This document shows, piece after piece, positions 1-64,000 of a stretch of 64,000 bases of DNA; position 1 is the stretch's first letter, and every line of letters begins with the position of its first letter. The notes beneath the pieces were generated by a model. That model was not told where the DNA came from. It was given only the letters and a program-made list of their open reading frames with translations, and did not search any database. Location: the NCBI RefSeq assembly GCF_018885265.1, contig NZ_CP076538.1:1586001-1650000 (forward strand), written 5' to 3'. Position numbers and translations under genes: made by a program. This DNA comes from Amycolatopsis aidingensis. GTDB taxonomy: Bacteria > Actinomycetota > Actinomycetes > Mycobacteriales > Pseudonocardiaceae.

Positions 1-54
1 CGTGCCGAGCGCGTACGCCCCGAGTAGCGGTGCCTGGTGTCCCTGGCCGGTCAT
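1..54 (-). CDS. anti-sigma factor, N-terminal fragment (runs off the window)
   Basis: Only 18 codons are inside the window, reading MTGQGHQAPLLGAYALGT. The ATG overlaps the stop of the upstream ECF sigma gene by four bases (ATGA), so the two are translationally coupled. The His followed by LLGAYALG is typical of the start of zinc-binding anti-sigma factors (ZAS/RslA type), which sequester a co-transcribed ECF sigma factor. Position and motif support this; the rest of the domain (the HxxxCxxC zinc motif) lies outside the window, so identity is inferred. Confidence 0.7.
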   Translation of the reverse strand, partial: MTGQGHQAPLLGAYALGT

Positions 55-599
55 GCCGGTACTCCTTCCCACGCCGCCCGCCGATCGGCAAGCGCCGCCC
101 GCAGCGCCCGCAACGCATGATGCGAGCGGGACTTGACCGTTCCCTGCGGAATGCCGAGGATCCGCGCGGCCTCGGCCACGCTGCGGTCGTGGAAGTAGAT
201 CTCGAGCAACACGGTCCGATGGTCGTCGGAGAGTTTCTCGATGGCGCCGAGCACGCTCATCGAGTCCACCACCGTCTGCGCGTGATCCCCGTGCACCGGG
301 GTCGTCGCGGGGGACTCGGCGACCTCGGTTGGCCGCGCCGCCCGCGCCCGTGCCCTGTCGATCACCAGGTTCCTGGCCACGGTGAACAGCCAACCGCGGA
401 TCGAGCCCTCGGTCGAGGCGAGTGACTCCGCATTGCGCCAGGCCCGCATGAGCGTCTCCTGCAACACGTCCTCCGCGGCCGCGCGGTCACCGGTCAGCCG
501 GACCGCGTACGCCAGCAGCGCCTTGCCGTGTTCCTCGTAGAGCGAGCGGACCAGCGCCTCGTCCCTCGACGCCGCCCTGCGGGCAAACAGCCTCGCCAT
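51..599 (-). CDS. ECF RNA polymerase sigma factor, SigL-like
   Basis: An extracytoplasmic-function sigma factor of 182 aa. Region 2 is visible around residues 20-85 (LYEEHGKALLAYAVRLTGD, then AEDVLQETLMRAWR and the WLFTVARNLVIDRAR -10 recognition segment). Region 4 is around 125-175 (IEKLSDDHRTVLLEIYF, then GIPQGTVKSRSHHALRALR). It resembles mycobacterial SigL in both regions. I chose the ATG at 599, preceded by GGGAG at 5 nt. An in-frame GTG at 650 is unlikely because it falls inside the predicted -10 of the gene's own promoter. It is coupled to an anti-sigma gene by a 4-base overlap, the sigL-rslA arrangement. Autoregulation is suggested by a TGAACC-N17-CGTGTC promoter just upstream. Confidence 0.9.
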   Translation of the reverse strand: MARLFARRAASRDEALVRSLYEEHGKALLAYAVRLTGDRAAAEDVLQETLMRAWRNAESLASTEGSIRGWLFTVARNLVIDRARARAARPTEVAESPATTPVHGDHAQTVVDSMSVLGAIEKLSDDHRTVLLEIYFHDRSVAEAARILGIPQGTVKSRSHHALRALRAALADRRAAWEGVPA

Positions 600-645
600 G
601 CCGACTCCCTGGTTGGCCACGCCGCCGTTTCCGGCGGTCGTTGCT

Positions 646-674
646 GACACGGAGCACGGGGTGGCCGCGGTTCA
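646..674 (-). promoter_or_regulatory. ECF-type (SigL/SigK-like) autoregulatory promoter
   Basis: On the minus strand TGAACC (674-669) is followed after 17 bp by CGTGTC (651-646). This matches the -35 TGAACC and -10 CGTGTR described for the SigK/SigL class of ECF factors. It would start transcription near 639, 40 nt before the sigma ATG at 599. Its position directly upstream of a SigL-like gene suggests autoregulation. Sequence match only. Confidence 0.6.
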
Positions 675-705
675 AATCTCGCCAGGGCACACCGGGAAGC
701 GCAGG

Positions 706-1947
706 TCAGCTCGTGGTCTCGGCCAGCCTGCCGGCGAGGTAACGGCGTTCGGCCTCGGTACCGGCGAGTTCGATGGCCTCCCGGTAGGCGTCCGCGGCCT
801 CCGCCGCCCTGCCGAGCCTGCGGAGCAGATCGGCCCGGGTGGCCGGGAGCAGGTGGTACCCGGCCAGTTCCCCCGCGTTCGCCAGGCGTTCCACCAGCTC
901 CAGCCCGGCTTCCGGGTGGTACATCCCGACGGCGACGGCCCGGTTCAGCTCGACCACGGGGGAGGGCGCCTCCCTGGCGAGCCGGTCGTAGAGCCCGGCG
1001 ATCTGCGGCCAGTCGGTGTCCGCGGCGGTTTTCGCGGTGGCATGGCAGGCCGCGATCGCGGCCTGGATCTGGTACGGCCCGGCGCGCCCCCGCTGCAAGG
1101 CGAGGTCCAGCAGGGCCACCCCCTCGTCGATCTTCTCGGTGTCCCACTGATCACGCCGCTGTTCCTCCAGCGGGATCAGCTCACCTCCGGCACCGACCCT
1201 GGTGGCCCGGCGGGCATCGTGCAGCAGCATCAGGGCGAGCAGGCCGCTCGCCTCCGGCTCCGCCGGCATCAGCTCGGCGAGCAGGCGGGCCAGCCGGATC
1301 GCCTCGGCGCAGAGGTTCTGCCGGACCAGGTCGGTCCCGGCCGTGGCCGTGTACCCCTCGTTGAACAGCAGGTACAGCACGCCGAGCACGGCCGCCGTCC
1401 GGTCGGCCAGCAGGTGGGCCGGCGGCACCCGGTAGGGGATGCCCGCATGCTGGATCTTGCGCTTGGCCCTGGTCAGGCGTTTGGACATGGTCGCCTCGCT
1501 GACCAGGAAGGCACGTGCGATCTCGGCCGTGGTCAGCCCGGCCAGGGTGCGCAGGGTGAGTGCGACCCTGGCTTCGAACGCGAGTGCCGGATGGCAGCAG
1601 GTGAACATCAGGCGCAGCCGATCGTCCGGCACACCGCTGTGCGCCTCCTCCTCAGCCTCCGACGGCTGGGGATCGGCCAGCAGCGCCGCCTCCCGCAGCT
1701 TGGCCTCGCCCACCGCCTCGCGGCGCAGCCGGTCGGTCGCCCTGTTCCGGGCCACGGTGGTGATCCACGCACCCGGACTGCGCGGCACGCCTTCCTCCGG
1801 CCAGCGCCGCAGCGCCTGCGCGAAGGCCTCCTGCGCGCATTCCTCGGCGAGGTCCCAGTCGCCGGTCGTCCGGATCAGCGTCGCCACGACCTGCCCCCAT
1901 TCCTGGCGGAACGTCGCCGCGACGGCCTGCTCGATCTTGCTTGTCAC
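706..1947 (-). CDS. ECF42-family sigma factor with C-terminal TPR-like extension
   Basis: Sigma factor of 413 aa, about twice the size of an ordinary ECF factor. Region 2 lies in residues 10-80 (WDLAEECAQEAFAQALRRW, GAWITTVARNRATDRLRR) and region 4 around 115-175 (CCHPALAFEARVALTLRTLAGLTTAEIARAFLVSEATMSKR is split here by the family's FTCCHPAL motif). The remaining ~230 residues form the helical, TPR-like SnoaL-free extension with the conserved LYLLFNEGYTAT motif of the ECF41/42-like, DUF6596 group. Start is GTG; no in-frame ATG is better placed. ECF42 genes usually sit beside a YCII/DGPF protein, and none is present here. No anti-sigma gene accompanies it; in this family the C-terminal extension is thought to act as the regulator. 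Confidence 0.88.
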   Translation of the reverse strand: MTSKIEQAVAATFRQEWGQVVATLIRTTGDWDLAEECAQEAFAQALRRWPEEGVPRSPGAWITTVARNRATDRLRREAVGEAKLREAALLADPQPSEAEEEAHSGVPDDRLRLMFTCCHPALAFEARVALTLRTLAGLTTAEIARAFLVSEATMSKRLTRAKRKIQHAGIPYRVPPAHLLADRTAAVLGVLYLLFNEGYTATAGTDLVRQNLCAEAIRLARLLAELMPAEPEASGLLALMLLHDARRATRVGAGGELIPLEEQRRDQWDTEKIDEGVALLDLALQRGRAGPYQIQAAIAACHATAKTAADTDWPQIAGLYDRLAREAPSPVVELNRAVAVGMYHPEAGLELVERLANAGELAGYHLLPATRADLLRRLGRAAEAADAYREAIELAGTEAERRYLAGRLAETTS

Positions 1948-2049
1948 CGTCGGTGCATCGCTCCCTTCCCGCCGTCCACAGTGGCGCTGCGAGCAGCGTA
2001 CGCCCGACCGGTGACAAGAAAGGGCGCGTCGCCGGGGACAGACGGTTTG

Positions 2050-2682
2050 TCAGTAGGACACGCCGACCTCCGCCCGTACCGCCGCCGGTTCGGCCGCCAG
2101 CGCGAGCATGGCGTGTGCCAGGTCAGCGCGGGAAAGGGTGTGCCCGCCCGGCACGTTCCCGCCGATCCGCTGCCGGTAGCGCCCGGTGTGCGGGCGGTCC
2201 AGCAGCCGGGGCGGGCGCACGATCGTCCACTCCGCCTCGCTGCGGCGTAGCTCCTCCTCCATCCGGCCAAGGTCGGCGTAGGCATCCCGGAATACCCTGC
2301 GTACCAACGGGACGAGCAGCACCTTGCCGAGCAGGGGCTCCGCAGCGGGAGTCGGGCCGACCGGCACCGCGCTCACCACCACCAGCCTGCGGGTGCCTGC
2401 CTCCGGTAGCGCGCGCAGGATCGACCGCACCGCCGTGCTGGCGATATCGCCCCGCCGCCTGCTCGCCGCCAGCGCGGAGAACACCGCCTCCGCGCCCTCC
2501 AGCGCGGGCCGTAGCGCATCCGGATCGGTCACCTCCGCGGTCAGCACCGTGAGGGCCGCGTGCCGGACCGGCAGCCGGGCGGGATCCCGTACCACCGCCG
2601 TCACCTCGTGCCCTGCCGCCAGCGCCTGCCGGACCAGTTGCGTTCCAGTGCCACCGGATGCCCCGAACACCGTGAGTCTCAT
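2050..2682 (-). CDS. NAD(P)H-binding NmrA/SDR-like oxidoreductase
   Basis: A 210-aa atypical short-chain dehydrogenase of the NAD(P)H-binding (NmrA-like, PF13460) type. The dinucleotide-binding glycine motif GASGGTGTQL is at residues 7-16, followed by a basic residue after strand 2 (VVRDPARL), which fits NADP(H). No Tyr-x3-Lys catalytic pair is evident, as usual in this family, so it may be a quinone/NADPH sensor or an epimerase-like enzyme rather than a classical dehydrogenase. It is divergent from a TetR gene whose operator-like palindrome lies in the shared 79-bp promoter region, so it is the probable target of that repressor. Confidence 0.85.
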   Translation of the reverse strand: MRLTVFGASGGTGTQLVRQALAAGHEVTAVVRDPARLPVRHAALTVLTAEVTDPDALRPALEGAEAVFSALAASRRRGDIASTAVRSILRALPEAGTRRLVVVSAVPVGPTPAAEPLLGKVLLVPLVRRVFRDAYADLGRMEEELRRSEAEWTIVRPPRLLDRPHTGRYRQRIGGNVPGGHTLSRADLAHAMLALAAEPAAVRAEVGVSY

Positions 2683-2698
2683 CAGGGTCCCTTCCTGG

Positions 2699-2750
2699 TT
2701 GGTGCGTGTTCACCCGGCACGATATCCTGGTGGGTAAGTACTCACTCACC
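2699..2750 (+). promoter_or_regulatory. TetR promoter and near-palindromic operator
   Basis: A promoter-like pair TTGGTG (2699-2704)-18 bp-TATCCT (2723-2728) is followed at once by a 22-bp near-palindrome at 2729-2750 centred on AGTACT, in which 9 of 11 base pairs match. The GGAGG ribosome site of the TetR gene starts right after it. A repressor bound here would block its own gene and probably the divergent NmrA-like gene. Confidence 0.55.
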
Positions 2751-2761
2751 GGAGGACTCCG

Positions 2762-3376
2762 ATGTCATCGCAGCAGGCGCGGCCGACCCGGCAACGCATC
2801 CTGGACGCCGCGGAGCAGCTGATGCGCAACGTCGGGCTGGCCAAGGTGACCACCAAGGAGATCGCCCAGGCGGCCGTATGTTCCGAGGCCGCCCTTTACA
2901 AGCACTTCGTCAGCAAGGAAGAGCTGTTCGTGGTGGTGCTACAGGAGCGGCTGCCCCCGGTCGGCACCTTGCTTGCCGAGCTCACCGCGGATCCCGGCGG
3001 TAGGTCCACAGTGGAGTGTCTGGTGGACGTCGCTCGTGAGGTCACGGAGTTCTACGCCTCGACCGTGCCGATCACCGCCTCGCTGTTCGCTGAGCCCGCG
3101 CTGCTGCGGCGTCATCGGGACGCCATGCGGGCGCTGGACAAGGGGCCGCAGAAACTGCTCGATGCGCTGGCCGGTTTCCTGTATGCCGAGCGGCGGCGGG
3201 GCCGGATCGGTCCGGACGCCGATCCGGATGCCGCCGCGGCCGCCCTGCTGGGCGCCTGTTTCCAGCGCGCGTTCCTGAGCCACTTCTGGGCGGTACCCGA
3301 CGACTCCGCGGCACTGGACGCCTTTGCCCGCGGGGTCGTGCGCACCGTGGCGGAGGGTATCCGGCCCGCGTTGTAA
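2762..3376 (+). CDS. TetR/AcrR family transcriptional regulator
   Basis: A 204-aa repressor. The N-terminal helix-turn-helix occupies residues 8-55 (RQRILDAAEQLMRN, then TTKEIAQAAVCSEAALYKHF with the typical YKHF end). The C-terminal ligand domain is variable and gives no clue to the inducer. ATG start with GGAGG 7 nt upstream. It is divergent from the NmrA-like oxidoreductase, with a near-palindrome between them, so local repression of that gene and autorepression are likely. Confidence 0.92.
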   Translation: MSSQQARPTRQRILDAAEQLMRNVGLAKVTTKEIAQAAVCSEAALYKHFVSKEELFVVVLQERLPPVGTLLAELTADPGGRSTVECLVDVAREVTEFYASTVPITASLFAEPALLRRHRDAMRALDKGPQKLLDALAGFLYAERRRGRIGPDADPDAAAAALLGACFQRAFLSHFWAVPDDSAALDAFARGVVRTVAEGIRPAL

Positions 3377-3405
3377 CTACACCGACTAGTCGGTACAGTA
3401 ACTAC
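3371..3405 (+). promoter_or_regulatory. promoter with TetR operator inside the spacer; leaderless start predicted
   Basis: TTGTAA (3371-3376) and TACAGT (3394-3399) are 17 bp apart. The spacer holds a perfect 14-bp palindrome ACCGACTAGTCGGT (3381-3394), flanked by direct copies of GTAACTAC at 3373-3380 and 3398-3405. The -10 ends 7 nt before the GTG at 3407, so the transcript would begin on the start codon. The layout fits repression by the TetR protein encoded immediately downstream. Confidence 0.7.
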
Positions 3406-3406
3406 G

Positions 3407-3958
3407 GTGAGACCGAGTTCGAGAACTGCGATCCTGCGGGCCGCCGTACGTCTGGCGGAACGCAGCGGTATCGCCAGCCTCACCCTGGACGCCGCCGCGC
3501 AGGAAGCCGGGCTGAGCAAGGGCGGGCTGATCTATCACTTCGCCACCAAGGAGCAGTTGATGCTCGCCGTGGTCGAGCACATCACCGGCTGCTGGGACGA
3601 GGAGATGTGTGCTGCACTGGGCAAGCCGTTCGAGGAGGCGGGTCCCGCGGAGCGAGTGGTGGCTTACACCACCGTGGTCGCCGGTAGCACCGCGAGCCGG
3701 GCGGATCTTGCCGTGCTGGTCGACTCCGTGCACGACGCGAGCCTGCTCGCCCCGTGGCATGCCTTGCTCAGCAAGTGGATCGGCAGCCCACCGGCGCGGC
3801 CGCGGCCCGCGGAAGTGGACCGCGTGGTGGCCCGGCTGGCCGCCGACGGGCTGTGGATGGCCGAGGCGACCGACACCACGGGGTTCGGCGCGAGTATGCG
3901 GACGGCGGTGGTGGCCAGGATCGGCGAGCTGGCCTGCTCGGAAGGGAGCCGGGCGTGA
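3407..3958 (+). CDS. TetR family regulator of an SMR efflux operon
   Basis: A 183-aa TetR protein with a clear N-terminal HTH (AAVRLAERSG, TLDAAAQEAGLSKGGLIYHF, residues 8-50) and a C-terminal domain of the TetR_C_6 type. The GTG start has no Shine-Dalgarno sequence, but a good promoter places the mRNA 5' end on the GTG, so it is probably leaderless. Its stop overlaps the start of the first SMR gene (GTGA), making regulator, SMR1 and SMR2 one coupled operon. A perfect palindrome between -35 and -10 is the likely autorepression site; the inducing compound is probably a cationic substrate of the pump (inference). Confidence 0.92.
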   Translation: MRPSSRTAILRAAVRLAERSGIASLTLDAAAQEAGLSKGGLIYHFATKEQLMLAVVEHITGCWDEEMCAALGKPFEEAGPAERVVAYTTVVAGSTASRADLAVLVDSVHDASLLAPWHALLSKWIGSPPARPRPAEVDRVVARLAADGLWMAEATDTTGFGASMRTAVVARIGELACSEGSRA

Positions 3959-4299
3959 ACAAGTGGTTCCTGCTGGGCAGCGCCATCCTGCTGGAGGTGG
4001 TCGCCACCCTCGCACTGCGGGCAATGGACGGCTTCAGCCATCCCTGGTGGCTGATCGCGGTGGTCGCGGGCTACGGCGGTGCCTTCGTGCTGGTCGCCAA
4101 GGTGCTCGCGGCCGGGATGCCGGTCGGGGTCGCCTACGGCATCTGGGCCGCCTCCGGGGTCGCGCTCACCGCGGTCGCCGGTGCCGCGATCTTCGGCGAC
4201 GACCTGACCTGGCCGATCACCGCCGGGATCGCGCTGGTGATCGGCGGGGTGCTGCTGGTGGAGATCGGGTCGCAGCGGGCTTGCAGGGGCCGGGCATGA
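3955..4299 (+). CDS. small multidrug resistance (SMR) transporter, subunit 1
   Basis: A 114-aa four-helix membrane protein of the SMR family (EmrE/QacC/SugE). The start GTG overlaps the TetR stop; a longer reading in the same frame would run inside the TetR gene and is not credible. The essential membrane Glu in helix 1 is present (AILLEVVATLALR, Glu about residue 13), as is the family sequence MPVGVAYGIWAASGVALTA in helix 3. These pumps exchange protons for lipophilic cations, or guanidinium in the Gdx subtype. It is followed by a second SMR gene with an ATGA overlap, so the pump is probably a heterodimer, as in EbrAB or YkkCD. Confidence 0.93.
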   Translation: MNKWFLLGSAILLEVVATLALRAMDGFSHPWWLIAVVAGYGGAFVLVAKVLAAGMPVGVAYGIWAASGVALTAVAGAAIFGDDLTWPITAGIALVIGGVLLVEIGSQRACRGRA

Positions 4300-4625
4300 C
4301 CTGGTTGCTGCTCGCCTGCGCGATTGTGCTGGAGGTCGTGGCCACCCTCTCGATGAAGGCCTCGCACGGTTTCACCAGGAAGGCCTGGATCGTGCCGGTT
4401 GCGTTGGGCTACCTCGGAGCCTTCACCCTGCTGGGTGCGGTACTGGCGCGCGGGATGCCGGTCGGGGTCGCCTACGGCGTATGGGCGGCCTCCGGGGTCG
4501 CACTGACCGCCCTGCTCGGCCGCCTGATCTTCCGGGAGCCACTCAGTTTGCTGATGGCCGCCGGTGTCGTGCTGATCGCGGGCGGGGTGCTGGTGATCGA
4601 ACTCGGTGCGCAGGCCGTGGCCTGA
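4296..4625 (+). CDS. small multidrug resistance (SMR) transporter, subunit 2
   Basis: A 109-aa, four-helix SMR protein, closely similar to the preceding subunit: helix 1 reads CAIVLEVVATLSMKASHGF with the essential Glu, and helix 3 shares MPVGVAYGVWAASGVALTA. The ATG overlaps the stop of subunit 1 (ATGA). The two proteins differ in loop charge (RKAW, LIFREP here; fewer basic residues in subunit 1), which is what lets paired SMR proteins insert in opposite orientations. Role: proton-coupled export of small cations, controlled by the TetR gene at the head of the operon. Confidence 0.93.
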   Translation: MTWLLLACAIVLEVVATLSMKASHGFTRKAWIVPVALGYLGAFTLLGAVLARGMPVGVAYGVWAASGVALTALLGRLIFREPLSLLMAAGVVLIAGGVLVIELGAQAVA

Positions 4626-4741
4626 GATAGGACCCATTCCTGGGGTATCACTCAGCGGGACGTAGTGGTTTCACCGGCGCGTTTGTACTTTTCTACCGCA
4701 CCGGCCGCGACCCCGAAGCCGGCAGATGCGGAGGATCCGTC

Positions 4742-5200
4742 ATGGAAAAGCAGCGAAGATCCATCGTGCCGGTTGTCGTCAAGGCGACGGCGCCGGTATT
4801 CCTGGCGGCCGGGCTCGCGCTCGTCCCGGTCGGCACGGCCAGCGCGCAGCAGCCGAACTGCAACGGTATGCCCGCGACGCAGGTTGGTACCGCCGGGGCC
4901 GACGTGCTGTTCGGCACCGCAGGGCAGGACGTGTTCGTCACCCTGGCCGGAAACGACATCGTCTTCGGCCTCTCGGGCAACGACATCGTCAACGGCAACG
5001 CGGGCAACGACACGCTGAACGGCGGTGCCGGTATCGACAACCTCGACGGCGGCGCAGGCAACGACATCGTCAATGGCAACGCGGGCAACGACACCTTGAC
5101 CGACCCGGCCGGAGTGGACGCAGGCAATGGCGGCGCGGGCGGGGCCGACCGGTGCGACTCCCGGTTCGAGGCGATCGCCAACTGCGAGATCATTTTCTGA
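4742..5200 (+). CDS. small secreted RTX-type calcium-binding repeat protein
   Basis: A 152-aa protein with a Sec signal peptide (basic MEKQRR, hydrophobic stretch, cleavage probably after GTASA near residue 35). Residues 48-125 are built from nonapeptides of the [12 protein letters not shown] / GGAGNDxx type, the calcium-binding parallel beta-roll seen in RTX proteins. Two cysteines near the C-terminus (residues ~138 and ~147) could form a disulfide. There is no C-terminal RTX type I secretion module or enzyme domain, so it is a stand-alone repeat protein. A GGAGG lies 7-8 nt before the ATG. No obvious partner gene; function unknown. Confidence 0.85.
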
Positions 5201-5300
5201 CCGGGTTGCGGAGATCGCGGAGTCAGGCCTTCTTTCGGGTGGCAGAACGAGTGGCCGGTCCCGCCGTGGCCGGCCACTCCCGTCCGGCTGCCGACCGCCG

Positions 5301-5714
5301 CTACAGCACCGCCACCCTGCGCAGGGCCACCGCCGCGGCCAGCGTGTCCGGTACCACCCAGCACGCCTCCACCATGCCGTCCCGGACCGCGAGGGACACG
5401 GCGAAGTCCAGCACGAACCGCGCATTGGTCGCGCGGACCCGGCAGCGCGCGCTGCCGATCACCATGGCGTCCTCGTCGTCGACGATCAGCCTGCGCACGG
5501 TCAGCGTGTCCAGCCCGAACACCTCGTGGAACCCGAGGACGAAGGCCTCCAGTTCGCGCCGGGTGCGGGTGCCGTTGCCGAGCGAAAGATGGGCCGGAAC
5601 CGGGCCGCGCCATTCCAGGCGTGGCGCGAACAACCTGGCGACTCCCGCGGCATCGGCCGCGCCGAACCTGCCAAGTAGTGACTGCACGAGTTTGAGCGTG
5701 GAAGAAGCCACCAC
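5301..5714 (-). CDS. NTF2-like/SnoaL-like domain protein
   Basis: A 137-aa protein with the cone-shaped NTF2-like fold: an N-terminal helical pair (LVQSLLGRFGAADAAGVARLF) followed by strands with LEWRGP, a central VFGLDTLTVRRLIVDDEDAMVIGSARC (split: strand 3 and 4) and a C-terminal VSLAVRDGMVEACWVV. Such proteins are small-ligand enzymes (cyclases, isomerases) or binding proteins; no catalytic dyad can be assigned. GTG start. It stands alone, facing the RTX gene. A palindrome ACACTA-A-TAGTGT lies 52 bp upstream. Confidence 0.7.
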   Translation of the reverse strand: MVASSTLKLVQSLLGRFGAADAAGVARLFAPRLEWRGPVPAHLSLGNGTRTRRELEAFVLGFHEVFGLDTLTVRRLIVDDEDAMVIGSARCRVRATNARFVLDFAVSLAVRDGMVEACWVVPDTLAAAVALRRVAVL

Positions 5715-5765
5715 CGGCCAGACACCCTTCTCCGCGGTCGCCGTCCCCCAGCCTACCGGAAACCG

Positions 5766-5778
5766 ACACTAATAGTGT
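5766..5778. promoter_or_regulatory. 13-bp palindrome upstream of the NTF2-like gene
   Basis: ACACTA-A-TAGTGT has perfect 6-bp arms. It lies 52 bp before the GTG of the NTF2-like gene, and on that strand TAGTGT would also read as a -10. The rest of the 5715-5998 gap holds a 6-bp hairpin (CCTTTC-GGG-GAAAGG, 5792-5806) and an AT-richer stretch before the crp gene. Confidence 0.35.
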
Positions 5779-5888
5779 GGTGCCGTTGGTTCCTTTCGGG
5801 GAAAGGGGCGGCACTAATCCGGTCGCCCGATCAGAGCAATAAACCGGGAGTACGGCCTGATCTACTACTCGCGTTTCACCTGTTCGCG

Positions 5889-5900
5889 TTCAAAATTGAA
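5889..5900. promoter_or_regulatory. palindrome upstream of the Crp-like gene
   Basis: TTCAA-AA-TTGAA, perfect 5-bp arms, about 100 bp before the Crp-like ATG in the least GC-rich part of the gap. It could be an operator, but the motif is not one I can assign to a named regulator. Confidence 0.3.
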
Positions 5901-5998
5901 ACTTTTCGCCACACTTGCCGGAATAGGGTGTACTGCCGTCGATCGCGTGCCATAGTCGGCGATGCCGTGAACGTCGACATCGCAGGGGGTTGCTGATC

Positions 5999-6706
5999 AT
6001 GGAAGGTAGCGGAGTGGGCGAGCAGGTGGCGGCGGATCCGCGCCGCCCGTTCCTGGATCGTCTCGACCGCAGGTCCAGCGAGCAGCTCCGCGGCCTGGGC
6101 ACCCCGCAGCGGTTCTACCGGGGGGATGTGCTGATGCGGCAAGGCGAGCCCGGCGAGTTCGTGATGCTGCTGACCGAGGGGCGGGTGAAGATCACCGGGC
6201 AGGGCCGGGAGGGCTCGACGGTCATCCTGGACTTCGGTATCCGGGGCGACCTGTACGGCGAGATCGCGGTCGTGGCCGGTGGTACCCGGCTCGCCGATGT
6301 GGTGGCGATGGGCCCGGTCGAGGTCAGGCGGATCGCGGCCGTGGAGTTCCACCATTTTCTCGATCAGTTCCCGAGCGCGACCAAGGAACTGTTGGTCAGC
6401 ATCGCGCGGAGATTCCTGGTGGCGCAGGCGCAGCGCAAGGTGCCGAGGAAGACGAGCCCGCTCAGCCGGGTGGCGGAACGGCTCTCCTACCTGGTGGACA
6501 TCTGCGGGGTGGCGACCCAGCAGGGCTGGCTGATCGATATCCCGTTGAGCCAGAGCGAGCTCGCGCAGTTCGTCCCGCTCGGCCGGACCGTGGTGGCGGA
6601 GGCGCTGGAAAGCCTGCGCACCCTCGAGGTGATCACCAGCTCCCGGATGACCATCGTGGTCACCGACCGGAGCAAGCTGGATACACTACACCGGCAGCAG
6701 GTGTGA
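5999..6706 (+). CDS. Crp/Fnr family transcriptional regulator
   Basis: A 235-aa regulator with an N-terminal cyclic-nucleotide-binding beta-roll (residues ~15-130; FYRGDVLMRQGEPGEFVMLL, then YGEIAVVAGGTRLADV in the phosphate-binding cassette position) and a C-terminal Crp-type winged helix (SQSELAQFVPLGRTVVAEAL, residues ~180-205). No Fnr-type N-terminal cysteine cluster is present, so it does not look like an oxygen sensor. I chose the ATG at 5999, with AGGGGG 9 nt upstream; a TTG at 5990 lacks spacing. The next gene encodes a divergent nucleotide-cyclase homologue, and a TGTTC-N6-GAACA site with Crp-like spacing lies between them. This suggests a ligand-producing enzyme and its receptor side by side. 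Confidence 0.92.
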   Translation: MEGSGVGEQVAADPRRPFLDRLDRRSSEQLRGLGTPQRFYRGDVLMRQGEPGEFVMLLTEGRVKITGQGREGSTVILDFGIRGDLYGEIAVVAGGTRLADVVAMGPVEVRRIAAVEFHHFLDQFPSATKELLVSIARRFLVAQAQRKVPRKTSPLSRVAERLSYLVDICGVATQQGWLIDIPLSQSELAQFVPLGRTVVAEALESLRTLEVITSSRMTIVVTDRSKLDTLHRQQV

Positions 6707-6744
6707 CGTAGAGCACACCGGACGGGGGAGATTACTCGCCGATA

Positions 6745-6760
6745 TGTTCAGTGGCGAACA
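6745..6760. promoter_or_regulatory. candidate Crp-family binding site
   Basis: TGTTC-AGTGGC-GAACA: 5-bp inverted arms with a 6-bp gap, the same spacing as the classical TGTGA-N6-TCACA site. It lies between the Crp-like gene and the cyclase gene, 76 bp before the cyclase ATG. A -10-like TACTGT is at 6809-6814. Confidence 0.5.
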
Positions 6761-6835
6761 GAACTCTCGCCGGCTACTCGACAGACTTCTCCCTGCGGAC
6801 TGATCGAGTACTGTGCCGGTACAGGGGAGGGCTTC

Positions 6836-7642
6836 ATGTTTCCGCTGACCTCCAGTCGATATAACGCTCGGTCCCACGCCGTTCTGGCCGTCGACATCGT
6901 CGGCTCCTCGCAGGCCACCGATGACCTGCTGGATCCGATGAAGTCCGAGATGGAACACGGCGTGGCCGAGGCGTTGAGCACCGTCGGACTGGCGTGGAGC
7001 GATGCCCGGCACTTCCGGGAGACCGGGGACGGCGTCATGCTGGCGTATCCCGAAGAGACGATCGGCCAGGTGGTCGAGGTGGTGTTCCATCTCGACCACC
7101 TGATGCGATCGCGTAACCGCTACGCACGGACGCCGATGCGGGCGCGGGTGGCGGTGCATTGTGGTCCGATGGCCGAGAACCACCGGTACCACCGGACATA
7201 CATCACGCTGACCCGGTTGCTGACCGCGGGCGCGTTCACCAACGCGGTCGCGCACTGGTGCCGGCTCGACCCGGTGGGGGAGAAGTTCGGCGCCGGCATG
7301 GTGCTGTCCCAGCAGGTGTGGCGCAATGTGGTCGAACCGTTCACCGTCGCGCTGGTACCGCCCGCGCGGTGTGCCCAGATCACCGCCACGGCCGCCGACT
7401 TCGTGGAGAACGCGTGGGTGCACTTTCCCGGACTGGATGCCGAAGCCGCACTGGCGGACATCGGCGTCCAGCGGCCCGCCGCGCGCCGCGCGCAGGTCGC
7501 CGGCGCCGAACTGGACGGCTTCGTAGCCGGACCCGACGCGGACCCCGGCGGGGATGTCGTTTCGCTCACCGGCTCGCCCTCGTCGGGGGTCAACGGCAGC
7601 CACGCGTTCCCGGTTCCTCGTCGATCGGACGAGGGGGCCTGA
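6836..7642 (+). CDS. divergent class III nucleotide cyclase-like protein
   Basis: A 268-aa soluble protein. Residues 14-200 follow the class III adenylyl/guanylyl cyclase order: LAVDIVGSSQ with the first metal Asp (D20), TGDGVMLAYP with the second (D65), MRARVAVHCGPM corresponding to the RxGIHxG strand, then GAFTNAVAHWCRLDP and GAGMVLSQQVWRNV in the place of the N-x3-R helix and the final strand. Both metal Asp residues are kept. The Asn of the catalytic helix is present, but the Arg seems replaced (AVAHW), so activity or product may differ. The last 60 residues are low-complexity. It lies 129 bp downstream of a Crp-like gene on the same strand. Product is unknown; cAMP, a pyrimidine cyclic nucleotide, or none are all possible. 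Confidence 0.72.
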   Translation: MFPLTSSRYNARSHAVLAVDIVGSSQATDDLLDPMKSEMEHGVAEALSTVGLAWSDARHFRETGDGVMLAYPEETIGQVVEVVFHLDHLMRSRNRYARTPMRARVAVHCGPMAENHRYHRTYITLTRLLTAGAFTNAVAHWCRLDPVGEKFGAGMVLSQQVWRNVVEPFTVALVPPARCAQITATAADFVENAWVHFPGLDAEAALADIGVQRPAARRAQVAGAELDGFVAGPDADPGGDVVSLTGSPSSGVNGSHAFPVPRRSDEGA

Positions 7643-7648
7643 GGGGGA

Positions 7649-7694
7649 GTGAGTGTTCCGGGCGGTACCACCATGGACCGTCCGGAACACTCAC
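7649..7694. terminator. bidirectional hairpin terminator
   Basis: An 18-bp stem (7649-7666 with 7677-7694) with one G-U pair and a 10-nt loop. It stands between the stop of the cyclase gene and the convergent Old Yellow Enzyme gene, whose stop codon is inside the right arm. There is no T-tract, as usual in high-GC actinomycetes. Confidence 0.75.
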
Positions 7695-8803
7695 GGTTGA
7701 GCGCGTTCCCATGCCGCCTGGGTGGCGAGCGTGACATCGGGTTTCAGCATGGTGCCTTCGAATTCCCGTGGTGCCTCGCCTGCGGCCAGCCTTCGCGGCC
7801 AGTCCGGGTTCGCCAGCGCACCCCGGCCGAGCGCGACCAGGTCCGCGTGCCCATCGGCCAGCACGGACCGGGAGGTGGCAGGCACCTGCATCCCGCCGTT
7901 GGCGATCACCGGCAGCCCGGTCACCGTGCGCGCGAGCCGGGTGATGGGGACGCCGTTGTCGAGCATCGCGGTTGCGGCCCAGTCCCGCCCCTCGCTGGCC
8001 AGATGCAGGTAGTCGGCGCCGGCTTCGGCGACGGCACGGAAGATCGTCTCGGCTTCGGCCGCACCACCCGGCCAGCGGTAGTCCAGATCGTTGACCTTGG
8101 TCTGGGAGAGCCGGATGCCGACCGGGAACTCCGCGCCAACGGCCGTGCGCACGGCCCCCAGCACCTCGGCCGCGAACCGGACCCGTGCGGCGGCGTCCCC
8201 GCCGTAGCGGTCGGTGCGCAGGTTGGTGTAGGTGGTGAGGAACTGGTCGATCAGGTACCCGTTCGCCCCGTGTATCTCCACCCCGTCGAAGCCCGCCGCC
8301 CGTGCGCGTTCCGCCGCACCCGCGAATCCCGCCACGGCCTCGGCGAGGTCGGCCGCCGTTGCCGCTTCGGGCAGGGCGAACGGTCCCGCTCCGCCGTACG
8401 CGGGCATCTTGGCTCCCTTCGGCGCGACCGCCGAGGGCCCGATGGTGGTCGTGGTGTGGTTGTTGTGCTGGGACAGCGCGCCCGCGTGCATCAACTGCAG
8501 CACGATCGCCGCTCCCGCCTCGTGCACGGCATCGGTCACCTGCCGCCAGCCCGCGAGCTGTGCCGTGGTGACGATCGCGGGCTGAGCAGGGTATGCCTGG
8601 CTGTACCGCCCGTCCGGGTAGGTTCCCTCGCTGATCACCAGCCCGAACCCGCCATCGGCGAACCGGCGGTAGTAGGCCGCCATCTCGGCGGTGGGAACCC
8701 CGTCACCGCGGGTACTGACCCTGGACATCGGGGCGACGACGGCGCGATTGGACAGCTCCATTCCGCCGATCCGCACCGGTTCCAGCGCGGGATGCATCGA
8801 CAT
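7691..8803 (-). CDS. NADH:flavin oxidoreductase, Old Yellow Enzyme family
   Basis: A 370-aa FMN-dependent TIM-barrel ene-reductase. Family motifs in order: NRAVVAPMSR near the N-terminus (FMN binding), LQLMHAGAL with the substrate-site His region (HAGALSQ), DGVEIHGANGYLIDQF, TNLRTDRYGG, PVGIRLS, and VIANGGMQ and VALGRGALANPDWPRR for the FMN phosphate site. I chose the ATG at 8803, which has AAGGAG 7 nt upstream, over an upstream in-frame codon at 8824. These enzymes reduce activated C=C bonds or nitro groups with NAD(P)H. It is monocistronic; several inverted repeats upstream (8902-8960) suggest dedicated control. Confidence 0.93.
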   Translation of the reverse strand: MSMHPALEPVRIGGMELSNRAVVAPMSRVSTRGDGVPTAEMAAYYRRFADGGFGLVISEGTYPDGRYSQAYPAQPAIVTTAQLAGWRQVTDAVHEAGAAIVLQLMHAGALSQHNNHTTTTIGPSAVAPKGAKMPAYGGAGPFALPEAATAADLAEAVAGFAGAAERARAAGFDGVEIHGANGYLIDQFLTTYTNLRTDRYGGDAAARVRFAAEVLGAVRTAVGAEFPVGIRLSQTKVNDLDYRWPGGAAEAETIFRAVAEAGADYLHLASEGRDWAATAMLDNGVPITRLARTVTGLPVIANGGMQVPATSRSVLADGHADLVALGRGALANPDWPRRLAAGEAPREFEGTMLKPDVTLATQAAWERAQP

Positions 8804-8901
8804 TCGTGACTCCTTGATACGCAACGGACGCTATGCCGTGAACAGCCGGAATACCCGAACGGGCTTGGTCTTCGTAGCTTCCGCCGTTCCGTTGTTGCGC
8901 A

Positions 8902-8960
8902 CAAGTACGGTCTTGAATGTGCCGTGGTATCACTCCGGATACCACGTGCCTTGTTCAAGG
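8902..8960. promoter_or_regulatory. cluster of inverted repeats upstream of the Old Yellow Enzyme gene
   Basis: Three inverted repeats in 59 bp: CAAG-TACGGT-CTTG (8902-8915), CGTGGTATC-ACTCCG-GATACCACG (8923-8946, perfect 9-bp arms) and CCTTG-TT-CAAGG (8949-8960). They lie about 100-155 bp before the ene-reductase ATG and next to the stop of the metallo-hydrolase gene. The 9-bp one could also act as a terminator. The CAAG/CTTG halves hint at an HxlR-like or TetR-like operator; no such regulator is adjacent. Confidence 0.45.
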
Positions 8961-8968
8961 TCGGGTTG

Positions 8969-9757
8969 TCAGCCGAGTTCGAGCCATTCTCCCGGCGGGA
9001 GGATCCGGCTGGTGACGCCCAGTTCGCCCGCACGCAGCCGGAAGGACTCCTCGGGATCGTCCACTTCGGTGTAATAGGGCGGCCGGTGCAGGGCCTGGTA
9101 ATGAATCGGGACGGCCAGGCGCGCGCCGAGGATCCGGGCCGCGACCGCGGCCTGGTGCGGATCCATCGCGGCGGCCAGCGGGCTCGGCGGCTGCAGATGC
9201 GGGAAGTCGACCACGGCGCCGTTGATCGGCAGGAACACCGCGTCGAACGGCCCGTAGCGGTTCGCGATCAGCCACCACATGCCGTGGAACATCGTGTCGC
9301 CGCCGTGGAAGATGCGCCTGCCTCCCGCCTCGACCACCCAGTTGACCTGCGGGTCGCCGAGGCCGTCCACCGCGGGGACCGCGGTGACCTGGAACGGGCC
9401 GGACCGGTGCCGCTGCCAGTCGCCGACCACCCGTGGGGTGAGCGGCTGCTCGGGGAAACCGGACTCGGCACGCGCGGTCCACACCACCTCCTCGGCGCTG
9501 CCCCGCGCGGGCGGCGGGCGCAGGATGCTCGCCCCTGCCCGCGTGGCCGCGGCGATCGCGGCCGGGTCCGCGTGGTCGGCATGCAGGTGGGTCACCAGCG
9601 CCAGGCGCGCGTTGCCCGGCCGGGAGACCGGGGGGAACTGCCCCGCGAGGTCTCGTACCGAGAGCAGCGGGCTGGTGTCCTGGACCAGGTCGATCACCGC
9701 GGTCTCACCCCGGGTCTCGAGCTCGAGTCCGGACCAGCCAAGTCTCCGGATCCACAT
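8969..9757 (-). CDS. metallo-beta-lactamase-fold hydrolase, UlaG-like
   Basis: A 262-aa MBL-fold protein. The metal motif THLHADHAD (H-x-H-x-D-H) is near residue 58, the distal GGDT motif (HGGDTMFH) near 145, and the last ligand His in AVPIHYQAL near 220. The order fits the UlaG/ZPD-like branch that hydrolyses phosphoesters or lactones. I chose the ATG at 9757, giving the natural N-terminus MWIRRLGWSGLELET; the frame stays open far upstream into the divergent TetR gene, and that part is not coding. Divergent from a TetR gene with operator repeats between, so it is probably inducible. Confidence 0.88.
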   Translation of the reverse strand: MWIRRLGWSGLELETRGETAVIDLVQDTSPLLSVRDLAGQFPPVSRPGNARLALVTHLHADHADPAAIAAATRAGASILRPPPARGSAEEVVWTARAESGFPEQPLTPRVVGDWQRHRSGPFQVTAVPAVDGLGDPQVNWVVEAGGRRIFHGGDTMFHGMWWLIANRYGPFDAVFLPINGAVVDFPHLQPPSPLAAAMDPHQAAVAARILGARLAVPIHYQALHRPPYYTEVDDPEESFRLRAGELGVTSRILPPGEWLELG

Positions 9758-9795
9758 CACTCGCCGCCTTCCGTCGTGTTCCGTCCCGATGAATA

Positions 9796-9844
9796 TAGCG
9801 TCCGATCGTTCGGACGCCAAATGCGAACAACCGGACGCTAAACT
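9796..9844. promoter_or_regulatory. three GCGTCCG half-sites between the MBL and TetR genes
   Basis: GCGTCCGA-TCGT-TCGGACGC (9798-9817) is a perfect 8-bp-arm inverted repeat. A third half-site CGGACGCTA (9832-9840) is the exact complement of TAGCGTCCG at 9796-9804. TAAACT (9839-9844) is a -10 ending 7 nt before the TetR ATG at 9851, so a leaderless mRNA is predicted. The TetR protein probably binds here and represses both genes. Confidence 0.65.
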
Positions 9845-9850
9845 GGGGGC

Positions 9851-10453
9851 ATGTCGCCACGCCGATCGGCCGTCGAAGCCAAGCTGACCTACACGACCAT
9901 CGTGACCAGGGCTACCGAGATCGCGTCCGAGGAAGGGCTGGAGGGGGTCACCATCGGGCGGCTCGCCGCCGACCTGCGGATGAGCAAATCCGGCGTGCTC
10001 GGTCACTTCGGTGCCAAGGAGTCGTTGCAGCTGGCCGCGCTGCGGCACGCCTTGCGCATGTTCGAGCGGCAGGTGGTCGATCGGGCCGGGCATGAGCGAG
10101 CAGGCCTGCCCCGGTTGCTGGCGCTGTGCGAGGCATGGATCGAGTTTCTGGCCACAGTGGACCTTCCTGGCGGCTGCGTACTCACCGCCGCATCCACCGA
10201 GTTCGACGGTAGGCCGGGTCCGGTGCGCGATGCCGTGGCCGAGGCTTGGGCAGGCTGGCGGCAGACCCTCGGCGCCGAGGTCACCCGTGCGGTGGCGGAC
10301 GGCGACCTGCCAGGGTCCGAGGTCGAGCAGGTGGTCTTCGAACTGGTCGCGATCGGACCCGCGGTGAACCAGGCCCTGCAACTACACGGCGACCGGGCTG
10401 CCGTGCGGCACGCCCGCCGTGCGGTGCGGCGGGTGCTCGGCTTGACGGAGTGA
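9851..10453 (+). CDS. TetR/AcrR family regulator
   Basis: A 200-aa TetR protein: HTH at residues 15-60 (IVTRATEIASEEG, TIGRLAADLRMSKSGVLGHF) and a TetR_C_33-like C-terminal domain (ALCEAWIEFLATVDLPGGCVL, WRQTLGAEVTRAV), a type often linked to control of hydrolases and oxidoreductases. ATG start, probably on a leaderless transcript. Divergent from the MBL-fold hydrolase with shared GCGTCCG repeats; that gene is the likely target. Confidence 0.92.
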   Translation: MSPRRSAVEAKLTYTTIVTRATEIASEEGLEGVTIGRLAADLRMSKSGVLGHFGAKESLQLAALRHALRMFERQVVDRAGHERAGLPRLLALCEAWIEFLATVDLPGGCVLTAASTEFDGRPGPVRDAVAEAWAGWRQTLGAEVTRAVADGDLPGSEVEQVVFELVAIGPAVNQALQLHGDRAAVRHARRAVRRVLGLTE

Positions 10454-10478
10454 CCAGCGCCGGCTGATGCGGCGCCGA

Positions 10479-10495
10479 TTTGCCATATCGGCAAA
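10479..10495. promoter_or_regulatory. palindrome upstream of the flavoprotein gene
   Basis: TTTGCC-ATATC-GGCAAA, perfect 6-bp arms, followed 5 nt later by a further half-site TTTGCCG (10500-10506). It lies about 55 bp before the flavoprotein GTG at 10550. The repeated TTTGCC element looks like an operator for an unidentified regulator. Confidence 0.45.
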
Positions 10496-10549
10496 AAACT
10501 TTGCCGTGTGGTTCGGCCGCGGCGCATGGTGGCCGCGGAGGTGGTCGTG

Positions 10550-11563
10550 GTGACCGATGAGTTGCGAAACAGCTATGACGTGGTGGTCGTCGGTGGCGGT
10601 GCCGCGGGGTTGAACGGGGCACTGATGCTGGCGAGGTCGCGCCGGTCGGTGGTGGTCATCGACGCTGGCGCGCCGCGTAACGCCCCGGCCGCGGGCGTGC
10701 ACGGGCTGCTGGCCCAGGACGGGCGGGCGCCCGCGGAACTGCTGGAGCAGGGGCGAGCCGAGGTCCGTCAGTACGGCGGCTCGGTGGTGTCCGGCGAGGT
10801 GGCCACCGTGGCAGGCCAGGACGCCGGGTTCGTCGTGACATTGGCCGACGGGCGGCTGGTCCGCGCGCGCCGGTTGCTGGTGACCACCGGGCTGGTGGAC
10901 GAGCTGCCGGAGGTACCGGGGCTGCGGCAACGGTGGGGCCGGGATGTGCTGCACTGCCCGTACTGCCATGGCTGGGAGGTGCGGGACCGCGCCATCGGCG
11001 TGCTGGCGGGCGGCCCGATGTCGGTGCACCAGGCACTGCTGTTCCGGCAGCTGAGCGCCGATGTCATCTTCTTCCCGCACACCCGGCCGGAGCCGACGGC
11101 GGAGGAAGCCGAACAGCTGGCGGCGCGGGGTATCGCCGTGGTGCCAGGGGAGGTGGCCTCGTTGGAGACCGCGGGGGACCGGATCACCGGCCTGCGGCTG
11201 GGCGACGGTTCACTGGTCGAGCGCGAGGTGGTGACAGTCGCGCCACGGATGGTGGCACGGGCCGGATTCCTGACCGACCTCGGGCTGTGCCCTGCGGAGC
11301 ACCCGATGGGTGAGTACATCCCCACCGACCGGACCGGGCGCACCGAGGTGCCCGGGGTGTGGGCGGCCGGAAACGTGACCGAGCTGTCCGCCCAGGTCGG
11401 CGCCGCCGCGGCGGCGGGCGCGCTGGCCGGCGCCCAGATCAACCTCGACCTGGTCACCGAGGACACCCGGCTGGCGGTCGTCGCCTTCCGGGACCCGTTC
11501 TCGCCGGAGCGCGAGGCGCGGGTGGCCGAGCTGGTAATGGGCGACCGCAGGCACGGGCTGTGA
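10550..11563 (+). CDS. thioredoxin reductase-like FAD/NAD(P) oxidoreductase
   Basis: A 337-aa flavoprotein. The FAD motif VVVGGGAAGLNGALML is at residues ~10-25, the redox-active CPYC motif (HCPYCHGWEV) at about 140, and the final FAD motif VPGVWAAGNVTE at about 280. The CxxC-HGW signature places it with GliT/TrxR-like disulfide oxidoreductases rather than NADPH-specific thioredoxin reductase; the central NAD(P) glycine motif is weak (GVLAGGPMSVHQALL). I chose GTG at 10550, with GGAGG 8 nt upstream. Likely role: oxidation or reduction of a dithiol substrate. It is monocistronic and converges on cydDC, with non-coding element 11596-11754 between. Confidence 0.88.
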   Translation: MTDELRNSYDVVVVGGGAAGLNGALMLARSRRSVVVIDAGAPRNAPAAGVHGLLAQDGRAPAELLEQGRAEVRQYGGSVVSGEVATVAGQDAGFVVTLADGRLVRARRLLVTTGLVDELPEVPGLRQRWGRDVLHCPYCHGWEVRDRAIGVLAGGPMSVHQALLFRQLSADVIFFPHTRPEPTAEEAEQLAARGIAVVPGEVASLETAGDRITGLRLGDGSLVEREVVTVAPRMVARAGFLTDLGLCPAEHPMGEYIPTDRTGRTEVPGVWAAGNVTELSAQVGAAAAAGALAGAQINLDLVTEDTRLAVVAFRDPFSPEREARVAELVMGDRRHGL

Positions 11564-11595
11564 GCGGCCGCGCGCTCATCCCGCTGCGCCCGTAG

Positions 11596-11609
11596 GTGAC
11601 TTTCGGCCC
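11596..11609 (+). promoter_or_regulatory. DosR-like box heading non-coding element 1
   Basis: GTGACTTTCGGCCC, identical to the box at 19422-19435 and matching 11 of 14 positions of the DosR core GGGACTWWAGTCCC. The identity with the second copy extends to 18 bp. Its centre (11602.5) lies 42.5 bp before the predicted start at 11645. It stands in the gap between two convergent genes, so there is no coding target. Confidence 0.6.
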
Positions 11610-11644
11610 TTTCTGGCTCGCCGGTTCCGGATGAGAGTGGAACC

Positions 11645-11754
11645 AGGCGTCACGTGGCTTCGCAGCCGAACGCGGCCAGTAGCAGGGGACCGGTCGCGAA
11701 CTCGGGCTGCATACGGGTCGCGGGGCGGCTGGACGGGCCAGCCAGCCGCCCCGC
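11645..11754 (+). ncRNA. candidate hypoxia-induced small RNA, copy 1
   Basis: Predicted from the box at 11596, a -10-like GAGAGT (11633-11638) and a terminal hairpin at 11720-11754. The region aligns with 19471-19582: shared blocks GAGAGTGGA, GGCTTCGCA, AGCAGGGG and the same 13-bp hairpin arms occur in the same order with similar spacing. CTTTC (11608-11612) and GAGAG can pair with one G-U, where copy 2 has all Watson-Crick pairs. Reading frames across it are not conserved between the copies. Ends are inferred, not measured. Confidence 0.5.
11720..11754. terminator. GC-rich hairpin ending element 1
   Basis: Perfect 13-bp stem: GCGGGGCGGCTGG (11720-11732), 9-nt loop, CCAGCCGCCCCGC (11742-11754). 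The same arms end element 2 at 19548-19582. No T-tract follows. It may also terminate the flavoprotein gene and the convergent cydDC gene. Confidence 0.65.
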
Positions 11755-11783
11755 AGGCCAGCTCGGCGCCGGACGGCCTGCCC

Positions 11784-14700
11784 CTATGGCAAGCGGACCA
11801 GGCGGGACGCTGTCTCGTCGAACGGCTGGACCGTGACGGCGGGGAGTCCGGGGAAGTCGTCTGGCCGATGGGTCACGATCAGCGCCGGACGGGTGGCGGC
11901 CAGCGCCGTGAGATCGGCCGCCAGTTCCGCGGCGTTGGCCCCGTCCAGGTGCGCGGTGGGTTCGTCCAGCAGAAGCACCGGCCGGTCGGCGAGCAGGGTT
12001 CGGGCGAGGCCGATGCGCTGCCGCTCGCCGCAGGAAAGGGGCGTGCCATGTGCGCCGAGCGCGGTGTCCAGGCCGTCCGGCAAGCCGTCAAGCCAGTCAC
12101 CGAGCCGGGCCCTGCGCAGGGACGTCACCAGTTCCGCTTCGGTCGCACCCGGCCTTGCGAGCAGCAGGTTGGCCCGCAGGGTGCTGTCGAAAAGGTGGGT
12201 TTCGGGCCCGCACCAGCCGATCCGGGCACGTGCGTCGGTACCCCGGCAGATGCGGGTGTCGGTCCCGTCCAGCAGCACACGGCCCGCTGACGGGTCGAGG
12301 TAGCACAGCAACGCGGCGAGCGCGGTGCTCTTTCCGGCGCCGGATGGCCCGGTGAGCAGGAGGCTGTGCCCTGCCGCCACCTGAAGGTCGAGGTCTCGTA
12401 CGGTGTCGAAGCGGGAGTCCGGCCAGCGAACCGAGAGCCGTTCGGTCTCGAGACTGCCTGCCGGTGGGGGAAGCTCGCCTGGCGCGGCGGGATCCGGACT
12501 CGGCGAGGGCAGCCGGTCCAGCTCGGCCAGCCGCCCCGCGCTGTGCCTGGCGCCCACCAGCCGTTGCGCCGCCTCGGGTAGGCCGGCGACCAGTTCGGCG
12601 GTGGCCAACGGGGTCAGCGCCAGCACGGCGAGTTCCGGGCCGGTAATCGTGCCGGAGCCGAGCGCGATGATGCCCAGCACGAGGGAACCGATCATCATCG
12701 TGCCGATGGCCAGCGTGGCGAATCCGGCGCAAAGGCCACGGGCCGCGGCTGACCGGCGCAACGCCGCGGTCAGCGCGGTGTCCGCCCGGACCAGCTCGGC
12801 CTGCCGCCGGCCGGCCGCGCCGAACGCGATCAGGTCGGGTGCGGCGGTCAGCAGCTCCACCGTTCCCGCGAGGACATCAGCTCGCAGCCCGGTGCTGCGC
12901 CGTTCGGCCCTGCGGGACAACAGCACGGACATCGCCGGCGCCACCAGGCCCGCGGCGAGCAGTCCGAGCAGGACGGCGAGGCCAGCCGACGGCAGCAGGA
13001 TGCCGATTCCGGCCGCGGTGCCGATGCCGACGACACCGGCAGCGGAAGCGGGCACCATCCCGCGTACCAGCACGTCCTGCTGTGCATCCACATCGGACAC
13101 AAGCCGGTTGAGCAGGTCGCCCCGGCGCAGCCTGCCAGCGGCTGCGGGGCCGACCCGCACCAGCGCCGCCCATACCTTGACCCGCAGCTCGGTCAGTGCG
13201 CGCAGGGCCACGTCGTGCGCGAGCAGCCGCTCGAGATACCGCAGCACCCCCTTGGCAAGGCCGAAGGTACGGACCGCGACGATGGCAACCATCAGCGAGA
13301 GCACTGGCGGTTGCAGGGCGGCCGAGGCGATCAACCAGGCCGAGGTCGCGGTCAGCGCGACCCCGCTGGCCAGCGCGGCGGCACCGGCAAGGCAGGCCAT
13401 TCCGAGCCGCAGCCGGTACGGCCGGATCGCGATGCGCAGCCAGCGCCGGGCGTGCCCGGAACTCACCGCGGGCCGCTGCACGGGTTCGCCGGGTGCGGGC
13501 TCGGCCGGTCCCGGTGCGGGCGTGGCCGCGGGCGGTGCGGGGGCGGTGGCGCCGCGCTCGGGAGCCGCGCCGGGTAGCCGCACGGTCCGGTCACAGCGGT
13601 CCAGCACCTCCCCCCGGTGACTCACCACGACCGCCGTGCGCCCGCGCAGCAGCATGGGCAGCTGCTCGAGGATCGCCCGCTCGGTGGCGGAGTCCACGCC
13701 CTCGGTCGGTTCGTCGAGCAGCAGTAGTGGACGGTCCAGCAGCAGCGCCCTCGCCAGCGCCACCCTCCGCTGTTGCCCGGTGGACAATCCGGCACCCAGC
13801 TCGCCGACCGGGGTGTCCAGTGGCACGTCCAGCGCCGCCTGCCGGGCCGCGGCGGCCACCTCGGCATCGCTTGCCGCGGCGAAACCGAGCCGGATGTTGT
13901 CCGCGACGGTGCCCGTGAGCAGCTGTGGTTGCTGGGGTACCCACGCGATCCGGCGTTGCCAGGCCGCGCGTTCCAGCTCGGCGAGGTCGACGCCGTCGAC
14001 GAAGACCCGCCCCGCGTCCGGCTGGTACCAGCCCAGCAGCAGGTCGAGCAGGGTCGACTTGCCCGACCCGCTCGGCCCGGTGACACCGAGGATCTCGCCG
14101 GGCTCGATCCGAAGGGTGAGGCCGTCCAGCACCGGCCCCGAACGCCCCCGCACCGTCACCGCGGACAGCCTCAGCGCCACCCTGGCGGGGTCGGGTGCAG
14201 GCGACCGGCCGCCGGGGCACGGGCCGGTGTCCTCCAGCAGTGTGAAGATCTCCTCCGCGGCGGCGACACCCTCGGCGCTGTCGTGGAAACGAGCACCGAC
14301 CGCCCGTAGCGGCAGGTAGATCTCCGGCGCCAGGATCAGCACCACGAGCGCGGTATGCAGGTCCAGCTCCCCGACCACGAGCCGGAGCCCGACGGAGACC
14401 GCGATCAGCGCCACGGACAGGGTGGCCAGCAACTCCAGTACCAGCGCGGAAAGGAAGGCCACGCGCAGCGTGCGCATCGTCCGGGCCCGGTACCGTTCGG
14501 TGATCTCGCGCAGCGTGCGCAGCTGGTCGCGGGCCCTGCCGAAGGCGGTCAACACCGCCAGCCCGGACACCAGATCGAGGAAATGGTTGCCAAGCACCGC
14601 CATCTGCCGCCACTGCCGGCGCGTGTCCCGCCTGGTGTAGAGCCCGATCAGGATCATGAAGATCGGGATGAGCGGGACGGTGAGCCCGGCGATGGCCGCG

Positions 14701-15179
14701 GCCACCCAGTCGGCGGTCAGGATGCGCACGCCGACCACGGCCGGCACGATCGCGGCGAGCAGCAGCTGGGGCAGGTAGCGGGCGAAGTAGCCGTCGAGCC
14801 GGTCCACCCCGCGGGTGGCGAGCGCGGCAAGGTCGGCGGTGGACCTGCCAGCGGCGCGTCCTGGGCCGGTGCGCAGCACATGCTCCACCACAGCGGTACG
14901 CAACTGGGCCAGCACTCCGGCGCTGGCCCGGTGTGCCGCGGTCTCGGCGAGCCAGGACACCACCGCCCTGCCGAGCACGATCAGGGCGAGCAGGCCGATC
15001 GGCACCGCGAGCGCGTCCAGCCCCGCGCCGCCGAGAAATGCCCCGGTCACCGCGGTCGCCAGCAGTTCGGCCTGGCCGAGCACCAGTACCGCGGTGAGCG
15101 CCCCGAGCGCGGCGCAGACCAGGATGAACGGCCTCGCCGCGCGTGCGTACCGGAGCAGCCGCGGGTCCAGCGGCCTCAT
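11784..15179 (-). CDS. cydDC: fused CydD-CydC thiol ABC exporter
   Basis: A 1131-aa protein joining both halves of the cysteine/glutathione-type exporter needed to assemble cytochrome bd. Residues ~20-310 are the CydD membrane domain (six helices). The first nucleotide-binding domain has Walker A GPSGSGKST near 364 and signature LSTGQQRRVALARAL. A Pro/Ala-rich linker (~540-565) leads to the CydC membrane domain (~580-870) and a second ATPase (GPSGAGKST near 943, signature LSCGERQRIGLARTL, LLLDEPTAHLDG). In E. coli the halves are separate; the fusion is common in actinobacteria. The ATG overlaps the cydB stop by 4 bases. It exports thiol to the outer face to keep the redox state needed for haem insertion. 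Confidence 0.95.
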   Translation of the reverse strand: MRPLDPRLLRYARAARPFILVCAALGALTAVLVLGQAELLATAVTGAFLGGAGLDALAVPIGLLALIVLGRAVVSWLAETAAHRASAGVLAQLRTAVVEHVLRTGPGRAAGRSTADLAALATRGVDRLDGYFARYLPQLLLAAIVPAVVGVRILTADWVAAAIAGLTVPLIPIFMILIGLYTRRDTRRQWRQMAVLGNHFLDLVSGLAVLTAFGRARDQLRTLREITERYRARTMRTLRVAFLSALVLELLATLSVALIAVSVGLRLVVGELDLHTALVVLILAPEIYLPLRAVGARFHDSAEGVAAAEEIFTLLEDTGPCPGGRSPAPDPARVALRLSAVTVRGRSGPVLDGLTLRIEPGEILGVTGPSGSGKSTLLDLLLGWYQPDAGRVFVDGVDLAELERAAWQRRIAWVPQQPQLLTGTVADNIRLGFAAASDAEVAAAARQAALDVPLDTPVGELGAGLSTGQQRRVALARALLLDRPLLLLDEPTEGVDSATERAILEQLPMLLRGRTAVVVSHRGEVLDRCDRTVRLPGAAPERGATAPAPPAATPAPGPAEPAPGEPVQRPAVSSGHARRWLRIAIRPYRLRLGMACLAGAAALASGVALTATSAWLIASAALQPPVLSLMVAIVAVRTFGLAKGVLRYLERLLAHDVALRALTELRVKVWAALVRVGPAAAGRLRRGDLLNRLVSDVDAQQDVLVRGMVPASAAGVVGIGTAAGIGILLPSAGLAVLLGLLAAGLVAPAMSVLLSRRAERRSTGLRADVLAGTVELLTAAPDLIAFGAAGRRQAELVRADTALTAALRRSAAARGLCAGFATLAIGTMMIGSLVLGIIALGSGTITGPELAVLALTPLATAELVAGLPEAAQRLVGARHSAGRLAELDRLPSPSPDPAAPGELPPPAGSLETERLSVRWPDSRFDTVRDLDLQVAAGHSLLLTGPSGAGKSTALAALLCYLDPSAGRVLLDGTDTRICRGTDARARIGWCGPETHLFDSTLRANLLLARPGATEAELVTSLRRARLGDWLDGLPDGLDTALGAHGTPLSCGERQRIGLARTLLADRPVLLLDEPTAHLDGANAAELAADLTALAATRPALIVTHRPDDFPGLPAVTVQPFDETASRLVRLP

Positions 15180-16198
15180 GCCTCACCGGCCGGAAGCCCC
15201 TGCGCGGCCGGAATCGTTCCGCGCCCGATCCGCTTGCGGAACACCCAGTACGTCCAGCCCTGGTAGGCCAGCACGACCGGGGTGAAGACCACCGCGACCC
15301 AGGTCATGATCTCCAGCGTGTACGGGGTGGACGCGGCATTGGTGGTGGTGAGACTGTTCGCGGCCGCGGACGTGGAGGGCAGCACCTCGGGGTAGAGCGA
15401 GCCGAACAGCGACACCGTGGTGGCCACGATCGCCACCGCGGTACCGGTGAACGCCCAGCCCTCGCGGTCGGCCCTGGCCGCGAGTACCCCGCCGAGCAGG
15501 GCGCAGGCGGCTACCGCCACGGCGAACCAGGTCCAGCCGGCGCCGTGCGCCAGTTGCGTCCATACCAGGAAGGTGCCGGCGAGTACGACGGCGAGGAGGC
15601 CGAGCGGCCAGGTGAGTGCGGCGGCCCGCAGCCGCACCGCCCCTGTGGTCTTGAGCGCGAGGAACACCGCCCCGTGCAGGGCGAACACCGAAAGGGTGGT
15701 GAGCCCTGCCAGCAAGGCGTAGGGGTTGAGCAGGGTGAAGAATGTGCCGGTGAAGTGGTGCTCGGCGTCTAGCGGTACCCCGCGCACGATGTTCCCGAAC
15801 GCCACGCCCCACAGCAGGGCCGGTACCAGCGATCCGGCGATGATGGCGCGGTCCCAGTTGCGGCGCCAGCGCACGCTGTCGATCTTGCCGCGGAACTCGA
15901 ACGCGACCCCCCGGAGGATCAGCGCCACCAGGATGATCAGCAGTGGCAGGTAGAACCCGGAGAACAGGCTCGCGTACCAGAGCGGGAAGGCCGCGAACGT
16001 CGCCCCACCCGCGACCAGCAACCAGACCTCGTTGCCGTCCCACACCGGGCCGATTGTGTTGATCATCACTCGGCGATCGGTGTTGTCCTTGCCCAGCACC
16101 CCGAGCAGCATCCCGACGCCGAAGTCGAAGCCCTCGAGTACGAAGTAGCCGGTCCACAGCACCGCGATCAGCAGGAACCAGATGTCGGTCAGCGGCAT
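15176..16198 (-). CDS. cydB: cytochrome bd ubiquinol/menaquinol oxidase subunit II
   Basis: A 340-aa membrane protein with about eight helices, starting MPLTDIWFLLIAVLWTGYF and carrying the subunit II signature LEGFDFGVGMLLGVLGKD and GPVWDGNEVWLL. It forms the quinol oxidase with CydA, reducing O2 to water at high affinity without proton pumping. ATG with GGAG 7 nt upstream; 31 bp downstream of cydA, and overlapping cydDC by ATGA. The operon is under DosR-like boxes upstream of cydA, consistent with use under low oxygen. Confidence 0.96.
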   Translation of the reverse strand: MPLTDIWFLLIAVLWTGYFVLEGFDFGVGMLLGVLGKDNTDRRVMINTIGPVWDGNEVWLLVAGGATFAAFPLWYASLFSGFYLPLLIILVALILRGVAFEFRGKIDSVRWRRNWDRAIIAGSLVPALLWGVAFGNIVRGVPLDAEHHFTGTFFTLLNPYALLAGLTTLSVFALHGAVFLALKTTGAVRLRAAALTWPLGLLAVVLAGTFLVWTQLAHGAGWTWFAVAVAACALLGGVLAARADREGWAFTGTAVAIVATTVSLFGSLYPEVLPSTSAAANSLTTTNAASTPYTLEIMTWVAVVFTPVVLAYQGWTYWVFRKRIGRGTIPAAQGLPAGEA

Positions 16199-16229
16199 GA
16201 TTGTCTCCAGCGCTCGGCTCGGTTGCGGC

Positions 16230-17630
16230 TCAGTAGGCGAATGCGGCCGGTTTGGCCTCGTCGTCCGATGTGGACTCTTCTGCGGATTCCGGCTCCGGTG
16301 GCCCAGCCTTGGCGTAGCGGACCATCAGCACACCGTCCACCACGGCGAGTACCCCGTACAGCACGGTGAACACGATCAACGAGGTGAGTACCGTTCCGGC
16401 TGGGACCGAGGGGGATACGCTGTCGGCCGTACGCAGCACCCCGAACACCGACCACGGCTGACGTCCCATCTCGGTGAAGATCCAGCCCATGCTGTTGGCA
16501 AGGAACGGGGTCGCCACCGCGGCGATCGCCGCGCGGTAGAACCACCGTGAGCGCGGAACACGTCCCCTCCGGAAGGCCCATAGGCCGATCACCGACAGCA
16601 GGCCCATCAGGAAACCCAGCCCGATCATCACGCGGAAGGTCCAGTAGGTGACCGGGATGTTGGGCGTGTAGTCGCCGGGTCCGTGCGCTCGCTCCTGCGC
16701 CGCCTGCACGTCGTTGATCCCCTCGACCTCGCCGTCGAAGGAGCCGGTCGCCATGAAGGACAGCACCCTGGGTACCCGGATGCTGAACACCTCCTCCGAA
16801 CCGTCCAGCGAGCCGATGGTGAACAAGGAGAAGGAGGCCGGCGCCACGGTGTCGTACAGCGCCTCGGCCGCGGCCATCTTCATCGGCTGCTGCTGGGTCA
16901 TCAGCCTGGCCTGGAGGTCGCCGGTGAACACCACGCCTGCGCTCGCGATCAGCACCGTGACCAGCGCCAGCCGTATCGAGGGCCGGAAAACCTCGGTGCT
17001 GCGCCGCCGCTTGAGCTGCCAGGCGCTGATCGCGACCACGAAGACGCCGCCGGTGAGGAAGCAGGCGGTGATGGTGTGCGCGAACGCGCCCACGGCGGTG
17101 GAGTTGGTGAGTACCGCGCCGAAGTCGTTCAGCTCTGCCCTGCCGGTTGCCTCGTTGATCGTGTATCCGACGGGGTGCTGCATCCAGGAGTTCGCGGCGA
17201 GGATGAAGTACGCGGACAGCATGGTGCCGATCGCGGCCAGCCAGATCGTGGCCAGGTGCAGCCGCTTCGGCAGCCGGTCCCAGCCGAAGATCCACAGTCC
17301 GAGGAAGGTGGATTCCAGGAAGAACGCGAGCAGCCCTTCGATGGCGAGTGGTGCACCGAAAATGTCACCGACGAAGACGCTGTAGTCGCTCCAGTTCATC
17401 CCGAACTGGAATTCCTGCACGATGCCGGTCACCACACCCATGGCGAAGTTGATCAGGAACAGCTTTCCCCAGAACTTCGTCATGCGGCGGTACTTCTCGT
17501 TGCCGGTCCGGACCCACGCGGTCTGCATCATGGCGACGAGGAAGGAAAGGCCGATCGTCAGCGGAACGAAGATGAAGTGGTAGACGGTGGTGATACCGAA
17601 CTGCCATCTCGCCAGGTCCAGTGCGCTCAT
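16230..17630 (-). CDS. cydA: cytochrome bd ubiquinol/menaquinol oxidase subunit I
   Basis: A 466-aa membrane subunit holding haems b558, b595 and d. The N-terminus LARWQFGITTVYHFIFVPLTIG has the haem ligand His18 (E. coli His19). The GWDRLPKRLHLATIWL and SWMQHPVGY segments carry further conserved residues, including the His near residue 180. The periplasmic Q-loop is of the short type, and the mid-protein GRQPWSVFGVLRT is conserved. First gene of cydA-cydB-cydDC. ATG with GGGGAG 6 nt upstream. Two DosR-like boxes at 17696-17731 are shared with the divergent CBS gene; a -10-like CATGAT at 17671-17666 is in place for a start about 29 nt before the ATG. Confidence 0.96.
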   Translation of the reverse strand: MSALDLARWQFGITTVYHFIFVPLTIGLSFLVAMMQTAWVRTGNEKYRRMTKFWGKLFLINFAMGVVTGIVQEFQFGMNWSDYSVFVGDIFGAPLAIEGLLAFFLESTFLGLWIFGWDRLPKRLHLATIWLAAIGTMLSAYFILAANSWMQHPVGYTINEATGRAELNDFGAVLTNSTAVGAFAHTITACFLTGGVFVVAISAWQLKRRRSTEVFRPSIRLALVTVLIASAGVVFTGDLQARLMTQQQPMKMAAAEALYDTVAPASFSLFTIGSLDGSEEVFSIRVPRVLSFMATGSFDGEVEGINDVQAAQERAHGPGDYTPNIPVTYWTFRVMIGLGFLMGLLSVIGLWAFRRGRVPRSRWFYRAAIAAVATPFLANSMGWIFTEMGRQPWSVFGVLRTADSVSPSVPAGTVLTSLIVFTVLYGVLAVVDGVLMVRYAKAGPPEPESAEESTSDDEAKPAAFAY

Positions 17631-17695
17631 CAGTTCTCCCCGTGGTCACCGTGGATGCGCTGAGGATCATGCGCTGACCAGCCGGTTCGTCGTGA

Positions 17696-17731
17696 GGGCC
17701 CTTGGTCCCCAGCCGAGTGGACCTTGGTTCA
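17696..17731. promoter_or_regulatory. tandem DosR-like boxes between cydA and the CBS gene
   Basis: GGGCCCTTGGTCCC (17696-17709) and TGGACCTTGGTTCA (17718-17731), centres 22 bp apart, about two helical turns, as in tandem DosR sites. The first lies about 43 bp before a -10-supported start for cydA; the second is placed about 42 bp before a possible start for the CBS gene, though there the -10 is poor. The pair probably serves both directions. Confidence 0.7.
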
Positions 17732-17835
17732 TCGGATCCGGGAAATCCGGCCGCATCCCGGTTGGGCGGCGCGGGGTTGGCTTGGGGCGGGCCGCTGGCC
17801 GCACTCTCGCCGAGGAAGAAGGAGGCCGGAGCAGG

Positions 17836-18465
17836 ATGCGGGTAAGAGACTTGATGAGCAAGCCGGTGATCACGGTGACCGCCGACTGCCCGGTGCGGAG
17901 GGCCGCCGGGGTGCTGGCGCACCACGGGTTCAGCGCCTTGCCGGTAGTAGACGAGAGTGAGCGTCTCGCCGGCATCGTGACCGAGGCGGACCTGATGCGT
18001 GGCCGGTTCCCTCGGGACCGGACGCTGCTGACCGCGCGGGGTGAGCGCCTGCCGCCGATCGAACCAGCCACCACGGTGGGCCAGGTGATGATCACCAGGG
18101 TGATCTCGATCGGCGGCGAGGCCGATGTGGTCGACCTGGTCCGGTTGATGCTGGACGAGCGGCGACGCAGCGTGCCCGTTGTGGATGGTGACCGTTTGCA
18201 CGGCATCGCCACCGGGCGGGACGTCATGCGGGTGCTCGGCAGGAGTGATGAGGTGCTGGCCAGGGACATCAGGCACCGGCTTGCCTTCTTCGGCGGTCCG
18301 AGCAGGTGGACTGTCGAGGTGCACGACGGCAAGGCACGGATCGTCGACCGGTTCGACAGCGAGGTCGACCGGAGGGTGGCGACCGTGCTCGCAGAGAACG
18401 TGCCCGGGGTGGTCCGGGCCGAATGTGTCGCGGCGGAGTCGGCTTCCGCGGCCGGTGGGCGGTGA
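17836..18465 (+). CDS. CBS-pair and BON domain protein
   Basis: A 209-aa cytosolic protein. Two CBS motifs make up residues 1-130 (VRDLMSKPVITVTADCPV with SALPVVDESERLAGIVTEADL; VGQVMITRVISI with SVPVVDGDRLHGIATGRDVM), a Bateman module that binds adenosyl ligands. Residues ~145-200 (WTVEVHDGKARIVDRFDSEVDRR) are a BON domain. CBS-BON proteins are standard members of DosR-type dormancy regulons. I chose ATG at 17836, with GGAG upstream. Its stop overlaps the GTG of the universal stress gene, and it is preceded by tandem DosR-like boxes. Likely role: energy-state sensing in hypoxia; the ligand is not known. Confidence 0.92.
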   Translation: MRVRDLMSKPVITVTADCPVRRAAGVLAHHGFSALPVVDESERLAGIVTEADLMRGRFPRDRTLLTARGERLPPIEPATTVGQVMITRVISIGGEADVVDLVRLMLDERRRSVPVVDGDRLHGIATGRDVMRVLGRSDEVLARDIRHRLAFFGGPSRWTVEVHDGKARIVDRFDSEVDRRVATVLAENVPGVVRAECVAAESASAAGGR

Positions 18466-19361
18466 TCCCGGTGACCCCGGCCTCGATCCTGGTGGGCGTC
18501 GACGGCTCCGAGCAGTCCACGCGTGCGGTCCGCTGGGCTGCCGAGGAGGCGGCCCGCCGCGGCCGACCCGTGCGGCTGCTGCATTCCTACGGCCTGCCGA
18601 GCCTTGGCTATGACGAGGGACTGTTCTCCGCCGACTGGATGGATCCACTGCGGCTGCAGTCGGCGGAGCTGCTCGCCGCGGCGCGGGAGGCCGCTCTGGA
18701 CGAGTATCCGCAGCTGGACCTGACGGTGGAGTCCGTCGTGGACAGTCAGATTACGGTACTGATCGAATACTCTCGGTGGGCGGGTATGATCGTGCTCGGC
18801 GCGTCAGGAGCGGGCGGCTTTGCCGGCCGGCTGACCGGGTCTACAGCGGTGGCGGTCGCCGCGCATGCGCGTTGCCCGGTGGCGGTGATCCGGAATCGTC
18901 CGGACGGTACGACGGCCTGGGCCGGTCCGGTAGTCGTCGGCATCGACGGCAGCCCGGTGAGCGAGGCGGCGACGGCGTTCGCGTTCGAGGAGGCCGCGGT
19001 GCGGGGCGCGCCGCTGGTCGCGGTGCACGCGTGGAGCGACGCCGACTACGAGCAACTGTTCAGTGAGGCCCGGTTCGCGGCCGACTTCGAGCCGCTGCGG
19101 AATACCGAGGAACGCCTGCTGGCCGAGCGGCTGGCCGGCTGGTCGGAGAAGTACCCCGAGGTCCAGGTCGAACGTGTGCTGATGCTGGACCGGCCCCGTG
19201 CGGCGTTGATCGAGCGGAGCACCAAGGCGCAGCTGATCGTGGTGGGCAGTCGCGGCCGGGGCGGGTTCCGTGGGTTGCTGCTCGGCTCGACCAGTCAGGC
19301 GCTGCTGCATCATGCCGGCTGCCCGGTCGTGGTGGTCCGACCTACCGGCGGCAGGCACTGA
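18462..19361 (+). CDS. tandem-domain universal stress protein
   Basis: A 299-aa protein with two UspA domains (residues ~5-145 and ~153-295). Each starts with a strand-Asp motif (ILVGVDGSEQS; VVVGIDGSPVS) and ends with the ATP-binding glycine motif G-2x-G-9x-G-S/T: GASGAGGFAGRLTGST and GSRGRGGFRGLLLGST. Both are intact, so both domains should bind ATP. The GTG start overlaps the CBS gene stop (GTGA). Length and architecture match the DosR-controlled USPs of mycobacteria and the OsdR-linked USPs of Streptomyces. A small GGCGG-TGC-CCGCC hairpin lies 43 bp after the stop. Confidence 0.95.
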   Translation: MIPVTPASILVGVDGSEQSTRAVRWAAEEAARRGRPVRLLHSYGLPSLGYDEGLFSADWMDPLRLQSAELLAAAREAALDEYPQLDLTVESVVDSQITVLIEYSRWAGMIVLGASGAGGFAGRLTGSTAVAVAAHARCPVAVIRNRPDGTTAWAGPVVVGIDGSPVSEAATAFAFEEAAVRGAPLVAVHAWSDADYEQLFSEARFAADFEPLRNTEERLLAERLAGWSEKYPEVQVERVLMLDRPRAALIERSTKAQLIVVGSRGRGGFRGLLLGSTSQALLHHAGCPVVVVRPTGGRH

Positions 19362-19421
19362 GCGGTCGAGGTAGGTAACCGGCTGGGCTGCGTGTGGAAA
19401 CGACGGCGGTGCCCGCCGGAG

Positions 19422-19435
19422 GTGACTTTCGGCCC
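19422..19435 (+). promoter_or_regulatory. DosR-like box heading non-coding element 2
   Basis: GTGACTTTCGGCCC, identical to 11596-11609. Centre 19428.5; a -10-like GAGAGT at 19460-19465 predicts a start near 19472, 43 bp away. A weak partner (ACGACGGCGGTGCC, 19400-19413, 8 of 14 positions) lies 22 bp upstream. Confidence 0.65.
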
Positions 19436-19470
19436 TTTCCGGTGCACCCCGGCCCGAAAGAGAGTGGACG

Positions 19471-19582
19471 CAGGTTTCGTGTTCGGGGCTTCGCAACCGA
19501 GTTGCGGTCGGCAGCAGGGGCCGGATCGAGGCGCGGTTGCCCGCGGAGCGGGGCGGCTGGACCGGCTGGCCAGCCGCCCCGC
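19471..19582 (+). ncRNA. candidate hypoxia-induced small RNA, copy 2 (or structured leader of the DUF1876 gene)
   Basis: Same arrangement as element 1: box, GAGAGT, GGCTTCGCA (19487-19495), AGCAGGGG (19513-19520), then hairpin 19548-19582. CTTTC and GAAAG (19434-19460 region) can form a perfect 5-bp stem at the front of the aligned block. A DUF1876 gene begins 43 bp after the hairpin, so this could be a free sRNA ended by the hairpin or a 5' leader with an attenuator. The stand-alone copy at 11.6 kb favours the sRNA reading. Ends are inferred. Confidence 0.5.
19548..19582. terminator. GC-rich hairpin ending element 2
   Basis: Perfect 13-bp stem with arms identical to those at 11720-11754; only the 9-nt loop differs. 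No T-tract follows. It lies between the DosR-like box and the ribosome site of the DUF1876 gene. Confidence 0.65.
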
Positions 19583-19624
19583 TGACTACCTCCCATAGTT
19601 CGGTCGTTTCGAGAGGAGAGAGCT

Positions 19625-19891
19625 GTGCAGGAAAAGCAATGGAGAATCGATGTCTTCATCGACGAGCACGAGGATCGAACCAGGGCGCAAGCGCGGCTGC
19701 ACAACCGGGATGAGACCAACCTGGTCGGCGTCGGCATGGCCAGGCGGAATCCGCGCGATGTGAACGTACCGGAGATCGGTGACGAGCTGGCAGTGTCCCG
19801 AGCGCTGTCCGAACTCGCGCACAAGTTGTTGGAGGCGGCGGCAGGCGACATCGAGGCGATCACCCACAAGCCGGCGAACCTGGCGGGGTGA
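19625..19891 (+). CDS. DUF1876 family protein, Rv1738-like
   Basis: An 88-aa protein matching the DUF1876 family: [20 protein letters not shown] at residues 6-25, [11 protein letters not shown], the strongly conserved [22 protein letters not shown], and ITHKPANL at the end. Mycobacterial Rv1738 is one of the most strongly induced DosR-regulon genes; its structure resembles ribosome hibernation factors. GTG start with GGAGAG upstream. Preceded by a DosR-like box and element 2. Expected role: translation shut-down or ribosome protection in hypoxia, inferred from the homologue. Confidence 0.93.
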
Positions 19892-19953
19892 GCGAGCAGC
19901 CGCAGGCCGGTGCCGCCAGCTCGGCCCGGTTGTGGCCCTCGGGAACTGGTGGC

Positions 19954-20421
19954 TCAGGTGAAGACGATCTCCCCACCAGCGGCGAGATCGTAGAACTCCC
20001 CGACGGTGATGATCCCGTCCACCCTGTCCACGAAGTCCTCCTTGCCGAGGCCGAACAGGTCCGCCGAAGCCTGGCAGGCGTAGATGCCGGCACCGGTGTC
20101 GGAGATGAGGTCGACGAACTCCGGGATCGACGGGATGTCCAGTTTCGCCATCTTGCGGTTCAGGTACGTGGTCAGCAGCGTTGCGACGCCGGGTATGCCG
20201 CCGACCCAGGTGGGCAGGCGCAGGCCGGGATTTCCGACTGCGGCGAGTTTGATGTTCCGCTGCCGGTTCCGGCGGATGGCGTCCATCCCGAAGAACGTGA
20301 AGAACACGTTCGCTTCGATGCCTTCGGCGCGCGCGCCGTTGGCCATGATCAGACCGGGGTAGATGCCTTCGAGTGACCCCTTGGAGATGATGACGGATAC
20401 CTTCGTGATCTGGTCGGTCAT
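19954..20421 (-). CDS. DsrE-family (DsrE/DsrF/DrsH-like) protein
   Basis: A 155-aa protein of the DsrE2/peroxiredoxin-like family: VSVIISKGSLEGIYPGLIMANGA at the N-terminus, then NVFFTFFGMDAIRR and a C-terminal GAGIYACQASADLFGL with the conserved Cys near 115 expected to carry persulfide. Such proteins pass sulfane sulfur between carriers. Last gene of an SQR-like/TusE/DsrE operon (gaps 27 and 36 bp). ATG with AGGA upstream. In sulfur oxidisers DsrE-type proteins hand sulfur to DsrC; here the partner would be the adjacent TusE-like protein. No dsrAB or other Dsr genes are present. Confidence 0.9.
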   Translation of the reverse strand: MTDQITKVSVIISKGSLEGIYPGLIMANGARAEGIEANVFFTFFGMDAIRRNRQRNIKLAAVGNPGLRLPTWVGGIPGVATLLTTYLNRKMAKLDIPSIPEFVDLISDTGAGIYACQASADLFGLGKEDFVDRVDGIITVGEFYDLAAGGEIVFT

Positions 20422-20457
20422 GGTCGTTCCTCGTTTCGCTGGAAAGGTACTCGTGGG

Positions 20458-20775
20458 TCAGACACAGCCTCGCGGTTTAGGGATTCCGGCGATCTTCGCT
20501 GCGGTTTTCGCCGGGCCTTTCGGGAAGAGTCGGTAAAGGTCCTTGATGGTCACGCCGGAGGTCTTGCCGAGCGCACGCACCGTAGGTCCGGTTCCTTTTG
20601 CGGCGAACTCGTGTCGCATGTGCTTGATTACCTGCCAGTGTTGCTCGGTCAGTTCCTCGATGCCCTCGGCGCGGGCGATCTCGGACGCCATTTCCTCGCG
20701 CCACTGCGCGGGGTCGGTGAAGAAGCCGTCCTCGCCGAGGGGTACCTCGGTTCCGGCATAGGTCGCGGTGGGCAT
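20458..20775 (-). CDS. TusE/DsrC/DsvC family sulfur carrier
   Basis: A 105-aa protein with the DsrC fold: LGEDGFFTDPAQWREEMA, LTEQHWQVIKHMRHEF, and the flexible C-terminal arm ending in KPRGCV with the penultimate Cys104, the residue that carries persulfide. The second arm cysteine that true DsrC has ten residues earlier is replaced (KIAGIPKPRG), so it is TusE-like, a sulfur-transfer form rather than the DsrAB substrate. ATG with GAGGAG upstream. It sits between a sulfide:quinone oxidoreductase-like flavoprotein and DsrE, suggesting a flavoprotein-to-carrier sulfur relay. Confidence 0.93.
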   Translation of the reverse strand: MPTATYAGTEVPLGEDGFFTDPAQWREEMASEIARAEGIEELTEQHWQVIKHMRHEFAAKGTGPTVRALGKTSGVTIKDLYRLFPKGPAKTAAKIAGIPKPRGCV

Positions 20776-20802
20776 GAACGGAACTCCTCGTCCTGATCGG
20801 TG

Positions 20803-22050
20803 TTACCGGATGTACTGGGCGGGAAACTGCTTTCCGGCCACGGGCATGGCGGCATGAATACCGGGAATGTCTCTCCCTGGTAGCAGCCCGTGCCAGTAGA
20901 ACGGGGCGAACATCAGCTTCCCGAGGTGGTTGAGCCGGGATTCCTTGAGCAGCGGTAGCCCCACCTCACCAGGGTAGTGTCCCGGAAGCGGCTCGGTCTC
21001 GTAGTTGAAGTCGATCAGCAGGGCCTTGCCGAACCCGCTTTCGATGAAGCAGTTGGTGTGCCCGTCGAAGGCGGGCTCCGGCTCATCCCCCGCGAGGAAA
21101 CGCCGGATGTTGCGCACCAGGATCTCGCCTTCGAAATGGGCGACCGAGCCCGCCTTGGAGGCGGGGATCGTGGTAGCGTCGCCGATCGCGAAGATGTCGG
21201 GCCGAACCGTGGACTGTAGCGTTCCCGGGTCGGTCGGCACGAATCCGAACTCGTCCCCCAGGCCGGGGGAACGGTCGACATAGGCCGCACCACCGTGCAA
21301 CGGCACCACCACGGCGAGATCGAAGTCGATCGTGCGCCCGCCGTAGCAGGTGAGCAGTCCGGTCCCGCCGTCAACCTCGCCGGTGTTGAACTCGGTCACC
21401 AGCTCGATGCCCTTCTCCGCCAGCATGCCGCCCAGCGCGCGAGCGGCGACCGGCTTGGTGAACGCGGCGTCCAGCGGGGTGGCGTAGGTCAGCCGTACCC
21501 GCTCCCGGATGCCACGCTTGGTGAAGTACCAGTCGGCGAGGAAACAGAACTCCAGCGGCGCCACCGGGCATTTGATCGGCATATCGATCACGTTGACGAC
21601 GATGTGCCCACCGTCGAAGTGGGTCAGCGCCGCGCCCAGCGCGGCCGCGCTCTCGAGCTCGTAGAAGGTGAACACGCTGGATCCCCAGCCCGGCCCGGCC
21701 AGCCCGGCGGTTTCCGCCGGCAGCAGCCTGGCGCCGCTGGCCACCACGAGCACGTCGTACCGGGTGATCACCCCGTCGGCGAGATGCACCCGGTTGTGCT
21801 CGATGTCGACGTGCCGCACGGCACTGCGGTGGTAGCCGATTCCGGAACGGAGCTGGCGAGCTCGTGGCCGGACCAGGTCCTGCGGGCGGGCGAGCCCGAA
21901 CGGGACGAAGAGCAGCCCCGGCTGGTAGACGTGGTCGTCGTCGCGGTCGATGACCGTGATGGTCACCTCCGCGCCCAGTGCCCGCCGCAGCCGGTTCGCG
22001 GTGAGCGTTCCGCCGGTCCCGCCGCCGAGAATCACGATGTGTGTGTCCAC
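20803..22050 (-). CDS. sulfide:quinone oxidoreductase-like FAD flavoprotein
   Basis: A 415-aa flavoprotein with the FAD motif IVILGGGTGGTLTANRL at residues 5-21, a second YDVLVVASGARLLP, and the SQR-type motif MPIKCPVAPLEF with a conserved Cys (~160). GDATTIPASKAGSVAHFE is the FAD ribityl site, and HTNCFIESGFGKALLIDF carries another SQR-position Cys (~335). Likely reaction: two-electron oxidation of sulfide or a persulfide carrier with electrons to menaquinone. It heads the SQR-like/TusE/DsrE operon. The GTG start has no ribosome site but coincides with a predicted transcription start: -10-like GAGACT at 22062-22057 and a DosR-like box centred 42.5 bp upstream. Confidence 0.9.
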   Translation of the reverse strand: MDTHIVILGGGTGGTLTANRLRRALGAEVTITVIDRDDDHVYQPGLLFVPFGLARPQDLVRPRARQLRSGIGYHRSAVRHVDIEHNRVHLADGVITRYDVLVVASGARLLPAETAGLAGPGWGSSVFTFYELESAAALGAALTHFDGGHIVVNVIDMPIKCPVAPLEFCFLADWYFTKRGIRERVRLTYATPLDAAFTKPVAARALGGMLAEKGIELVTEFNTGEVDGGTGLLTCYGGRTIDFDLAVVVPLHGGAAYVDRSPGLGDEFGFVPTDPGTLQSTVRPDIFAIGDATTIPASKAGSVAHFEGEILVRNIRRFLAGDEPEPAFDGHTNCFIESGFGKALLIDFNYETEPLPGHYPGEVGLPLLKESRLNHLGKLMFAPFYWHGLLPGRDIPGIHAAMPVAGKQFPAQYIR

Positions 22051-22085
22051 TCACCCAGTCTCGGCCGACCGGCGCGGTGGCACAG

Positions 22086-22121
22086 GGGGAGATCGTCCCC
22101 GCCCGTACGGCCGAAAGTCCT
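22086..22121 (-). promoter_or_regulatory. tandem DosR-like boxes of the sulfur-relay operon
   Basis: On the minus strand GGGACGATCTCCCC (22099-22086) and AGGACTTTCGGCCG (22121-22108), centres 22 bp apart. The proximal centre (22092.5) is exactly 42.5 bp from the GTG of the SQR-like gene, with GAGACT at -12 to -7. This predicts a leaderless mRNA under DosR-type activation. Confidence 0.7.
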
Positions 22122-22174
22122 CGCGGTCAGCGCCGGGTGGGGCTGCGGGGCGATCCAGGCCAGCGAACAGGTTC

Positions 22175-22423
22175 TCAGACGTTCCCGCCTGCGTGTTCGC
22201 CCGGATTCATCGGCCGCCGGCCGAAGCCGAGGTAGGCGAGTGGTCCGGCGAAGTTGATCCCGATGACAAGGGCCCATGCCCGCTTCGGCCCGCGCACCTC
22301 GTCCGCGGGCCGCAACGCGAGGTCGGTCCAGGCGACGGCGGCGAGCGTGAGCTGGATGCCGGTCAGGAAGGCGAACATCAGCTGGGTTCGTCTCCCGAGA
22401 TCCCGCCAGCGGGTGTGTTTCAT
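22175..22423 (-). CDS. small PLDN-domain membrane protein
   Basis: An 82-aa protein with two transmembrane helices (LMFAFLTGIQLTLAAVAW and AWALVIGINFAGPLAYLGFG). The second, with GPLAYLGFGRR, is the phospholipase D N-terminal membrane domain (PLDN, PF13396), here without any catalytic part. ATG at 22423, with GGAG upstream; a longer reading from 22483 would start inside the promoter region. Function unknown; PLDN-only proteins are common small membrane proteins. It has its own DosR-like box 63-77 bp upstream, which places it in the same regulon. Confidence 0.75.
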   Translation of the reverse strand: MKHTRWRDLGRRTQLMFAFLTGIQLTLAAVAWTDLALRPADEVRGPKRAWALVIGINFAGPLAYLGFGRRPMNPGEHAGGNV

Positions 22424-22486
22424 GGCGTTCCCATCTCCGACTGCACCGAGTATTCCAGGATGCTCTGGACGATCGGTGGTCAACCA

Positions 22487-22500
22487 GGGACTTTCGGCTC
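22487..22500 (-). promoter_or_regulatory. DosR-like box of the PLDN gene
   Basis: GGGACTTTCGGCTC on the plus strand (GAGCCGAAAGTCCC toward the gene). Centre 22493.5, about 43 bp before a start predicted by CATCCT at 22462-22457, which leaves a ~28-nt leader before the ATG. Confidence 0.65.
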
Positions 22501-22552
22501 CATCTCCGGGCCGGGCGACGCTTGCGGCATAGGTGCGCGCGAAACACGGTCG

Positions 22553-22588
22553 CGCGGCTGGCTGAGCGTGGGCGGGCAGCCAGCCGCG
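22553..22588 (-). terminator. hairpin terminator downstream of narK
   Basis: CGCGGCTGGCTG (22553-22564), 12-nt loop, CAGCCAGCCGCG (22577-22588): a perfect 12-bp stem 55 bp after the narK stop. Its GCGGCTGG/CCAGCCGC core resembles the hairpins of the two non-coding elements. No T-tract. Confidence 0.65.
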
Positions 22589-22642
22589 AAGGCGAGCACC
22601 GGGTTCGTCCGGGTCCTTGACCGCCCACGTCGACAGCAGTCG

Positions 22643-23878
22643 CTACGCCGGTTGCATGGCGCGCGCGTCGTGCCGGCCGATGGCCCGCCGCACCGTCGTG
22701 ACGGTGAAGACCAATGCCGCGGAGGCCACTGCGGTGAGGGCGCCGAGGCCGAGGGCGTAGGTGCCGAACTGGCCGTAGGTGACTCCCATGATCAGCGGCG
22801 GTACGAATCCGCCCAGGCCACCCGCGGCGCCGACCACGCCGGTCACGGCGCCCACCCTGTTCGCGGGTGCCAGCAGCGCCACGAGCGCGAAGGTCGCTCC
22901 ACTGGCCGCGCCGAGCGCCGCGGCGATGCTGAGGAAGGTGATGGTGCCCAGCGGCAGGAGACTCGGCGTGAAGCTCTGCACCAGCGCGCCCGTGGCCACG
23001 ACGGCCATGGAGCCGCCGAGCACGTGCAGCGGACCGAGCCGGTCGGAGAGCCAGCCGCCGACCGGGCGCATGAGTACGGCGAGCAGTACGAACCCCGCCA
23101 TCCGGTTCGCCGCGTCGGCGGGGGTGAGCTGATACGCGGTACGGAGATAGGCTGGCAGGTATACCGAGAAGGCCACATAGCCGCCGAACGCCACGGTGTA
23201 GAGGGCCGAGCACTCCCAGGTCTCCGGCAGGCGCAAGGCGGCCCCGAGCCGGCTGCGCAAGGGTTCGGTCGGCACGTTCCGGCCGGGGGCGTCCCGCAGC
23301 ACCACGGCGGCCACCGCGGCGTAGCAGGCCAGCGCGGCAGCGGTGAATACGAACGGCGCGGTCAGCCCGAAGGAGCCCGCCAGGTCGACGGTGGTCAGCG
23401 CGCTGATCGCGGTGCCGCCCATGCCGGCACCGAACACTCCGATCGCCAGCCCCCTGCGGTGCGCCGGGAACCAGTCCCGGACGAACGGGACCCCGATGGC
23501 GAAGGCCGTGCCAGCGACGCCGAGGAAGAATCCGCCGGTGAGCAGGCCTGCGAACGAGGTGTGCCCGGCGACCCCGAGGTACAGCACCGGCAGGATGGTC
23601 ACACCGGAGACGAGCGGGAACATGATCCGCCCGCCGAACCGGTCGGTGAGCGCGCCGACCGGGATCCGACCGAGGGAACCGACCACGACCGGCACCGCGA
23701 CCAGCAGCGCCTGCTGGAAGGCGGACAGCCCGAGGCCGTCCTTGAAGCGCGGGCCGAGTGGGCTGAGCAGCGCCCAGGCCCAGAAGTTGAGGGCGAACCC
23801 GAGCGTGGCCATGGCGAGCATCAGCCATGGCCGAACACCGATCTTCGGTTCTGGTCGGTTCTGGTATCCGGTTGTCAT
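22643..23878 (-). CDS. narK: nitrate/nitrite transporter, NarK-type MFS
   Basis: A 411-aa MFS protein with 12 predicted helices. Nitrate-nitrite-porter features are present: N-terminal GFALNFWAWALLSPLGPRF, the glycine-rich signature GFFLGVAGTAFAIGVPFV in helix 5 and VGAAGGLGGFVPPLIMG in helix 11, plus an Arg in each half where nitrate is bound. It imports nitrate and/or exports nitrite for the divergent narGHJI operon. ATG at 23878; the frame is open upstream through the intergenic region and into antisense of narG, which is not coding. A DosR-like box in the 165-bp narK-narG gap is shared. Monocistronic, ended by the hairpin at 22553-22588. Confidence 0.95.
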   Translation of the reverse strand: MTTGYQNRPEPKIGVRPWLMLAMATLGFALNFWAWALLSPLGPRFKDGLGLSAFQQALLVAVPVVVGSLGRIPVGALTDRFGGRIMFPLVSGVTILPVLYLGVAGHTSFAGLLTGGFFLGVAGTAFAIGVPFVRDWFPAHRRGLAIGVFGAGMGGTAISALTTVDLAGSFGLTAPFVFTAAALACYAAVAAVVLRDAPGRNVPTEPLRSRLGAALRLPETWECSALYTVAFGGYVAFSVYLPAYLRTAYQLTPADAANRMAGFVLLAVLMRPVGGWLSDRLGPLHVLGGSMAVVATGALVQSFTPSLLPLGTITFLSIAAALGAASGATFALVALLAPANRVGAVTGVVGAAGGLGGFVPPLIMGVTYGQFGTYALGLGALTAVASAALVFTVTTVRRAIGRHDARAMQPA

Positions 23879-23993
23879 CGCATTTCCATCCGGTCTGCCG
23901 TGAGGTGAACGTGCCGGTGAGCGTCGTTCCTCCGGCGATCTTCGGGATAGGGCGTCCGGCCATGAAACCCGGAAGCAAAGGCCATCCCAGACG

Positions 23994-24007
23994 GTGACCT
24001 TGGTCCC
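23994..24007. promoter_or_regulatory. DosR-like box between narK and narG
   Basis: GTGACCTTGGTCCC, one mismatch from GGGACCTTGGTCCC. The centre (24000.5) is 43.5 bp from the narG ATG, and TTGGGT occupies 24032-24037 at the -12 to -7 position, so narG may be leaderless. In the other direction it would place a narK start near 23956. Confidence 0.7.
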
Positions 24008-24043
24008 TGGCTTGCGCTCCCGCTGTTCGGTTTGGGTAGGCCC

Positions 24044-27000
24044 ATGTCTGACCCGCTGCTGCCCGCTCGCCGGTTGCTCAGTCGCGCGGAGGTCTCCGCG
24101 GACGGGCACACCCTGCACCAGATCGACCCTTCGGAATGGGATCGGTTCTATCGAGACCGCTGGGCACATGACAAGGTCGTCCGCTCCACCCACGGGGTGA
24201 ACTGCACCGGGTCCTGCTCCTGGCAGGTTTTCGTCAAGGACGGGCTGATCACCTGGGAGCACCAGGCCACCGACTACCCGTCGGCCGGAGCCGACTCCCC
24301 GGAGTACGAGCCGCGTGGCTGCCCGCGCGGTGCGTCCTTCTCCTGGTACACCTACTCGCCGTCCCGGGTGCGCTATCCCTACGTCCGTGGTGTGCTGCTG
24401 GAGATGTGGCGGGAGGCGCGGCAGCGGCTCGGGGATCCGGTCGCGGCCTGGGCCGAGATCACCGGTGACGCCGAACGCGCGCGAACCTACAAACGCGCTC
24501 GCGGCAAAGGCGGATTCGTCCGGTCCACATGGGAGGAGGTAACCGAACTCGTCGCGGCCGCGCACGTGCATACCACCAAGACCTTCGGCCCGGATCGTGT
24601 CGTCGGTTTCTCGCCCATTCCGGCGATGTCGATGGCCTCCTTCGCGGCGGGTACCCGTTACCACTCGCTGATCGGCGGTACCTTGTTGTCGTTCTACGAC
24701 TGGTACGCCGACCTCCCGGTCGCCTCACCACAGGTGTGGGGCGACCAGACCGATGTGCCGGAGTCCGCCGACTGGTGGAACTCCAGCTACCTGGTCATGT
24801 GGGGTTCGAACATTCCGGTGACCCGCACTCCGGATGCGCACTTCCTCACCGAGACGCGCTACCGCGGCGCCAAGATCGTCGCGGTCAGCCCGGACTACGC
24901 CGACAACGTCAAGTTCGCAGACGACTGGCTGGCTCCGCATCCGGGAACCGACGGTGCACTGGCGATGGCGATGGGGCACGTGATCCTCACCGAGTTCTTC
25001 CGCGACCGTGAGGTGCCGTACTTCTCCGGTTACGTGCGCCGGTACACCGATCTGCCGTTCCTGGTCACCCTCGAGCGACGGGGTGACTCGTTCCAGGCAG
25101 GCAAGTTCCTGACCGCGGCCGACCTCGGCGAGGAAGGCGAGGGAGCGGAGTTCAAGACGGTGCTGCTCGACGACCGCACCGGCGGGACGGTGATCCCGAA
25201 CGGCTCGCTCGGTTTCCGGTGGACGGAGTCGGGCAAGGGCCGGTGGAACCTGGAGCTCGGCGACGTCGATCCGGCGCTGTCCCTGTACCGCTGGGCCGGT
25301 GAGCACCTGCCGGTGGAACTTCCCCGGTTCGATGTCGGCGGGGGTGAGGGCGGCGGCACGATGCGGCGTGGCGTGCCCGCGCTGCGCGTCGGCGACCGGC
25401 TGGTCACCACCGTTTTCGACTTGTTGCTCGCGCAGTACGGCGTGTACCGGCCCGAGCTTCCAGGGGAATGGCCACGGTCCTACGCGGACGCGAGCCTGCC
25501 GTACACGCCGGCATGGGCCGAGGAGATCACCTCGGTCCCCGCCGCGACGACGGCCCGGATCGCCAGGGAGTTCGCGCGCAACGCGGAGCGCTCCGAGGGC
25601 CGTTCGATGATCGCGATGGGTGCGGGGACCAACCACTGGTTCCACTCCGACACGATCTACCGGGCCTTTCTCTCTCTGGTGCTGCTCACCGGCTGCCAGG
25701 GCCGCAACGGTGGCGGGTGGGCGCACTACGTCGGACAGGAGAAGGCCCGCCCGGTCACCGGGATGCAGCACCTGGCGTTCGCGTTCGACTGGCAGCGGCC
25801 GACCAGGCATATGGCCGGCACGGCTTTCTGGTATCTGGCCACCGACCAGTGGCGATACGAAGGTTTCCGCGCCGACGAGCTGGCCAGCCCGCTCGGCAAG
25901 GGGGAGCTCGCGGGTAAGGCGTTTGCCGACTGCAATGCCAAGGCCGCGCGCCTCGGCTGGCTGCCGTCGCATCCCACCTTCAACCGCAACCCGCTCACCG
26001 TCGCGGAGGAGGCCGCGCGGGCAGGCCGCGACCCGGCCGAGCATGTGGTCGCCGAGCTGCGCGCCGGGTCCCTCCGGTTCGCCGCGGAAGATCCGGACGA
26101 TCCGGTCAACTTCCCGCGCGCGCTGACCGTGTGGCGGGCCAACCTGCTGGGTTCCTCAGGGAAGGGCAACGAATACTTCCTGCGCCACCTGCTCGGTGCC
26201 GATGCCTCGGTGCGTAGCGAGGAGACGCCGGCAGGGAGCCGGCCGCAGGAGGTGGCATGGCACGCCGACGCTCCCGATGGCAAGCTCGACCTGCTCACCA
26301 CGGTGGACTTCCGGATGACCTCGACCGCGCTGTTCGCCGACGTCGTTCTGCCCGCGGCGACCTGGTACGAGAAGCACGATCTGTCCACAACAGACATGCA
26401 TCCGTTCGTACATGCCTTCAACCCGGCCATCGCGCCGCCGTGGGAGACACGTTCGGACTACGACACCTTCCTCGGCATCGCCGACCGGTTCGCCGAGCTG
26501 GCCAAGGACCACCTCGGTACCCGTACCGACATCCTCGCGGTACCGCTCGCCCACGACACCCCGGACGAGCTCGCCCAGCCCGGTGGGCGGGTGCGGGACT
26601 GGAAGCTCGGGGAATGCGAGCCGGTACCGGGCAAAACGATGCCAAAACTGATCACCATCGAACGCGACTACCCCGCGATCGGGGCGAAGATGCGGGCGAT
26701 CGGTCCGTTGCTGGACGAGCTCGGCACCACCACCAAGGGGATCACCTACGATGTGTTACCCGAACTCGGATACCTGCGCAGCCAGAACGGCGTGCGCACC
26801 GGCGGTGTCGCCGACGGCCGCCCGTCGCTGGCGACGGCGGAACACATGTGCGAGGCGATTCTCGCCCTGTCCGCCGCCACCAACGGGCGCCTTGCCGCGC
26901 AGGGCTTTCAGACACTCGAGCGGCGTACCGGCACCAGGCTGGCCGATCTCGGCACCGAGCACGCGGGTAGCCGGATCTCCTTCGAGGACACGAAGAAGGG

Positions 27001-27694
27001 GCCGCAACCGGTACTCACCTCCCCGGAGTGGTCGGGCAGCGAGAGCGGAGGAAGGCGGTACTCGGCCTTCGTGATCAACGTCGAGCGGGACAAGCCGTGG
27101 CATACACTCACCGGGCGCCAGCAGTTCTTCGTCGATCACGACTGGATGACCGAGTTCGGTGAGCAGCTCCCGGTGTACCGGCCGCCACTGAACATGTCGG
27201 GCCACTTCGGGGATCAGCGGCTCGGCACCGGCGGGGCCGAGGTCACCGTCCGTTACCTTACGCCGCATTCGAAGTGGTCGATTCACTCCGAGTACCAGGA
27301 CAACGCCCACATGCTGGCGCTGTCCCGCGGCGGGCCGACGATCTGGATGTCTACAGTGGACGCCGCGAAGATCGAGGCGGCGGACAACGACTGGGTCGAG
27401 GCATACAACCGCAACGGGGTCGTCGTCGCGAGGGCTGTCGTTTCGCACCGGATGCCTGCCGGAACGGTCTACATGTACCACGCCAAGGACCGCAACGTGA
27501 ACGTGCCGAGGACCGAGCTGGACGGCAAGCGGGGCGGTGTGCACAACTCGCTGACCCGCCTGCTGCTCAAGCCGACCCACCTCATCGGCGGCTACGGCCA
27601 GTTCACCTACGCCTTCAACTACTACGGCCCCACCGGAAACCAGCGCGACGAGGTCACCGTGATCCGTCGCCGCGGCCAGGAGGTGACCTACTGA
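24044..27694 (+). CDS. narG: respiratory nitrate reductase alpha subunit
   Basis: A 1216-aa Mo-bis-MGD catalytic subunit. The N-terminal HGVNCTGSCSWQVFVKDG and RGCPRG form the FS0 [4Fe-4S] site with its His ligand. YDWYADLP with WGDQTDVPESADWWNSSYL is the molybdenum region carrying the Asp ligand, and GRQQFFVDHDWM and PHSKWSIHSEY are the conserved C-terminal parts. There is no twin-arginine signal, so the active site faces the cytoplasm, as in NarG rather than NapA. It reduces nitrate to nitrite with electrons from menaquinol through NarI and NarH. First gene of narGHJI-nirK-copD-like; its stop overlaps narH by one base. Confidence 0.98.
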   Translation: MSDPLLPARRLLSRAEVSADGHTLHQIDPSEWDRFYRDRWAHDKVVRSTHGVNCTGSCSWQVFVKDGLITWEHQATDYPSAGADSPEYEPRGCPRGASFSWYTYSPSRVRYPYVRGVLLEMWREARQRLGDPVAAWAEITGDAERARTYKRARGKGGFVRSTWEEVTELVAAAHVHTTKTFGPDRVVGFSPIPAMSMASFAAGTRYHSLIGGTLLSFYDWYADLPVASPQVWGDQTDVPESADWWNSSYLVMWGSNIPVTRTPDAHFLTETRYRGAKIVAVSPDYADNVKFADDWLAPHPGTDGALAMAMGHVILTEFFRDREVPYFSGYVRRYTDLPFLVTLERRGDSFQAGKFLTAADLGEEGEGAEFKTVLLDDRTGGTVIPNGSLGFRWTESGKGRWNLELGDVDPALSLYRWAGEHLPVELPRFDVGGGEGGGTMRRGVPALRVGDRLVTTVFDLLLAQYGVYRPELPGEWPRSYADASLPYTPAWAEEITSVPAATTARIAREFARNAERSEGRSMIAMGAGTNHWFHSDTIYRAFLSLVLLTGCQGRNGGGWAHYVGQEKARPVTGMQHLAFAFDWQRPTRHMAGTAFWYLATDQWRYEGFRADELASPLGKGELAGKAFADCNAKAARLGWLPSHPTFNRNPLTVAEEAARAGRDPAEHVVAELRAGSLRFAAEDPDDPVNFPRALTVWRANLLGSSGKGNEYFLRHLLGADASVRSEETPAGSRPQEVAWHADAPDGKLDLLTTVDFRMTSTALFADVVLPAATWYEKHDLSTTDMHPFVHAFNPAIAPPWETRSDYDTFLGIADRFAELAKDHLGTRTDILAVPLAHDTPDELAQPGGRVRDWKLGECEPVPGKTMPKLITIERDYPAIGAKMRAIGPLLDELGTTTKGITYDVLPELGYLRSQNGVRTGGVADGRPSLATAEHMCEAILALSAATNGRLAAQGFQTLERRTGTRLADLGTEHAGSRISFEDTKKGPQPVLTSPEWSGSESGGRRYSAFVINVERDKPWHTLTGRQQFFVDHDWMTEFGEQLPVYRPPLNMSGHFGDQRLGTGGAEVTVRYLTPHSKWSIHSEYQDNAHMLALSRGGPTIWMSTVDAAKIEAADNDWVEAYNRNGVVVARAVVSHRMPAGTVYMYHAKDRNVNVPRTELDGKRGGVHNSLTRLLLKPTHLIGGYGQFTYAFNYYGPTGNQRDEVTVIRRRGQEVTY

Positions 27695-29253
27695 TGCGGG
27701 TCATGGCGCAGATCGCGATGGTGCTGAACCTGGACAAGTGCATCGGCTGCCACACCTGTTCGGTCACCTGCAAGCAGACCTGGACCAACCGGGACGGCAC
27801 CGAGTACGTCTGGTTCAACAACGTGGAGACCAAGCCGGGAGTCGGTTACCCGAAGCGTTACGAGGACCAGCAGCGCTGGCGCGGTGGCTGGCAGCTGGAC
27901 CGGCGCGGGAGGCTGAAGCTGCGTTCCGGGGGCCGGGTCAGGCGGCTGCTCAACCTGTTCGCCAACCCGGACCTCCCCTCGATCGACGACTACTACGAAC
28001 CGATCACCTACGACTACGACACCCTGCTGAACGCACCGGCAGGCGCGCATACTCCGGTCATCCGGCCCAAGTCCGCGCTCACCGGTAAGGACACGGCGAT
28101 CACCTGGGGCGCCAACTGGGAGGACGACCTCGGCGGCGCGGCCGAGCACGCGGGAGGTGACCCGAACATCGGCGGGATGCCGAAGGCGGCCGCGGACAAG
28201 GTCCGGTTCGAGTTCGAGCGGACGTTCATGTTCCACCTGCCCCGGATCTGCGAGCACTGCCTCAACCCGGCCTGCGTGTCGGCCTGCCCTTCCGGGGCGA
28301 TGTACAAGCGCGTCGAGGACGGCATCGTGCTGGTCGACCAGCACCGTTGCCGGGGGTGGCGGATGTGCGTGTCGGCCTGCCCCTACAAGAAGGTCTACGT
28401 CAACCACCACACCGGCAAGGCCGAGAAGTGCACTTTCTGCTTCCCCCGGATCGAGGCGGGGCAGCCGACCGTGTGCGCGGAGACCTGCGTCGGCAGGCTG
28501 CGCTACATCGGGGTTCTGCTCTACGACGCGGACGCGGTGGCCGCGGCGGCAAGCGTGCCCGACCCGGCCGATCTGCTCGAAGCCCAGCGCGAGGTCTTCC
28601 TCGATCCGGCCGATCCCGCCGTCATCGAGGCGGCGCGCGCCGAGGGGATCCCGGAGGACTGGCTGGCGGCGGCGCGCCGCTCCCCGGTGTACGACCTCGC
28701 CATCCGCTACCGTGTCGCGCTCCCGCTGCATCCGGAGTACCGCACCATGCCGATGGTCTGGTACATCCCGCCGCTGTCCCCCGTGCTGGACGCGGTTTCC
28801 GATGCGGATGGTGACAACGCCGACCCGGACGATGTGTTCCACGCCATCCGTGACCTGCGCATCCCGGTGGAGTACCTGGCGAGCCTGTTCAGCGCTGGCG
28901 ACACTGAGGTGGTCGCGGGCGTGCTGATGAAGCTCGCCGCGATGCGCGGATACATGCGCGAGCGCACGCTCGACGGGAGCGCGCCGGAGGAGCTGGCCGC
29001 CGCTGTCGGGATGCCCGCGACGGACATCGAGGCGATGTACCGGCTGCTGGCGATAGCCAAGTACGAGCAACGCTACGTCATCCCGGCGACCCACAAGGAG
29101 GAAGCGGCCGGGCTGGCCGGGCTGACCACGGGCTGCAGCCTCGACTCGGCCGGCGGGCCGGGCATGGGCAGCACCGATGGGAACGGGGGCCGAAGGGTGC
29201 ACCTGCCGCTGAGCGTGGTGTCCGGCAACCGGGGCAGGGAGGCGAGGTCATGA
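27694..29253 (+). CDS. narH: respiratory nitrate reductase beta subunit
   Basis: A 519-aa electron-transfer subunit with four Fe-S clusters. Cysteine groups: LDKCIGCHTCSVTCKQTW near residue 12, CEHCLNPACVSACPSGA near 188, HRCRGWRMCVSACPYKK near 220 (Trp in place of a Cys, the mark of the [3Fe-4S] cluster) and KCTFCFPRIEAGQPTVC near 245. The ATG overlaps the narG stop; the AGGAGGTGA ribosome site is inside narG. It passes electrons from NarI haem to NarG. Its 3' end overlaps narJ (ATGA). Confidence 0.98.
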   Translation: MRVMAQIAMVLNLDKCIGCHTCSVTCKQTWTNRDGTEYVWFNNVETKPGVGYPKRYEDQQRWRGGWQLDRRGRLKLRSGGRVRRLLNLFANPDLPSIDDYYEPITYDYDTLLNAPAGAHTPVIRPKSALTGKDTAITWGANWEDDLGGAAEHAGGDPNIGGMPKAAADKVRFEFERTFMFHLPRICEHCLNPACVSACPSGAMYKRVEDGIVLVDQHRCRGWRMCVSACPYKKVYVNHHTGKAEKCTFCFPRIEAGQPTVCAETCVGRLRYIGVLLYDADAVAAAASVPDPADLLEAQREVFLDPADPAVIEAARAEGIPEDWLAAARRSPVYDLAIRYRVALPLHPEYRTMPMVWYIPPLSPVLDAVSDADGDNADPDDVFHAIRDLRIPVEYLASLFSAGDTEVVAGVLMKLAAMRGYMRERTLDGSAPEELAAAVGMPATDIEAMYRLLAIAKYEQRYVIPATHKEEAAGLAGLTTGCSLDSAGGPGMGSTDGNGGRRVHLPLSVVSGNRGREARS

Positions 29254-29876
29254 CCGATCGGGCTCGCGTGCTGCGACTGGTTTCGTTGCTGCTCCAGTAC
29301 CCGGACGAGGAACTGCTCGCCGGGCGGGCGGAGCTCGCCGGTGCCGTGCGGCGACTGACCGATCCGGCGCAGCGCGCGCATCTGGACGGGTTCCTCGACT
29401 GGTTCCTGGCCGCGGACCCGCTGGAGCCTGCGCGGCACTACGTGGAGACCTTCGACCTGCGCAGGCGCAGCAGCCTCTACCTGACCTACTACCTGCACGG
29501 CGACACCCGGCGGCGCGGGATGGCGCTGCTGTTGCTCAAGCAGCGGTATCGCGCCGCGGGTCTCGTCCCGCCGGCGGGTGAGCTACCCGACTTCCTGCCC
29601 ATTGTGTGCGAGTTCGCGGCGCTCGAGGGGCAGCGGGGCGAGGCGCCGTTGCGGCAGCACCGCCAGGGCATCGAGCTCATCCGTACCGCGTTGCACGAAG
29701 CCGGATCCCCGTACGCGGGCGTGCTCGACGCGTTGTGCGAGCTGCTGCCCGGGCTGTCCGCCGCGCAACGCAGGGCGCTGACCGAGCTGGCTGCGGACGG
29801 ACCGCCTGCCGAGGAGGTCGGCCTGGATCCCTTCGTCCCGCCGCAGTACCTGACCGGAACGGAGGCGAGGGCATGA
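29250..29876 (+). CDS. narJ: nitrate reductase molybdenum cofactor assembly chaperone
   Basis: A 208-aa helical chaperone of the NarJ/TorD family, starting MTDRARVLRLVSLLLQYPDEELL, with the family block YVETFDLRRRSSLYLTYYLHGDTRRRGMALLLLK divided between residues 70-105 and ELPDFLPIVCEF near 112. It is not part of the mature enzyme; it binds apo-NarGH and allows cofactor insertion and membrane docking. It overlaps both narH and narI by 4 bases. Confidence 0.97.
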   Translation: MTDRARVLRLVSLLLQYPDEELLAGRAELAGAVRRLTDPAQRAHLDGFLDWFLAADPLEPARHYVETFDLRRRSSLYLTYYLHGDTRRRGMALLLLKQRYRAAGLVPPAGELPDFLPIVCEFAALEGQRGEAPLRQHRQGIELIRTALHEAGSPYAGVLDALCELLPGLSAAQRRALTELAADGPPAEEVGLDPFVPPQYLTGTEARA

Positions 29877-30580
29877 CCTCGGGTATCGCGTTGTGGGTCG
29901 TGTTGCCCTATGTGGCGTTGACCGTGTTCGTGCTGGGACACGTATGGCGCTGGCGAGCCGACCAGTTCGGCTGGACCACGCACACCTCGCAGTTGCTGGA
30001 GAGCCGCTGGCTACGGCTCGGCTCGCCGCTGTTCCACCTCGGTGCCTTCGCGGCGATCGCGGGGCACGTACTCGGGCTGCTGGTGCCGAAATCGTGGACA
30101 GCGGCGCTCGGCGTCTCCGAGGATACCTATCACCTGGTGGCGGTGGGGGCAGGCACGGTGGCCGGGGTGATGGTCGTCGCCGGGCTCGCCCTGCTGCTGG
30201 CTCGCCGTTTCGTCAACGGGAGGGTGCGCCGCCGGACGAGCCGGATGGACAAGGCGATGTTCGCCATGCTGGCGCTGGTGGTGGGGCTCGGCATGGCCGA
30301 GACCGTCGGGATCAACCTGCTCGGGCCCGGCTACGACTACCGGGAGACCGTCGCGGTGTGGTTCCGCGGCATCTTCTATCTCCAGCCGGATGCGGAGCTC
30401 ATGACCGGGGCGCCGCTGGTGTACCAGCTGCACGCGCTCACCGCGTGGGTGTTCCTTGCGATGTGGCCGTTCACCCGGCTGGTGCACGTCTGGTCGGCGC
30501 CGATCGCGTACCTGTGGCGCCCGTACGTGGTGTACCGCCGCCGTTCCGCGGGCCGGACGGCTGCGAGGGCCGGACGATGA
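29873..30580 (+). CDS. narI: respiratory nitrate reductase gamma subunit (cytochrome b)
   Basis: A 235-aa membrane subunit with five helices that anchors NarGH, oxidises menaquinol and carries two b haems. The N-terminal helix reads LWVVLPYVALTVFVLGHVWRWRAD; haem ligand His residues appear in PLFHLGAFAAIAGHVLG and in VYQLHALTAWVFLAMWPFTRLVHVW (split between helices 2 and 5). ATG overlapping narJ; the stop overlaps the nirK-fusion ATG. Coupling of nitrate and nitrite reductase translation in one mRNA is the notable point. Confidence 0.97.
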   Translation: MTSGIALWVVLPYVALTVFVLGHVWRWRADQFGWTTHTSQLLESRWLRLGSPLFHLGAFAAIAGHVLGLLVPKSWTAALGVSEDTYHLVAVGAGTVAGVMVVAGLALLLARRFVNGRVRRRTSRMDKAMFAMLALVVGLGMAETVGINLLGPGYDYRETVAVWFRGIFYLQPDAELMTGAPLVYQLHALTAWVFLAMWPFTRLVHVWSAPIAYLWRPYVVYRRRSAGRTAARAGR

Positions 30581-33099
30581 GTGAACCACTCGACCTGCGC
30601 CCGCCGGGAAGGCCGCCGCGCGGTTTCAAGGGCCCGTTCATCGCATGGGGCAACCTACTGGTGCTGGCCTGGCTCGCGGTCGCGGTGCTGTTGTTTGCCG
30701 TGCATCGGGAACTCGGCCTGCCGGTATGGCTCCCGTTACATGCCTTTCTGCTCGGCTCACTGACCAACGCGATCGTCGTCTGGTCCATGCACTTCGTGGT
30801 GGCACTGTGCCGTGTGCCGTCCCCTTCACCGCGGCGGATGGGTTTCGGGCTGGGCGCGTTGAACGTCTCCGTGCTGCTGGTGCTGCTCGGGGTCGGTACC
30901 GGGGTGCACTGGGTGGCTGGTACCGGTGCCGCCGGGATCACCGTGCTGGCCACGGTGCACGCGATACACCTGCTGCGGCTCCGGCGGCATGCGCTGACCG
31001 GCGGATACGGGTACCTGGTCGGGTACTACGCGGCCGCCGCGGTCGCACTGGCCATCGGTGGCACCCTGGGCGGCGCGCTGACCGCGGGCGGGATGGGGCT
31101 GTACGCCCGCCTGCTACCCGCGCACGCGCACCTCAACCTGTTCGGCTGGCTCGGCCTTTCGGTACTGGGCACGCTGTTCACCCTCTGGCCCACCGCGCTG
31201 CGCACCCGGATGCCCGCGGACTCGATGCGGCTGGCTCGGCGGGTGCTACCGCTGCTTCTCGCCGGCCTGGCCGCCATGACCGCCGGTTTCGTGCTTGCCA
31301 GTGCCTGGACCGTGCTGGCCGGCCTGGTCGCCTACGCGATCGCCGCCGGTGTGAGCCTGGCCCCGTTCGAGCTCGCCATGCTGCGACAGCGCCCGCGCAG
31401 GCCCGCGCCGTGGATGCTGGCCGCTGCCTCGTTCTGGTTCGTCGCGGCGGTCCTGATCGAAGCGGGTCTGCTGCTCGGCGCGGGGAAACCGGATGCCCCG
31501 GCCATGGTCGTCGGTGACCTGCTGCCCGTGCTGGTCGTCGGATTCGGGGCACAGATCCTGACCGGTGCGCTGACCCAGCTGCTCCCGGTCGTGCTCGGTC
31601 GGGGTCCCGCCGAGCACAAGCGGGTCGCCGCGGTGCTCGGCCGCGCCTGGCAGGTGCGGGTGATCGGCGGAAACGTGGCGGCGGTGCTGGTTGCCGTTGA
31701 CCTGCCCACCCCGCTGCCGTCGCTGGGCTGGGTCCTTGCCGCGATCTGCTTCGGTGCCTTCGTGCTGCTGGCGATGTCGGTGACCGTGCCGGTCGTCGTC
31801 CGTGGGGCGCTGCCCGCGTCGAACCATGGAGGGGCGACGACGATCGGCATCGCGGTCGGGCTGGCCGCGACGGTCGGCGCGGTGCTGCTCGGGGCAGGCG
31901 GTGCCCCCGGCTCCCCGGAACCGTCCTCGGCTGCCCCGGTGCGTACCGTGCAGGTCGAGTTGGCGGAGATGCGTATCGACCCGCCCGTGGTGCGGGTGCC
32001 GCCCGGCACCCGCTTGATGCTGCGCGTGGTCAACAACGGCGCCGCGCCACATGACCTCCGGCTGGCCAACGGCGCGCGCACCGACCGGCTCGGGAGCGGG
32101 GACAGCGAGCTACTGGACGCCGGCGTGATCGACGGCACGGTCGATGGCTGGTGCACGATCACCGGCCACCGCGCGGCCGGGATGACCATGACGATCCGGC
32201 CCGCGGGGGACGGGCGAGCCGGGCCCGAGGGCATCGACCCGGCGGCCCGGCCCGGCCCCGGCTGGCGCCCCCGGGACGCCGCGCTGCCTCCCGCGGACGC
32301 GGGCACGCTGCACCGGGTCGAGCTGCGGGTGTCCGAGACGGAGCTGGAGCTCGCTCCCGGTCACCGGCAGCGCAGGTGGACCTTCGGTGGGACCACACCC
32401 GGTCCCACGCTGCGCGGCGAGGTCGGCGACCGGTTCGAGATCACCCTCGTCAACGATGGTTCGCTCGGGCACGGCGTCGACTTCCACGCCGGAGCGCTCG
32501 CCCCGGAGGAGCCCATGCGCACGATTGCGCCGGGGGAACGCCTTGTCTACCGCTTCACCGCGCGCCGGGCCGGTGCGTGGCTGTACCACTGCTCGGCCAC
32601 CCCGATGTCCCAGCACATCGCGAACGGCATGTACGGCGCGGTGATCATCGATCCGCCCCGGCTGCCGCCCGTGGACCGGGAGTACCTGCTGGTCGGAGCG
32701 CAGCTCTACGCCGGAGAGCCAGGAAGTGACCCGCAGGTCGCGAAGATCGACGCGGGAGCACCGGATGGCTGGCAGTTCAACGGAACGGCGGGGCAGTACG
32801 TGCACGCACCGCTCGCGGCGAGGGCGGGGGAGCGGGTGCGGTTCTGGGTGGTCAACGCGGGTCCCGGTGGCACGCTGAGCTTTCACGTGGTCGGCGGCCA
32901 GTTCGACACGGTGTATCGCGAGGGAGCCTGGGCGTTGCGCCCCGGCGCGGACGGCGGAGCCCAGACCTTGGGTCTCGCCCCGGCGCAGGGCGGGTTCGCC
33001 GAGCTGACCTTCCCCGAGCCGGGGCGTTACCCCTTCGTGGACCACGACATGCGGCATGCCGAGGGCGGGGCGCGAGGATTCGTGGACGTGGTTCCGTGA
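30577..33099 (+). CDS. nirK: membrane-anchored copper nitrite reductase fused to an extra cupredoxin
   Basis: An 840-aa protein against ~360-380 for ordinary NirK. Residues ~20-450 form about 12 membrane helices with a HAHLNLFGWLG motif like that of NnrS/oxidase-type membrane proteins. Residues ~460-545 are a cupredoxin with a full type 1 copper signature (PHDLRL His, then Cys526, His531, Met536). Residues ~575-840 are the two-domain CuNIR: His632 and His637 (five apart, as His95/His100 of NirK), His671-Cys672, His680, Met685 for the type 1/type 2 sites, and His770 and His823 completing type 2 copper and the active site. It would reduce nitrite to NO outside the membrane. ATG overlaps narI; stop overlaps the CopD-like gene. 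Confidence 0.93.
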   Translation: MSEPLDLRPPGRPPRGFKGPFIAWGNLLVLAWLAVAVLLFAVHRELGLPVWLPLHAFLLGSLTNAIVVWSMHFVVALCRVPSPSPRRMGFGLGALNVSVLLVLLGVGTGVHWVAGTGAAGITVLATVHAIHLLRLRRHALTGGYGYLVGYYAAAAVALAIGGTLGGALTAGGMGLYARLLPAHAHLNLFGWLGLSVLGTLFTLWPTALRTRMPADSMRLARRVLPLLLAGLAAMTAGFVLASAWTVLAGLVAYAIAAGVSLAPFELAMLRQRPRRPAPWMLAAASFWFVAAVLIEAGLLLGAGKPDAPAMVVGDLLPVLVVGFGAQILTGALTQLLPVVLGRGPAEHKRVAAVLGRAWQVRVIGGNVAAVLVAVDLPTPLPSLGWVLAAICFGAFVLLAMSVTVPVVVRGALPASNHGGATTIGIAVGLAATVGAVLLGAGGAPGSPEPSSAAPVRTVQVELAEMRIDPPVVRVPPGTRLMLRVVNNGAAPHDLRLANGARTDRLGSGDSELLDAGVIDGTVDGWCTITGHRAAGMTMTIRPAGDGRAGPEGIDPAARPGPGWRPRDAALPPADAGTLHRVELRVSETELELAPGHRQRRWTFGGTTPGPTLRGEVGDRFEITLVNDGSLGHGVDFHAGALAPEEPMRTIAPGERLVYRFTARRAGAWLYHCSATPMSQHIANGMYGAVIIDPPRLPPVDREYLLVGAQLYAGEPGSDPQVAKIDAGAPDGWQFNGTAGQYVHAPLAARAGERVRFWVVNAGPGGTLSFHVVGGQFDTVYREGAWALRPGADGGAQTLGLAPAQGGFAELTFPEPGRYPFVDHDMRHAEGGARGFVDVVP

Positions 33100-33536
33100 T
33101 CGACGTCTGGACGCTGGTTCGCTTCGTGCACATTGTGGGTGCCGCGCTGTGGGTCGGCGGTCAGCTGACGATCAGCCTGGCCGTACTGCCTCCGGTGCGT
33201 ACGCTACTGGGGCCGGACAGGCGCGTGAGCGTGCTCAGGTCGGTCGGCCGCCGGTTCGCGGTGATCACCATGGCGGTGTTCCTGCCCAGCCAGCTCGCGA
33301 CCGGCCTACTGCTGGCCTGGCACAACGGCGTGACCTGGCAATCGCTGACCGAAGCGGGCTACGGCCGGCTGCTCCTCGCGAAGCTCGCATTGTTCGCCCT
33401 GGTCATGGTGGCGGCGTCAGTACACGGTATCGCGCAGGGCAGAGGCAGGGCGTGGCTGGCGAGGGCCGCCGCGACCGCCGCGCTCACCGGCTCCCTCGGT
33501 GTCCTGCTGCTTGCCACCGGCCTGACGGCGGGCTGA
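33096..33536 (+). CDS. CopD-like four-helix membrane protein
   Basis: A 146-aa protein with four transmembrane helices. The first, LVRFVHIVGAALWVGGQL, has the His and the GxxxWxGG pattern of CopD/YcnJ-type and related haem- or copper-linked membrane proteins. GTG start overlapping the CuNIR stop (GTGA), last gene of the nar-nir operon. A role in copper supply to, or electron flow toward, the nitrite reductase is plausible from position only. Confidence 0.75.
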   Translation: MIDVWTLVRFVHIVGAALWVGGQLTISLAVLPPVRTLLGPDRRVSVLRSVGRRFAVITMAVFLPSQLATGLLLAWHNGVTWQSLTEAGYGRLLLAKLALFALVMVAASVHGIAQGRGRAWLARAAATAALTGSLGVLLLATGLTAG

Positions 33537-33614
33537 CGCCCAACGGTCCTCGTGGCGCGGGCTGTACTCGGTCGCGCTCCACGGTATCTCGCCGTGCGCC
33601 GTCTCAGGCGCCGG

Positions 33615-34682
33615 TCAGTAACGGAGCAGGGCGGCGACCGTGGATCGGCCCGGTGCCCCGGGGTAGACGGTGCCGCCGGTGCGCAGCGTGCCGACCACCG
33701 CGGGCTCCAGCGCCGGGTCCGCGCCTTCCGGCAGGAACAGCACCGCTATCCGGCCGGACTCGGCCGCCGCGAGCACCTCGGCCTGCCGGTCGAGGGCGAG
33801 GTCGGTACCTTCCGCGGCGCGGAAGGCGGCCGCCGCCTCGGCGGCGCGGCTGGCGAAAAGCGGTTCCACCAGTGCCCATGCCCGTGCGTGCAGTTCGGCG
33901 GCCGTCAACCTGTCCGGGCTGCCCTCGATACCTTCGCGCAGCACGTGCGGGTAGCTGGTGAGTCCGCGGTAGGCGGCCCTGATCCGGTCTACCCCGGCCA
34001 GTACGAGGGGCACTCGTTCGCTGGGCAGGCTGCCACGCAGTGCCTTGTCCACGATCCGTAGGTATCGGTGCAAGCGTTCGTTCTCGAGTTCGGCACCGAC
34101 GCCCTGGCCGTGCTGGATCGTCCGCACCCGCAGTCCGAACCGCTCCCCGGTGTGGAACCCGTGCTCACGCCCCGGCTGGTCGAACCGCAGTGCCCCGGCG
34201 ATCCCGTGTGGCAGGTCCGGTACCGCGACCTGGTGTATCCGGTCTCGCGTCCCGGACAGCAGCCTGGTCTGGTTCTCGCTCAGCGCCAGCACGAGGAAGC
34301 GCCCGTCCTCGGTGAGCAGGGGAAGCAGCGGGGAGATGTGGAAGCGGTCGGCCACGAGCACCCGCTCGGCGAAGGCGCGTGGCAGGCGGAACCAGCGGGC
34401 CCAGCCCGCGCGCAGGAACAACGCGAGCCCATCACTTTGGTGCCGCCAGAAACCGGCGTTCGCCACCAGCTCGTTCGCCGGCCGCAGGATGTCCGCGATC
34501 CGTGCTCCCCGCAGCCCCGTGCCGAGCAGTTCTGCGCGCGCGCTGTCGAGGAGGTTACGCAGCCGGATGGGGTCCTGTCCGGTCGCCGATCCGCTGCGGT
34601 GTGTCGGCAGGTAGACCGACACGCTGGGTGCCGGTGGCTGCCTGATCAGCAGGTCCAGCTCCGCGCGGGAAAGCAGGTCCAC
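33615..34682 (-). CDS. baeRF-family protein, Rv2629-like
   Basis: A 355-aa protein of the bacterial archaeo-eukaryotic release factor group (baeRF, related to Rv2629). It has an N-terminal VSVYLPTHRSGSATGQDPIRL block, a central LFLRAGWARWFRLPRAFAER(V) and FHISPLLPLL (residues ~85-130), an RNase H-like VPLVLAGVDRIRAAYRGLT, and a C-terminal L7Ae-like AVLAAAESGRIAVLFLPEG. Such proteins are thought to act on ribosomes; Rv2629 is a DosR-regulon gene. GTG start with AAGGAG 6 nt upstream. Two DosR-like boxes lie 70-106 bp upstream. Likely role: ribosome-associated response in hypoxia, inferred. Confidence 0.85.
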   Translation of the reverse strand: MDLLSRAELDLLIRQPPAPSVSVYLPTHRSGSATGQDPIRLRNLLDSARAELLGTGLRGARIADILRPANELVANAGFWRHQSDGLALFLRAGWARWFRLPRAFAERVLVADRFHISPLLPLLTEDGRFLVLALSENQTRLLSGTRDRIHQVAVPDLPHGIAGALRFDQPGREHGFHTGERFGLRVRTIQHGQGVGAELENERLHRYLRIVDKALRGSLPSERVPLVLAGVDRIRAAYRGLTSYPHVLREGIEGSPDRLTAAELHARAWALVEPLFASRAAEAAAAFRAAEGTDLALDRQAEVLAAAESGRIAVLFLPEGADPALEPAVVGTLRTGGTVYPGAPGRSTVAALLRY

Positions 34683-34751
34683 GGCAGCTCCTTAGGATCG
34701 CCCGGTGAGCTCGTCCAGCTCAGCCTGACCGCAACCTCGCGGCGGGCGAGA

Positions 34752-34788
34752 GAGCCGATGGTCCCTGGTCCGGAAGGGCTCAGGTCCC
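34752..34788 (-). promoter_or_regulatory. DosR-like boxes upstream of the baeRF gene
   Basis: On the minus strand GGGACCATCGGCTC (34765-34752) and, 23 bp further up, GGGACCTGAGCCCT (34788-34775, weaker). The proximal centre is about 43 bp before a start predicted by CAGGCT (34727-34722), leaving a ~33-nt leader. Confidence 0.65.
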
Positions 34789-34818
34789 GTCCGCGGCCAC
34801 GCACCGGCACGCCGGCCG

Positions 34819-35445
34819 TCAGGCGGGTTTGCGGGCGGCGAGACGTTCCACGATGCCGAGCTTGAAGCGCTCGTGCCGCTCGATGTCGAAGCCCTGCTCG
34901 CGCACGTGCAACAGTGGCCTGCGCCGGAAGTTCTCCCCGCCGACCGGAACGGACACCACCTCCAGCAGGCGTTGTACGGCGCGGGCGAACAGCGCGGTGC
35001 TCACCACATGGTCGGCGAGCAGCAACAGCCCGCCGGGGCGCAGTACCCGCCACATCTGCCCGACGGCCACCCGGTCGTCCGGCACCGCGCACAGCGAGAA
35101 GGTGCAGACCACGGTGTCGAAGGAGGCGTCGGGGAACTCCAGCTCCTGGGCGTCCCCGAGGCGCAGGTCGGCCGCCGACCCGGCCCGCTCCGCCCGCATG
35201 CGTGCCTGCTCCAGCATGGCGGGGCTGAAGTCGATGCCGGTGAGCCGCACGTCCTCGGGGTACCGGTGCAGGTTCAGGCCGGTGCCAACGGCCACCTCGA
35301 GCACCTCGCCGCGCGCCTGGTCACAGATCCACTGTCTGGTGTCCCCGAAGAACTTCCGGTCGGCGAAGGCCATTTGCTGGTCGTAGGACCGGGAGTGCCG
35401 ATCCCAGTACCGGCGCAGCTTCTCCTGCCTCGAGACGCTGGACAT
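34819..35445 (-). CDS. class I SAM-dependent methyltransferase
   Basis: A 208-aa methyltransferase (Methyltransf_11/25 type): motif I VLEVAVGTGLNLHRYP at about residues 48-63, motif II LTGIDFSPAML with the acidic residue that binds the SAM ribose, DAQELEFPDASFDTVVCTFSL for motifs III-IV, and LRPGGLLLLADHV (motif V/VI). The composition is close to UbiE/COQ5-like and phospholipid methyltransferases; the substrate is not evident. I chose ATG at 35445 (GAGAGGG 8 nt upstream) over ATG at 35454. Next to the WYL regulator on the same strand, 72 bp apart. Confidence 0.9.
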   Translation of the reverse strand: MSSVSRQEKLRRYWDRHSRSYDQQMAFADRKFFGDTRQWICDQARGEVLEVAVGTGLNLHRYPEDVRLTGIDFSPAMLEQARMRAERAGSAADLRLGDAQELEFPDASFDTVVCTFSLCAVPDDRVAVGQMWRVLRPGGLLLLADHVVSTALFARAVQRLLEVVSVPVGGENFRRRPLLHVREQGFDIERHERFKLGIVERLAARKPA

Positions 35446-35517
35446 GGCGACCATCCCTCTCCCGCTATCGGCGCCGGAACCGGTGAGCCTTCCGCACCAC
35501 GGCGTGCCCGGCAACCC

Positions 35518-36489
35518 TTATCCGGGTACGGAGCCGCTGAGCCGCTGGCCAGCCGCGCGGAGGTAGTCCAGCACCTCGGCGGAGCCCTCGACGGTGAACC
35601 CGGCGCCCATGCCGAGTACGCCTGCCAGCTGCCAGAAGACCTCGGCCAGCGAGTCGGCGCCGAGCCGCAACCGGCACTCGCGCTCGCCGAGCGGCTCGAC
35701 CTTGCGGGGTAGCGGGGCGTACAGCGCGGCGGACACCTGCTCGGCAGGCGCCCGCACGGTCACCACCGCCGCGTACCGGTAGGGCGCGGCCGCGATGGAC
35801 TCCGCGACATAGCCCGCCGGGTCCCCGGCCGGCAGCGGGCGTGGCTCGAACCTCCGCCCGGAAGGCACCGGCGCGGCGACCCGGTCCACCCGGAAGGTGC
35901 GCCAGTCCTCCCGGCCGCGATCGAAGGCGACCAGGTACCAGCGCCCGTACACGGTCACCAGGTGATGCGGCTCGGCCCGGCGGCCGCTGACCTCCTCGTC
36001 CCGGGAGCGGTAGTCGAAGGAAAGCAGCTCCCGGTCCCGGCAGGCCACCGCCAGCACGGTCAGGATCGCCGGGTCCACCCGGGGGCCGGAGCGCGGCTGC
36101 AGGTGGACGGTGGCCTCGCCGAGGGTGGTGACCCGCTGGCGCAGCCTGCTCGGCAGCACCTGTTCCAGTTTCGCCAGCGCCCGCACCGAGGATTCCTCGA
36201 TCCCGCTCACCCCGCTCGTCGCGGTGCGCAGCCCGACCGCGACGGCCACCGCCTCCTCGTCGTCAAGCAGCAGCGGGGGCAGGTTCTTGCCGGAGGCCAG
36301 CCGGTAGCCGCCCGCGGTGCCGGTGGTGCCCTCGACCGGGTAGCCCAGCTCGCGCAGCCGCTCGATATCCCGCCGTACGGTGCGCCCGGCCACGCCGAGC
36401 CGTTCGGCCAGTTCGGCACCCGACCATTCGCGCCTGCCCTGCAGCAGGGACAGCAGGCGCAGCATCCGGGCGGGCATGTTGGTCGTCAC
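35518..36489 (-). CDS. WYL-domain (YafY/DeoR-type HTH) regulator
   Basis: A 323-aa regulator: winged HTH at residues ~5-60 (RMLRLLSLLQGRREWSGAEL, VAGRTVRRDIERLRELGYPV), linker, then a WYL domain around 140-205 (ELLSFDYRSRDEEVSGRRAEPH, VTVYGRWYLVAFDRGREDWR) and a WCX extension. WYL regulators sense nucleic acid or other ligands. GTG at 36489 has GGAGG 8 nt upstream; ATG codons at 36504 and 36477 are alternatives. Divergent from a FAD-dependent oxidase with an AGGAC-N7-GTCCT repeat between, so it probably controls that gene. Confidence 0.9.
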   Translation of the reverse strand: MTTNMPARMLRLLSLLQGRREWSGAELAERLGVAGRTVRRDIERLRELGYPVEGTTGTAGGYRLASGKNLPPLLLDDEEAVAVAVGLRTATSGVSGIEESSVRALAKLEQVLPSRLRQRVTTLGEATVHLQPRSGPRVDPAILTVLAVACRDRELLSFDYRSRDEEVSGRRAEPHHLVTVYGRWYLVAFDRGREDWRTFRVDRVAAPVPSGRRFEPRPLPAGDPAGYVAESIAAAPYRYAAVVTVRAPAEQVSAALYAPLPRKVEPLGERECRLRLGADSLAEVFWQLAGVLGMGAGFTVEGSAEVLDYLRAAGQRLSGSVPG

Positions 36490-36511
36490 AGCTCCAGCCT
36501 CCATGGGCTTG

Positions 36512-36528
36512 AGGACAACTTACGTCCT
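36512..36528. promoter_or_regulatory. inverted repeat between WYL regulator and FAD oxidase
   Basis: AGGAC-N7-GTCCT in the 92-bp divergent gap (36490-36581), in an AT-richer stretch. Likely operator of the WYL protein. Confidence 0.45.
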
Positions 36529-36581
36529 AAAGCCTTCGTACTGTCGGTCCGGTCGGCACCCCGGAAGAAAGGAACGAGAAC

Positions 36582-37964
36582 ATGAGCGACGTCGGCACGG
36601 TAGCGGTGGACGTGAGTGCACTGACCGGCGCGGTGCGTGGCCCGGTGGCGGTGCCGGGGGACGAGGGGTACGACGCCGGTCGCTCCGCCTTCCAGACCGC
36701 GGCCTGGCACCGGCCGGACGTGGTGGTGAGCGCCACCGGCCCCGCGGATGTGCGGGCCGCGGTGGCCTTCGCGATGGAGCACGGGCTGGCGGTGGCGGTG
36801 CAGGCCACCGGGCACGGGATGCCGGTGGCGGCCGAAGGTGGGCTGCTGATCGACACCAGCCGGATGACCGGCCTCCGGGTGGATCCGGACACGGGTTCCG
36901 CCTGGCTGGCCGCCGGGGTGCGGTGGGACCAGGTGATCCACGAGGCCGCCCCGTACGGGCTGGCGCCGCTGTCCGGCAGCGCCGGGCATGTCGGTGCGGT
37001 CTCCTACACCCTCGGTGGCGGCGCCGGCCTGCTGAGCAGGCGGTATGGCTACGCGGCCGACCACGTCCTTGCCGTGGAGGTGGTCACCCCGGACGCGCGG
37101 GCGCGCAGGGTCACCGCGGAGTCGGATCCGGACCTGTTCTGGGCGCTGCGGGGCGGGCGCGGCAATTTCGGCGTCGTCACCGGGATCGAGATCGACCTGC
37201 TGCCGGTCGCCCGGCTCTACGGGGGCGGGCTGTACTTCGCAGCCGACCTGATCCCCCGGGTGCTGACCGCATGGCGGGAGCTGACCGCGAGGGCCCCGGA
37301 GGAACTGACCTCCTCGGTGGCGATCATCCCGTTCCCCGATCTGGAAGGGGTTCCCGAGGCGTTGCGCGGCAGGCTGCTCGCCCATGTCCGGGTCGCCTTC
37401 CTCGGTCCGGCCGGGCAGGCCGAGCGGCTGCTCGGGCCGTTGCGCGCGCTCGGCCCGGAGCCGGTCGGCGGACTGCGGGACATGCCGTACTCCGAGTCCG
37501 GAACCATCCACAGTGAACCACCGGTTCCGATGCCCTATCACGCCAGCCATGCCCTGCTGCCCGAACTGGATGACGCCGCCATCGACGCGGTGCTCGAGGT
37601 CGCCGGTCCGGACGCGCCGCGTCCGCAGATCGCCGAACTGCGGCATTTCGGCGGGGCCATGGCTCGCCAGCCGGCGGTCCCGAACCCGGTCGGGCACCGG
37701 GCAGCGCGCTATATCGCGAGCACACTGTCCGCGGTGGACTCGGCCGGGCTGGACGCCGTACGCCCGCTGCACCAGCGCTTCCTGGACGCGCTGGCCCCGC
37801 GCAGCCTCGGCAGCTGCCTGAACTTCCTCTACGGCGAACGGGCCGGGGTCGAGCGGGTGCGCGAGGCCTATGAACCGGCGGACTACCGGCGGCTGGCCGA
37901 GCTCAAGGCCAGGTACGACCCGGACAATCTGTTCCGGCTCAACCACAACATCCCGCCTGCCTGA
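36582..37964 (+). CDS. FAD-binding (PCMH/BBE) oxidoreductase
   Basis: A 460-aa flavoprotein of the berberine-bridge/6-hydroxynicotine oxidase family. The PCMH FAD domain spans ~40-215: VVVSATGPADVRAAVAFA, VQATGHGMPVAAEGGLLIDTSRM (the His in TGHG is where bicovalent members attach FAD; the second Cys site is not visible, GSAGHVGAVSYTLGGG), then ESDPDLFWALRGGRGNFGVV. The C-terminal BBE segment ends YDPDNLFRLNHNIPP. No signal peptide. It oxidises an alcohol, amine or sugar with O2; substrate unknown. Divergent from the WYL regulator. Confidence 0.92.
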   Translation: MSDVGTVAVDVSALTGAVRGPVAVPGDEGYDAGRSAFQTAAWHRPDVVVSATGPADVRAAVAFAMEHGLAVAVQATGHGMPVAAEGGLLIDTSRMTGLRVDPDTGSAWLAAGVRWDQVIHEAAPYGLAPLSGSAGHVGAVSYTLGGGAGLLSRRYGYAADHVLAVEVVTPDARARRVTAESDPDLFWALRGGRGNFGVVTGIEIDLLPVARLYGGGLYFAADLIPRVLTAWRELTARAPEELTSSVAIIPFPDLEGVPEALRGRLLAHVRVAFLGPAGQAERLLGPLRALGPEPVGGLRDMPYSESGTIHSEPPVPMPYHASHALLPELDDAAIDAVLEVAGPDAPRPQIAELRHFGGAMARQPAVPNPVGHRAARYIASTLSAVDSAGLDAVRPLHQRFLDALAPRSLGSCLNFLYGERAGVERVREAYEPADYRRLAELKARYDPDNLFRLNHNIPPA

Positions 37965-37975
37965 ACAAAGGTGGC

Positions 37976-38272
37976 TCACCGCTGCCGCGGCGGTCGCGTC
38001 CGCCGCGGCGCGGAGTCCTCCGGCCTGCCGGTGAGTTCGATATCGCGGTCCCCTGGGAGGCCGCGCAGCGAGATCGCCTGCATCGGGCAGCAGCGTGCCG
38101 CCGCGGCCGCCGCCGCGTAGTCCCGCTCCGTCAGCCTGCGCCGGTAGCGCAGCCGCCCGTCGGTGCCCAGTTCGAACAGCCCGGGCGCCTCGGCCTGGCA
38201 GATCGCGTACAGCTCGCACCGGTCGTTGTCCACGCTGATCCGCGGCCCACTGCGAAAACGTTCGAAGCTCAC
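37976..38272 (-). CDS. single-cluster ferredoxin
   Basis: A 98-aa ferredoxin: VDNDRCELYAICQAEAPGLFEL with Cys-x5-Cys, then ARCCPMQAI with the last Cys-Pro. Three spaced cysteines fit a [3Fe-4S] or [4Fe-4S] centre, as in small actinomycete ferredoxins that serve P450s. The C-terminal ~30 residues are Arg/Pro-rich. The GTG start overlaps the stop of the ferric-reductase-like membrane gene (GTGA), so its likely partner is that membrane haem protein rather than the P450 at 41.6 kb. Confidence 0.9.
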   Translation of the reverse strand: MSFERFRSGPRISVDNDRCELYAICQAEAPGLFELGTDGRLRYRRRLTERDYAAAAAAARCCPMQAISLRGLPGDRDIELTGRPEDSAPRRTRPPRQR

Positions 38273-38877
38273 ACCCGCTCCTCGAGAATCCCGAATCTTT
38301 TCAAGGTCCGTGTCGGCAGGAACCGCAGCGCCGCCAGGGTCACCGCGGGCACCAGCAGGGTGGTCCCGCCCAGCCACAGCACCGCCAGGCTGCCGCCCGC
38401 GATCGCGCCGAACAGCGAGTGCAGCACCAGCAGCAGGAACGCGAGATACGCGGTGCGGTGCAGCCAGATCCAGCGGCGATAGGCGGTCCACCGGTACAGC
38501 CCCGCGGTCAGGGCGATGGCCAGCATCAGCTGTAGCCCCACCACGCCGAGCGTGTGCCGCAGCAGGCTTCCCGGCAGCAGCGGCACCATCAAGGTCGGCA
38601 GGCCGAGCGAATCGGGCCCGAGGAAGCGGTAGCTCAGTGCGTGAATAGTGCCGAAGCACAGCGTGATGGTGGCCAGCACCAGGTGCCCGCCGCGCACGGT
38701 CCGGCGACCGGCGAGCCGGTGTGCCCAGCCGGTCGTGGTGAGCACTCCCCAGCACAGGGTCAGGCACATGAACGCGTAGGCGACCCGTGCGGACAGCGCC
38801 GCGACACCCCTGACCCCGGTGCCCGCCGGTGCGGCGGACACCAGGGCAGGGGAGAGGCTGTCAGCAAGAACGCCCAC
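38269..38877 (-). CDS. ferric reductase-like/MsrQ-like haem membrane protein
   Basis: A 202-aa protein with six helices and the ferric-reductase-like transmembrane domain. Haem-ligand candidates are His in RGGHLVLATITLCFGTIHAL and the MsrQ-like pair in RRWIWLHRTAYLAFLLLVLH. There is no FAD/NAD domain, as in MsrQ, which takes electrons from a separate cytosolic donor and feeds a secreted partner. Here a ferredoxin gene overlaps its 3' end and a secreted DUF1996 gene overlaps its 5' end by 17 bp. GTG start with GAGGTG 9-10 nt upstream. Proposed role: electron transfer across the membrane. Confidence 0.85.
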   Translation of the reverse strand: MGVLADSLSPALVSAAPAGTGVRGVAALSARVAYAFMCLTLCWGVLTTTGWAHRLAGRRTVRGGHLVLATITLCFGTIHALSYRFLGPDSLGLPTLMVPLLPGSLLRHTLGVVGLQLMLAIALTAGLYRWTAYRRWIWLHRTAYLAFLLLVLHSLFGAIAGGSLAVLWLGGTTLLVPAVTLAALRFLPTRTLKRFGILEERV

Positions 38878-39967
38878 TGTTGATGCACCTCACGGCGAAG
38901 TTCATGAGTCGCCGCGGCATGACGTTGATGAAGGCAGCATGATCGGTCTTGGGGTTGTGCGCCTCTTCGGGGAAGGAGTCCAGGGCGAAGCCCTGCACCT
39001 CGTTCGGCGCGTCGTAGACCAGCGTGTAGCGCAGCTGTGGCACCGCCCTGGTGCCACGCGGGCACTCACCGTCCTGCTCGGCGAACCGGAGGTGATCCCG
39101 GTGGTTGTCGCTGTCGGTGTTCTCGCCGTCCCAGCAGCCAGGGAAGTCCAGGATACGCATCAGACTGCTGCCTTCGGGGCAGATCGGGTACTGGGTCGTC
39201 CGCCGGTCCTCGAAGCCGGTGCAGGTCCACTGCGCGTTCACGTTGTCGTCACCGTTGGTGACGGCCTTGGCGTCACCGGTGACACCGCGGAGGAAGCGGG
39301 GCATGGGGGAGACCTTGTCCTCCGCGTTACCGCGGAACTCCACGGTGACCTCGGCCGGGGTCAGGATCCTGCCCACGTTGCCGTCCACCGCGCCGCCCGG
39401 CTGGTTCTGGTCGGCGCCCTGCACTCCGAGCTCGCGTACCACCGGCCAGTAGTAGGTGGAGCGATCGCCGAACCGGCAGGTGGTGTCGCCCGCGGCCAGG
39501 CTGCGGTTGTCGGACTTCTCGGTGGTGGTGAGGTTGCCGACGTAGTCGTGCACATGCTGTGCGCCGTTGAAGACACCGGGACTGATCACGACGTTGGCCG
39601 AGTTCAGATGCCTTTCCTCGTTGCGGCCGCACCGGGTGACGAACCTGCCGGGGGACGCAGCGAGTTCCAGGTCTCCGGCATTCGGCTCGACGTCCTGGAT
39701 GTCGACGTAGAAGTCCTCCGAAGGCGGTGCGAGCAGATCCTCCTCGGGTGACTGATCGTCCTGGTCGCGGTCCCGGTCGCGATCTCCACCACGGTCCCGG
39801 TCCCGGTCGGATCGGTCACCACGGTCGGATCCACCACCGGTGTAGTAGAAGCCGCCGTGCGCCGACGCGGTGGCCACGCCGACGGCGGCGCCGACCGTCA
39901 TCAACCCGGCGATCATGCCGGCGATGAGCCGTTTACGTTTGCGGCTTGGCGTCTTGTGCAGTGCCAT
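38861..39967 (-). CDS. secreted DUF1996 protein
   Basis: A 368-aa exported protein. Signal peptide: basic KTPSRKRKRL, hydrophobic core, cleavage near ATASA (residue ~36). An Asp/Arg-rich, repetitive low-complexity stretch (~47-72) precedes the DUF1996 domain (~85-365). The domain has the family motif SPGVFNGAQHVHDYVGN with its conserved His residues, and CPEGSSLMRILDFPGCWDG and GECPRGTRAVPQL with paired cysteines, then a C-terminal CINSGRSC. DUF1996 has no established function. It is translationally linked (17-bp overlap) to an MsrQ-like membrane protein and lies 25 bp after a lipoprotein gene. Confidence 0.88.
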   Translation of the reverse strand: MALHKTPSRKRKRLIAGMIAGLMTVGAAVGVATASAHGGFYYTGGGSDRGDRSDRDRDRGGDRDRDRDQDDQSPEEDLLAPPSEDFYVDIQDVEPNAGDLELAASPGRFVTRCGRNEERHLNSANVVISPGVFNGAQHVHDYVGNLTTTEKSDNRSLAAGDTTCRFGDRSTYYWPVVRELGVQGADQNQPGGAVDGNVGRILTPAEVTVEFRGNAEDKVSPMPRFLRGVTGDAKAVTNGDDNVNAQWTCTGFEDRRTTQYPICPEGSSLMRILDFPGCWDGENTDSDNHRDHLRFAEQDGECPRGTRAVPQLRYTLVYDAPNEVQGFALDSFPEEAHNPKTDHAAFINVMPRRLMNFAVRCINSGRSC

Positions 39968-39992
39968 GACTGCCTCCTGATCGGATCGGTCC

Positions 39993-40196
39993 TCAACAAC
40001 TGGTCTGGCCGGAGGGGGTGGACTGTGGGTTCGCCGGGCTCGCCGGGCCGGCCTCGAGCGGTGCGGCGGCCTCGTACCGCGGGGACCCGCCAGGGGCCTC
40101 CTGCTGCGCGCTGCCCTCGTGGCACGCGGTGGCGAGCAGCACGAGGGCGCAGGTCAGGGCGGCGAGGGGAATGAGTGAGCGACGGGTTTGCGTCAT
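39993..40196 (-). CDS. small lipoprotein
   Basis: A 67-aa protein with a lipoprotein signal: MTQTRRS, hydrophobic ALTCALVLLATAC with a good lipobox (LATAC, lipidated Cys25), then a polar Pro/Ala/Ser-rich tail ending in a second Cys (SGQTSC). ATG with AAGGA 5 nt upstream. First gene of the lipoprotein-DUF1996-MsrQ-like-ferredoxin operon. No recognised domain; function unknown. Confidence 0.8.
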   Translation of the reverse strand: MTQTRRSLIPLAALTCALVLLATACHEGSAQQEAPGGSPRYEAAAPLEAGPASPANPQSTPSGQTSC

Positions 40197-40265
40197 ATCG
40201 TCCTTCCTGTCGCGAACGTGGCCGCGCAGGCGTCAGCACGACGGAACCGTCATGGACACAAGTTT

Positions 40266-40280
40266 TATCCACTGTGGATA
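40266..40280. promoter_or_regulatory. palindrome upstream of the DUF1996 operon
   Basis: TATCCAC-T-GTGGATA, perfect 7-bp arms, 70 bp before the lipoprotein ATG, with a further half-site TCCACAGT (40287-40294) beside it. Probably the operator of the lipoprotein/DUF1996/MsrQ-like/ferredoxin operon; regulator not identified. Confidence 0.5.
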
Positions 40281-40425
40281 GTTTCGTCCACAGTAGAATT
40301 GGACAATGCCGTCGCCGGGGGATGCGACGCTGCGGGGCCTTCACCCGTAGATACGATGCGCGTCAGGTCACGGTTCAATGAACTCCCGCCGGATATTCGC
40401 CCGGTCCTGGCTCCGGAGAGCGGAA

Positions 40426-40460
40426 ACCGCCCGCGCCACCGGGGCTGTGGCGCGGGCGGT
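40426..40460 (-). terminator. hairpin terminator of the repeat-lipoprotein gene
   Basis: ACCGCCCGCGCCAC (40426-40439), 7-nt loop, perfect complement at 40447-40460: a 14-bp stem 18 bp after the stop of the repeat lipoprotein gene. On the minus strand it is followed by TTTCC. The remaining 40281-40425 stretch shows nothing else I can support. Confidence 0.75.
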
Positions 40461-40477
40461 TACCGGCGGATGGACGG

Positions 40478-41464
40478 TCAGTAGCTGTAGCCGCCGTCCT
40501 CGGTGGAGCCGGAGCCCGAATCGGAGTCCCCGGCCTCGGACTGCTCCACCGGCGGCGCCTCGGATTTACATCCTTCCGGCATCATGGCGTACCACTTGCC
40601 ACCGACGCCGTGGCCGTTCGCCTGCCCGGGCTCGGTGTCCTTGGCGTAGCGGTACACCGGCCAGCCGCCGATAGTGATCTGCTCCGAGCCGTCGGCGCGT
40701 TCCACGGTGCTGACCAGGTTCTCGTCGATGCCCTGCACGTCCACCGTGCCCTCGGCGATCACCGGCGGCCAGTTCTGGGCGCATTCACCTTCGCAGTTGG
40801 ATTTCGATGGCTCCTTGGTGTCATCGGTGAACAGGTAGAGTGTGAAGCCCTCGGCATCGGTGACGATCCGGCCGACGCCCTGTGCCTCGTCGGCGATCAG
40901 CGTGGTTCCGGTGGCCTCTGCGGAGTCCTCCTCCTGCGCGGCGCCCGCCTTGCCGCCGGTGGGGTTCACCGCGTACCAGGCACCGCCGACGCCCTGACCG
41001 GAGCTCTTCCCAGGGCCGCCGTCCTTGGCGTAGCGGTACACCGGCCAGCCGCCGATGGTGACCTGCTCCGAGCCGTCCGCGCGCTGGACGCTGCCGACCA
41101 GGTTGGCGTCCACGCCCTGCACGTCCACCTGCCCGTCGGCGATCACCGGTGGCCAGGTCTGCGCGCAACTGCCCGAGCAGTTCGAGGCTGGAGGCTTCGC
41201 GGTGTCCTGGTCGAAGCGATACAGCGTGAAACCGTCCTGATCGGTGACCGCTTCGCCGATGCCGTCGAGTTCGGTGGTGCTGAGCGTGACCTGCCCCGCC
41301 GGTGCGCCACCACCGGCACCCGCGGCCTGGGAGGTGTCGGCCACCGGGGCCGGGTTGCCGTTCGACACCCCGCCACCGGACTCGCCGAGGTCGGCACACC
41401 CACTGAGCGCGAGCAGCCCAGCCGCGGCCGAGGCGAGCGGCACGACGATACGCTTGTGGAACAT
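40478..41464 (-). CDS. lipoprotein with repeated COG4315 (Y-x4-D) domains
   Basis: A 328-aa lipoprotein: signal MFHKRIVVPLASAAAGLLALSGC is a classical lipobox (LSGC). Two homologous ~110-residue halves follow (~60-180 and ~195-300). Each contains GFTLYRFDQD or GFTLYLFTDD (the Y-x4-D secreted repeat), SNCSGSCAQTWPPV or SNCEGECAQNWPPV, VQRADGSEQVTIGGWPVYRYAKD and VGGxWYA. Each half has a Cys pair in C-xx(x)-C spacing. Function of the family is unknown; it is surface-exposed and sometimes linked to redox or ECF-controlled genes. ATG at 41464, GAGGAG 9 nt upstream; an 11-bp direct repeat precedes it. Confidence 0.9.
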   Translation of the reverse strand: MFHKRIVVPLASAAAGLLALSGCADLGESGGGVSNGNPAPVADTSQAAGAGGGAPAGQVTLSTTELDGIGEAVTDQDGFTLYRFDQDTAKPPASNCSGSCAQTWPPVIADGQVDVQGVDANLVGSVQRADGSEQVTIGGWPVYRYAKDGGPGKSSGQGVGGAWYAVNPTGGKAGAAQEEDSAEATGTTLIADEAQGVGRIVTDAEGFTLYLFTDDTKEPSKSNCEGECAQNWPPVIAEGTVDVQGIDENLVSTVERADGSEQITIGGWPVYRYAKDTEPGQANGHGVGGKWYAMMPEGCKSEAPPVEQSEAGDSDSGSGSTEDGGYSY

Positions 41465-41480
41465 GGACTTTCTCCTCGTT

Positions 41481-41507
41481 TCGTAGGAAGGCCGTGTCGT
41501 AGGAAGG
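41481..41507. repeat. 11-bp direct repeat upstream of the repeat lipoprotein
   Basis: TCGTAGGAAGG at 41481-41491 and again at 41497-41507 (offset 16 bp), 17-43 bp before the lipoprotein ATG. Could be a tandem activator site or a sequence-slippage repeat; there is no decisive promoter nearby. Confidence 0.5.
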
Positions 41508-41637
41508 TTTTGCTCGACCTGTGCCCCCAACCACGGGCCCGGGCGCGCCCCGGTTCACCCGACTTCCCGCCGCCAGGAAGGCCACCTTCGGGGCACACTG
41601 GTCGGCGGGAACCGGTTGCGTGGAAAGGGGTGTGGTC

Positions 41638-42969
41638 GTGCCTGCTCCGCCGGTGGCCGCCGGGGCGGTGCCGTTGCTCGGACATCTGCACCGGCTACGG
41701 CGGGATCGGCTGGGATTCCTGGACGGCCTGCGCGCGCAGGGCCCGGTGGTCCGGATCAAGCTGGGTCCGCGGCCGATCTGGGTGGTCACCGAACCGGCCG
41801 CGACCCGCGAGGTCCTCGTCGTCCAGGCGAAGTGGTTCGACAAGGGGGAGGGCGGCAGGCAGCTACGGCCGTTGGTCGGGGACGGCCTCGGCACCTCGGA
41901 AGGGGAGACCCACCGCAGGCAGCGGTTGCTGATGCAGCCCGCGTTCCACCGGGAGCGGATCGCCGCCTACGCCGCCGCCATGCGGCAGCAGGCCGAGGTC
42001 ACGGCGCGGGGCTGGCAGGAGGGCAGGCCGATCGATGTCCGCGCGGAGATGTACGGGCTCATCCTCGGGATCACCTCCCGTGCGCTGCTGTCCTCCGCGC
42101 TGGACGCCGACCTGCATGCCGAGGTACGGCAGGGTTTCCCGGTGGCGCTGCGTGCGGTGCAAGGCCGGATGTTCAACCCGGTGAAGGCGGTCACCGGCAG
42201 GCTGCCGACCCGGCACAACCGCGCCGAGGCGCGCCTGCGCGCCCGGTTACACGGGGTGGTGGATGCCGCCATCGCGCGTTACCGCCGCTCCGGGGAGCGG
42301 CACCCGGATCTGCTTTCCACCCTGCTTACCGCGCGGGACGCCGAGACCGGGGCCACGCTGTCCGACCGCGAGCTGCGCGACCAGGTGATGACCATGCTCT
42401 TTGCCGGTGGTGAGACCGCGACCAGCGCGCTGGCCTGGTCCTTCCACGAGCTGGCGCGACATCCGGAAATCGAGGTCCGGCTGCACGCGGAGGTGGACGA
42501 GGTGCTGGACGGCCGCCCGGCGGAATACGCGGACCTGCCCCGGCTGGCGTTCACCGGGCGGGTGATCACCGAGGTGCTGCGGCACTACCCACCAGCCTGG
42601 ATCATCACCCGCAGGGCGGTCACCGAGACCGAACTGCATGGTTTGCGCGTGCCCGCGGGCAGCGCGGTGCTGGTCAGCCCGTACGTCCTGCAGCACGATC
42701 CCGCGCTGTTCGCGCAGCCGTGGCGCTTCGATCCGGACCGCTGGCTGCCGGAGCGCGCGGCCGGCGTGCCGAAGGGAGCGTTCATCCCGTTCGGAGCGGG
42801 TACGCGCAAGTGCATCGGGGACGACTTCGCGGTCACCGAAACCACGCTGGCGCTGGCCACCCTGGCCGCCCGCTGGCGGCTGCGGCCGGTGCCGGGGCCG
42901 CCGGTACGGCCACGGCCCGCCATGACGCTGCTACCCGGCAACCTGCGGATGTGCCCGGAACGCCGGTGA
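41638..42969 (+). CDS. cytochrome P450
   Basis: A 443-aa P450. I-helix FAGGETATSALAW, K-helix EVLRHYPPAW (ExxR), PERF-like region DPDRWLPERA, and haem loop FIPFGAGTRKCIGDDFA with Cys392 as the haem thiolate. The oxygen-activating Thr of the I-helix is present. The proline-rich N-terminus (PAPPVAAGAVPLLGH) and Cys-loop resemble CYP families that act on lipids or terpenes in actinomycetes. GTG at 41638 with AAGGGG 8 nt upstream; GTG at 41632 is an alternative. No ferredoxin gene adjoins it. Substrate unknown. The gene ends 7 bp before a CsoR-type operator. Confidence 0.93.
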   Translation: MPAPPVAAGAVPLLGHLHRLRRDRLGFLDGLRAQGPVVRIKLGPRPIWVVTEPAATREVLVVQAKWFDKGEGGRQLRPLVGDGLGTSEGETHRRQRLLMQPAFHRERIAAYAAAMRQQAEVTARGWQEGRPIDVRAEMYGLILGITSRALLSSALDADLHAEVRQGFPVALRAVQGRMFNPVKAVTGRLPTRHNRAEARLRARLHGVVDAAIARYRRSGERHPDLLSTLLTARDAETGATLSDRELRDQVMTMLFAGGETATSALAWSFHELARHPEIEVRLHAEVDEVLDGRPAEYADLPRLAFTGRVITEVLRHYPPAWIITRRAVTETELHGLRVPAGSAVLVSPYVLQHDPALFAQPWRFDPDRWLPERAAGVPKGAFIPFGAGTRKCIGDDFAVTETTLALATLAARWRLRPVPGPPVRPRPAMTLLPGNLRMCPERR

Positions 42970-42976
42970 AATACCT

Positions 42977-42991
42977 TACCCCGCTGGGGTA
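42977..42991. promoter_or_regulatory. CsoR-type operator, site 1
   Basis: TACCCC-GCT-GGGGTA, a perfect 6-bp-arm inverted repeat of the G/C-rich CsoR type. An ECF-like TGAACC (42994-42999)-17 bp-CGTT (43017-43020) follows directly. Confidence 0.6.
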
Positions 42992-43062
42992 GCTGAACCG
43001 GCATCGTGGTGACATCCGTTTGTCAGAGCAAGGCAAGCGGTGCGTTCGGGGCCGATCGTCGG

Positions 43063-43092
43063 TTGACCGACCTTACCCCCCTAGGGTATCAA
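43063..43092 (+). promoter_or_regulatory. copZ-copA promoter with CsoR operator site 2
   Basis: TTGACC (43063-43068)-18 bp-TATCAA (43087-43092). TACCC-CCCTA-GGGTA (43074-43088) fills the spacer and reaches the -10. A repressor on this site would block polymerase directly, as known for CsoR; Cu(I) releases it. Confidence 0.65.
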
Positions 43093-43140
43093 CGAGGTGT
43101 GGCGGGCAGCCGCGAACCGAGAGTGAACAGGAGCATCGTC

Positions 43141-43350
43141 GTGGTCGAGACCACTTACACCGTGACCGGAATGACCTGCCAGCACTGCGTCAAGTCGGTG
43201 ACCGAGGAAGTCGGCGAGGTGCGCGGGGTGACCGCGGTGTCGGTGGACCTGCCGACCGGTGCCGTCACCGTGACCAGCGAAAGCGAGCCGGACCTCGCCG
43301 CGGTGCGGGCCGCCGTGGAGGAGGCCGGATACCAGCTGGCCACCACATGA
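43141..43350 (+). CDS. copZ: copper chaperone
   Basis: A 69-aa HMA-domain protein: [20 protein letters not shown] with the Cu(I)-binding MxCxxC motif, and GYQLATT at the end. It carries Cu(I) to the pump encoded next. GTG start with GGAG 7 nt upstream; the stop overlaps the copA ATG (ATGA). Two CsoR-type inverted repeats lie upstream. Confidence 0.95.
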
Positions 43351-45506
43351 CCTCCGAACTCCGATCCGCCCCGGACTCCGCGCGGGTGGAGCTGGCGATC
43401 GGGGGCATGACCTGTGCGTCCTGCGCCGGCCGGGTCGAGCGGAAGCTGAACAAGCTGGCCGGGGTGTCCGCCGAGGTCAACTACGCCACCGAGAAGGCCG
43501 TGGTCTCCTACTCCGGCGAGATCCGCCCCGCGCAGCTGATCGAGCAGGTGGAGGCAGCCGGGTACACGGCCCGGCTGCCGGAACCCGAGTCCCCCGAGGA
43601 GGACGCGAGTCGCCCGCTGCGGGCGCGGCTGCTCGGCGCCATCCTGCTGTCGGTACCGGTGATCGCGCTCGCGATGCTCCCGGCGCTGCAGTTCCCTGGC
43701 TGGGAATGGGTCTCGCTGGTCCTGGCTACTCCTGTGGTGCTGTGGGCTGCCTGGCCGTTCCACCGCGCGGCGCTGGTGAACCTGCGGCACGGCGCCGCCA
43801 CCATGGACACGCTCATCTCGATGGGCACGCTGGCGGCCTTCGCCTGGTCGGTGTATGCCCTGGTGTTCGGCACGGCCCATATCTACCTCGAGGTTGCCGC
43901 CGGGGTGACCACGTTCATCCTCGCCGGCCGTTATTTCGAGACGCGGTCCAAGCGCCGGGCCGGGGCGGCGCTGCGGGCGTTGCTCGAGCTGGGTGCCAGG
44001 GACGTGGCCGTGCTGCGGGACGGGATGGAGCGGCGGATCCCCACCGGGGAACTGGCGGTGGGGGACGAGTTCGTGGTCCGGCCAGGGGAGAAGGTGGCCA
44101 CCGACGGGGTGGTGGTGGACGGCAGCTCCGCTGTGGACGCCGGGATGCTCACCGGAGAGTCCGTGCCGGTCGAGGTGCGCCCAGGGGACAACGTGGTCGG
44201 CGCGACGGTGAACGCGGGCGGGAGGCTCCTCGTGCGGGCCACCCGGGTCGGGTCGGACACCCAGCTGGCGCAGATGGCCAGGCTGGTCGAGCAGGCGCAG
44301 TCGGGCAAGGCCGCGGTGCAGCGGCTGGCCGACCGGATCTCGGCGGTGTTCGTGCCGGTGGTGATCGCACTGGCACTGGGGACCCTCGCGGTCTGGCTGG
44401 TCACCGGCGGTTCGGCCACCGAGGCGTTCACCGCGGCGGTGGCGGTGCTGATCATCGCCTGCCCCTGCGCGCTGGGCCTGGCGACGCCGACGGCACTGCT
44501 GGTTGGCACCGGGCGCGGGGCACAGCTGGGAATCCTGATCAAGGGGCCGGAGGTGCTGGAGTCCACCAGGGTGGTGGACACCGTGGTGCTGGACAAGACC
44601 GGCACGGTCACCACCGGCCGGATGGCGCTGGTCGGGGTGCACCCGGCGGAGGGTGAGGCCGCCGCGCGGGTGTTGCGCCTCGCCGGTGCGCTGGAGCACG
44701 CCGCGGAGCACCCGATCGCGCAGGCGATCGCCCGCGGGGCCAGGGAGCGGGCCGGTGAGCTGGGCGCGGTCGCTGAGTTCGGCGTGCTCGAGGGCCTCGG
44801 CGTGCGGGGCGTGGTGGACGGCTACCAGGTGCTGGTCGGCCGGGCGGCGCTGCTGGCCGAGTCCGGGCTGCATATCCCGGCCGAGCTGGATGAGGCCAGG
44901 CTCGCCGCGCAGCGGCAGGGCCGGACGGCCGTGCTGGTCGGCTGGGACGGCCGGGCACGTGGGGTGCTCGTGGTCGCCGACACCGTCAAACCGGGTTCGG
45001 CCGAGGCGGTCTCCCGGCTGCGTGAACTGGGGCTGACCCCGATCCTGCTCACCGGGGACAACGAAACCGTGGCGCGCGCCGTGGCCGCCGAGGTCGGAAT
45101 CGAGCGGGTCATCGCCGAGGTGCTGCCGAAGGACAAGGTGGACGTGGTGGCGCGGCTGCAGGCGGAGGGCGCCGTGGTGGCGATGGTCGGCGACGGGATC
45201 AACGACGCCGCCGCGCTGGCCACCGCCGATCTGGGCCTGGCCATGGGCACCGGCACCGATGTGGCGATAGAGGCGGGCGACCTCACCCTGGTGCGCGGGG
45301 ATCTGCGCGCCGCCCCGGAGGCGATCCGGTTGTCCCGGCGCACCCTGCGCACCATCAAGGGGAACCTGTTCTGGGCCTTCGCCTACAACACCGCGGCCCT
45401 GCCACTGGCCGCGGCCGGGCTGCTCAGCCCGATGATCGCGGGCGCGGCCATGGCACTCAGTTCGGTGTTCGTGGTCAGCAACAGCCTGCGCCTGCGCCGC
45501 GCCTGA
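43347..45506 (+). CDS. copA: Cu(I)-exporting P1B-type ATPase
   Basis: A 719-aa copper pump. N-terminal HMA domain with [13 protein letters not shown] (residues ~22-34), then eight helices, membrane metal site [11 protein letters not shown], phosphorylation motif DKTGT with Asp416, HP motif [11 protein letters not shown], and hinge [10 protein letters not shown]. The CPC motif and C-terminal Asn/Met-Ser region ([26 protein letters not shown]) mark the Cu(I) subclass. It exports Cu(I) using ATP, supplied by CopZ. It also fits the presence of a copper nitrite reductase 13 kb upstream. Confidence 0.97.
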
Positions 45507-45526
45507 GGCGATGCGTGCGCGCAGGC

Positions 45527-45808
45527 CTACGACCGGACCAGGCGCGCGATGGCGTCGGAAGCCTCCCGCACCTTGGACTCGGCCTCCTTGCCACCCGTCG
45601 TGGCCGCCTCGACCACGCAGGTGGAAAGGTGCTCCTCGAGCAGGCCGAGGGAGAACGACTGGAGTGCCTTGGTGGCGGCCGAGACCTGGGTCAGGACGTC
45701 GATGCAGTACTTGTCCTGCTCGATCATCCGCTGCAGGCCGCGAATCTGGCCTTCGATCCGGCGGAGCCGCTTCAGGTACGCTTCCTTGTCCTCGCTGTAG
45801 CTGACCAT
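45527..45808 (-). CDS. csoR: copper-sensing repressor CsoR
   Basis: A 93-aa helical repressor of the CsoR/RcnR family: RLRRIEGQIRGLQRMIEQDKYC, then EEHLSTC. The Cys-His-x3-Cys ligand set (Cys near 35, His near 60, Cys near 64) is that of Cu(I)-sensing CsoR. Start ATG at 45808, with an adjacent in-frame GTG at 45811 as alternative. It converges on copA, 20 bp away. The two TACCC-type inverted repeats before copZ are its likely operators. Confidence 0.95.
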   Translation of the reverse strand: MVSYSEDKEAYLKRLRRIEGQIRGLQRMIEQDKYCIDVLTQVSAATKALQSFSLGLLEEHLSTCVVEAATTGGKEAESKVREASDAIARLVRS

Positions 45809-45886
45809 CACCGTGCCCGTTCTGTCGTGCCTGTGCCTCCAGGATACCCGCCCACCGTATCCGGAGCAGGCCCCGGACCGGGCGGT

Positions 45887-46597
45887 TCATTCCTCCACCC
45901 CGGTGAGCCGGTTCCGGCCTTCGCCACTGCGGCGGGGTGTGACCAGGCCACTTTCGTACGCGATGATCACCAGCTGGGCCCGATCGCGGGCATCCAGTTT
46001 GGTGAGCAGGTGGCTGACGTGTGTTTTCACCGTACCGAGGCCGACGGTGAGGTGACCGGCGATCTCCTGATTGGTCATGCCCCGCGCGATCAGGCCGAGT
46101 ACCTCGCGTTCCCTGGTGGTCAGCAGGTTGAGCTCCGCGCCGAGCGGTGCCACCGGCTCCCTGCGGCTGAACTCGGCGATGAGCCGCCGGGTCACGGTGG
46201 GCGCCAGCAGGCCCTCGCCCGCGGCGACCACCCGGATCGCGGCCAGCAGGTCCTCGGGCGGGGTGTCCTTGAGCAGGAAGCCACTCGCTCCTGCGCGCAG
46301 CGCCGAGTACACGTAGGAGTCCAGGTCGAACATGGTGAGGATGAGGACCCGCACCCCGGCCGTCTCGGGTGCCGCGCAGATCCGCCGGGTGGCCTCGATT
46401 CCGTCCAGCTCCGGCATGCGCACGTCCATCAGCACCACATCGGGTTGCCGCTGGTGGGCCAGCTGCACGGCCTCGGCGCCGGTCACCGCCTCGCCCACCG
46501 TGCTGAGGTCGGCAGCGGTCTGCACCAGCGCCCGGAAACTGCCACGCAGCAGCGCCTGGTCGTCGGCGATCAGGACCCTGGTCGGTTGCTCGGTCAC
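45887..46597 (-). CDS. NarL/FixJ-family response regulator
   Basis: A 236-aa response regulator. Receiver domain residues 5-125 (VLIADDQALLRGSFRALV; VVLMDVRMPELDG with the phospho-acceptor Asp; FLLKDTPPEDLL) and a LuxR-type HTH (LTTREREVLGLIARGMTNQEIAGHL, residues ~160-215). GTG start overlapping the kinase stop (GTGA), so kinase and regulator are co-translated. It is not DosR-like in any distinctive way; it belongs to the common LiaR/DesR-type group. A 15-bp palindrome upstream of the kinase is a candidate binding site. Confidence 0.94.
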   Translation of the reverse strand: MTEQPTRVLIADDQALLRGSFRALVQTAADLSTVGEAVTGAEAVQLAHQRQPDVVLMDVRMPELDGIEATRRICAAPETAGVRVLILTMFDLDSYVYSALRAGASGFLLKDTPPEDLLAAIRVVAAGEGLLAPTVTRRLIAEFSRREPVAPLGAELNLLTTREREVLGLIARGMTNQEIAGHLTVGLGTVKTHVSHLLTKLDARDRAQLVIIAYESGLVTPRRSGEGRNRLTGVEE

Positions 46598-47838
46598 GCT
46601 GGCCTTCCCCCGTTCGCCGCCACGGCCGTGTAGGGCAGCCGTGCGGACACCGCGAAGCCGCCTTCCGGGCGCGGCCCGGCCGCGAACTCGCCCCGGTACA
46701 TCAGCACCCGCTCGTGCACCCCGATCAGCCCGCTGCCACCCGGCCGGCTCCCGCCCGGTCCGGCCCCGCCGCCGTCGTCGGTCACCTCGATCCACACCTG
46801 CGCGTCATCCGCATCGACGGTGACCGCGCAGTGCGCGGCGCCGGCATGCTTGAGCACGTTCGTCAACGCCTCCTGGACGATCCGGTAGGCCGTCAGGTCG
46901 ACGCTTTCCGGTAGCCGGTCCACCCCGCGTACGTCCACTTCGGTCCGGATCCCCGCGGCCGCCAGCTGGCCGGTGAGCTCGGCGAGCGAACCGAGCCCCG
47001 GCCGCGGGTGCAGTGTGGCATCCGGGTCCGACGCCGGGTCCTGCGAACGCAGTACCCCGAGCATGCGGCGCAACTCGGTGAGTGCGTTGCGGCCCGCGTT
47101 CTCGATATCCCGCAGCGCCTCCCGCGCCGCCGGGTCGGCCTCCGGCCGCGCGTGCAGGACATGCCTGGCCACCCCGGCCTTGACCGCGATCACCCCCATT
47201 CCGTGGGTCACGATGTCGTGCAGCTCACGGGCGATCCGCAGCCGTTCCTCGGTGACCGCCTGCCCGGCCAGCCGCTCGGCGGCCAGCGCGGTGGATGCCC
47301 TGCGGTCCCGTACCGCCCTGCCCAGCGTCCACCCGATGCCAAGGGCCACCACACCGACGATGAGCGTGGCCGCGCGGGGCGTCCGTTCGCCGGGAGCACC
47401 CGCCATCAGCGGCAGCAACAGCGCGGCGGTCACGCTGATGACGGCGATCATCCTGGTTGGCATCCAGCGCTGGGCCGGCTCGGTCAACGCGACCAGATAC
47501 AAGGCGTAAGCGGCGGCGAGCATCGGCTCCCGCACCGCACCAAGGCCGAGGCCCAGCGCGGAGCACACCAACACCCAGGCGAACACCCAGCGCGGCCAGA
47601 GCCTGCGCAGCGCGATCGGCAGCCCGATCCCGGCCGCGATCAGGCAGGCAGCCCAGGCCGGTGGCTGCGCCCCGGGCGGGGTGCCGCGCAGCACAGACAG
47701 CACCAGGATCGCGGTGTAGGCGATGGCGGCCGCAAGATCCAGCGCCATCAGCTTGCGGTGGCTGAGGCGCTGCGGGAACGGCGTTGCGGGCTGTGTGTCC
47801 GGCACGATCTGAAGGTAGCCGGATTTCCGTCCGCGCAC
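46594..47838 (-). CDS. membrane sensor histidine kinase, HisKA_3 type
   Basis: A 414-aa NarL-partner kinase. About five N-terminal helices (residues ~30-185) without an extracellular sensor domain, then HisKA_3 RIARELHDIVTHGMGVIAVKAG with the phospho-His, and a HATPase_c domain (YRIVQEALTNVLKHAGA, DDGGGAGPG, GLIGVHERV). No GAF domain, so it is unlike DosS/DosT. The signal is probably membrane-related. The GTG at 47838 is uncertain: neither it nor an in-frame GTG at 47805 has a clear ribosome site. Upstream of, and overlapping, the response regulator gene. Confidence 0.93.
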   Translation of the reverse strand: MRGRKSGYLQIVPDTQPATPFPQRLSHRKLMALDLAAAIAYTAILVLSVLRGTPPGAQPPAWAACLIAAGIGLPIALRRLWPRWVFAWVLVCSALGLGLGAVREPMLAAAYALYLVALTEPAQRWMPTRMIAVISVTAALLLPLMAGAPGERTPRAATLIVGVVALGIGWTLGRAVRDRRASTALAAERLAGQAVTEERLRIARELHDIVTHGMGVIAVKAGVARHVLHARPEADPAAREALRDIENAGRNALTELRRMLGVLRSQDPASDPDATLHPRPGLGSLAELTGQLAAAGIRTEVDVRGVDRLPESVDLTAYRIVQEALTNVLKHAGAAHCAVTVDADDAQVWIEVTDDGGGAGPGGSRPGGSGLIGVHERVLMYRGEFAAGPRPEGGFAVSARLPYTAVAANGGRPA

Positions 47839-47847
47839 GTCTGAGCA

Positions 47848-47906
47848 GGGGATGTCATCCCCAGGTCAGAGATGTGTCCACACCCCGCCCGGGGCTATGA
47901 CCTGGG
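47848..47906. promoter_or_regulatory. palindromes between the two-component system and the hydrolase
   Basis: GGGGATG-T-CATCCCC (47848-47862), perfect 7-bp arms, lies 10 bp from the kinase start. CCCAGGTCA (47860-47868) and its exact complement TGACCTGGG (47898-47906) are 29 bp apart. The 133-bp gap separates divergent genes, so the response regulator may control both. Confidence 0.5.
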
Positions 47907-47971
47907 TGAGAGCGGATATTTCCGCCCGTGCGCAGACGCGGCCGGTGGCGCGGCGCGGCAGCGTAGGGGCC

Positions 47972-49420
47972 ATGACCAGACGACTTCGCAGCAGGCTGCT
48001 GGCGCTCGCCCTGACCATGGCGTGCGTACCGGTGTTCGTGGCCACCGGTGCCCCCGCGGCCGCCAAGCCACGTACCGGTCCGCACCTGGAATGGGGACCC
48101 TGCCCGGACGGGGCGGGTGCGGCCGGGGTCGAATGCGCCACCCTCCGGGTTCCGGTGGACTGGCAGCGGCCTCGCGGGCCGAAGCTCACCCTCGCCATCG
48201 GGAGGCTGAAGGCGACCGGGCAGGCCGAGGGCTCGGTGCTGGTCGGCTTCGGCGGGCCGGTCGGCAGCTACATCGAGCTTCTGGGTGGTTACGCCAGGGA
48301 TTCGTTCACCGACCTACGTACCCGGATGAACGTGGTCACCTGGGATATCCGCGGCGGGCCGGGCAGGCCGGGGCTGAGCCGCCCGGTGCTCGACTGCCAG
48401 TGGCGAGTGGAGCGGGTACCGGAGTATCCGCGCAGTCCAGGTGAGTACGCCCGGCTCGCTGCGAACAACAAGGCCGCCGCGCAGCGATGCCGCAGCAAGG
48501 ATCCGTTGCTGTTCGACAACATGGACTCGGCGAGCAACGCGCGGGACATGGAGGCGATCCGGCGGGCGCTCGGGGAGCCGGGGCTGAACTACTACGGCTC
48601 CTCCTACGGCGGCCTGTTCGGCCAGGCTTATGCGCGGCTGTTCCCCGATCGCGTGCGCACCATGGTGCTGGACGGCAGCCTCAGCCACAGCGCGGACAGC
48701 TGGTGGCGCGAACTCGGCAGGCGGGCGGCGGACAACGAGCGCAGCATGCGGCGGTTCTTCGACTGGTGCGCGGAGGACACCGGCTGCGCCCTGCACGGCC
48801 ACGACCTGCCGCGCCGTTGGCAGGCGTTGACCGCCAGGGCGGACCGGGAGCCGATCCCCGCGCCCAAGGTCGACGCCAGCTATGGCGGCCGGGACCTGCG
48901 CAATCTGGGACTGATGGCCGCACGGCAGGGACCGTCCCGATGGGGCGAGCTGGCCGAGGCGATCATGCGGGCCGAGCAGGGTGACGCCTCGGGTTTCGCG
49001 CCCCAGGGCCGGATCCCCTATCCGGCGGTGCCCGTTCCGGCGCCGGTGGAGTGCCTCGAACTGCCCAGGGCCGGAAACTACTGGCGGCTCACCGCGCTCA
49101 CCGGATGGCTGCGCCGGATAGCCCCGAACGTCGGCGCCGCTTCCCCGCTACCGATGAACACCCTGCACTGCGAGGGCTGGCCCACCCCGGTTACCAATCC
49201 GCCCCGGCCGCTGCCCCGTGGCCTCCCGCCATTGCTGGGAGCCGGGTACTGGAACGAGTTCGACGCGGTCAGCCGGGTCATCGCCCAGGTGCCGGGCAGC
49301 GGTTCGATCCGGCACGAGGGGCCTGGGCACGTGCTGTACTTCAGCAACGCCTGCGCCCGGGCACATATCGACAGCTATCTGACCAACCAGGAGGTGCCAC
49401 CCAAGAACACCGAATGCTGA
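47972..49420 (+). CDS. secreted alpha/beta hydrolase, tripeptidyl-aminopeptidase-like
   Basis: A 482-aa exported protein. Signal peptide RRLRSRLLALALTMACVPV with cleavage near GAPAAA (~30). It belongs to the TAP/SlpD-like actinomycete peptidases: LRVPVDWQRPRGPKLTLAI near 55, the oxyanion-region GGPGRPG, nucleophile elbow YYGSSYGGLFG (Ser near 210), and C-terminal GPGHVLYFSNAC with the catalytic His. The usual Asp motif (LDPVTP) is not obvious; GYWNEFDAVSR stands in that place. The usual HGGPG is also altered (FGGPVGSY). Activity may therefore be changed. Monocistronic, divergent from the two-component system. Confidence 0.85.
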   Translation: MTRRLRSRLLALALTMACVPVFVATGAPAAAKPRTGPHLEWGPCPDGAGAAGVECATLRVPVDWQRPRGPKLTLAIGRLKATGQAEGSVLVGFGGPVGSYIELLGGYARDSFTDLRTRMNVVTWDIRGGPGRPGLSRPVLDCQWRVERVPEYPRSPGEYARLAANNKAAAQRCRSKDPLLFDNMDSASNARDMEAIRRALGEPGLNYYGSSYGGLFGQAYARLFPDRVRTMVLDGSLSHSADSWWRELGRRAADNERSMRRFFDWCAEDTGCALHGHDLPRRWQALTARADREPIPAPKVDASYGGRDLRNLGLMAARQGPSRWGELAEAIMRAEQGDASGFAPQGRIPYPAVPVPAPVECLELPRAGNYWRLTALTGWLRRIAPNVGAASPLPMNTLHCEGWPTPVTNPPRPLPRGLPPLLGAGYWNEFDAVSRVIAQVPGSGSIRHEGPGHVLYFSNACARAHIDSYLTNQEVPPKNTEC

Positions 49421-49522
49421 ACCGTGTCCGAGCGAGGAGGCGGGGCGCATGGCCGGCGGTGGGCACGGCCGGGACCGAGCCCGAGCCCTGCCGAGTCGAT
49501 CGTGTCGCGCACCAGTACCTTC

Positions 49523-49551
49523 TTGACAGCTTCTGGACCCGATCGTGGGGT
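49523..49551 (+). promoter_or_regulatory. candidate housekeeping promoter of parE-parC
   Basis: TTGACA (49523-49528)-17 bp-TGGGGT (49546-49551), about 150 bp before the parE GTG. The -35 is perfect, the -10 GC-rich. Nothing else stands out in the 283-bp gap 49421-49703. Confidence 0.4.
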
Positions 49552-49703
49552 TAGTCCGGCCCGACACCGAGCGACAACCACCAGCTTTGTCAGAGGTTGC
49601 CGATACCCTGCAGTACGGTGAGTTGCCGGCTTGGTGTCCGGCCGGCCCCCGGGCACGCTGGTCAGCAACGTGCCCGTACGCCACGATCTGGGAGAACGAC
49701 CCT

Positions 49704-51761
49704 GTGACTGTCTCTGCCGAGTCCCTGTACGGGGCCGACGACCTGACCCACCTGGAGGGCTTGGAAGCGGTTCGGAAGCGACCCGGGATGTACATCGGGT
49801 CCACCGACAGCCGTGGTGTCAATCACCTCTTCGCCGAGGTTGTGGACAACTCGACGGACGAGGGCGTGGCCGGGCACGCGAGCAAGGTCGTGGTCACCCT
49901 GCACGCGGACGGCAGTGTGCAGGTGGACGACGACGGCCGGGGCATCCCCACCGGGGTACATGCCAAGTCCGGGCTTTCCGGGGTCGAGTTGGTGCTGACC
50001 AGGCTGCACGCGGGGGGCAAGTTCGGTGGCTCCGGTTACAAGGCCTCGGGCGGGCTGCATGGTGTCGGCGCCTCCGCGGTGAACGCGCTCTCGCTGCGGT
50101 TCGACGTCACCGTGAAGCGGGATGGCAAGGTGCACGAGATCTCCTTCGCCCGTGGGGTGCCAGGGGTGTTCGACGGGGCGGGCCCGAAGGCCAAGTTCGC
50201 CAAGCAGGCCGGGCTCCGGGTGGTCCGCAAGCTCAAGCGGGGCGAGGCCACCGGCACCTCGATCCGGTACTGGCACGACGCCCGGTACTTCGAGAAGGGT
50301 GCCGTGCTGGAGACCGAGACGGTGCGTGCCAAGCTGCGCAACACCGCCTTCCTGGTCCCCGGCGTCACCTATGTGTTGCGGGATGCCACCGAGGGCGGGA
50401 TCGACGAGGAGACCTTTCACTTCCCGAACGGCCTCTCCGATATGGTCGACTTCCTCGCCCCGGCGGGCGACAAGCCGGTCTCCGGGACGATCTTCATCAA
50501 CGGCACCGGCACCTACAAGGAGAACGCCGCGGACGCCAACGGTGTCATGCAGTCCAATGTGGAACGCCGGGCCGAGGTCGAGGTGGCGCTGCGCTGGGGG
50601 ACCGGCTACGAGCGCACCGTCGAGTGCTTCACCAACACGATCCGGAACGTGCACGGCGGCACGCACCGCAAGGGTTTCGAACGGGCGGTGCTGCGTTCCA
50701 TCCAGGACGCCATCTCCAAGAGCAGGGGCCTGCTCAAGCCCAAGGAGGACCCGCCGACCCTCGAGGACGTGCTGGAGGGCATGACCGCGGTGCTCCATGT
50801 GCGGATCCCCGAGCCGCAGTTCACCTCGCAGACCAAGGACGAGCTGTCCACGGCCGGGATCACCAAGGTCGTCCAGGGCGTCGTGGAGCAACAGCTCAAG
50901 TCCTGGACCGAGGCCCGCAAGACCAAGTCCGAGGCGAAGACCGTCCTGCAGAAGATCGTGGACGCCGCCAGGGTGCGGCTGGTGCAGAAGCAGCAGAAGG
51001 ACGCCGCCCGGCGCAAGACCGCGCTGGAGGGCGCGGCCATGCCGCCGAAACTGGTGGACTGCCGCACCACCGGGGTCGCCCGCAGTGAGCTGTTCCTTGT
51101 CGAGGGGGACAGCGCGCTCGGGTCGGCGCGGCTGGCGCGGGTCTCGGAGTACCAGGCGCTGCTGCCGCTGCGCGGCAAGATCCTGAACGTGCAGAAGGCC
51201 AGCCTCGGGGACACGCTGAAGAACGCGGAGATCGCCGCCATCGTGCAGGTGCTCGGGGCGGGCACCGGGCGCACCTTCGATCTGGCCGCGATGCGCTACG
51301 GCAGGGTGATCCTGATGGCGGACGCCGATGTGGACGGCTCGCATATCCGCACCCTGCTGATCACCCTGTTCGCCAAGTACATGCGCCCGGTCATCGAGGA
51401 CGGCAGGCTGTACGCGGCCATGCCCCCGCTGCACAAGATCGTGACCAAGGGACGCAACCCACAGACCACCTTCACCTTCACCGAGCGGGAGATGGAGTCC
51501 ACGGTCGCCAAGCTGGAGAAGTCGGGCAAGCAGATCGTCAAGCCGGTACCGCGGTTCAAGGGGCTCGGCGAGATGGACGCGGACGAGCTGTGGGACACCA
51601 CGATGAACCCGGCCACCCGCTCGGTCCGCCGGATCACCATCGCGGACGCGGAAGCCGCGGAACAGGCGCTGGAACTGTTGATGGGGGAGAAGGTCGAGCC
51701 GCGGCGCAACTGGCTGGTCGAATCGGCGGCCAGGGTGAACCAGGCAGCGATCGATATCTAA
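49704..51761 (+). CDS. parE: DNA topoisomerase IV subunit B
   Basis: A 685-aa type IIA topoisomerase ATPase subunit. GHKL motifs: EVVDNSTDEGVAGHA, VDDDGRGIPTG and GGLHGVGASAVNAL. The transducer domain follows, then TOPRIM with EGDSALGSARLAR and DADVDGSHIRTLLIT, and C-terminal FKGLGEMDADELWDTTM. GTG at 49704 with GGAG 9 nt upstream; the frame is open upstream but lacks conserved sequence. 39 bp before parC. Decatenates daughter chromosomes with ParC. It is a second type II enzyme beside gyrase, which must lie elsewhere near dnaA/recF (inference). Confidence 0.93.
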   Translation: MTVSAESLYGADDLTHLEGLEAVRKRPGMYIGSTDSRGVNHLFAEVVDNSTDEGVAGHASKVVVTLHADGSVQVDDDGRGIPTGVHAKSGLSGVELVLTRLHAGGKFGGSGYKASGGLHGVGASAVNALSLRFDVTVKRDGKVHEISFARGVPGVFDGAGPKAKFAKQAGLRVVRKLKRGEATGTSIRYWHDARYFEKGAVLETETVRAKLRNTAFLVPGVTYVLRDATEGGIDEETFHFPNGLSDMVDFLAPAGDKPVSGTIFINGTGTYKENAADANGVMQSNVERRAEVEVALRWGTGYERTVECFTNTIRNVHGGTHRKGFERAVLRSIQDAISKSRGLLKPKEDPPTLEDVLEGMTAVLHVRIPEPQFTSQTKDELSTAGITKVVQGVVEQQLKSWTEARKTKSEAKTVLQKIVDAARVRLVQKQQKDAARRKTALEGAAMPPKLVDCRTTGVARSELFLVEGDSALGSARLARVSEYQALLPLRGKILNVQKASLGDTLKNAEIAAIVQVLGAGTGRTFDLAAMRYGRVILMADADVDGSHIRTLLITLFAKYMRPVIEDGRLYAAMPPLHKIVTKGRNPQTTFTFTEREMESTVAKLEKSGKQIVKPVPRFKGLGEMDADELWDTTMNPATRSVRRITIADAEAAEQALELLMGEKVEPRRNWLVESAARVNQAAIDI

Positions 51762-51800
51762 TCCTTCCCGAACTTGCTAGGACACAGGAGACGCTGAGCA

Positions 51801-54296
51801 ATGGCACGCCGCAAGGGCCCTCAGACCAGGGTCGATCCGACCGTGTTCGACCAGGCGGGCGCACAGATATTCGAGAACCCGGTCAAGACCGAGATCGAGG
51901 ATTCCTATCTGGAGTACGCCTACTCGGTCATTCACTCCCGTGCGCTGCCGGACGCGCGGGACGGGCTCAAGCCGGTGCATCGCCGGATCCTGTTCTCGAT
52001 GAGTGAGAACGGCTACCGGCCCACCCATGCCTACGTGAAGTCCTCCCGCGTGGTCGGCGACGTGATGGGCCGGTACCACCCGCACGGTGATGTGGCGATC
52101 TACGACGCCATGGTCCGGCTCGCCCAGGACTTCTCGATGAACGTCCCGCTGGTGGACGGGCATGGCAACTTCGGCAGTCCGGACGACGGCCCCGCAGCCA
52201 GCCGGTACACCGAGGCACGGATGTCCCCCGAGGCCATGCAGCTGGTCGGCGAGCTCGGTGAGGAGACCGTCGACTTCCGGCCGAACTACGACGGCTCGCT
52301 GCAGGAGCCGATCGTGCTCCCAGCGGCGTTCCCGAACCTGCTGGTGAACGGCACCTCGGGGATCGCGGTCGGGATGGCGACCAACATGATCCCGCACAAC
52401 CTCGGCGAGGTCGTGGCCGCGGCCCGCTGGCTGATCAACCACCCGAACGCCACCCTGGACAAGCTGATGGAGTTCGTGCCAGGGCCGGACCTGCCGACCG
52501 GCGGGATGCTGCTCGGGCTGGACGAGGTCCGGCGGGCCTACGAGACCGGCCGCGGGGTGGTCCGGATGCGGGCCAAGGCGGAGACCGGCCCGCTGGAGGG
52601 CAGCCGGGGGCGGCAGGCCATCACGGTCACCGAGCTGCCGTACGGGGTCGGCCCGGAGAAGGTGATCGAGAAGATCACCGACGAGGTGAACAAGTCGAAG
52701 CGGCTGACCGGTATCGCGGACGTGAAGGACCTGACCGACCGGGAGAACGGCACCCGGCTGGTCATCGAGTGCAAGGTGGGGGTGAATCCGCAGGCGCTGC
52801 TGTCCGACCTGTACCGGCTGACCCCGCTGGAACAGTCCTTCGGGATCAACAACCTGGTGCTGGTCGAGGGGCAGCCGCGCACCCTCGGGCTCAAGGAACT
52901 GCTCGAGGTCTTCCTCGCGCACCGGTACGAGGTGGTCACTCGCAGGACCCGGTACCGCAAACGCAAGCGCGAGGAACGCCTGCACCTGGTCGAGGGTCTG
53001 CTCAAGGCGCTGCTTGACATCGACAAGGTGATCAAACTGATCCGGGAGAGCGAGAACGCGCAGGCCGCAAAGGACGGCCTGATGAAACGGTTCAAGCTCT
53101 CCGAGATCCAGGCGACATACATCCTGGACACCCCGCTGCGGCGGCTCACCAAGTACGACAAGCTGGAACTCGAGGCCGAGCAGGATCGGCTGCGCGAGGA
53201 GATCGCCGAGCTGTCCACGATCCTGGACGACGAGTCGGTGCTGAAGAAGGTCGTGTCCAGGGAGCTGGGCAAGGTGGCCAAGGACTTCTCCGCCGAGCGG
53301 CGCACCGCACTGATCGACGGCGACCTCAAGGAGGTGCTGGCCGCTTCCAAGCCCTCCGGCCCGCTGGAGGTGGCCGATGACCCCTGCCAGGTCATCCTTT
53401 CCGCCACCGGGCTGGTCGCCAGGACGGCGGCCGAGTCGGAGGAGGCGTCGGAGAGCCGTCGCCGCAACGGCAGGGTGAAGCACGACGCGGTCGCCGCGCT
53501 GGTGCACTCCACCGCCCGCGGCCAGGTGCTGCTGGTCACCAACCACGGCCGCGCGGTCAAGACCGAGGTGCTGCCGTTGCCGGTGCTGCCGGAGCAGGCG
53601 GGCACGGTCTCGCTGCGCGGCGGGATGGCGGCAAGGGAACTGGTCGGGCTGGCCAAGGGCGAGAAGGTGATCGGGCTGGCTCCGGTGGGTGAGCATGCCA
53701 CCGGATCACCTGGGCTGGCATTGGGCACCCGCAAGGGCGTGGTGAAGATCTGCGCCCCGGACTGGCCGGTGCGTGCCGACGAGTTCGAGGTGATCGGGCT
53801 CAAGGAGGGTGACGAGCTGGTCGGCGCGACCTGGTTGGCGGACGGCACGGAGACCTGTGTGTTCGTGTCCTCGCAGGGCGCGCTACTGCGTTACCCGGCC
53901 TCGCTGGTGCGGCCGCAGGGCCTCAAAAGCGGCGGCATGGCCGGGATCAACCTCGGCGCCGACGCGCATGTGGTCTTCTTCGGCGCGATACGGGCCGATG
54001 AGGCGGACGCCGAGGCGCATGGCGAGCCGATGGTGGTGACCGCGACCGGGTCCAGCGTGAAGGTGACCCCGTTCGCCGAGTACCCTGCCAAGGGCAGGGC
54101 GACCGGTGGGGTGCGCGTGCAACGGTTCCTCAAGGGGGAAACCGAGCTGACCGTGGCCTGGGTCGGCCCGCGGCCCGCGGGCTCCACGAAGAACGGTGAC
54201 CAGGTGGAGCTGCCCGAGGTGGACATGCGCAGGGACGCCTCCGGTTCCGCGCACCCCGGGCCCGATGTGGTCGGTCATCTCATCGAACGGGGCTGA
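51801..54296 (+). CDS. parC: DNA topoisomerase IV subunit A
   Basis: An 831-aa breakage-reunion subunit. [22 protein letters not shown] at ~35-56, [20 protein letters not shown] (~76-95; Val stands where E. coli has the quinolone-related Ser, Asp at the second position is kept), and catalytic Tyr136 in [10 protein letters not shown]. Winged-helix and tower domains, coiled-coil gate (~380-470), and a C-terminal beta-pinwheel with repeats such as [19 protein letters not shown] and [15 protein letters not shown] with GGAG upstream. Forms the A2B2 enzyme with ParE. Confidence 0.95.
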
Positions 54297-54498
54297 TCCG
54301 CCCGGCAGGATCGGTGAATCCGTGCACCCGCCAACACCGACCGCAAACGCGACGACCGATTCGCTGTGATTGCGCGCACAGCGAACAACAATCGTTGGCA
54401 TTGCTCGTCGTACTGTCAGTAGCCTCGGTGCGGATGACCGCTGCTCGGGGGCGTGCGGTCCTTTTTCACGGTTACAAGGTTTGTATATAGAAATCTTC

Positions 54499-54523
54499 GA
54501 ATACCCGTTTCGTGCGGGTATTC
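54499..54523. promoter_or_regulatory. hairpin/palindrome upstream of the MFS exporter
   Basis: GAATACCCG-TTTCGTG-CGGGTATTC: perfect 9-bp arms, 20 bp before the exporter ATG and next to a very AT-rich stretch (TTTGTATATAG, 54480-54490). It could be the operator of a repressor or a leader hairpin hiding the ribosome site. The rest of the 246-bp gap shows only a T-rich run (CTTTTTCACGG near 54461). Confidence 0.55.
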
Positions 54524-54542
54524 CTGCGGGAAACGGATCTTC

Positions 54543-56105
54543 ATGGCAACCCCAGAGCAGAAACCGGACGCTGGGCAGGGGTCGAACGCACTCGACGACA
54601 AGCTGGACAAGGGCGTACTGAAGGTCGCCGCGGTGGTGATCCTCGGCGCCATCATGGCCATTCTGGACACCACGGTGGTCAACGTGGCGCTGCAGGCGCT
54701 GACCATCGAGTTCGAGACCTCCTTCGACACCGTCCAGTGGATCGTCACCGGCTACATGCTGGCCCTGGCCACGGTCATCCCGGTGACCGGCTGGGCCTGT
54801 GACCGGTTCGGGACGAAACGGCTCTACCTGCTGGCCATCATGTTGTTCCTGATCGGCTCGATGCTGGCCGGGCTGGCCTGGAGCATCGAGTCGCTGATCC
54901 TGTTCCGGGTGTTGCAGGGCCTCGGCGGCGGCATGCTGATGCCGGCCGGGATGACCATCATGACCAAGGCGGCGGGCCCGCACCGGGTCGGCAGGGTGAT
55001 GGCGGTACTCGGGGTGCCGATGTTGCTCGGCCCGATCGGCGGCCCGATCCTCGGCGGCTGGCTGGTCGACTCGGTGAGCTGGCGCTGGATCTTCTACATC
55101 AACGTTCCCATCGGGATCATCGCGCTGCTGCTGGCCTGGCGGCTGCTGCCGAGGGACGAGCCCGAACCCGCGGAGCGGTTCGACTTCATCGGCATGCTGA
55201 CGCTCTCGCCTGGCCTGGCCGCGCTGATCTACGGTGTGTCCAACATCCCGAGCGCGGGCGGGGTGCAGGCCACCGGTGTGTGGCTGCCCATCCTGGCGGG
55301 GATCGCGCTGATCCTGGTGTTCGTGCTGCGGGCGCTGCGGATCGAGAACGCGCTCATCGATCTGCGCCTGTTCAAGGACGGGACCTTCTCGGTCTCGGTG
55401 GTGACGATGGCGTTGTTCTCGGTGGCCTTCTTCGGCGCGATGCTTCTGCTGCCGACCTACTTCCTGCTGGTGCGCGGAGAGTCCGCGTTGCAGGCCGGGC
55501 TGTTGCTCGCCCCGCAGGGGCTCGGCGCCATGATCACCATGCCGCTGTGCGGCAGGTTGGCCGACAAGATCGGCGCCGGGAAGGTGGTGCTGCCCGGCAT
55601 CGTGCTGATCGTGGCGGGGACGGCGATGTTCACCCAGGTCGGGGCGGACACGCCGTACTGGCAGCTGCTGCTGGCGCTGTTCGTGATGGGGCTCGGCATG
55701 GGCGCCACGATGATGCCGATCATGTCGGCCGCGCTGCAGACGCTGACCCGCAAGATGGTGGCCCGCGCCTCCACCGCGCTGAACATCATCCAGCAGACCG
55801 CGGGTGCGGTCGGCTCGGCGGTGCTGTCGATCATCCTGGCCGACCTGCTCGCCGGGAAGTTCGGCGTGCCGACAAGCGACGGTCAGCTGGCCGCCACTGC
55901 GGCGATCGCGAACCCGGCCACCAGGGACGCTGCCGCGACCATGGCGGCCGACTCGTTCGCCTCGACCTTCGTCTGGGCACTGGTGCTGATCGCGGTGTGC
56001 CTGGTGCCCGCGCTGTTCCTGCCGAAGCGCCCGCCCGCGCCACCGCAACCGGAGGACTCCGGGCACGGCAACGACGAGTCCGCCGCGCCGGTGCTGATGC
56101 ACTGA
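54543..56105 (+). CDS. DHA2-family MFS multidrug exporter
   Basis: A 520-aa, 14-helix drug:H+ antiporter (EmrB/QacA type). Motif D1/A region: MAILDTTVVNVALQAL in helix 1 with the conserved Asp, WACDRFGTKRLYL (motif A), LFRVLQGLGGGMLMP (motif B), and LGVPMLLGPIGGPILGGWLV (motif C, marking exporters) in helix 5. A short cytosolic N-terminus (MATPEQKPDAGQ) and acidic C-tail. ATG at 54543; an upstream GTG at 54453 would include the hairpin region and is unlikely. Convergent with the PucR-type gene, 25 bp away. Confidence 0.95.
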   Translation: MATPEQKPDAGQGSNALDDKLDKGVLKVAAVVILGAIMAILDTTVVNVALQALTIEFETSFDTVQWIVTGYMLALATVIPVTGWACDRFGTKRLYLLAIMLFLIGSMLAGLAWSIESLILFRVLQGLGGGMLMPAGMTIMTKAAGPHRVGRVMAVLGVPMLLGPIGGPILGGWLVDSVSWRWIFYINVPIGIIALLLAWRLLPRDEPEPAERFDFIGMLTLSPGLAALIYGVSNIPSAGGVQATGVWLPILAGIALILVFVLRALRIENALIDLRLFKDGTFSVSVVTMALFSVAFFGAMLLLPTYFLLVRGESALQAGLLLAPQGLGAMITMPLCGRLADKIGAGKVVLPGIVLIVAGTAMFTQVGADTPYWQLLLALFVMGLGMGATMMPIMSAALQTLTRKMVARASTALNIIQQTAGAVGSAVLSIILADLLAGKFGVPTSDGQLAATAAIANPATRDAAATMAADSFASTFVWALVLIAVCLVPALFLPKRPPAPPQPEDSGHGNDESAAPVLMH

Positions 56106-56130
56106 GCGCAGGCCGTCCCAGGGGGCTGGC

Positions 56131-57348
56131 CTACTGGTCGTCCTCGGTTTCCCTGCGCTCGGCGGCGCGCATGAGCTGTTGGGCACGCAATGCCAGATGC
56201 ATGCCCAGCCGGTCGTCCGCGTCGTCGAGCCGGTCGCCGAAGAGGTCCTTGAGCTGGTGCAGCCGGGCCCGCACGGTCTGCGGGTGCACCTGTAGCCGCT
56301 TGGCGATCTCCGGCGCCCCACCCCGGGTCTCCAGCCAGGCCAGCAGGGTCTCGCTCAGCCGGTCGCGCTGCTTCTCGCTGAGCGGGTCGAAGGGGTCGAG
56401 GCTGCGCTTGGCCACCTCGGCCCCGAAGAAGTCCTCGGCCAGCAGCCACAACGTCGCCAGGTGGTCCTGGCACCAGATCACCGGATCGTCCTCGGCGGAG
56501 TCGGTGATCAACCGCAGCGCCCGCCGCGCGGTACGCAGAGCGGCCGGGGCGTCACTGAGCGGCACCATGGGGGAGACAGCGGCACGCCAGCCCGACCACT
56601 GGCCGCGGAGCGCGTCCAGCTGCCGTCTCGGGTCGGTGGTGAGCAGGTAGGGCTCCCCGGCCTCCAGATCGATCAGCACCTCGGGGTCCAGCAGCCGCAC
56701 CGGAAACTCCGGGGCGTCGGCCGCGGCCTCCAGCGCCACGATCGCGGCGCGCTCCGGTAGCGGCCACTCGGCCGCTTCGGCCATGCTGGCCAGGGTCTTG
56801 GGCGAGGCCTCGGCGTCGGTGACGATCAGCTCGAGCAGGGCCCTGCGCCTGCGGTCGCCCGGCCCGGCGTCCTGGCGCTGGGCCTCGTGGTAGCCCTCGA
56901 CGGCCGCGGCGGACAGCTCGTCCACATAGGCGAAGATCCCCTCGGCGCCCAGCGCGACGAAGTCCGGCGAGATCTCGGTGAGCTGGTCCGTCAGCGCGGA
57001 GATGTAACGCCATGCCGTGCGTCCGCCGATCCGGGCGGCCGCCTGCAGGGCGTCCATATTCCTGCGCTCGCGGTATTCGATCCGGCCACGGTCGCGGAAG
57101 AAGTCCAGCCAGGGATCATGCGCGACCGCCGGGTTACCGACCCGGTCGATGCAGTGGATCACCGCCTGCTCCACGCTCTGCACCAGCACCTTGCCGAAGG
57201 TGCCCTCGATCGGCTGCGCATAGGCGGGCACGGTGCGCTGCACCTCGCGGATGATCGCGGCCGCGATCCGGCCCGCGTGCGGTCGCAGCTGGGCCGCGAC
57301 CTCGCGCGGCAGCTGCGCGAGCAGCTCGGTACTCCGGTATGCGACCAC
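56131..57348 (-). CDS. PucR-family helix-turn-helix regulator
   Basis: A 405-aa regulator: an N-terminal all-helical region (~1-160, REVAAQLRPHAGRIAAAII; GGRTAWRYISALTDQL), a degenerate GGDEF-like middle, and a C-terminal PucR-type HTH (LSETLLAWLETRGGAPEIAKRLQ, VHPQTVRARLHQLKDLFGDRL, residues ~325-375). Such proteins are widespread and partly uncharacterised in Pseudonocardiaceae. GTG at 57348 with GGAGG 9 nt upstream. Two large inverted repeats in the 282-bp gap upstream suggest autoregulation; the effector is unknown. Confidence 0.9.
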   Translation of the reverse strand: MVAYRSTELLAQLPREVAAQLRPHAGRIAAAIIREVQRTVPAYAQPIEGTFGKVLVQSVEQAVIHCIDRVGNPAVAHDPWLDFFRDRGRIEYRERRNMDALQAAARIGGRTAWRYISALTDQLTEISPDFVALGAEGIFAYVDELSAAAVEGYHEAQRQDAGPGDRRRRALLELIVTDAEASPKTLASMAEAAEWPLPERAAIVALEAAADAPEFPVRLLDPEVLIDLEAGEPYLLTTDPRRQLDALRGQWSGWRAAVSPMVPLSDAPAALRTARRALRLITDSAEDDPVIWCQDHLATLWLLAEDFFGAEVAKRSLDPFDPLSEKQRDRLSETLLAWLETRGGAPEIAKRLQVHPQTVRARLHQLKDLFGDRLDDADDRLGMHLALRAQQLMRAAERRETEDDQ

Positions 57349-57429
57349 CGCGATGAACCTCCGGCTTCCACGAGACGAACAGGATAGAAGGGCCCAGCCT
57401 TCGACACAGCGAGGATGGTCCCATTACAT

Positions 57430-57448
57430 AACACGTCACGTTCGTGTT
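57430..57448. promoter_or_regulatory. inverted repeat upstream of the PucR-type gene
   Basis: AACACG-TCACGTT-CGTGTT, perfect 6-bp arms, 82 bp before the PucR-type GTG, in an AT-richer gap. Confidence 0.45.
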
Positions 57449-57468
57449 TCGCAGGTTCTGACGCGATT

Positions 57469-57495
57469 AGTTACAGTATGATCATGACTGTCACT
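57469..57495. promoter_or_regulatory. 27-bp interrupted palindrome upstream of the PucR-type gene
   Basis: AGTTACAGT (57469-57477), 9-bp spacer containing ATGATCAT, ACTGTCACT (57487-57495); 8 of 9 arm positions pair. ACTGTAAC on the minus strand also reads as part of a promoter toward the PucR-type gene. Likely operator. Confidence 0.5.
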
Positions 57496-57630
57496 TCTGG
57501 TCGCCCGGCAATCAAGTGATTAACGACAATTCCAGATTATCGTGAAGTTTCCACGGAACGTGGCTTTTTCCGTCCGAACGCGAGCGTCGAATATCGGGGA
57601 CCACTCACCGTGGTGATATTTTCCTGGTGC

Positions 57631-58614
57631 TCAGGAGTTGCGGTACTGCGGGGGCATGAAGGTCAGCCGTGGGTCGGTCTGCACGAAGCTGCCCAGCAGG
57701 TGGTCGATCTGGGTGAGCACGTCCAGCTCGAGCTCCCTGCCGCAGGCCTTGGCGTTCTCCACCACCTGGTCCGGGTGTGATGCGCCGGTGAGCACCGCCG
57801 CGACCTGGTGGTTCTGCAGGGCCCACGCGATCGCCAGCTGGGCCATGCTCAGCCCGGCGTGCTCGGCCACCCCGCGCAGGGGCTCGATCCGGGCCAGCAG
57901 GTCGGAGTGCAGCAGCGGGGCGATCGAGCCGCGGGCGAAGCCGGCACCGGCCGCCCGGGAGCCCGCGGGCAGGTGACCATCCGCGTACTTGCCGGTCAGT
58001 ACGCCCTGGGCCAGCGAAACCGAGGCGAGCTGCCCGACCCCGGCCCGCTGGCAGGTCGGCATCACCTGCGCCTCGGGCACCCGCCACAGCATCGAGTAAT
58101 GCGGCTGGTTGGCCACCAGTGGCACCCGGTACTCCGCGGCCAGCGTGGCGCCGCGCTGGATCTGGTCGGCGGTCCACTCGGCGGTACCGACGTAGTGGAT
58201 CTTGCCCTGGCGGACCAGGTCGGAAAGGGCGAGGAAGGTTTCCTCCAGCGGGGTCCGGTAGTCGAAGCTCAGCAGATGGTACAGGTCCACGTAGTCGGTG
58301 CGCAGCCTGCGCAGCGAACCATGCACGGACGCGAAGAGATGCTTGCGGCCCAGCCCGCGCCGGTTCGGGCCCGCCCCCTCCGGCCAGAACGCGCCGGTGC
58401 TGAGCACCACGTCCTCCCTCGGCGTCCCGGCGAGCCCTTCGGCCATGGCCTCCTCGGCCGCGCCACCCGCCCAGGCCGCGGCGGTGTGGAACAGGGTGAC
58501 CCCGGCGTCCAGCGCGGCCCGTACGCAGGGCACCGACTGCTGGTGGGTCAGCCAGTTTCCGTACCCGATTTCACTCACCGTGAGTCCACTGTTACCGAGC
58601 AGCCGGTACTCCAT
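57631..58614 (-). CDS. aldo/keto reductase
   Basis: A 327-aa NADPH-dependent (alpha/beta)8 oxidoreductase of the potassium-channel beta-subunit/YghZ-like branch: YRLLGNSGLTVSEIGYGNW, DAGVTLFHTAAAW (the catalytic Asp-Tyr pair appears altered: HTAAAWAGG in place of DTAxxYG), RTDYVDLYHLL, VGTAEWTADQI, GVLTGKY, and NHQVAAVLTGASHPDQVVENAKA. The catalytic Lys (KHLFASVHGSLRRL region) is uncertain. The missing Tyr suggests a changed activity. ATG at 58614, 2 bp after the SDR stop; the two form an operon divergent from the polyketide synthase. Confidence 0.88.
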   Translation of the reverse strand: MEYRLLGNSGLTVSEIGYGNWLTHQQSVPCVRAALDAGVTLFHTAAAWAGGAAEEAMAEGLAGTPREDVVLSTGAFWPEGAGPNRRGLGRKHLFASVHGSLRRLRTDYVDLYHLLSFDYRTPLEETFLALSDLVRQGKIHYVGTAEWTADQIQRGATLAAEYRVPLVANQPHYSMLWRVPEAQVMPTCQRAGVGQLASVSLAQGVLTGKYADGHLPAGSRAAGAGFARGSIAPLLHSDLLARIEPLRGVAEHAGLSMAQLAIAWALQNHQVAAVLTGASHPDQVVENAKACGRELELDVLTQIDHLLGSFVQTDPRLTFMPPQYRNS

Positions 58615-58616
58615 GG

Positions 58617-59423
58617 TCAGCCCCTTCCGGTCGCCGCCGCGGTTTCCGCAATGGTCCGTTCGATCCAGGCGTCCGGGGCGGCCGCCTTGCGCGCGTATGC
58701 CGCACCCGCGGACTCGTGCGGCAGGATCAGGAACTCCTCCGCGCCGATGCCTGCCACCACCGAATCGGCCACCTCCGCGGGTTCCAGCAGCGGGGCGGCG
58801 GCCGCGATCGCCACGGCGGCGGGGTGACCCGCCTCGACCCCCGGCATCAGCAGTGCGGTGCGCACCCCGAGCGGGCACAGCGCACTCACCCGGATACCCC
58901 GTGGCCGGTAGGTGACGGCCAGCCATTCGGCGAGGCCGACGGCCGCGTGCTTGGTGACCGAGTACGGCGCGTCCCCCGGCGCGCTCAGCAACCCGGCCCC
59001 GGAGGCAGTGATCAGCAGGTAGCCCGACCGGCTACCCAGCATCGCGGGTAGCGCCGCCTGGGCGGCGTACACGTGCTGCATCACATTCAGCGTCCAGGAC
59101 CGTTCCCACTGCTCATCCGCGGCGTGGATCCCGGAGCCGAAGGCCATTCCCGCGTTCGAGCAGAACAGGTCCAGCCCGCCGAACTCCTGCCGGGCCGTGG
59201 TCACCAGACCGCGCAGCTCGGCCTTGACCGAGGCGTCCGCCTGCCGCGCGACGGCGGCGCCGCCTGCCTGGTTGATCGAGGCGGCGACCTCGGCCGCCGC
59301 CTCGGCGTCCAGGTCGGAAACGACCACGCCGCGGGCGCCGCCCGACGCGAACCGCCGCGCCATGGCCGCACCGATTCCGTGTCCGGCGCCGGTTATGACG
59401 GCAACCCGATCCGTCAGTTCCAC
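58617..59423 (-). CDS. short-chain dehydrogenase/reductase
   Basis: A 268-aa classical SDR: cofactor motif TGAGHGIGAAMARR at ~10-23, VSDLDAEAA (Asp after strand 2 suggests NAD(H)), SNAGMAFG (NNAG-like), Ser in LLITASGAG, and catalytic YSVTKHA. It oxidises or reduces a hydroxyl/keto group. GTG at 59423 with GGAG 6 nt upstream. First gene of the SDR-aldo/keto reductase pair, divergent from the PKS gene with a 264-bp gap holding a 16-bp near-palindrome. May tailor the product of that synthase (inference). Confidence 0.92.
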   Translation of the reverse strand: MELTDRVAVITGAGHGIGAAMARRFASGGARGVVVSDLDAEAAAEVAASINQAGGAAVARQADASVKAELRGLVTTARQEFGGLDLFCSNAGMAFGSGIHAADEQWERSWTLNVMQHVYAAQAALPAMLGSRSGYLLITASGAGLLSAPGDAPYSVTKHAAVGLAEWLAVTYRPRGIRVSALCPLGVRTALLMPGVEAGHPAAVAIAAAAPLLEPAEVADSVVAGIGAEEFLILPHESAGAAYARKAAAPDAWIERTIAETAAATGRG

Positions 59424-59474
59424 GCGGTCTCCATTCTCGTACCGATTTCTTTGTGAAGGCGATGAGCCTGCCTG

Positions 59475-59490
59475 TGTCGCGTACGTGACA
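59475..59490. promoter_or_regulatory. near-palindrome between the SDR and PKS genes
   Basis: TGTCGCGTACGTGACA, 7 of 8 pairs matching around CGTACG, in the divergent promoter region. A likely shared operator; no regulator gene adjoins it. Confidence 0.45.
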
Positions 59491-59687
59491 AAAGCATTCT
59501 GTGGCAAGGTTATCCGGTCGTCATCGAAGTCGAAGCTAGCACGGAAGTGGCCGTTCCGGCGTGGCTGAAAAACTGCTCAAGCCGGACTCAAATCGGATTT
59601 TTCCGCTAGCTGGACGGTGTCTTGTTGATGCAGGGTCAGCATCTCGCCTAATTGCGTGGAAATTGTTGGGACGCGGGAGGAGGCACC

Positions 59688-62600
59688 ATGGCCGAGCCGG
59701 TGATCGGGGCAGCTGGCCGCACACCGCCCCGGTGGCGGGTGCTCGGGCTCGGACCGCTCGGCAGCACCGATCCGCGACTGGCCGCGGCGGTGACCCGTGG
59801 CGGCGGGCTGGGGGTGCTGGAGCTCGGTCCGGCGCTGGGCGCTGCCGAAACCGTGGCCAGGACTCGTGAGCTGGCGGGAAGGTTCGGCGTCCGGCTGCGC
59901 CGGATGCCTGCGGACCCCGGGATCCTGCGCGCGGGCGGGATACAGCTGCTGGTGCTGGCCGATGCCACCGAGGACACGCTCGCGGAGCTCGGCACGCGGT
60001 TGCCGGAACTGCCCGTACTGGCCGAGGTCGGCAGCCTGGAGCAGGCCCGCGCGGCCGCCGCGGCCGGCGCGCACGGGCTGATCGCCATGGGGAGCGAGGC
60101 CGGCGAGCTGACCTCGTTCGTGCTGCTGCAGCGCCTGCTCGCGGCCGGTCTCGACCTGCCGGTATGGGCCTGCGGCGGGATCGGCCCGCACACCGGCGCG
60201 GGCGCGGTTGCCTGCGGGGCCGCGGGCGTCGTGTTGGACAGCCAGCTCGGCCTGTTCCCGGAAAGTGACCTGCCGCGCCAACCGCGGGCGCGGTTGGCGC
60301 GGATGGACGGCTCCGAGGGCGAACTCGCGGCGTTGTTCGCGCGACGCTACCGCAGCGCCGAGACCGCCGTCCGGTCCATGCTGGACAGTCTCGCCTGGCC
60401 CGCGTCCCGCACCGACCCGCATGCCCAGGGCGAGCCGCTGCGCCGGACCCTCGGTGTGCGGCACGCCGTGGCGCAGGGGCCGATGACCAGGGTCAGCGAC
60501 CAGCCGGGATTCGCGGCCGCGGTGGCCGAGCACGGCGGGATGCCGTACGTGGCGGTGGCAACGGCGAGCGGGGAGCGGACCGCGGAGCTGTTGCGCCGCA
60601 CCGCGGAGGCAATGGGTGACCGGCCATGGGGCGCTGGCATCCTCGGCTTCGTCCCGGAGGAACTACGCGCCGAGCAGCTGGCGGCCCTGCGGCACGCCCG
60701 CCCGCGCAGCGTGCTGATCGCGGGCGGTAAGCCCGCGCAGGCCGCGGCGCTGGAAGCCGAAGGCATCGCCACCTATCTGCATGTGCCCTCGCCGATCCTG
60801 CTCGGCCAGTACCTCGAGGCCGGGGCGCGGCGGTTCGTCTTCGAGGGTGCGGAATGCGGCGGTCACATCGGGCCGCGCACCAGTTTCCCGCTCTGGGAGA
60901 CCCAGCTGTCGGTGCTGCTGGACTTCCTCGACCGGCAGCCCAGCCACCCGGAGCTCGAGGTGTTCTTCGCGGGCGGGGTGCACGACGCGACCTCCGCGGC
61001 CATGGTCGCCGCGATGGCCGCCCCGCTGGCCGAACGCGGGGTCGGGGTCGGGGTGCTGATGGGCACCGCGTACCTGTTCACCACGGAGGCGGTCCGGCAC
61101 GGCGCGATCACCGGCCTGTTCCAGCGCGAGGCGGTGCGCGCCGAACGCACCGCGACCCTGGAGACGGCGCCTGGGCATCTGACCCGCTGCCTGGACAGCC
61201 CGTACGTGGCCGAGTTCGGCCGGATCGCCACCGAGCTGCGCGACAGCGAGCTGCCGGCGCAACAGCGCTGGCAACGTCTCGAGGAGCTGAACACCGGCAG
61301 GCTGCGGATCGCCAGCAAGGGCATCCGCAGGCAGGGCGCGGAACTGCTGGAGGTGGACGAGGCGGCCCAGCTGGCCGAGGGGATGTACCTGGCCGGCCAG
61401 GTGGCGGTGCTGCGCGACGCCACCACCAGTATCGCCGAGCTGCATCGCGAGGTGACCGAGGGGGCCGCGGCGCTGCTCGCGGCCAATCGCGAGCAGCGGC
61501 CGCCCACCCGCACCGAATCCCCCGCGCCGCTCGATGTCGCGGTCATCGGGATGTCCTGTGTCTTCCCCGGCGCCCCCGACCTGCCCGCGTTCTGGTCCAA
61601 TGTGCTGCGTGGCGTGGACTCGGTTACCGAGGTGCCACCGCAGCGCTGGGACACCGAGGTGTACTACCGCGAGCACGACGGGCAACCGGGTACCACGCCG
61701 TCGAAGTGGGGCGGGTTCATCCCGCCGGTCCCGTTCGATCCGATGTCCTTCGGCATCCCGCCTGCCTCGGTGGGCAGTATCGACCCGGCGCAGCTGCTTT
61801 CCCTCGAGGTGGCCCGGCGTGCCCTGCACGACGCCGGGTACGGCGAGCGGCCGTTCGACCGGGAGCGCGCCGGGGTGATCTTCGGCGCCGAGGCGGGCGG
61901 GGACCTCGCCAACGCCGGGGTGCTGCGCGCCCTGCTACCCGGCTATGCCGATATCCCTGCCGAGCTCGCCGAGCAGCTGCCGGAACTGACCGAGGACTCC
62001 TTCCCCGGCACGCTGGCCAACGTCATCTCCGGGCGGATCGCCAACCGGCTGGACCTCGGCGGCCCGAACTACACGGTGGACGCCGCCTGCGCCTCCTCGC
62101 TCGCCGCACTCGACCTGGCCTGCCGGGAGCTCACCGCGGGCACGAGCGACCTGGTGCTGTGCGGGGCGGTCGACCTGCACAATGGGATCAACGACTACCT
62201 GATGTTCGCCTCGGCCGGGGCGCTGTCCCCGACCGGGCGCTGCCGTCCCTTCGACGGCTCCGGGGACGGGATCGCACTGGGCGAGGGCGTGGCTTGCCTG
62301 GTGCTGAAGCGGCTGGCCGAAGCCGAGCGTGACGGTGACCGGATCTACGCGGTGGTCGATGCGGTGGGTGCGGCCAGTGACGGACGCTCGCTCGGCCTCA
62401 CCGCGCCCCGTCCGGAGGGCCAGCGCAGGGCACTGGAACGGGCCTACGCCAGTGCGGGCCGCTCCCCGGCCGAGGTGGGAATGATCGAGGCGCACGGCAC
62501 CGGAACCGTGGTCGGCGACGGTACCGAGCTCGGCACGCTGACCGAGTTCTTCACCGCGGCGGGTGCACGCCAAGGAACATGCGCCCTCGGCTCGGTGAAA

Positions 62601-64000
62601 AGCCAGATCGGGCACACCAAGTGCGCCGCGGGGCTGGCCGGGCTGATCAAGACCGCGCTCTCGCTGTGGTTCGGGGTCATCCCGCCCACCCTGCACCTCA
62701 CCGAACCGGTGGCGGCCTGGCGGCAACACGGCAGCCCGTTCACCTTCGGCACGACCACCCGCCCGTGGGCCGTGCCGAGGCCGGAGCGGGTCGCCGGGGT
62801 GAGCGCGTTCGGGTTCGGCGGCACCAACTTCCACGCCGTGCTCAGTGCCGGTCCGGCCGCACCGATCGAGCGGCACGGCATGCGGGACTGGCCTGCCGAG
62901 CTGTTCCTGTTCCGCGGCGAGTCCGCGATCCGCGAGCTGCTCGGGCCTGCCGAGGACGGCGCGCACTCGCTGGCCGAGCTGGCCGCGCTGGCCTCGGGCT
63001 GGGCGGACGCCGGGTCGGAACCGGTGCACGCCGCGGTGGTCGCCCGCGACCACCGGGAGCTGGTCGCGGCCCTCCGTGCCGCCATGGACGGCGGCACGGA
63101 CCCGAACCTGTACACCGCGGAGCCGGCCACCGAGGCAGGCGCGCTGGCCTTCCTCTTTCCAGGGCAGGGCAGTCAGCACACCGGCATGCTGGCCGAGCTG
63201 TTCACCGCCTCCGCCGATCTGCGCCGGTTCCTGGACACCGCACCGGCGGCCGCGGCCGCCGCCTTCCCGCCGCATGCCTTCACCCCCGAGGTCGGCGCGC
63301 AGCAGCAGGAGGCCTTGCGGGACACCAGGGTCGCCCAACCCGCACTGGGTTTCACCTGCTCGGCGCTCGCCGAGCTGCTCACCCGGCTGGACATCCGGCC
63401 CGAGCTGCTCGCCGGGCACAGCTACGGCGAACTGGTCGCGCTCTCGGTCGCCGGAGCCTTCGACCACCCCACCCTGCACCGGCTGAGCGAGGCCAGGGCC
63501 GAGGCCATCCTGGCCGCCGCGGGCGGCGAGCCCGGCGCGATGGCCGCGGTGCGAGCGGGCAGGGAGATGGTGTGCGCGGTGCTGGAACGGCATCCGGAGC
63601 TCGTGCTGGCCAACCACAACGCCCCGGAGCAGGTGGTGCTCTCCGGGCCTGCCGATGCGATCGACCGGGCGGTCGAGCAACTGCGCGCGGAGTCGGTCGC
63701 CGCCAAACGGATCCCGGTGGCCTGCGCCTTCCACAGCCCGCTGGTGGCGGGCGCGGCCACCGAGTTCGCCGCGTCGCTGGCGACCGAGCGGATCCAGCCG
63801 CCCAGCATCCCGGTGTGGTCGAACCGGACCGCGCGGGCCTATCCGTCCGATGTGGATGGACCGGGGGTGCGTGCCGAGCTGGCGGCGCAGCTGGGCGCGC
63901 CGGTGCGGTTCGCGGAGCAGATCGAGAACATGTATGCCGAGGGGGCACGCACCTTCGTCGAGGTCGGGCCGGGCTCGGTGCTCACCGGATTGGTTTCGGC
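59688..64000 (+). CDS. type I polyketide/lipid synthase, NPD-KS-AT, truncated by the window end
   Basis: Open for 1437 codons to the window edge. ATG with GGAGG 7 nt upstream. Residues ~15-195 are a degenerate TIM barrel (GAHGLIAMGSEAGEL, PVWACGGIGPHTGAGAVACGAAGVV) resembling nitronate monooxygenase/PfaD. Residues ~250-540 are a second, better preserved PfaD/NPD-like FMN barrel (VAQGPMTRVSD, EGAECGGHIGPRTSFPLWE). A ketosynthase begins at 616 (VAVIGMSCVFPGAP) with Cys801 in DAACASSLAALD, and His in EAHGTGTVVGDGTE and GSVKSQIGHTKC. An acyltransferase follows from ~1155 (FPGQGSQHTGM) with Ser1245 in GHSYGELVAL and His1349 in CAFHSP, a malonyl-type motif. The order recalls PUFA-synthase-like secondary lipid synthases. 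Later domains are not visible. Confidence 0.93.
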   Translation, partial: MAEPVIGAAGRTPPRWRVLGLGPLGSTDPRLAAAVTRGGGLGVLELGPALGAAETVARTRELAGRFGVRLRRMPADPGILRAGGIQLLVLADATEDTLAELGTRLPELPVLAEVGSLEQARAAAAAGAHGLIAMGSEAGELTSFVLLQRLLAAGLDLPVWACGGIGPHTGAGAVACGAAGVVLDSQLGLFPESDLPRQPRARLARMDGSEGELAALFARRYRSAETAVRSMLDSLAWPASRTDPHAQGEPLRRTLGVRHAVAQGPMTRVSDQPGFAAAVAEHGGMPYVAVATASGERTAELLRRTAEAMGDRPWGAGILGFVPEELRAEQLAALRHARPRSVLIAGGKPAQAAALEAEGIATYLHVPSPILLGQYLEAGARRFVFEGAECGGHIGPRTSFPLWETQLSVLLDFLDRQPSHPELEVFFAGGVHDATSAAMVAAMAAPLAERGVGVGVLMGTAYLFTTEAVRHGAITGLFQREAVRAERTATLETAPGHLTRCLDSPYVAEFGRIATELRDSELPAQQRWQRLEELNTGRLRIASKGIRRQGAELLEVDEAAQLAEGMYLAGQVAVLRDATTSIAELHREVTEGAAALLAANREQRPPTRTESPAPLDVAVIGMSCVFPGAPDLPAFWSNVLRGVDSVTEVPPQRWDTEVYYREHDGQPGTTPSKWGGFIPPVPFDPMSFGIPPASVGSIDPAQLLSLEVARRALHDAGYGERPFDRERAGVIFGAEAGGDLANAGVLRALLPGYADIPAELAEQLPELTEDSFPGTLANVISGRIANRLDLGGPNYTVDAACASSLAALDLACRELTAGTSDLVLCGAVDLHNGINDYLMFASAGALSPTGRCRPFDGSGDGIALGEGVACLVLKRLAEAERDGDRIYAVVDAVGAASDGRSLGLTAPRPEGQRRALERAYASAGRSPAEVGMIEAHGTGTVVGDGTELGTLTEFFTAAGARQGTCALGSVKSQIGHTKCAAGLAGLIKTALSLWFGVIPPTLHLTEPVAAWRQHGSPFTFGTTTRPWAVPRPERVAGVSAFGFGGTNFHAVLSAGPAAPIERHGMRDWPAELFLFRGESAIRELLGPAEDGAHSLAELAALASGWADAGSEPVHAAVVARDHRELVAALRAAMDGGTDPNLYTAEPATEAGALAFLFPGQGSQHTGMLAELFTASADLRRFLDTAPAAAAAAFPPHAFTPEVGAQQQEALRDTRVAQPALGFTCSALAELLTRLDIRPELLAGHSYGELVALSVAGAFDHPTLHRLSEARAEAILAAAGGEPGAMAAVRAGREMVCAVLERHPELVLANHNAPEQVVLSGPADAIDRAVEQLRAESVAAKRIPVACAFHSPLVAGAATEFAASLATERIQPPSIPVWSNRTARAYPSDVDGPGVRAELAAQLGAPVRFAEQIENMYAEGARTFVEVGPGSVLTGLVS

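Follow-up and report, generated by a model that had tools for sequence, protein, structure and literature searches.

A chromosomal arm of a putative DosR-type hypoxia regulon with a second cytochrome bd operon among its predicted targets in Amycolatopsis aidingensis

Here, we found that part of a 64,000-nucleotide stretch of DNA (the window) is very probably one chromosomal arm of a hypoxia regulon of the DosR (DevR/OsdR) type, whose predicted targets include a second cytochrome bd operon (Table 1). The reading of this region as a DosR/OsdR-type regulon, proposed in an initial annotation, was borne out by a DosR orthologue in the genome, by the density of matches to a binding-site matrix, by the promoter spacing and by conservation across genomes. 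The newer part of the predicted regulon is cytochrome bd; the sulfide:quinone oxidoreductase (SQR) operon and a duplicated, seemingly non-coding unit carry putative boxes too. Judging from relatives, we suggest that here, unlike in mycobacteria, the DosR system may also turn on the high-affinity oxidase.

From the sequences, orthologues, spacing and cross-genome conservation that were demonstrated, we infer oxygen sensing, phosphorylation, binding and activation as follows. A haem-GAF DosS kinase would respond to a drop in oxygen by phosphorylating DosR. As a dimer, DosR would then occupy palindromic GGGAC-N4-GTCCC-like boxes, many of them paired at a distance of 22-23 bp, and would activate promoters that have a degenerate NANNNT -10 element and a transcription start about 42.5 bp downstream of the centre of the proximal box. 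The targets would comprise the second cytochrome bd operon (cydAB-cydDC), an SQR-DsrC-DsrE operon, the DUF1876, baeRF and PLDc_N genes and, probably, narK/narGHJ; an apparently non-coding transcript, encoded twice, would be a further target.

Table 1. Genes and candidate regulatory features of the region, with positions in the window
Feature	Position	Strand	Remark
Element 1 DosR-type box GTGACTTTCGGCCC	11596..11609	+	score 10.8, rank 6 of 64 kb
Element 1 -10-like hexamer GAGAGT	11633..11638	+	30.5 bp from box centre
Candidate small RNA copy 1	11640..11757	+	ends in 13-bp G+C hairpin
CydDC fusion ABC transporter (cytochrome bd assembly)	11784..15179	-	two ABC units; named by position beside cydAB
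CydB	15176..16198	-	
CydA, second clade	16230..17630	-	68-69% to CydA of some other families
cydA -10-like hexamer CATGAT	17666..17671	-	31.5 bp from box centre
cydA proximal box GGGACCAAGGGCCC	17696..17709	-	centre -72; OsdR matrix score 12.3
Possible weak distal cydA box	17718..17731	-	fails matrix (rank 2123)
CBS-domain protein	17893..18465	+	
Tandem universal stress protein (USP)	18306..19361	+	longest frame
Box GTGACTTTCGGCCC upstream of element 2 and DUF1876	19422..19435	+	
Element 2 -10-like hexamer GAGAGT	19460..19465	+	31.5 bp from box centre
Candidate small RNA / leader copy 2	19467..19585	+	
Rv2632c-like (DUF1876) protein	19625..19891	+	
DsrE2-like protein	19954..20421	-	
DsrC/TusE-like protein	20458..20775	-	single C-terminal Cys
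SQR relative	20803..22050	-	E 1.8e-42
SQR operon -10-like hexamer GAGACT	22057..22062	-	30.5 bp from box centre
SQR operon proximal box	22086..22099	-	matrix 6.8
SQR operon distal box	22108..22121	-	matrix 7.4; 22 bp from proximal box
PLDc_N small protein	22175..22423	-	start set at 22423 within frame 22175-22483
PLDc_N gene -10-like hexamer CATCCT	22457..22462	-	31.5 bp from box centre
PLDc_N gene box	22487..22500	-	matrix 7.9
MFS transporter	22643..23878	-	NarK-type by position
narK-narG intergenic box GTGACCTTGGTCCC	23994..24007	.	matrix 6.9; no hexamer at required offset on either side
narG, narH, narJ	24032..29876	+	
baeRF family protein	33615..34682	-	Pfam baeRF families
baeRF -10-like hexamer CAGGCT	34722..34727	-	31.5 bp from box centre
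baeRF proximal box	34752..34765	-	matrix 10.9
Claimed distal baeRF box	34775..34788	-	no matrix support (rank 2188)

Does the genome encode a DosR system? A search for a DosR/OsdR homologue, proposed as a check on the regulon, returned an orthologue (L018:6122-6766), which matches M. tuberculosis DevR at E 2.1e-93 and the next-best family, VraR, at 4.5e-39. Its gene lies 3.5 Mb from the window and not inside it. In sequence, its promoter carries at -96 a box (GTGACCTTGGTCCC) identical to the narK-narG box. The helix stretch KTVKNYV is common to all 12 DosR-like regulators compared and absent from two other LuxR regulators. A LuxR regulator encoded in the window (45887-46795) was rejected as DosR, being nearer to VraR and without the DosR helix stretch; a box-bearing regulator elsewhere (L052:4103-4819) was likewise rejected at 36% identity as not DosR-like. 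Three close DosS/DosT relatives are encoded in the genome. One of them, a DosS (L046:3429-5414), has its GAF-A in a single open frame (E 1.9e-62 to 2vzw, about 1e-55 to DevS), and this domain, which resembles that of DosT and DevS and keeps the histidine of the HPPM stretch, which we take to be the haem ligand, is predicted to be of the haem-binding kind; in the two further copies, the GAF-A part lies in another frame.

Ten boxes had been listed under the consensus GGGAC-N4-(GTCCC or GGCCC). All ten lie where they had been placed, but the consensus was too generous: as an exact fit, GGGACN4GKCCC matches one box (17696), six match with at most one mismatch (11596, 17696, 19422, 22487, 23994 and 34752) and, by manual count, three have two mismatches each (22086, 22108 and 34775) and 17718 has three. 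The bare motif with up to one mismatch was not enriched in the 64-kb window (22 matches vs 38.9 expected from shuffles), the pattern being rarer than in shuffles, and we rejected its enrichment as evidence for the boxes; the case for them rests on position and on an independent matrix. This matrix was derived from 26 S. coelicolor OsdR sites in the literature, most of them predictions, and owes nothing to the window boxes. It ranks eight of the ten putative boxes within the best 23 places of the 64 kb and gives no support to the two others, 17718 (rank 2123) and 34775 (rank 2188).

Matrix matches of at least 6.8 number 23 in the 64 kb; 12 fall inside genes and, with some gene starts set by hand, 11 are intergenic vs 1.9 expected, eight of these 11 being listed boxes. 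With automatic gene calls only, by which some boxes are hidden inside over-called frames, the region holds 5 intergenic matches in 992 bp, whereas the 15 background stretches yielded 7 in 33,521 bp (p 1.3e-5), a density about 24 times that of the sampled background. The question whether the matrix hits random intergenic DNA as often was hereby answered in favour of the region. These results, along with the fixed -10 spacing and the cross-genome conservation described below, speak against the boxes being chance matches in G+C-rich DNA picked by eye, with only the OsdR-like gene neighbourhood being real. Such a reading, to which the rarity of the bare pattern and the two boxes failing the matrix lend some weight, is in our judgement highly improbable.

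A start about 42.5 bp from the box had been predicted for several promoters. Indeed, at all six named ones (cydA, the SQR-like gene, PLDN, baeRF and both non-coding elements) a -10-like hexamer lies 30.5 or 31.5 bp from the box centre, which would put the proximal box some 42.5 bp before the predicted start site. The spacing did not hold for narG and narK, where no hexamer occurs at the required offset, nor does one occur for CBS/USP in the CBS/USP direction. The offset is thus matched at 6 of 8 promoters, at 6 of 9 with CBS/USP and at 6 of 13 when all sites and directions are counted (p 1.9e-7, 5e-7 and 9e-6, respectively). Among relatives of the DUF1876 gene, only 34 of 108 scanned loci have a matrix match of at least 7.5 in the 300 bp upstream. 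In 33 relatives, the offsets 30.5 and 31.5 stand out (8+8 of 33, whereas other offsets average 0.67 and reach 4 at most; 7+8 of 32 once the loci were clustered). The tandem spacing of 22-23 bp was recovered in 25 cydA loci, where the mean mismatch is lowest at 22 (4.6), followed by 23 (5.24), vs 6.78 overall.

Is a box at cydA peculiar to this genome? Cytochrome bd had been described as an addition to the regulon "here"; the box at cydA was upheld, but "here" is too narrow, because such a box is frequent across the family and occurs outside it as well. Of 63 family loci from DosR-bearing genomes, 57 have a box (at most one mismatch) upstream of cydA, as against none of six from genomes lacking DosR; two of these six have only a distant CydA. 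In a first set (at most one mismatch, within 150 bp), 25 of 30 loci carried a box vs 2 of 210 control pieces and 29 of 1500 shuffles; in a second (within 250 bp), the counts were 32 of 35 in DosR-bearing genomes and 0 of 4 in those without DosR, with 61 of 2000 shuffles. Several relatives also have a box at about -94 of cydA. The six box-less loci of DosR-bearing genomes include L181, the nearest relative of the window cydA (85%), and L200 and L203, in which cydA lies within 5 kb of DosR-family regulators. Control of cydA by Rex was rejected, as no site with fewer than three mismatches to a Rex consensus occurs in the 79 loci scanned; this rejection, from raw mismatch counts against one consensus, is weak.

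Cytochrome bd appears, from these sequences, to be generally under DosR-family control in this bacterial family, often with a DosR paralogue near cyd. A DosR-family regulator lies within 20 kb at no fewer than 28 of 93 cydA places, and in the present genome a DosR-family paralogue at 53% identity is encoded near the genome's own housekeeping cyd operon (L037:9187-9801). This linkage would also suit a reading in which the cydA boxes are real but bound mainly by the cyd-linked paralogue, a separate two-component system perhaps answering a non-oxygen signal, so that cytochrome bd would form a small regulon of its own with a look-alike box; the OsdR matrix gives many housekeeping boxes (GGGACCWWGGTCCC) only low or medium scores. 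Yet the recognition-helix stretch is the same in DosR and the paralogue, the window cydA box scores 12.3 with that matrix, and the window CydA, 59% identical to the genome's other CydA, belongs to the second clade. Moreover, in each of the genomes L218, L220 and L221, window-type cydABDC adjoins relatives of DosR (59-64% identity) and of DosS (47-49%). We consider a separate cyd regulon unlikely, though worth keeping in mind. A wider scenario seems to us evenly balanced: many Actinomycetes would place cytochrome bd under DosR-family regulators, perhaps as an ancestral trait. A DosR paralogue would accompany the housekeeping cyd operon, and a second cyd operon, adjacent to DosR, would move between genera. 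Mycobacteria and streptomycetes, in which the regulon was first characterised, would be exceptions, and the regulon here would also drive a recently duplicated small RNA.

Among the other candidate targets, the protein annotated as CBS-BON has a clear CBS pair, but its BON domain is weak (15.2 bits, below the cut-off of 27). Both SQR box scores (7.4 and 6.8) fall short of 7.6, the 95% level for random 320-bp stretches. The baeRF protein, placed by Pfam in baeRF families, had been proposed to be Rv2629-like.

The two copies of the candidate small RNA share 74% identity over 165 bp, copy 1 being convergent with the 3' end of cydDC. Across the genomes and loci searched, the full-length element was found in this genome only, in two copies. 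Short partial blastn matches (34-65 bp, E 5e-6 to 9e-5) occur in ten other of the 150 genomes and are restricted to the 3' part with the hairpin. In the blastn-match and DUF1876 loci, nhmmer gave no relative better than E 0.12 (L067), its other matches falling in the promoter part (E 0.4-9.5) and in two weak inner stretches. With strict filters and an E cut-off of 0.01, a covariance model detected no element in 79 further genomes of the genus, and it gave no match better than E 0.68 in 79 named loci; a best E of 0.038 in 21 further loci (L222) was taken as chance. Neither element matched Rfam over the gathering score, and sub-threshold miRNA-type matches concerned the hairpin only.

We speculate, somewhat short of even confidence, that the two elements are not small RNAs but duplicated 5' leaders or short-peptide coding units. 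Element 2 stops 40 bp before DUF1876, as a leader might, but no called gene follows copy 1 on the same strand before 17893. One frame is open over the element in both copies, with the shared residues ASQP, AGRLD and ASRPA, but indels inside the element shift the frame. The known full-length copies, two and from this genome only, would fit either variant; against both stand the 13-bp hairpin, identical in the two copies, and one compensatory pair in another helix, itself weak because it is one of 19 pairs.

How does the region compare with known systems? Common to it and to the DosR/DevR regulon of M. tuberculosis and M. smegmatis are a DosR orthologue, a DevS-type GAF-A kinase, palindromic boxes with the proximal one over the -35 region, and USP, nar and DUF1876 as targets, which belong to the mycobacterial DosR set. 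Unlike there, cydA and the SQR operon have boxes here. M. smegmatis cydA is reported to be independent of DevR (PMC7739888), control of cydAB in mycobacteria has been attributed to SenX3-RegX3 and Crp (PMC7719681), and PrrAB is described as acting also on cydA and dosR in M. smegmatis (PMC6898941). The OsdR regulon of S. coelicolor is alike in its near-identical box (AGGGACCTTCGGCCCC before narG2) and its USP and nar targets, and unlike in that the published site table has no cytochrome bd gene; the word cytochrome is absent from the main text of that paper (PMC5069765). S. coelicolor cydAB is described as Rex-controlled (PMC7739888). For the duplicated element, DrrS (MTS1338) of M. tuberculosis offers a parallel, being a structured, DosR-regulated small RNA of about 110 nt that begins just downstream of a DosR site (PMC5360333). 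This is an analogy only and no sequence relation is claimed; unlike DrrS, the element here exists as two paralogous copies and was not found in 79 other genomes of the genus. In M. tuberculosis, 31 of 48 Dos genes are reported to be upregulated by sulfide (PMC6987094). A search of open-access full texts gave no paper describing cydA or SQR in Pseudonocardiaceae as DosR-controlled.

Current models of the dormancy response keep oxygen sensing by DosS/DosR separate from the induction of cytochrome bd, the high-affinity oxidase that keeps cells breathing at low oxygen. If DosR-type regulators drive cyd in most of the family, oxygen sensing would feed straight into control of the terminal oxidase that scavenges oxygen, a link that mycobacteria would have lost or never possessed. 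The SQR operon and the duplicated candidate RNA would further widen the known reach of the DosR regulon.

The initial annotation recognised a DosR/OsdR regulon here correctly, and it is a regulon of an ordinary kind. The DosR homologue that this reading calls for is encoded in the genome (7.66 Mb, one contig): an orthologue matches M. tuberculosis DevR at E 2.1e-93, the next family reaching only E 4.5e-39, and its promoter carries at -96 the box GTGACCTTGGTCCC, identical to the narK/narG box. Among three close relatives of DosS/DosT in the genome, one of 661 aa has a GAF-A domain resembling those of DosT and DevS and retains the histidine of the HPPM stretch. In the other two, the GAF-A part lies in another frame, and they are either pseudogenes or sequence errors. 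A USP gene adjoining one DosS copy has, about 111 bp ahead of its start, the box GGGACTTTCGACCC, and a DosR-like box also lies about 50 bp upstream of the first possible start of a LuxR-type, non-DosR regulator (36%).

Coordinates of the features discussed (bare numbers are window positions; L-handles in this table denote loci elsewhere in the window's genome)
Feature	Position	Remark
Element 1	11640-11757	candidate RNA copy 1
Element 2	19467-19585	before the DUF1876 gene
Aligned part of elements 1 and 2	11590-11754; 19416-19582
cydDC	11784-15179
cydA boxes	17696; 17718
SQR gene	20803-22050
SQR operon boxes	22086; 22108
narK/narG box	23994
1068-aa protein gene	29893-33099	+ strand
baeRF boxes	34752; 34775
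dosR orthologue	L018:6122-6766	genome position 5,121,122
DosS relative, 661 aa	L046:3429-5414
Other DosS relatives	L019:7844-9597; L038:5156-6954
USP gene box	L019:10631-10644
LuxR-type regulator	L052:4045-4819
Housekeeping cydA	180,054	genome position

All ten boxes described as GGGAC-N4-(GTCCC or GGCCC) are present, but only 17696 is an exact match, and six, this one included, are within one mismatch of the pattern. By itself the motif shows no enrichment in the 64-kb window (22 matches against 38.9 expected), and we therefore used a matrix independent of the window, made from 26 OsdR site sequences of S. coelicolor in a published table, where the majority are described as predicted and some as gel-shift tested (PMC5069765). 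Eight of the ten boxes fell within the best 23 places of the 64 kb, while 17718 and 34775 were rejected. These 23 hits (score at least 6.8) include 11 intergenic ones, eight of them the annotated boxes, the intergenic share being 8.2% of the window when certain gene starts are assigned manually. If only automatic gene calls are used, whose over-long frames conceal some boxes, 5 hits fall in 992 bp of the region versus 7 in 33,521 bp of background from 15 stretches sampled in this genome (p 1.3e-5).

A transcription start 42-43 bp from the box, as had been proposed, requires that the -10 hexamer begin 30.5 or 31.5 bp away from the centre of the box. A NANNNT sequence occurs at this offset for element 1, cydA, element 2, SQR, PLDc_N and baeRF but not for narG and narK, i.e. 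in 6 of 8 window promoters (p 1.9e-7), in 6/9 once the CBS/USP direction is included (p 5e-7) and in 6/13 over all sites and directions scored (p 9e-6). Relatives of the DUF1876 gene show the same geometry: a matrix hit of at least 7.5 lies in the 300 bp upstream at 34 of 108 scanned loci, and the 33 distinct ones have 8 + 8 hexamers at 30.5/31.5, other offsets averaging 0.67 with a maximum of 4 (7 and 8 of 32 after clustering at 75% identity). In 25 cydA-box relatives, the main hexamer peak lies at 52.5-55.5 (5, 5, 4, 6), the required offset plus one tandem spacing; it is less clean, since 17.5, 19.5 and 67.5 also reach 6, 4 and 4. In these loci the best position for another box-like sequence is 22 bp away, followed by 23 bp, which supports the claimed tandem spacing in general, although two weak window partners, 17718 and 34775, fail the matrix.

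Is the box ahead of cydA common in the family? Allowing at most one mismatch within 150 bp, we found it at 25 of 30 loci, the window among them, compared with 2/210 control pieces and 29/1500 shuffles. In a second set of 40 loci (G048, a genome with a distant CydA, excluded from the count), it lies within 250 bp in 32/35 from DosR-bearing and 0/4 from DosR-less genomes, with 61/2000 shuffles. Pooled, the counts are 57/63 with DosR versus 0/6 without (DosR presence at E 1e-50, paralogues included); in two of the six (G002, G080) the sole CydA is a distant one, which leaves four clean comparisons from two genera. Despite DosR, cydA is boxless at L181, the closest relative of the window's cydA, at L200 and L203, both from the same genus, even with DosR-family regulators no more than 5 kb from cydA, and in G098, G059 (two mismatches) and, for its second cydA, G004. 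Among class-level loci outside the family, 16 of 39 carry the box, 5 perfectly (39 of 43 places outside this genome, among the matches listed), where chance would give about 3% if the shuffle rate of the second set holds; three coded families, f2 of the same order, f19 and f20, have it at 0/4 loci each. Six boxless loci (L185, L186, L259, L260, L261, L296) show by eye an upstream TAC/GTA dyad, perhaps the operator of another regulator.

A DosR-family regulator lies within 20 kb of cydA at no fewer than 28 of 93 places typed, and in G041, G004 and G058 (L218, L220, L221) a window-type cydABDC adjoins dosR and dosS relatives. The genome's housekeeping cydA is a different gene from the one in the window. 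Acquisition of the latter by transfer is suggested because it is 59% identical to the housekeeping copy but its product is 68-69% identical to CydA of some other families. The housekeeping cydA itself has boxes at -73 and -50, and a regulator near its operon is 53% identical to DosR with an unchanged helix stretch. In M. smegmatis, by contrast, loss of devR is reported to leave cydA induction unchanged (data not shown in that paper), and the 49-gene DevR regulon does not include cydAB (PMC7739888). Control of cydAB is attributed to SenX3-RegX3 and Crp in mycobacteria (PMC7719681), also to PrrAB in M. smegmatis (PMC6898941), and to Rex in S. coelicolor (PMC7739888). Our search of the open-access literature found no publication that describes cyd as DosR-controlled in the window's family.

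Elements 1 and 2 share 74% identity across 165 bp (E 6e-18), with the box, the -10 and the terminal hairpin stem conserved best; the other helix has one compensatory pair, and folding z-scores are -2.5 and -3.1. Rfam gave no match, and a short peptide or leader is a possible alternative to a candidate RNA. No copy turned up in 79 further genomes of the genus, searched under strict filters, or in 79 named DUF1876 loci, and blastn gave short hairpin-side matches only, in ten other family genomes. The leader or RNA before DUF1876 looks like a lineage-specific insertion, later duplicated, because the box here lies 197 bp from the gene, whereas distances of about 60 to 130 bp are common in relatives that have a matrix hit. 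Element 1 meets the 3' end of cydDC head-on; the title of one paper (PMC11446857) links the DosR-regulated RNA MTS1338 to CydC in M. tuberculosis. The candidate elements would work like DrrS, a small RNA of M. tuberculosis described as driven by DosR (PMC5360333), and no kinship is claimed.

The sulfide:quinone oxidoreductase relative (E 1.8e-42) is followed by DsrC/TusE-like and DsrE-like genes. This SQR type occurs in only 4/100 family genomes (E 1e-60), and the gene order is conserved in the other three, whose best upstream matrix scores are 16.4, 8.8 and 6.2; the window's own boxes score 7.4 and 6.8. Best-of-320-bp background levels of 7.6 (95%) and 10.0 (99%) make the 16.4 strong and the 8.8 moderate, whereas neither the 6.2 nor the window's scores reach significance by themselves; the 22-bp spacing and the -10 add weight to the window's two boxes. 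After narGHJ, at the position expected for NarI, lies a 1068-aa protein that matches copper nitrite reductase with N-terminal cupredoxin over residues 694-1066 (E 1.2e-46); its first 680 residues matched no Pfam family.

Judged from sequence, past which level we infer, the new reach of this regulon is its predicted extension to cytochrome bd in the majority of the examined family loci, to a sulfur operon in a few genera and to a duplicated candidate RNA in the window's genome.
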